A stretch of 19,003 bases of DNA from positions 1 to 19,003 of the forward strand of contig JACQZI010000019.1 of NCBI GenBank assembly GCA_016207825.1. Reading direction: 5' to 3'. Below, in pieces: positions 1 to 19,003 of the stretch (positions within the stretch are counted from its first letter, which is position 1; each line of letters starts with the position of its first letter). The notes beneath the pieces were generated by a model, which did not search any database, was not told the origin of the DNA, and saw only the letters and a program-made list of their open reading frames with translations. The position numbers and the translations under genes were made by a program. Origin of the DNA: Planctomycetota bacterium. Lineage in GTDB: Bacteria > Planctomycetota > MHYJ01 > JACQXL01 > JACQZI01.

Positions 1-209
1 GATAGGCTTCATACGGTCAGGAGAAATATTCTATACGCTGAGGAGGATATATTACAATGGTAAGGGGAATGCATTTATTGGGTATGGGGAGTTATTCGCT
101 TGGGTATCCGGGCATCTTCGCTATGGAATACTGGGACTCTCGCTTGGGGAGGGTAGGGTTTTTAAAACGGCATTTTCCTAAAATGATGGCTTATAACTCT
201 TATAAATAA
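1..209 (+). other. Unassigned open frames at the left edge
   Basis: Two overlapping plus-strand frames are open here and I recognise neither. Frame A runs from base 2 to a TAA at 179-181 without a start in the window, so it could be the C-terminal 59 residues of a gene entering from the left. It is rich in Gly, Tyr and Leu. Frame B starts at ATG 57 and stops at 207-209 (50 residues), with a good AGGAGG at 41-46, 10 bases upstream. At most one is real, and both could be chance in a non-coding stretch. No function is proposed. Confidence 0.25.
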
Positions 210-251
210 CCACTTACAAAACGTGGTGACTATCACCGATGGATAAGAGTT
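195..251. repeat. Structured palindrome with 9-bp perfect arms
   Basis: Perfect inverted arms AACTCTTAT (195-203) and ATAAGAGTT (243-251) enclose two smaller hairpins, CCAC/GTGG (210-213 with 223-226) and GGTGA-cta-TCACC (225-237). The two inner stems share two bases, so only one can form fully at a time. The position is between the left-edge frames and the 3' end of the yjdF-like gene. It could be a small mobile repeat, a terminator-like structure without a U tract, or a structured RNA. Confidence 0.45.
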
Positions 252-303
252 CCTGCTTATATAAATGGACAGAAGATATGGCAATAAATTAAGGAATTAT
301 CCC

Positions 304-374
304 GCTTCGTTACATTACAGGGGCGTTCCCGATTAGGTCGGGACTCCACTATCGTTCCGCGCTTTGCTTCGTTA
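304..374. repeat. Palindromic repeat flanked by 9-bp direct repeats
   Basis: A core hairpin CCCGA-ttagg-TCGGG (328-342) is followed by GGGACTCC (340-347). The same octamer occurs in other repeats in this window. The core is bracketed by direct repeats GCTTCGTTA at 304-312 and 366-374, which could be a target-site duplication. It lies just downstream of the stop codon of the yjdF-like gene. The arrangement CGTnCCCGA...TCGGGACTCC recurs in inverted orientation at 18915-18936. Confidence 0.5.
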
Positions 375-387
375 ATGAATTGGTTAA

Positions 388-987
388 TTAGCGATTGAGC
401 TGCCGGTCGTGAATCTTGGAAAATAAAGCGAGCGATATGATACTGCCTATAGCACAATAAAGCATATCCCATTGGGCATCCCAGATATCCCCCTGGCTCC
501 CGAGGTAATTATCCACCCCGCTTCCCAAGACCATGGCTGAAGCGAATTCCAGAAGTTCAAAGAGCGCGCTGAACGCCACACACGAGGCAAATACAACTAT
601 CGTCAACCACCGGAATCCGTTTATCGCCTTGTTCCTGGCAAATATCTCCCGGAAAAGGATTGCCGGGATAAAGCCCTGGGCAAAGTGTCCGATGCGGTCG
701 TAATTGTTCCTGATAAAACCGAACCAATCCTGCATCCAGAATCCAAGCGGGACCCTTTCGTAAGTGTAATGCCCTCCGTAGATGAGAATCAGGGCGTGGA
801 TAAATAATAATATGCCCAGTAAAGGCGTCAGCTTTATATTTTTAAGATAGAGGGCGGCAAAAACGATTAATCCGCCGAAGACCCAGAAGACCTCCATTAC
901 CCAGGTCAGCCGGTCAAAGGGCTGTGTTCCCGATGCGATAAGCACCAGCCACAGGGTGATGTAAAGTATGTATCCGAATATTTTCAT
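388..987 (-). CDS. YjdF-like (DUF2238) inner-membrane protein
   Basis: This is a 199-residue polytopic membrane protein of the YjdF/DUF2238 family, whose biochemical role is not established. It shows hydrophobic segments near residues 5-20, 35-48, 55-70, about 130-150 and 175-190. It also has the family's conserved blocks GGHYTYERVP, NNYDRIGHFAQGF and GSQGDIWDAQWDM, with acidic and His residues near the membrane surface. Length is typical of the family. The start ATG at 985-987 overlaps the bioB stop codon as ATGA, so translation is probably coupled to bioB. Whether the pairing means a role in biotin metabolism is unknown; it may be only shared transcription. No terminator is obvious downstream, but a palindromic repeat follows. 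Confidence 0.85.
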   Translation of the reverse strand: MKIFGYILYITLWLVLIASGTQPFDRLTWVMEVFWVFGGLIVFAALYLKNIKLTPLLGILLFIHALILIYGGHYTYERVPLGFWMQDWFGFIRNNYDRIGHFAQGFIPAILFREIFARNKAINGFRWLTIVVFASCVAFSALFELLEFASAMVLGSGVDNYLGSQGDIWDAQWDMLYCAIGSIISLALFSKIHDRQLNR

Positions 988-1982
988 TTGCTAATGCTCA
1001 GTCCAAGGTCCTTTATCATCTGCAGGTCTTCTTCAACCGAACGGCCCGGCTGGGTAAGATAACCGCCTATCATCATCCCGTCCGCGCCGGCATAGAATAT
1101 CCACGACTGCATATCGCGCAGGTTCTTTTCGCGCCCTGCGCAAATCCTGATATTCTGTTTGGGCATAACATAACGGAAGATGGCAATGGTGCGTAAAATC
1201 TCTTGCGGGGTGAGCAGTTTCGCACCCTCAAGCATGGTGCCCTTTATCGGGATAAGGAAATTCAGGGGGACCGAATCCACTTCCAGTTCCCGCAAAGTCA
1301 ATGCCATATCAATCCGGTCTTCCCAGGTTTCGCCCATGCCAAAGATTCCGCCGCTGCAGACTTTTAATCCGGCTTTTTTAAGGCTCTTTATAGTTTCTAT
1401 GCGCTCATCATAAGTATGAGAAGAGCATACATGGGAAAAGAACCTGCGGGATGTTTCCAGGTTATGATGGCATTTAATCATGCCGGCGTCTTTAAGCTTT
1501 TTGGCATTGGCAACGGAAAGCCTGCCCAGCGATCCGCAAAGATATGGGATAGATTTTGAATTTGTAGTTTGGGATTTGGGATTTGAGGAAATCTCCGTGG
1601 AGACTTTACAGATAGCATTGATTTCCTTTCCGGTCAGTTCGTTTCCGCTGGTGACGATGCTGAATCCGTGCGCGCCGATTTCCGCGGAGCGTTTATATCC
1701 TTTTTTTATCTCCTCCGCGCTGACCAAGGGGTATATTTTCGCTTCGGCTGAATGATGGCTTGACTGCGCGCAGAACTTGCAGTCTTCGGCGCAGGAGCCG
1801 CTTTTGGCATTGATAATGGAGCAGAGATTTACTTTATCACCTTTAAAATGCGTACGGAGGGTGTTCGCACCGTGGAGCATATTCCATAGGTCGCACTCCC
1901 TGGAAACAAGCCACTTGGCGTCTTCATGGCTGATGAGTTTTCCTTCAAATATATTGGCGAGAATTTCGGTCAGTTTATTCAT
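984..1982 (-). CDS. bioB: Biotin synthase, radical SAM
   Basis: Converts dethiobiotin to biotin by radical sulfur insertion, the last step of biotin synthesis. The 332-residue protein has the radical-SAM cluster motif CAEDCKFC (Cys64, Cys68, Cys71). It also has the BioB blocks HHNLETS (172-178), CSGGIFGMGET (209-219) and RICAGRE (279-285). By alignment from memory with E. coli BioB, the auxiliary-cluster ligands Cys128, Cys188 and Arg260 correspond to Cys149, Cys209 and Arg279. E. coli Cys97, however, is Ser108 here (FSIVTSG), and an extra Cys171 precedes HHNLETS. This looks like the anaerobe-type (Type II) enzyme rather than the E. coli type. Residues about 132-146 (NPKSQTTNSKSIP) look like an in-frame repeat insertion. 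No strong Shine-Dalgarno precedes the ATG. It lies 62 bases after atpC and overlaps the next gene by 4 bases. Confidence 0.95.
   Translation of the reverse strand: MNKLTEILANIFEGKLISHEDAKWLVSRECDLWNMLHGANTLRTHFKGDKVNLCSIINAKSGSCAEDCKFCAQSSHHSAEAKIYPLVSAEEIKKGYKRSAEIGAHGFSIVTSGNELTGKEINAICKVSTEISSNPKSQTTNSKSIPYLCGSLGRLSVANAKKLKDAGMIKCHHNLETSRRFFSHVCSSHTYDERIETIKSLKKAGLKVCSGGIFGMGETWEDRIDMALTLRELEVDSVPLNFLIPIKGTMLEGAKLLTPQEILRTIAIFRYVMPKQNIRICAGREKNLRDMQSWIFYAGADGMMIGGYLTQPGRSVEEDLQMIKDLGLSISK
1547..1588 (-). repeat. In-frame repeat-like insertion in bioB
   Basis: On the coding strand this stretch reads as a tandem of the type CAAATCCCAAATCCCAAAC followed by TACAAATTCAAAATC. It encodes the low-complexity segment NPKSQTTNSKS between helix and strand elements of the TIM barrel. 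E. coli and Bacillus BioB have a loop roughly ten residues shorter at this place. The heptamer CAAATCC occurs twice in tandem. It resembles a dispersed intergenic repeat type I have seen in uncultured bacterial genomes. That recognition is from memory and is not verified. Confidence 0.5.
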
Positions 1983-1989
1983 TTAACCG

Positions 1990-2044
1990 CTTGATTTTCA
2001 AATTAACTAATTAACTTACTTTGCGCCTTTGCGGTGCAATCAAG
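1990..2044. repeat. Inverted-repeat-bounded gap between atpC and bioB
   Basis: Arms CTTGATT (1990-1996) and AATCAAG (2038-2044) are perfect complements and end exactly next to the atpC stop codon (2045-2047). Between them are TTAACTAATTAACTTA and CTTTGCGCCTTTGCGGTG (2019-2036), the latter resembling a repeat common in many bacterial genomes. There is no U tract, so I do not call it a terminator. It is probably another small dispersed repeat, and transcription may read through into bioB. Confidence 0.4.
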
Positions 2045-2302
2045 TTATTCCACCGAATCAGCCAAAATGGTGGTTTTAGTCGGGGTTGTTTCCATCATGC
2101 CGCCTGTTATGGTAAACACATGTTCATCCTTTTGTCCATCCGGTCGAACAGTCACCTTTCCGGCGTTAAGCGCCGCGATAAACGGGGCATGGCCAACCAA
2201 AACGCCCAAATAACCTTTATGGGCAGGGACGATAAGCGACTGCGCCGAGCCCTTAAAAACCATTTTTTCCGGGGTAATTATTTCTATCTCAAAACTTTTC
2301 AT
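2045..2302 (-). CDS. atpC: ATP synthase epsilon subunit, short form
   Basis: Epsilon subunit of the F1 central stalk, coupling the c-ring to gamma. At 85 residues it contains only the N-terminal beta-sandwich (EIITPEKMVFKG at 7-18, HAPFIAAL at 38-45, GGMMETTPTKTTILAD at 67-82). It ends where the C-terminal two-helix domain of the usual 130-140-residue protein would begin. That helical domain carries the auto-inhibitory and ATP-sensing function in E. coli and Bacillus, so inhibition by epsilon should be absent here. Short epsilons are known in some phyla, so this may be ancestral rather than damage. A repeat abuts the stop codon, however. The ATG overlaps the preceding gene's stop as ATGA. Confidence 0.93.
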   Translation of the reverse strand: MKSFEIEIITPEKMVFKGSAQSLIVPAHKGYLGVLVGHAPFIAALNAGKVTVRPDGQKDEHVFTITGGMMETTPTKTTILADSVE

Positions 2303-2556
2303 TCTATTACCTTATAAATAACATCATTATCACGGACATGGGCTTTCACCTTGATGCCAATCCCATCTCCATTATTCGCTTTCTGGACAGATTTATTTTC
2401 CGCCTGCATAGAATCAACCTTTTGGGTCAGGTTGGTCGTATGTCCTTTTACGTGGATAGTATCTCCCACATTAAGCGGCCCGGAGGTAATCCTAATCGCC
2501 GCCACGCCAATTTTGCCAAAATAGTGCTCTACTTTACCGATTTCTTTCGCTTCCAC
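2299..2556 (-). CDS. EF-Tu domain-2-like small protein
   Basis: An 85-residue protein resembling a stand-alone translation-factor domain 2 (beta barrel). It has the features IGKVEHYFGKIGVAAI, LNVGDTIHVKGHTT, the DFTQ-like NLTQKVDSMQ, and GDGIGIKVKAHVRDNDVIYKV. Such proteins are annotated as 'translation elongation factor-like' and their function is not known. I chose GTG at 2554-2556 as start, because AGGAGG (2566-2571) lies 9 bases before it but directly against an in-frame TTG at 2563-2565, too close to serve that codon. The Shine-Dalgarno overlaps the atpD stop region, and the 3' end overlaps atpC by 4 bases. It is therefore translated as part of the ATP synthase operon, an unusual place for this family. 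Confidence 0.85.
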   Translation of the reverse strand: MEAKEIGKVEHYFGKIGVAAIRITSGPLNVGDTIHVKGHTTNLTQKVDSMQAENKSVQKANNGDGIGIKVKAHVRDNDVIYKVIE

Positions 2557-2571
2557 TGCAAGCAACCTCCT

Positions 2572-3984
<1,413 letters not shown>

Positions 3985-4006
3985 TCAACTCCTTCATTAA
4001 ACGCAT

Positions 4007-4963
4007 TTATTTCATAGCTTCAGCGCCGCTGACGATATCAAGCAATTCCTTGGTAATACTTGACTGGCGCGCTTTATTAAATATTAAAGTTAATTCATCC
4101 ATCACTTCATTGGCATTATCGGTTGCGTTGCGCATTGCAATCATCCGCGCACTGTGTTCGCTGGATAAAGCATCCAACAGCAACCGGTAGAAAGTCATTT
4201 CAATATAGCGCGGGACCAGGACATCCAACATTGCATTTGGGTCAGGCTCAAAAAGATACCCCATTCCCCCGCTCCACTGTTCTCCACCGTTACGTCGGGG
4301 TGATAGGGAGTCCCCGTAGGGGGCTAATTGCGGCTTCGTCTCTTTAGATTTTTTCCCATTCGCGCCTTCCGACAAAAACGGTACTAAGCGCATTACTTTC
4401 GGGCGGTAAACCATAGCGTTGACGTATTCCGTATAAACAATCCACACTTCATCAATCGCCCCTTTTTCGAAATCCCGCATAAATGGGGTGATAATCTCGC
4501 GGGACATGCCGGAATCTATATTAGGCGGTATCTGATGATAGGATTTAAAAACATTGCGATTTGTCTTTTGAAAATAATCCATTGTTTTTTTGCCTATTGC
4601 CGTAATCTTGAAAATGGCGTTGGCATTTTCATTCATAAAGCGGGAAACGGTCCTTAAGAGATTGGCATTATATCCGCCGCAAAGGCCCTTTCCGGAAGCG
4701 ATGGCAACAAGCCCGATGCGGCTTACAATCCTGTTTTCGGCAGTCTCCCGATGTAATAATTTATGCGTCATAAGCTCTGGCGGCAGTGTGGCTAGAATAT
4801 TATCCATAATAGACTGTAACTTAGCGGAAAAGGGACGGATGGCGTTCAGCTTTTCCTGCGCTTTTTTAAGCTTGGAAGCGGAAACCATCTCCATCGCCCG
4901 CGTAATCTTTTTAATATTGTTTACGCTTCTGATTTTCCGCTTTATTTTTCTTATTCCGAGCAT
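4007..4963 (-). CDS. atpG: ATP synthase F1 gamma subunit with an inserted loop
   Basis: Central rotor shaft of F1. The 318-residue protein is longer than the usual 285-295. Its conserved ends are clear: IRKIKRKIRSVNNIKKITRAMEMVSASKL (residues 4-32) forms the N-terminal helix, GKGLCGGYN (91-99) is a family block, and the C-terminal helix carries RMIAMRNATDNA. The extra length falls in the variable loop at about residues 203-234, rich in Lys, Pro, Gly and Ser. Most of that loop is encoded by a palindromic repeat-like DNA segment; the YLFEPDP block resumes right after. The reading frame is intact, so the subunit should still fold. The ATG is 3 bases after the atpA stop and lacks a good Shine-Dalgarno, suggesting translational coupling. 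Confidence 0.95.
   Translation of the reverse strand: MLGIRKIKRKIRSVNNIKKITRAMEMVSASKLKKAQEKLNAIRPFSAKLQSIMDNILATLPPELMTHKLLHRETAENRIVSRIGLVAIASGKGLCGGYNANLLRTVSRFMNENANAIFKITAIGKKTMDYFQKTNRNVFKSYHQIPPNIDSGMSREIITPFMRDFEKGAIDEVWIVYTEYVNAMVYRPKVMRLVPFLSEGANGKKSKETKPQLAPYGDSLSPRRNGGEQWSGGMGYLFEPDPNAMLDVLVPRYIEMTFYRLLLDALSSEHSARMIAMRNATDNANEVMDELTLIFNKARQSSITKELLDIVSGAEAMK
4262..4333. repeat. In-frame palindromic repeat inside atpG
   Basis: This stretch encodes residues about 211-234 of gamma (PQLAPYGDSL followed by SPRRNGGEQW and SGGM). It contains a hairpin AGTCCCC-gta-GGGGGCT (4309-4325) and GGAGTCCC (4307-4314), the reverse of the GGGACTCC octamer found in other repeats here. The decamer GTCCCCGTAG is shared with the intergenic hairpin element at 16407-16535. 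Its composition differs from the flanking gamma codons, and it adds a multiple of three bases without a stop. Confidence 0.6.
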
Positions 4964-4966
4964 ATT

Positions 4967-6502
<1,536 letters not shown>

Positions 6503-6532
6503 ATAATCGATCTCCTTTCAGAACGCTTATGT

Positions 6533-7171
6533 CTATATCTTGCCGTCATTGCCAGCAGTTAGTATAACTTGCTTAGCGCGTTTTATACGCCGATATACGA
6601 TAATGAAAAGCACCGCGACAACAACAGCAATAAAAAGCACTATTTTAACATCAGAGATAAAGAAAGCAATCGCTTTTATATGGGCGCTGAAATAATAACC
6701 AACCCAAACCAAAAAGGGAACGCTTATCAGGGCGGCCAGGAAATCCATTACGAAAAATCTGCTTACTTTCATGCGATACGCTCCGGCAAGGGCGTATATC
6801 CCGAATCTCAATCCCGCGGCAAACCGCCCTAAGAAAATGGTTATACGCCCGTATTTGGCGTAAAAATGGCCGATGCGCTCCTGCCGTCGGGGGGTAAAAA
6901 TCCAGGAGAAAAGCCTCATGCTGAAAAGCGTCTTCCCGAAATGGTAACCAAGCCAGTAAACTATCAAATCACCGATTAAAATTGAACTCATGGTAACAGC
7001 TATCATAATATATATATTCGCCGTGGTTTCCGCCGCGATAAAACCGCCCGCCAAGAGGAAAATATCTTCCGGCAAAGGAAATCCGAACGATGTCAGCAAT
7101 AACGCCGCGCTAACCGCAAAATAGGAAAGCGATTCCGCATTTACTATAAAAAAATCCAATGCTTTTTCCAT
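6533..7171 (-). CDS. DedA/VTT-family membrane protein
   Basis: A 212-residue polytopic inner-membrane protein of the DedA (SNARE-associated/VTT) superfamily. Visible family marks are the re-entrant segment FGFPLPEDIFLLAGG (29-43, Glu35 and Asp36), GDLIVYWLGYHFG (67-79), and the arginine block GRFAAGLRFGIYALAGAYRM (115-134, Arg116 and Arg122). A C-terminal transmembrane helix near 172-193 is followed by a basic tail. Characterised DedA proteins need the proton motive force, and some recycle undecaprenyl phosphate or other lipids. The substrate here cannot be read from sequence. It sits between atpH and atpA with only 5 and 30 bases around it, so it is co-expressed with the ATP synthase. That is an unusual operon member. 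Confidence 0.9.
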   Translation of the reverse strand: MEKALDFFIVNAESLSYFAVSAALLLTSFGFPLPEDIFLLAGGFIAAETTANIYIMIAVTMSSILIGDLIVYWLGYHFGKTLFSMRLFSWIFTPRRQERIGHFYAKYGRITIFLGRFAAGLRFGIYALAGAYRMKVSRFFVMDFLAALISVPFLVWVGYYFSAHIKAIAFFISDVKIVLFIAVVVAVLFIIVYRRIKRAKQVILTAGNDGKI

Positions 7172-7176
7172 ACGGT

Positions 7177-7752
7177 TTACAAGACGTCTATATTACTCAG
7201 TTTTCCCTGCTCAATCCGGCTGAGCATGTGAGTTTTTAGGTCATGCAAACGGCTTTTTACGCTTCCGTCAATGACCATATCATCTATTTGCAATATTATT
7301 CCGCCCAAAGTCGTTTTATCTATGCTCGTTTCCAAGATAATTTCCCCGGCATTAATCCAGCCCAATCGTTTCTTTATTTTTTCCTCTTCAGAAGAAGTCA
7401 ACGCGGCAAAAGACCTCACATTAACCCGGACGACTCCATTATATTGGTCCAAAAGAAACTTGTAGGTAGTAATAATATCCGGCAGGTATTCCATGCGCCG
7501 TTTCCTGATAAGCAATTCCATGAATTTTCCGCACAGCGGCGACAAAGAACCATTTGTAATTTTATTCAGCAGCTCATACTTGTTTTTGGCGTTTATTAAA
7601 GGGTTATTAAGCACCAGCTTTAACTTGCCCACCGCATTATACGATTCGCCGAGATATTCGAGCTCGTCTTTTATCTCTTTGATAAGGCTCTTCGCCCTGG
7701 CCATGTTAAACACGGCTACGGCATAACGTTTGGCGACTATATCAATAAGCAT
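7177..7752 (-). CDS. atpH: ATP synthase delta subunit
   Basis: Delta (OSCP-like) subunit linking the F1 alpha subunits to the peripheral stalk. The 191-residue protein is about the usual length. The N-terminal helical domain begins AKRYAVAVFNMA (7-18) and includes VLNNPLINAKNKYELL. The C-terminal signature TLGGIILQIDDMVIDGSVKSRLHDL spans residues 148-172. The start is ATG, 5 bases after the atpF stop, with only a weak purine-rich site. Translation is probably coupled to atpF. The gene is followed by dedA instead of atpA. Confidence 0.95.
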   Translation of the reverse strand: MLIDIVAKRYAVAVFNMARAKSLIKEIKDELEYLGESYNAVGKLKLVLNNPLINAKNKYELLNKITNGSLSPLCGKFMELLIRKRRMEYLPDIITTYKFLLDQYNGVVRVNVRSFAALTSSEEEKIKKRLGWINAGEIILETSIDKTTLGGIILQIDDMVIDGSVKSRLHDLKTHMLSRIEQGKLSNIDVL

Positions 7753-7757
7753 GTTTC

Positions 7758-8264
7758 TTATTTCTTCCCGGGAATTTCATCCATAAACTTTTCCGCCAGC
7801 TGGTGATGGATTTTCTCGTCCATGGTGTTTCCGATAATCTTGGCGGTAGTCTGGAAAGAAAGGTTTACCACTTCTTTTTTGAGTTCCACCAAAGCTTTTT
7901 TAGTTTCCTGCGCGATTTCTTCCGCGGCTTTCTGCAAAATTTTATCCGCCTGGGCGTGGGCTTCGGAGATTATTTCCGTCTTGGCGGCCAAGCCTTCCTT
8001 GATGGCTTCCTGCATTTTATCGTAAGCCGTCTTTTCGATTTTCTTCAGTTCCGCCTGGTATTTATCCTTCAACGTGGAAATTTCTTCCTTGCTTTTCTCG
8101 ATTCCCTGGTAAGTCTCTTTGATTTCGTTGTTCCTTTCATCCAGGTATTTAAGCACCGGCTTAAAAAGGAACTTGCTTAAAACAAGGACCAGGAATATGA
8201 AACTGATAGTCAAAATGAGAATCACCTGCCATTGGGCTCCCATCATCTGTAAAAAAGTATCCAT
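7758..8264 (-). CDS. atpF: ATP synthase F0 b subunit
   Basis: Peripheral-stalk subunit. The 168-residue protein has one N-terminal transmembrane helix (about residues 12-34), then FKPVLKYLDERNNEIKETYQ (34-53). A long charged coiled coil rich in Glu, Lys and Ala runs to the end, the normal architecture for b. The ATG at 8262-8264 is preceded by a purine-rich AGAGGAGG ending 2 bases upstream, closer than ideal. Only one b-type gene is present, so the stalk is presumably a homodimer. Unlike the tightly packed neighbours, a 94-base gap with a strong hairpin separates it from atpE. Confidence 0.95.
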   Translation of the reverse strand: MDTFLQMMGAQWQVILILTISFIFLVLVLSKFLFKPVLKYLDERNNEIKETYQGIEKSKEEISTLKDKYQAELKKIEKTAYDKMQEAIKEGLAAKTEIISEAHAQADKILQKAAEEIAQETKKALVELKKEVVNLSFQTTAKIIGNTMDEKIHHQLAEKFMDEIPGKK

Positions 8265-8299
8265 AGCCTCCTCTCTGTAGCAAAGAGCGTAGAGCTTAT

Positions 8300-8345
8300 A
8301 GCGTAGGGATTATCCGGCGCCTTGTGCCGGGATGTGCCCTACGCT
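8300..8345. repeat. Nested hairpin between atpE and atpF
   Basis: Arms AGCGTAGGG (8300-8308) and CCCTACGCT (8337-8345) are perfect complements around an inner stem CCGGC/GCCGG (8314-8318 with 8326-8330). A further partial copy AGCGTAG lies at 8286-8292. It occupies the only sizeable gap inside the ATP synthase operon. In the mRNA it could protect or terminate part of the transcript downstream of atpE. It may equally be a dispersed palindromic repeat. No U tract follows on the minus strand, so simple termination is unlikely. Confidence 0.65.
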
Positions 8346-8358
8346 CTATGCTTATTAT

Positions 8359-8685
8359 TTAATGCCCTGCCCCTTTTGCTTTAAGATAACCATCCTCGGC
8401 TTGCATGGCATTAACTTTTTCCACCCCGTATTTCGCCTTGATTACATCATCAAGGTTTCCCTTAAGGAAGATACCGGTAACAAGCAGGGTATAAATGACC
8501 AGCGTTTCAATCAGGGCCAAGCCGATAATCAAGGCCGTGAAGATACGGCCGCCTGCTTCGGGCTGGCGGGCGATGGATTCCACCGCGCTGCTGATTGCCT
8601 TTGCCTGACCAAACGCCCCGGCAAGGGCCGCTAAAGCCATTCCTAATCCGATGCTTAATCCCAAAAGTCCAATATTCCAATCCAC
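8359..8685 (-). CDS. atpE: ATP synthase F0 c subunit (rotor ring)
   Basis: Forms the membrane rotor ring that carries the coupling ion. The 108-residue protein has two transmembrane helices joined by the polar loop RQPE (40-43), plus an unusual hydrophilic tail of about 32 residues after residue 76; typical c subunits are 75-90. The carboxylate is Glu60 in helix 2. Gln27 in helix 1 lies 33 residues before it, and Thr61 and Tyr65 follow it. These positions match Gln32, Glu65, Ser66 and Tyr70 of the Na+-binding Ilyobacter ring, so Na+ coupling is possible. The start is GTG at 8683-8685. AAGGAG directly abuts it, but GGTGA a few bases further upstream has proper spacing. Confidence 0.95.
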   Translation of the reverse strand: MDWNIGLLGLSIGLGMALAALAGAFGQAKAISSAVESIARQPEAGGRIFTALIIGLALIETLVIYTLLVTGIFLKGNLDDVIKAKYGVEKVNAMQAEDGYLKAKGAGH

Positions 8686-8722
8686 TCCTTCTCACCCCCC
8701 TTCGTCTGTTATAAACTTTAAA

Positions 8723-9493
8723 TCAATGGCTCTCTTCTTCGTGAGCCGTTAAAATCATAATATAAATACAGGTCAACGCCGTAAATATGAAGGCCTGTAG
8801 GAATGAGGTAAACACCGCCAACAAAAACATTATCATCAGCAAAATGAAAGGGAATGGGGCAAAAAGCCCGGCGTTTTTGACCAGCCCGACAATAGATAAA
8901 ATTATCATATCCTCCCCAGAAATATTCCCGAAAAGACGCAAAGAAAGCGAAACCGGTTTTATCAATTCTCCCAGAAGATGGATGGGAAACATGAGAGGGG
9001 CCAACGCCCACATAATCGCGCCCTTAGGCGACCCGGCAAAATGCTTAAGATATCCGAGGATACCGTGCGCCCTGATAGCCACTGCCTGGACATAAATTAT
9101 TACGGCGACGGCCAGTGCAATGGTCATATTCCAGTTAGCCGTAGGCGACATCATACCGGGGATTAAACCCATTAAATTAAGGCAGAAAATAAATACAAAA
9201 ACCGTTCCTAAAACGGGCAGGTATTTGCGCCCGCCGTGCCCGATTAACGAATCCAGCAAATTAGCCAGTTTTTCTACGATGACTTCAAAAGCGGATTGGA
9301 ACCGGCCCGGTGTTTTCTTAAGGTTTCGCGAGGCTATGATTGAAACTACCGTCAAAACTATGATAATCAACCAGGCGAAAACGATTAATCCTAAAAGCTG
9401 CTCACCGCGGTGCGAATCCATAAGGAAATCCGGCAGTAAATTATGTTCCTTGAGAATATAATACAAGGCCGTTACAAAAGTCGGCGGATGCAT
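8723..9493 (-). CDS. atpB: ATP synthase F0 a subunit
   Basis: Membrane stator subunit holding the ion half-channels. The 256-residue protein is full length with about five or six hydrophobic segments. It has the essential block LIKPVSLSLRLFGNISGED (177-195), where Arg186 corresponds to E. coli Arg210 facing the c-ring carboxylate. The final helix includes LQAFIFTALTCIYI. It starts ATG 2 bases after the atpI-like stop and ends 37 bases before atpE. The gene order a-c-b-delta follows the standard F-type operon. Ion specificity is better judged from the c subunit. Confidence 0.97.
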   Translation of the reverse strand: MHPPTFVTALYYILKEHNLLPDFLMDSHRGEQLLGLIVFAWLIIIVLTVVSIIASRNLKKTPGRFQSAFEVIVEKLANLLDSLIGHGGRKYLPVLGTVFVFIFCLNLMGLIPGMMSPTANWNMTIALAVAVIIYVQAVAIRAHGILGYLKHFAGSPKGAIMWALAPLMFPIHLLGELIKPVSLSLRLFGNISGEDMIILSIVGLVKNAGLFAPFPFILLMIMFLLAVFTSFLQAFIFTALTCIYIMILTAHEEESH

Positions 9494-9495
9494 TT

Positions 9496-9786
9496 TTACT
9501 TGCCCTTTGCTAAATTAAAGGTTAATAAAATTCCGGTAATTATTATGGGTCCGATTGCCAAACCAACAACAAAATGCGGGGTATCCAACCAGCTTAATCT
9601 GGTTATGCCGTAAATTAAAAGGCCCAGGAAGATGAATTTAGCCAGCAGGATAAAAATCACGGCGATGCGGCTGAGCTTATTTTTAGAGCCCTTTATGCGG
9701 ATTAAAGCGGGAAGGATTAATTTCCATGTCCAGAAAGGGATAATCGCTGATGTAATTCCTATAAGCAAGCTAAACAAAGCGTACAT
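9496..9786 (-). CDS. atpI: ATP synthase subunit I-like membrane protein
   Basis: A 96-residue hydrophobic protein directly upstream of atpB, the normal place of the assembly factor AtpI. It has four hydrophobic stretches (about 3-20, 41-63, 70-90). The C-terminal block TPHFVVGLAIGPIIITGILL resembles the ATP_synt_I pattern of a small-residue-rich helix after a short loop. A basic segment, RIKGSKNKLSR, separates the first and second helices. AtpI proteins assist c-ring assembly and, with AtpZ, have been linked to divalent-cation transport. Sequence conservation in this family is low, so the call rests largely on position and topology. Confidence 0.75.
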   Translation of the reverse strand: MYALFSLLIGITSAIIPFWTWKLILPALIRIKGSKNKLSRIAVIFILLAKFIFLGLLIYGITRLSWLDTPHFVVGLAIGPIIITGILLTFNLAKGK

Positions 9787-9792
9787 AATCTG

Positions 9793-10005
9793 TCATTCTC
9801 TAAAAAACTTGCGCCCCATCCGGTACGCCTGTAAAAAACCGGCCGCCAAACCGATAATCGTAAAGACAATCGCCAGCCAAGGGCCGGTTGATAATATCCT
9901 ATCGCCTAAAAAGCCGATTAAATATCCTACCCCTGTCCCGGCGATGACCGTTGAACCGATGACAAAAACCAGGCCTGTTTTCTGTAAATCACCGCGGGTG
10001 GACAT
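9793..10005 (-). CDS. AtpZ / ATPase_gene1-like small membrane protein
   Basis: The first gene of the ATP synthase operon encodes a 70-residue protein with two transmembrane helices forming a Gly-rich hairpin: about 10-31 (GLVFVIGSTVIAGTGVGYLIG) and 41-60 (GPWLAIVFTIIGLAAGFLQAY). The central DRIL and the GPW turn fit the ATPase_gene1 (AtpZ/AtpQ) family, which accompanies AtpI at the head of many F-ATPase operons. It lies 6 bases before the atpI-like gene. The start ATG at 10003-10005 has only a weak GGAG 12 bases upstream. It is the nearest gene to the promoter at 10036-10064. Confidence 0.8.
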   Translation of the reverse strand: MSTRGDLQKTGLVFVIGSTVIAGTGVGYLIGFLGDRILSTGPWLAIVFTIIGLAAGFLQAYRMGRKFFRE

Positions 10006-10035
10006 TTATTTAAACCGCTCCAGATAAATCACGTA

Positions 10036-10064
10036 ATGATAATACTTATAAAAATTATTGTCAA
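10036..10064 (-). promoter_or_regulatory. Sigma70-type promoter of the ATP synthase operon
   Basis: On the minus strand a perfect -35 TTGACA (10059-10064) is followed by a 17-base AT-rich spacer and the -10 TATCAT (10036-10041). Transcription would start near 10029, giving an untranslated leader of about 24 bases before the first gene at 10005. No other promoter this good is visible inside the operon. Confidence 0.8.
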
Positions 10065-10158
10065 TTAATATGGATAAACAGTTTACTTCCCTGTTTTTAT
10101 ATAACCTATTTCCTTAAATATATCTTAAGATATGCGCTGCCTTTTCCCGATAAAACAA

Positions 10159-10164
10159 TATAAT
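10159..10164 (+). promoter_or_regulatory. Possible -10 box for the L,D-transpeptidase gene
   Basis: A perfect TATAAT lies 31 bases before the ATG at 10196. No convincing -35 hexamer is found 16-19 bases upstream, so the promoter may be weak or activator-dependent. A strong AAGGAGG at 10183-10189 is spaced 6 bases from the start. The region is shared with the divergent ATP synthase promoter. Confidence 0.4.
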
Positions 10165-10195
10165 ACCGCTTTATTTTAATTGAAGGAGGATTAGA

Positions 10196-11431
10196 ATGAA
10201 AAAGTTTATCTTTTTGGTTATTGTCATTGTTGTGGGTTATTTTGTTTACACCAAATATTTCAAGAAACCAGCCGCCCCGGAACCGCCGTCCAATCCTCCG
10301 GTTGCCACACAACCCCCTGCAGCCAACGATGAACAAGTGGTTAATACCGATGGAATGAAACTCTTTAAAGATGGTGAGTTTAAAAGCGCCTCCCGTCAAC
10401 TGGAAAAAGAACTGAAATCAGCTCCGGCAAGCGAACAGCCCACTATCTTAAGCACCCTGGCGCAATGTTATGATAAGCTTGAAAATAAAACCAAGGCAGT
10501 TGAAACCTGGAAGCGCCTGGTAAATGATTTTCCCTCAAGCCAGCTATGCGGAGATGCTTATTACGCCCTAGGCAGGAATGAATCAGAAACAGAAAAACAG
10601 ATGGAAAACTATAAAAACGCGGTGGAAAAATATCCGGAAAGCGCCGGGGCTAAGATGGCTGCCTGTGACCTGGGTGATTATTACCTTTCCCTTGCATCGT
10701 TAAACGAAGTGGAAAGGCAAGCCAAGGCGCGCAAGTGTTATACCCTGGCTTTGAAAAACAATCTCTCCGCGGAAAAAAGAGCGGATGTAAAACGCAAGCT
10801 GGAAGCTATTAACCGCAATCTTTTCTTCTCGAGCATGATTAATCCTTCGGATAGCATCGCTTATAAAATCCAGCCCGGAGATAATATCTGGAAAATTTCC
10901 CGAAACTATAAACTTCCCGAAGGCAGCGACAGCGAAGGGCAACAATACCGCGGTTTAATACGACTTATCAATCATATGCAGACATCGAACATTAGGGCCG
11001 GCGATACCTTGAAAGTCATTACCGGGAAATTCAGCATGGAAGTGGATAAAAGCGCTTTTATATTAACGCTATATCTAAACGGCGAATACATCAAGGAATA
11101 CAAAATAGCCCATGGCAATCCCAAAGAAAGCCCGACGCCCGAAGGCACTTTCCATATCAAGGGAGACAGCCGCCAGGTTAATCCTGTCTGGTATTTTACG
11201 GATAAAACCAAGGGCACGACAGAAGCGATTCCTTTCGGCGACCCACGCCATGTCATCGGCACGCGCTGGATGGGTTTTAAGGAAAACCCTCAATTAGGCA
11301 TTCACGGCACCAGCGCACCTGAAAGTATCGGCAAAGCCGTTACCAACGGTTGTATCAGGCTGGTTAACCAAGAAGTAGAGGAGCTTTTTGATATCGTCGG
11401 CGGTGATACCGAGGTTGTGATCCACGAATAA
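10196..11431 (+). CDS. TPR-LysM-YkuD L,D-transpeptidase
   Basis: Envelope enzyme predicted to make or modify peptidoglycan cross-links or to attach proteins. The 411-residue protein begins with a membrane anchor (3-19) and a Pro-rich linker (25-43). Next come a helical TPR-like region (about 48-205), with repeats around AQCYDKLENKTKAVETW and YKNAVEKYP, and a LysM-type glycan-binding domain (222-274, YKIQPGDNIWKISRNY to RAGDTLKV). The YkuD catalytic domain runs from about 280 to 411. The active-site block is HGT (370-372) through NGCIRL (384-389), with His370, nucleophile Cys386 and Arg388. Asn384 replaces the commoner Ser of SxGC. The start has an excellent Shine-Dalgarno. It is divergent from the ATP synthase operon. 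Confidence 0.93.
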   Translation: MKKFIFLVIVIVVGYFVYTKYFKKPAAPEPPSNPPVATQPPAANDEQVVNTDGMKLFKDGEFKSASRQLEKELKSAPASEQPTILSTLAQCYDKLENKTKAVETWKRLVNDFPSSQLCGDAYYALGRNESETEKQMENYKNAVEKYPESAGAKMAACDLGDYYLSLASLNEVERQAKARKCYTLALKNNLSAEKRADVKRKLEAINRNLFFSSMINPSDSIAYKIQPGDNIWKISRNYKLPEGSDSEGQQYRGLIRLINHMQTSNIRAGDTLKVITGKFSMEVDKSAFILTLYLNGEYIKEYKIAHGNPKESPTPEGTFHIKGDSRQVNPVWYFTDKTKGTTEAIPFGDPRHVIGTRWMGFKENPQLGIHGTSAPESIGKAVTNGCIRLVNQEVEELFDIVGGDTEVVIHE

Positions 11432-11465
11432 CTTTTACATCCCTTTGTTGTTTTTGTAACCGATG

Positions 11466-11502
11466 AAAGGTTTAGCTTCGGGGGAGCCTCCGCCGAACCT
11501 TT
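11466..11502 (+). terminator. Rho-independent terminator after the L,D-transpeptidase gene
   Basis: The arms AAAGG (11466-11470) and CCTTT (11498-11502) and the inner arms TTCGG and CCGAA enclose a GC-rich loop. A T-rich run (ATTTCTTATCTTTT) follows on the plus strand. The structure overlaps the stop codon of the convergent minus-strand gene. It terminates best in the plus direction. Confidence 0.6.
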
Positions 11503-12427
11503 ATTTCTTATCTTTTATCTTTTCCTTCTTTTCTATCTCGTATTGGCTGAAAGTAACGCTTATCGGATTAACTTCATTCCTTCTCTCAAGCACCTTTCCT
11601 TTGCTGTCCAGCATAGTGAATTTCATTGAAGAAAACAGCATGAATTTATCCTGATAAGTATAAGTAAAATCAATTGTTATCCTATCAAGGAAATTGTCTT
11701 CGTTATCCGCCTTGGTAATATCAAGCTGTTTTATTCCCCATAATTTGTTGTATTTCTGGGGAGTTATCGTACCAATCAATTTTTCTTTTTCTGTCCGCAG
11801 CTCGAACTTTGTTATCTGATAATCCTTGTTAATCCAGATAGCCAGTGATTCGAATGGATTTTTTTCTTCCGTCTCTTTCTTACTCCTATCACGCAGGCGG
11901 GGTGTTTTCTTTTCCGATTTTTCCTTCTTCTTGGGAATTGCTTCCACCTTGTTAAGGTTACGAAGGTCCTTGCTTAACACCATTTCATATTTATCCTCAT
12001 CTGAAAGGGAATTTAATGCTTTAACGACTTCATTCACAGGGTTGGCTGCCTGGAATAATTGCCTCATGGCTAATTCCATCAATTGCGCACATATCCTGGT
12101 ATCTTCTCTTCCATCCTCGCCGAAATAAGGAGGGATTTCCCTGGGCTTGACTGTAACCGGCTTATTCGGCTCCCAAGCCAGCTCATAATCGACATTGTCC
12201 AAAATCACCTTGCTCCGCAAATTAACGGATTTAACGATCTCCGGAGATTTAATAAAGCAAGTATAACGACGGAGTTCTTCTTTAGTCAGGTCGTAATAAC
12301 TATCCGCGCATTTTTGGAGTATCTCGCCGGCGGTTTCCTCCTTATCTTCTTTTGCCCCGTCTTCGGCTCTTATGGTTAACCCGGCCATTAATCCAGCCAA
12401 ACACAAACCGATTATAAAATAGCGCAT
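11501..12427 (-). CDS. Secreted protein of unknown function
   Basis: I do not recognise this 308-residue protein. An N-terminal signal peptide is clear (MRYFIIGLCLAGLMAGLTIRA, probable cleavage after Ala21), with no lipobox. The mature part is charged, with a Lys/Glu/Arg-rich low-complexity segment at about 168-191. A beta-rich C-terminal half follows (ITKFELRTEKEKLIGTITP, DRITIDFTYTYQDKFMLFSSMKF). The pattern of alternating strands would fit a LolA/LppX-like lipid-carrier fold, but no motif proves it. GGAGG lies about 5 bases before the ATG. It is convergent with the L,D-transpeptidase and divergent from folC, so operon context gives no clue. Confidence 0.8.
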   Translation of the reverse strand: MRYFIIGLCLAGLMAGLTIRAEDGAKEDKEETAGEILQKCADSYYDLTKEELRRYTCFIKSPEIVKSVNLRSKVILDNVDYELAWEPNKPVTVKPREIPPYFGEDGREDTRICAQLMELAMRQLFQAANPVNEVVKALNSLSDEDKYEMVLSKDLRNLNKVEAIPKKKEKSEKKTPRLRDRSKKETEEKNPFESLAIWINKDYQITKFELRTEKEKLIGTITPQKYNKLWGIKQLDITKADNEDNFLDRITIDFTYTYQDKFMLFSSMKFTMLDSKGKVLERRNEVNPISVTFSQYEIEKKEKIKDKK

Positions 12428-12447
12428 AATGCCTCCATATTTATATT

Positions 12448-12475
12448 TTGACTTAATCCGGATATAAGATATACT
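12448..12475 (+). promoter_or_regulatory. Promoter of folC with a very short leader
   Basis: TTGACT (12448-12453) and TATACT (12470-12475) are separated by 16 bases. Transcription would begin near 12482, about six bases before the ATG at 12488. That fits the absence of a Shine-Dalgarno and suggests nearly leaderless translation. Confidence 0.55.
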
Positions 12476-12487
12476 TTTCTCTTTAAT

Positions 12488-13735
12488 ATGTCAAGCCTAA
12501 AAACAAACGCGTTTAAGGATTATAGTTCCGCATACAGATACCTTTGCCGTTTTACGGATTATGAGCGCATGGTAAAATTCCACTCTCCAAGAAAGGCGTT
12601 TAACCTTAAGAAAATCACCGCCTTCTTAAAGGCGCTCGGCAATCCGCAGGATAAAATAAAAACCATCCATATCGCCGGCACCAAGGGCAAGGGCTCAACC
12701 GCCATTTTCCTGTCCCGCCTGCTTCAGGCAAGCGGGTTTAAAACCGGATTATTCACCTCGCCACATCTGGTTGATTTAAGCGAACGGATTCAGATAAACG
12801 GCGCGCCCATCTCCCGCCATGCCTTTACATATATGATGAATAAGCTTCGCCCATATCTCAAACGCTTTAAACCAACATTTTTTGAGATAATGACCACGCT
12901 TGCCTTGTGTTATTTCGAGGAAGAAAAAGTGGATTATGCGATAATGGAAACCGGACTGGGAGGAAGACTTGATGCGACAAACGCCATAAATCCGCTCCTT
13001 AGCTTAATCACCCGTATAGATTTTGACCACATGGATAAATTAGGCAACACCATTTCTTCTATCGCAAGGGAAAAAGCCGGGATTATCAAGCCTAAAACAC
13101 CAATCTTTACTATAAAACAACTACCTGAGGCAGATAAAGTTATCCGCGCGGTTACCTGCAGGCAAAAATCCCCGTTAAAGATTATCCCGCCATTTTCCGG
13201 TAGGCTTCCGGTTCACGGTCGCCACCAGGAAGAAAACTTTGCCCTCGCCTTAAGCGCCTTAAAATATATCTTACCTAATAAAAACCATGAGCTAAAAACT
13301 AAAATGCCTAGTCTCGCTCTGCCTGCTCGAATCGAGGTTGTCTCCAAAAGCCCTACGACTATTCTGGACACTTCGCATAATCCCGTATCAATCAAGGCGC
13401 TGGTTAAAACCATCAAAGAAGAATTCCTGTATCGAAAATTAATCCTTGTCCTAGGTATCATGCGCGATAAAGAAACGGATAAAATACTTGGGTTTATATT
13501 ACCTCTTGCTGACGCCGTTATATTCACCCGGGCAGACAACCCGCGCTTCCTTGCCCCGATAGAATTCATTCCTTACATAAAAGACATGAAGTTATCCATC
13601 CCGATATTCCTTGAACCTGATTGCAAGGAAGCATTAAAAACAGCACGGGTGCTGGCATCAAAGAAAGATTTGATAGTAATAACGGGCTCGTTCTATCTGG
13701 CAGGGGCGCTGTATAAAAAGTTACATCCGGGTTAA
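12488..13735 (+). CDS. folC: Folylpolyglutamate/dihydrofolate synthase
   Basis: Mur-ligase-like ATP-dependent enzyme adding glutamate to folates, and in many bacteria forming dihydrofolate from dihydropteroate. The 415-residue protein has the P-loop GTKGKGS (64-70), SPHL (91-94), ETGLGGRLDATN (154-165) and His181. Lys196, in REKAG, is the likely carbamylated lysine. The C-terminal Mur-ligase motif DTSHN (294-298) is also present. The family's usual PGR before the C-terminal domain is PAR here (279-281). Preceding it, about 263-274 (PNKNHELKTKMP) is a variable linker. The start is supported because residues 13-40 already align to the family N-terminus. No Shine-Dalgarno is visible. It is convergent with the GH57 gene. 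Confidence 0.93.
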   Translation: MSSLKTNAFKDYSSAYRYLCRFTDYERMVKFHSPRKAFNLKKITAFLKALGNPQDKIKTIHIAGTKGKGSTAIFLSRLLQASGFKTGLFTSPHLVDLSERIQINGAPISRHAFTYMMNKLRPYLKRFKPTFFEIMTTLALCYFEEEKVDYAIMETGLGGRLDATNAINPLLSLITRIDFDHMDKLGNTISSIAREKAGIIKPKTPIFTIKQLPEADKVIRAVTCRQKSPLKIIPPFSGRLPVHGRHQEENFALALSALKYILPNKNHELKTKMPSLALPARIEVVSKSPTTILDTSHNPVSIKALVKTIKEEFLYRKLILVLGIMRDKETDKILGFILPLADAVIFTRADNPRFLAPIEFIPYIKDMKLSIPIFLEPDCKEALKTARVLASKKDLIVITGSFYLAGALYKKLHPG

Positions 13736-13873
13736 TTGTCATTCTGAGCGTAGTGAAGAATCTCATTTCAAGCACAAAAAGAGGCCCTTCCCCCATACCC
13801 AAATGGTTTCCAGTCGGTTGACTGAATACCGAATATCTTTCTATGCCATTTAGGTGCGGGGCGAGGGTGACAG
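13736..13873. repeat. MITE-like full-length palindrome between folC and the GH57 gene
   Basis: The element begins TTGTCATTCTGAGCG right behind the folC stop and ends GCGAGGGTGACA (13861-13872), so the termini are imperfect inverted repeats. Inside, CCCAAATGG (13798-13806) pairs with CCATTTAGG (13846-13854), CCCTTCCCCC pairs loosely with GGGGCGAGGG, and AGTC-ggtt-GACT (13812-13823) forms the tip. No coding potential is seen. It fills the 165-base convergent gap and may act as a bidirectional terminator. Confidence 0.65.
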
Positions 13874-13900
13874 GCTAAAGCTTCAATCTGTTTTGACCTT

Positions 13901-16405
13901 TTAGTGTGAGCCTTCAAGATGAACTCTAAGATAACCGCTCAATTCCTTGAAATGTTTTATCCATATTCTGGCATGGGGATCCCAAGCATCTGCTTTCTTA
14001 TGCATTTCCGGATAAGTCTGCTGCGCCAGGAAAAAGCAAATATTCTGCGCCTGCCACAATTCTGGCTCTAAAGAAAGCTGGGTAAACAGATTGATAAACT
14101 CGGTAACGGTTTCCAATGTCTTTTCATTCCTGGGCGCCACCATCAACCGCTCCATCAGGTGATTAAACACACGGTTTGCCGCTATATTTAAAGCCGTCTT
14201 ATCAAGCTCAACCGGGCGCCTTTTTATCTCTTCCATGACCTGTTTCATTCTGGATAGATCCAATTCTTCGTCTTCCATTGTCTTTTCCCCGAAGGCGTGC
14301 CTGCCCATAGCCGAAAGAAGCGCGTTGTTTAAAATAAAACCGCTGATGGCCGTCAAGGCCTTGGGCATCGGGACTTTTGCCTCGCGTAATATTTCCATCA
14401 AAGGATCGTAGCGTTCGTATATCTGCTGGAAAAACGCCTCGGTATCTTTCATGGTATTAGCGACTATCTGCTCCAGTATCCGGCGCTGGTCATCTTTGAA
14501 CAAATGCCTTAGAGAATAATCGTGCGTTTGGAAATGCTTATCGATAAGATTAATAATTTCAGGAATGCTTCCTTTCATCGTGGCGCTTTTTATTTCCTTC
14601 TTCATTACCGTATACGACTCCTCGTTTATATAAAGGCTGACCCCGCCCAAAAGGTTATGTTCCCCCATATAAAGCATCCCGAAATTGACCATCGTTTCTT
14701 CCAGTGTGATTTTGGATTTTATTCTGGTTTTTCCGAGAATTACTTTATTACGCCCGCTTGTTAAAACTTCGTGATACTCTTTATGTATATTGTAACAATA
14801 AAGCTCGGTTTCTTCTCCGCTTCCGTTACCATTGAATCCATTATGATTAAAAAGGGACATGATGGCGAAGTGCGCGCCTACGCTCACCAAGGTCGCTTCC
14901 ATCGGACGGACCAGCTTTTCGTAAACGATGGCGCCGTTCGGGTAATCCGCAAGGTTGCCTTTCGCCTCGGCTAAATTATTGATGAATACGGGCTCCAAGT
15001 TTTTACCCGTCAGCTCCCTGGTCAACTGGATAGCCCTTGCCGCATACTGCATCACCTGCACAGTTTCTATCCCGGAAATATCGTCAAAGAACCATCCGCA
15101 ACTCGTATACATGAGCATCGTGTGGCGCTGCATTTCCAAGAGCTTGAGCGCGAACATCTTCTTGTTCTGGGAAAGCTTTTCAATTGCGTGCTTCCGGAAA
15201 AACTCGTCTATCGCGTTTTCGGTCCCGTCCGCGTTATGCAAAATCACATCTATATAATCGTTCCTGGCATCCCAGGGGTTTTTCACGTATTGGGCGATGT
15301 CTTTTGCGTAAATATCGCTTAAGCGGTCGCGCAGATCGTCCATCGCCTCCCTCAAGGGATTTCTCCAGGCCTGTTTCCATTCCGGATGTGCGCCGCTGTT
15401 GCACCCGCAATTATTCTGCCAGCGCTCGACCCCGTGGATACAGCTCCATGAGGTGTTTTCTATTATTTCCGCTTCGTACATGGGCGGATGTTTTTCCAGG
15501 AATTCGCCATAGATGGTCAGCTTGGCGAGCTTCTTTGATTCCACGTAATGCAGGCAATATGCCAGGGCCATATCGGCAAAGCGGTGGTGGTGTCCGTAAG
15601 TCTCGCCGTCCGTCGCCACATTGATTAACTGCGCCTCGTCGGACTTTTCCGGCGCCGAACCAATCAGGCGGTTGGCAAAAGCCTCCCCGTTATTCAAAAG
15701 CGTGCCGAAGGCGACTTCCTGGGCTATCGGCCCGTCATAGAAGAACAAGGTTATCCCTTTACCCGAAGGCAGCCTGCAGGCATAAGAGCGCCTCGGGTCT
15801 ATTTTGGCGCCGTTAACATCGTGCCAGGCCGTCTCGCCGATTTTACGGATGCGCTTTGCCTGGTGCGGAGCCAGTATGGTGAATTTTATTCCCTGCTCGA
15901 CGAGTATCTCCAGCGTTTCCAGGTTCACCGCGGTTTCCGGCAGCCACATGCCTTCAGGCTTGCGGCCGAAACGGTATTCGAAATCCCGAATGCCCCAGAT
16001 TACCTGCGTTTCCTTGTCGCGCCGGTTTGCCAGCGGCATGATGATATGGTTATAACCCTGGGCCAACGCCGCGCCGTGCCCGGAAAACTTCTCCTGGCTG
16101 AAGCGGTCGGAATCCTGTATCAGTCGGTAAACCTTCGGGTCGTGCCGCTCCATCCAGGAAAGGAGCGTCGGGCCGAAATTAAAGCTCATCCCGACGTAAT
16201 TGTTGACGATATCCGTGATGAGACCCTTGTTATCCAATATCCGCGAACAGGCGTTCGCCTCGTAACACTCCGCAGTGATGCGCTCGTTCCAGTCATGGTA
16301 AGGCAGGGCGGATTCCTGGAGTTCCACTTCCTCCAGCCACGGATTCTCCCGGGGCGGCTGGTAAAAATGCGAATGTATGCAAAGATATCTCACGGCTCCA
16401 CCCAC
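13901..16405 (-). CDS. GH57-family glycoside hydrolase with DUF3536 region
   Basis: Large GH57-type protein, probably acting on alpha-glucan; the exact reaction is not known. The 834-residue sequence opens with IHSHFYQPPRENPW (10-23), the hallmark of this subgroup. The predicted nucleophile is Glu157 in WLPE, and the second catalytic acid Asp266 is in ATDGETYGHHH. The Cys-rich stretch NNCGCNSGAHPEWKQAWR follows, then a long helical C-terminal half (about 380-834) typical of DUF3536 proteins. The GTG at 16403-16405 has AGGAG 7 bases upstream, contributed by the adjacent hairpin repeat. A second in-frame GTG at 16391-16393 would start just before the conserved block. It lies downstream of glgB on the same strand, so a role in glycogen turnover is likely. 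Confidence 0.9.
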   Translation of the reverse strand: MGGAVRYLCIHSHFYQPPRENPWLEEVELQESALPYHDWNERITAECYEANACSRILDNKGLITDIVNNYVGMSFNFGPTLLSWMERHDPKVYRLIQDSDRFSQEKFSGHGAALAQGYNHIIMPLANRRDKETQVIWGIRDFEYRFGRKPEGMWLPETAVNLETLEILVEQGIKFTILAPHQAKRIRKIGETAWHDVNGAKIDPRRSYACRLPSGKGITLFFYDGPIAQEVAFGTLLNNGEAFANRLIGSAPEKSDEAQLINVATDGETYGHHHRFADMALAYCLHYVESKKLAKLTIYGEFLEKHPPMYEAEIIENTSWSCIHGVERWQNNCGCNSGAHPEWKQAWRNPLREAMDDLRDRLSDIYAKDIAQYVKNPWDARNDYIDVILHNADGTENAIDEFFRKHAIEKLSQNKKMFALKLLEMQRHTMLMYTSCGWFFDDISGIETVQVMQYAARAIQLTRELTGKNLEPVFINNLAEAKGNLADYPNGAIVYEKLVRPMEATLVSVGAHFAIMSLFNHNGFNGNGSGEETELYCYNIHKEYHEVLTSGRNKVILGKTRIKSKITLEETMVNFGMLYMGEHNLLGGVSLYINEESYTVMKKEIKSATMKGSIPEIINLIDKHFQTHDYSLRHLFKDDQRRILEQIVANTMKDTEAFFQQIYERYDPLMEILREAKVPMPKALTAISGFILNNALLSAMGRHAFGEKTMEDEELDLSRMKQVMEEIKRRPVELDKTALNIAANRVFNHLMERLMVAPRNEKTLETVTEFINLFTQLSLEPELWQAQNICFFLAQQTYPEMHKKADAWDPHARIWIKHFKELSGYLRVHLEGSH

Positions 16406-16406
16406 G

Positions 16407-16535
16407 TTGTCACTCCTGCGAAAGCAGGAGTCCTTTCACAATACTGGATTCCCGTTTTCACCCCATGTCCCGCTTTGCGGGACAGGGACTCCCTTTTGGT
16501 CCCCGTAGCGAAGCGGAGCGGGGCGGGAATGACAA
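16407..16535. repeat. MITE-like hairpin element between glgB and the GH57 gene
   Basis: Terminal inverted repeats TTGTCACTCCTGC (16407-16419) and GCGGGAATGACAA (16523-16535) match at 11 of 13 positions. Two internal perfect hairpins are visible: ACTCCTGC-GAAA-GCAGGAGT (16412-16431) and TGTCCCGC-ttt-GCGGGACA (16466-16484). GGGACTCC (16485-16492) and GTCCCCGTAG (shared with the atpG insert) follow. It has no coding capacity. It abuts the GTG of the GH57 gene at 16405 and lies 20 bases from the end of glgB. Confidence 0.75.
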
Positions 16536-16555
16536 TTAAATAATACATATTTATA

Positions 16556-18556
16556 TCAGCGGTAAAATATCACAATACCCAGCGGCGGTAATGTCAGTAA
16601 AAGCGAATAGCCAAATCCATGCCCGGGCTCCTGCTTTGCCTCCACCCCGCCGAAATTTCCGTGGTTCGTCCCGCCGTATATTCCGGAATCGCTGTTTAGG
16701 ATCTCTTTCCAGAACCCGCCCTCCGGCACGCCCACCCGGTAATGGTATCGCGGAGTCGGCGTGAAATTGCAGGCAACCAGTATTTTCTTATCAGAGCTCG
16801 TGCCTTTCCGGGTGAAGCTGATGACGCTCTGTTCCATATCCATGTGGTCAATCCAATCGAATCCGGCCTGCTCGAAATCCAGTTCATAGAGCGCCGGCTC
16901 GCTTTTATATAACTTATTCAAATCCTCCACCCAGCGCTTGACCTCTTGGTGCGGATAATACTGCAGGAGATGCCAGTCCAGGCTCTGCTCGTGGTTCCAT
17001 TCATCCCGCTGGGCGAATTCATCCCCCATAAAAAGCAGTTTCTTCCCCGGATGGGTGAACAGATAGCCGAAAAGGAGTTTCAGGTTGGCGAATTTCTGCC
17101 AATCATCCGCCGGCATCTTGCCGATAAGCGAGCCCTTCCCGTGCACCACCTCGTCGTGTGAAAGCGGCAATGCGAAATTCTCCGTAAAGGCATACCACAT
17201 GCTGAAGGTCAAATCGTTGTGGTGATATTTGCGGTAAATCGGGTCTTTGGAAAAATAGCATAGAGTATCGTGCATCCAGCCCATATTCCATTTTAAGCCG
17301 AAGCCAAGCCCGCCGACCGAAGTCGGCCTGGTGACCATCGGCCAGGCAGTCGATTCCTCCGCGATGGTTATGGCATCCGGAAACGCACCGTAAATGGTTT
17401 TGTTCAGGCACTTGATAAAATCTATTGCCTGCAGGTTTTCCCTGCCGCCGAATTCGTTGGGAATCCATTCACCGTCTTTCCTGGAATAATCCCGGTAAAG
17501 CATGGATGCCACCGCGTCCACCCTGAGCCCATCCGCATGGTATTTATCCATCCAGAAAAGCGCGCTGGAAATGAGGAAATTCTTCACCTCGCAGCGGCCG
17601 TAATTAAAGATGTAGCTTTTCCAGTCCGGATGGAAGCCTTCCTTATAATTGCTGTGTTCGTAAAGATGCGTCCCGTCGAAATAAACCAGGCCATGCTCAT
17701 CCGAAGGAAAATGAGAAGGCACCCAATCCAGGATTACCCCGATATCGTTCTGGTGGAGCAAATCCACCAGATACATAAAATCCTGCGGTGTGCCGTAGCG
17801 CGAAGTCGGCGCGAAATAGCCCAGGGATTGGTAGCCCCAGGAACCGTAAAACGGGTGCTCCATGACAGGTAAAAGCTCCACGTGGGTAAACCCCATCTCC
17901 TTGACGTATTTGACCAAATCCGGAGCAAGCTCGCGGTAGGAAAGTAACCTGGAGCCTTCCTGCGGATTCCGGCGCCAGGAGCCCAGGTGGACTTCATAAA
18001 CGGAAATCGGGGCGCTGAGCTTATTATGGTCATGGCGCTTGGACATCCAGCCGGCGTCGTCCCATTTATAATCTATATCCCAGACGATTGAGGCGGTCTT
18101 TGGGGGCGTTTCGCAGTGGAAGGAAAAAGGGTCCATCTTTTCCGCCTTGTAGTTATTGTGCTTGCTTGCGATGTGGTATTTATAAACAGTCCCTTGCTTA
18201 AGTCCCGGAATAAAGCCTTCCCAGATGCCGGAGGAATCCCAGCGTACGGCTAAGGGGTGTGACGATTTATTCCATCCGTTAAAATCGCCGATGACAAAAA
18301 CGCCCTCGGCATTCGGCGCCCACACTGCAAAATAAACTCCTGAGACGGCGACTCTCCCTCTTTGCCCCGAACTGCCTGGTCGGCAGTCAGGGGATGAATC
18401 AGTCGTCCCATCCGAAGGAATGTGACTTTCATCTATTTTCATGACGTGAGCGCCAAGTTTATCGTATAACCTGAAATGCGAGCCCTCCTTAAAGAGGTAG
18501 ACATCGTGGTCGGTGATTAAACCCTTGCCGTAAACGACAGAGTGTTTTGAATTCAT
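16556..18556 (-). CDS. glgB: 1,4-alpha-glucan branching enzyme
   Basis: GH13 enzyme that makes alpha-1,6 branches in glycogen. The 666-residue protein has an N-terminal CBM48 module (about 72-160, [23 protein letters not shown]). In the catalytic barrel, nucleophile Asp347 lies in [15 protein letters not shown], the acid/base Glu400 is in TIAEES, and His467-Asp468 are in [22 protein letters not shown] and the C-terminal beta domain are also present. Residues about 46-69, between LGAH and GVYFAVWAP, are additional to the family and encoded by a palindromic repeat. The start ATG has no clear Shine-Dalgarno. It is upstream of the GH57 gene, with which it may be co-transcribed despite the intervening hairpin element. 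Confidence 0.97.
18350..18421. repeat. In-frame palindromic repeat inside glgB
   Basis: This stretch encodes residues about 46-69 of GlgB ([20 protein letters not shown] and RGRV). It holds the hairpin ACTGCC-tggtc-GGCAGT (18371-18387), extended by CCCC (18365-18368) and GGGG (18390-18393). Branching enzymes normally pass from LGAH to the CBM48 strand with a much shorter linker. The insertion keeps frame and has no stop. The inserted peptide is Ser/Gly/Pro/Arg-rich, unlike its surroundings. Confidence 0.6.
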
Positions 18557-18771
18557 ACGAAGTAGAGTATTTAACTAAAAATACGCTTCGGGTCAAATGA
18601 AATGCGGTTAATGTTATTTTAACAGGGACTCTTAAGAGACCTATATCCCTAAAGGGGAGGCTGCCGCACAGAGACTATAATTTTAGTCAAAAGAAAAGAG
18701 ATTGCTGATATTCTTAACAGGACTGGACAAAACTTGAACCATAAAAACGTAAAGATAATTTTGTTTCGCCT
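18557..18771. other. Non-coding region upstream of glgB with small palindromes
   Basis: No plausible gene is seen. Palindromes are CTCTTAAGAG (18629-18638), CCCT-aaa-GGGG (18647-18658) and GACTA-taattt-TAGTC (18674-18689). A degenerate repeat octamer GGGACTCT occurs at 18625-18632. On the minus strand, TTGACC about 16 bases before TTAAAT could be a weak glgB promoter with a leader under 25 bases. That is not convincing. The palindromic cluster may be operator sites or repeat debris. Confidence 0.35.
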
Positions 18772-18807
18772 AAAAAGAAAGGGGCGAATTTTACTCCGCC
18801 CCCTTTT
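18770..18807 (-). terminator. Rho-independent terminator of the right-edge gene
   Basis: The stem GGGGCG (18781-18786) with CGCCCC (18797-18802) has a 10-base loop. On the minus strand it is followed by TTTCTTTTT. It lies about 30 bases after the stop codon of the partial gene. A short T run on the other side means it could also work weakly in the plus direction. Confidence 0.8.
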
Positions 18808-18833
18808 ATCAAATTATCAACGTATAAGCTTGC

Positions 18834-19003
18834 CTATACCTGTGAAACTTTAACAGACAGATACAACTGCGGAACGTCCTTGTAAACGGGCCCGTTATCC
18901 TTGCGTAGTAGAACGGAGTCCCGATTCTCGGGGACGAAGTCCAAGTGAGAAGCACCGCCCGGAGTAAAGCGATTCAGTTTTAGCCCCTTATTTATTAATT
19001 CCA
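18834..19003 (-). CDS. C-terminal end of an unknown protein (partial)
   Basis: The frame is open from the window edge to TAG (18834-18836) and gives the last 55 residues of a protein. Its ending, PQLYLSVKVSQV, followed by a proper terminator, suggests a real gene. I do not recognise the family. The segment DFVPENRDSVLLRKDN falls on a palindromic repeat (18915-18936), so part of this tail may be repeat-derived. The N-terminal portion lies outside the window. It is on the same strand as glgB, but the terminator separates them. Confidence 0.55.
   Translation of the reverse strand, partial: ELINKGLKLNRFTPGGASHLDFVPENRDSVLLRKDNGPVYKDVPQLYLSVKVSQV
18915..18936. repeat. Palindromic repeat inside the right-edge gene
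   Basis: On the minus strand this reads CGTCCCCGAGAATCGGGA followed by CTCC. It forms a stem of TCGGGAC with GTC(C)CCGA around a GAA loop. It matches the unit at 324-347 at the outer CGTnCCCGA and TCGGGACTCC blocks. In frame it encodes FVPENRDS. Confidence 0.55.

Follow-up and report, generated by a model that had tools for sequence, protein, structure and literature searches.

Repeats that fold back and are translated as part of a host protein have been described in several bacterial groups. Fusions involving RPE, ERIC, Correia and YPAL elements have been reviewed, in-frame MITE fusions being known in enterobacteria and Neisseria (PMC2229807). Rickettsia RPE, 105-146 bp long, are foldback palindromes found between genes as well as in frame in genes of conserved proteins, with an unclear target-site duplication (PMC2229807). 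In-gene REPs encode 20-30 aa, sometimes two to a gene, in Opitutus terrae, R. conorii, Thauera, Xanthomonas and others (PMC3733652). The GTAG/CGTC REPs are short GC-rich hairpins, mostly intergenic and often grouped, with some in frame in genes (PMC3733652). ERIC/RU-1, the 107-bp form of Correia, YPAL (PMC2229807) and QMITE1 of Coxiella (PMC5896051) are non-autonomous foldback elements, sometimes translated in host proteins; the named MITEs are ~100-400 bp long, most have longer terminal inverted repeats than F1, and several have target-site duplications.

We analysed a window of 19,003 nt, contig C19 of a planctomycete MAG (2.89 Mb, 97.6% complete). The window contains members of F1, a dispersed GC-rich palindromic element marked by the octamer GGGACTCC and mostly 56-77 bp long, which, length apart, shares the features listed above for RPE, for GTAG/CGTC REPs and, as a probably non-autonomous foldback element, for the MITEs. 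As in the RPE-like class, F1 copies are many, dispersed and both inter- and intragenic, with in-frame insertions missing from orthologues. F1 differs from RPE in sequence (it does not have the Rickettsia-specific RPE sequence and is restricted to one genus among 30 genomes), in its shorter length and in its hosts, which are planctomycete MAGs (one from deep-mine fluids), whereas RPE reside in an obligate intracellular alphaproteobacterium. It is also shorter than the named MITEs, with no clear duplication. Judged by these sequence patterns, F1 appears to work like the selfish DNA of Rickettsia, although neither the two lineages nor the sequences of their elements are related.

GTAG/CGTC REPs bear an unpaired GTAG or CGTC tetranucleotide as a tag at one end of the stem-loop, and their GTAG class is linked to a cognate RAYT transposase. 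Unlike them, F1 has ends without the tag and is confined to one genus among the genomes searched, and no full-length RAYT was found in the source genome. The tag was found at the ends of none of 96 copies inspected with their flanks (hairpin type CGTCCCGATAAATCGGGACTCC left out); the ends read GCCCC...GGGGC, and CTAC, where present, is internal and confined to some of the copies. Because there was neither tag nor RAYT, we kept F1 out of the GTAG/CGTC REP superfamilies, although its behaviour is like theirs. The first-pass annotation of the window knew of no described case for a genome of this kind; PMC3733652 in fact describes intragenic REPs in several Proteobacteria and in a member of the Verrucomicrobia (PVC group), Opitutus terrae.

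We consider it very probable that F1 and its relatives belong with REP, RPE and MITE as mobile palindromes that fold back and are not autonomous, filtered by selection and spread within one planctomycete genus.

Structure and copy number of F1

The first-pass annotation had placed GGGACTCC at positions 340-347, 4307-4314, 16485-16492 and 18915-18922. All four sites were recovered (0.45 expected; four or more in 0 of 200 shuffles). Genome-wide (2.89 Mb) the octamer has 169 copies against 43 for the reversed control, a ~4-fold excess; in a 1.0-Mb genome sample it was the top over-represented 8-mer (63 vs 12.6 expected). The site at 340-347 is intergenic and belongs to F2, a related family of short elements; that at 16485-16492 is in an intergenic F1 variant inside a longer inverted-repeat composite. 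Of the two sites assigned to genes, 4307-4314 does belong to an in-frame F1 member in atpG, while 18915-18922, at the right edge, gave no sign of insertion. Features of the window are listed in Table 1; an Rfam search of the window returned 0 matches.

Table 1. Repeat elements, related sites and a host gene in the window
Feature	Position	Strand	Evidence or context
F2 short hairpin (CGATTAGGTCGGGACTCCACTATCGTTCCGC), intergenic	330..360	+	nhmmer E 4e-8; clear members elsewhere in genome
bioB loop with GGGATTTG-type repeat	1545..1595	-	congener has in-frame F1 at same spot
atpG, F1 ATPase gamma subunit, host gene	4007..4963	-	ORF call
F1 in atpG, GCCCCCTACGGGGACTCCC...GTGGAGCGGGGG, +19 codons net	4266..4324	-	nhmmer/CM matches; congener without element
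Composite enclosing F1 variant; outer inverted repeats TTGTCA(C/T)TCC(C/T)GC	16405..16535	.	direct sequence reading
F1 variant, sub-form CATGTCCCGCTTTGCGGGACAGGGACTCCC...	16468..16528	+	intergenic, between gene 13901-16405 and glgB
glgB 27-aa in-frame insertion, contains hairpin	18344..18430	-	missing in congener and relative G006; fold z -1.55
F2-like octamer site in right-edge ORF, probably no element	18903..18924	-	E 0.19; gapless 89% second copy

The F1 family was built from self-comparison of the genome sample and iterated profiles, and its members were collected as nhmmer and covariance model (CM) matches. Thirty genomes were compared: the source genome, one congener and 28 other planctomycetes. 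The congener, Candidatus Brocadiia bacterium DeMMO3_52 (G001; a MAG of 1.2 Mb, 56% complete), is the closest named relative judged by AtpG. The covariance model found at least 111 copies in the source genome, so that the whole-genome search for the hairpin family ended far from 'few or none', and at least 108 in the congener; among the candidates listed for the 28 other planctomycetes there were two isolated weak matches.

The consensus is near GCCCC(C/A)TNCGGGGACTCCCTATTAATCGGGTGTCCCCGAAACGAAGTGGAGCGGGGC; its outer arms are GCCCC/GGGGC, and its inner hairpin, GGGGACTCCC/GGGTGTCCCC, has one mismatch. Folded as DNA, it has a foldback z of -2.2, equalled by 2 of 200 shuffles; the fold of the atpG copy is by now no better than expected by chance. 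Sub-forms swap the 5' arm (CTAC, ATTC, CCTTCGG or CCTGCCTACCGGC) and vary in the 3' arm (extra CCCCGCCTAAGCGGGG); one of them is GCCCCCGACGTTGTCGGGGGACTCCCTATCGTCCCGCGGAGCGAAGCGGAGCGGGGC, and near-identical copies of the CATGTCCCGCTTTGCGGGACAGGGACTCCC sub-form are located at C10:61858-61947 and C18:55743-55843. Covariation was dropped as support for F1: in the RNAalifold analysis of the alignment only 5 pairs appeared, with 0 compensatory changes and no covarying pairs.

Two copies, C8:6-60 and C13:6-60, have equal scores and coordinates and both stand at contig starts; the assembly probably breaks in repeats.

Occupied and empty orthologous sites

The presence/absence polymorphism that the first-pass annotation had proposed to look for among close relatives was found in both directions: atpG and the gene of a 1302-aa protein carry F1 in the source genome only, while glyS (twice), metG (twice) and bioB carry F1 in the congener only. 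The net gain at several F1 insertions is 57 bp. AtpG is 19 residues longer than its congener counterpart (78% identical, tblastn; net +57 bp in DNA). Its match to a bacterial gamma-subunit structure in PDB breaks between 198 and 233, with ~35 residues where the structure has a loop of ~8; in the AlphaFold model pLDDT is ~35 over most of 198-237, between the last core strand and the C-terminal helix, and this segment is predicted to be disordered.

In the 1302-aa protein gene, the congener has the empty site TTTT|GCCTGGG. The congener GlyRS beta has two F1 inserts, of 36 and 19 aa, both missing in the source genome (proteins 89.9% identical); its MetRS also has two, of 37 and 19 aa, missing in the source genome (flanking segments 93-95% identical), the first being absent from G006 as well. 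Alignment of BioB placed a GGGATTTG-type repeat in the source genome and F1 in the congener at the same spot. The GH57 glucanotransferase of the source genome has two F1 units, which G003 and G007 are without. One F1 copy, at AcnX, is common to both species.

Other F1 hosts with recognisable domains in the source genome include an ECF sigma factor (in the linker of region 2 and region 4), AcnX and a semialdehyde dehydrogenase (both at C-termini), a Kdo-type kinase and a TsaD-family protein; in the congener, besides MetRS and GlyRS beta, they include an SRP54 GTPase, IspD, a biotin-dependent carboxylase protein (directly before the biotin domain) and a PEP-utilising enzyme (C-terminus). In the ECF sigma factor, the carboxylase pre-biotin linker, MetRS and GlyRS beta, conserved domains flank the insert or run to the terminus.

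In the congener, the F1 copy at C23:5530-5590 (L217) has an in-frame TAG truncating a cyclophilin gene, which is intact in the source genome; F1 insertion is therefore not limited to harmless frames.

An octamer-bearing segment of ACS is missing in four relatives and shorter in the congener; in the ThiD2-ThiE octamer case, flank variability was too high to give boundaries.

With occupied and empty gene pairs in two congeners, the effects of inserts on essential enzymes become directly testable, as does the identity of the enzyme behind the movement of REP-like elements lacking a RAYT.

Probable movement of F1 and its distribution in genes and gaps

From the clean polymorphic insertions we infer that F1 transposes. 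The transposase search covered the Y1 family. In the source genome it returned only a truncated Y1_Tnp of 83 aa, below the RAYT cut-off, and no full-length RAYT; in the congener it returned only one full-length IS200 TnpA, with end hairpins unlike F1. This IS200 was rejected as the parent of F1 on account of its end hairpins (CCCCGCCTGTAAAGGCGGGG, CCACGCCTGTAAAGGCGTGG), despite an F1 copy 350 bp away. The 83-aa remnant (L080:1489-1740, on C32) is flanked by inverted copies of GGTGGGATGTGTCCC. No clear target-site duplication was seen at F1; there is at most GC/GCC, which is indistinguishable from the element's own short GCCCC/GGGGC ends.

One could speculate that F1 moves without RAYT, IS200 or any known MITE transposase and has been added time and again to essential enzymes of an environmental planctomycete genus (two insertions each in MetRS and GlyRS beta); we hold this reading only tentatively. 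If it is true, nature supplies a series of orthologues, some occupied and some empty, in which the tolerance of 19-residue insertions can be measured.

Alternatively, no transposase would be involved, and short palindromes would have propagated F1 among themselves through recombination, gene conversion or template switching. The absence of a matching transposase in the Y1 search would agree with this, as would the modular, nested architecture of F1, in which 5' and 3' hairpin arms have been swapped, and a pair of congener copies around ~2.5 kb that is missing at the single-copy site of the source genome; the clean insertions in atpG, glyS and metG, however, are at sites with no obvious prior homology, and we regard such a spread as rather unlikely. 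The pair just mentioned lies at C58:7824-10409 (L219) of the congener, the single copy beside AcnX at C7:223644 (L042) of the source genome; this locus looks like gain or loss through recombination between F1 copies.

The distribution of F1 was counted in 1.37 Mb of the source genome (about half) and 0.31 Mb of the congener (about a quarter), with genes called by a simple home-made codon-based caller, which recovered the expected genes of the window bar the truncated one at the right edge. In the source genome, 16 of 56 copies were in ORFs, against a coding fraction of 0.88 (binomial p 9e-25); the congener had 16 of 40 against 0.895 (p 4e-14). Random placement would put 88-90% of copies in ORFs; thus, genes are avoided by F1, yet not excluded. 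The first-pass view of a genome-wide palindromic family lying between genes and also within them, in frame, was supported, the sites in essential enzymes being loops, linkers or termini. These counts suggest that an environmental lineage has independently acquired protein-coding palindromic repeats on a Rickettsia-like scale, with 29-40% of the copies sampled lying in ORFs, so that obligate intracellular life is probably not required.

Strong concentration between genes, known also for REPs (PMC3733652), might mean that intergenic copies are mainly selected functional RNA hairpins (terminators or mRNA stabilisers) and in-gene copies are by-products. Selection against insertions in genes predicts the same bias equally well; furthermore, convergent gaps are not enriched (4 convergent, 23 unidirectional and 9 divergent gaps with F1, background 57/414/114), and most comparable sites differ in occupancy between the congeners. 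We find this explanation improbable.

Under the mobile-element reading that we prefer, F1 would insert with little regard to genes and selection would remove most of the in-gene insertions; those in frame in loops, linkers or termini would persist and be translated as short, probably disordered peptides. The surviving copies may be nearly neutral. Adaptation of the element to stop-free translation, proposed in the first-pass annotation, was not supported: an F1 copy has 3.9 of 6 frames open, with 3.5 in shuffles of the same composition and 3.0 in random genome DNA, and one congener copy brings a stop. Because frame openness is about what base composition predicts, such adaptation is not needed; stop-free reading of F1 is mostly a matter of GC content. 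A built-in length divisible by three was also ruled out, as F1 copies vary in length both within genes and between them.

Several elements suspected in the window did not hold up as F1 or F2 members. The atpA insertion, flagged as doubtful from the start, was ruled out by a gapless alignment of 511 aa to the congener at 94%. The insertion in glgB is real and in frame (27 aa, 81 bp), but its membership in F1 was not supported: the sequence is unique (0 second copies in the 1.37 Mb sampled), so that the insertion may stem from an element that has decayed or is of another kind. The right-edge octamer, first taken for an in-frame element, lies in 168 bp that match a second genomic copy without gaps; given this match, an insignificant F2 score and an ordinary fold, there is no evidence of an element at this site.

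We give very little credence to a reading in which the octamers are GC-rich hairpins that arose by chance and the protein loops vary in length in the ordinary way, their DNA being unrelated: the right-edge octamer and the glgB insertion do lack support as family members, and AtpG loop length differs among relatives anyway, but profile matches reach E values down to 1e-20 in two genomes, the octamer is in genome-wide excess and the 57-bp presence/absence carries the family sequence, and for F1 itself the covariance-model copy numbers and the occupied/empty pairs refute it.

F2 and other repeats

F2 is a shorter hairpin family (CCCGATTAGGTCGGGACTCCACTGTCGTTTCGC) having the octamer in common with F1. 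F2-like matches fall in MeaB, HflX and a Cas4-Cas1 fusion; the last (L059:2847-4652) has two in-frame matches. A degenerate GGGATTTG/TTTGGAATTTG repeat is dispersed in the source genome (e.g. C8:230294-230330) and makes up the variable BioB loop.

Tandem arrays were seen at 27 loci in the 1.37 Mb of the source genome and at 3 in the congener sample; all were wholly intergenic by the gene caller used. Examples are C10:146950-147215 (L067:6950-7215), C5:83161-83477 (L075) and C7:152132-152388 (L038). No arrays with any other period of at least 15 bp and at least 5 copies were present in the sampled sequence: the period was always 21-22 bp (or 44), with ~5-15 copies and a unit sequence that differs per locus. 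Such a period is about two helical turns.
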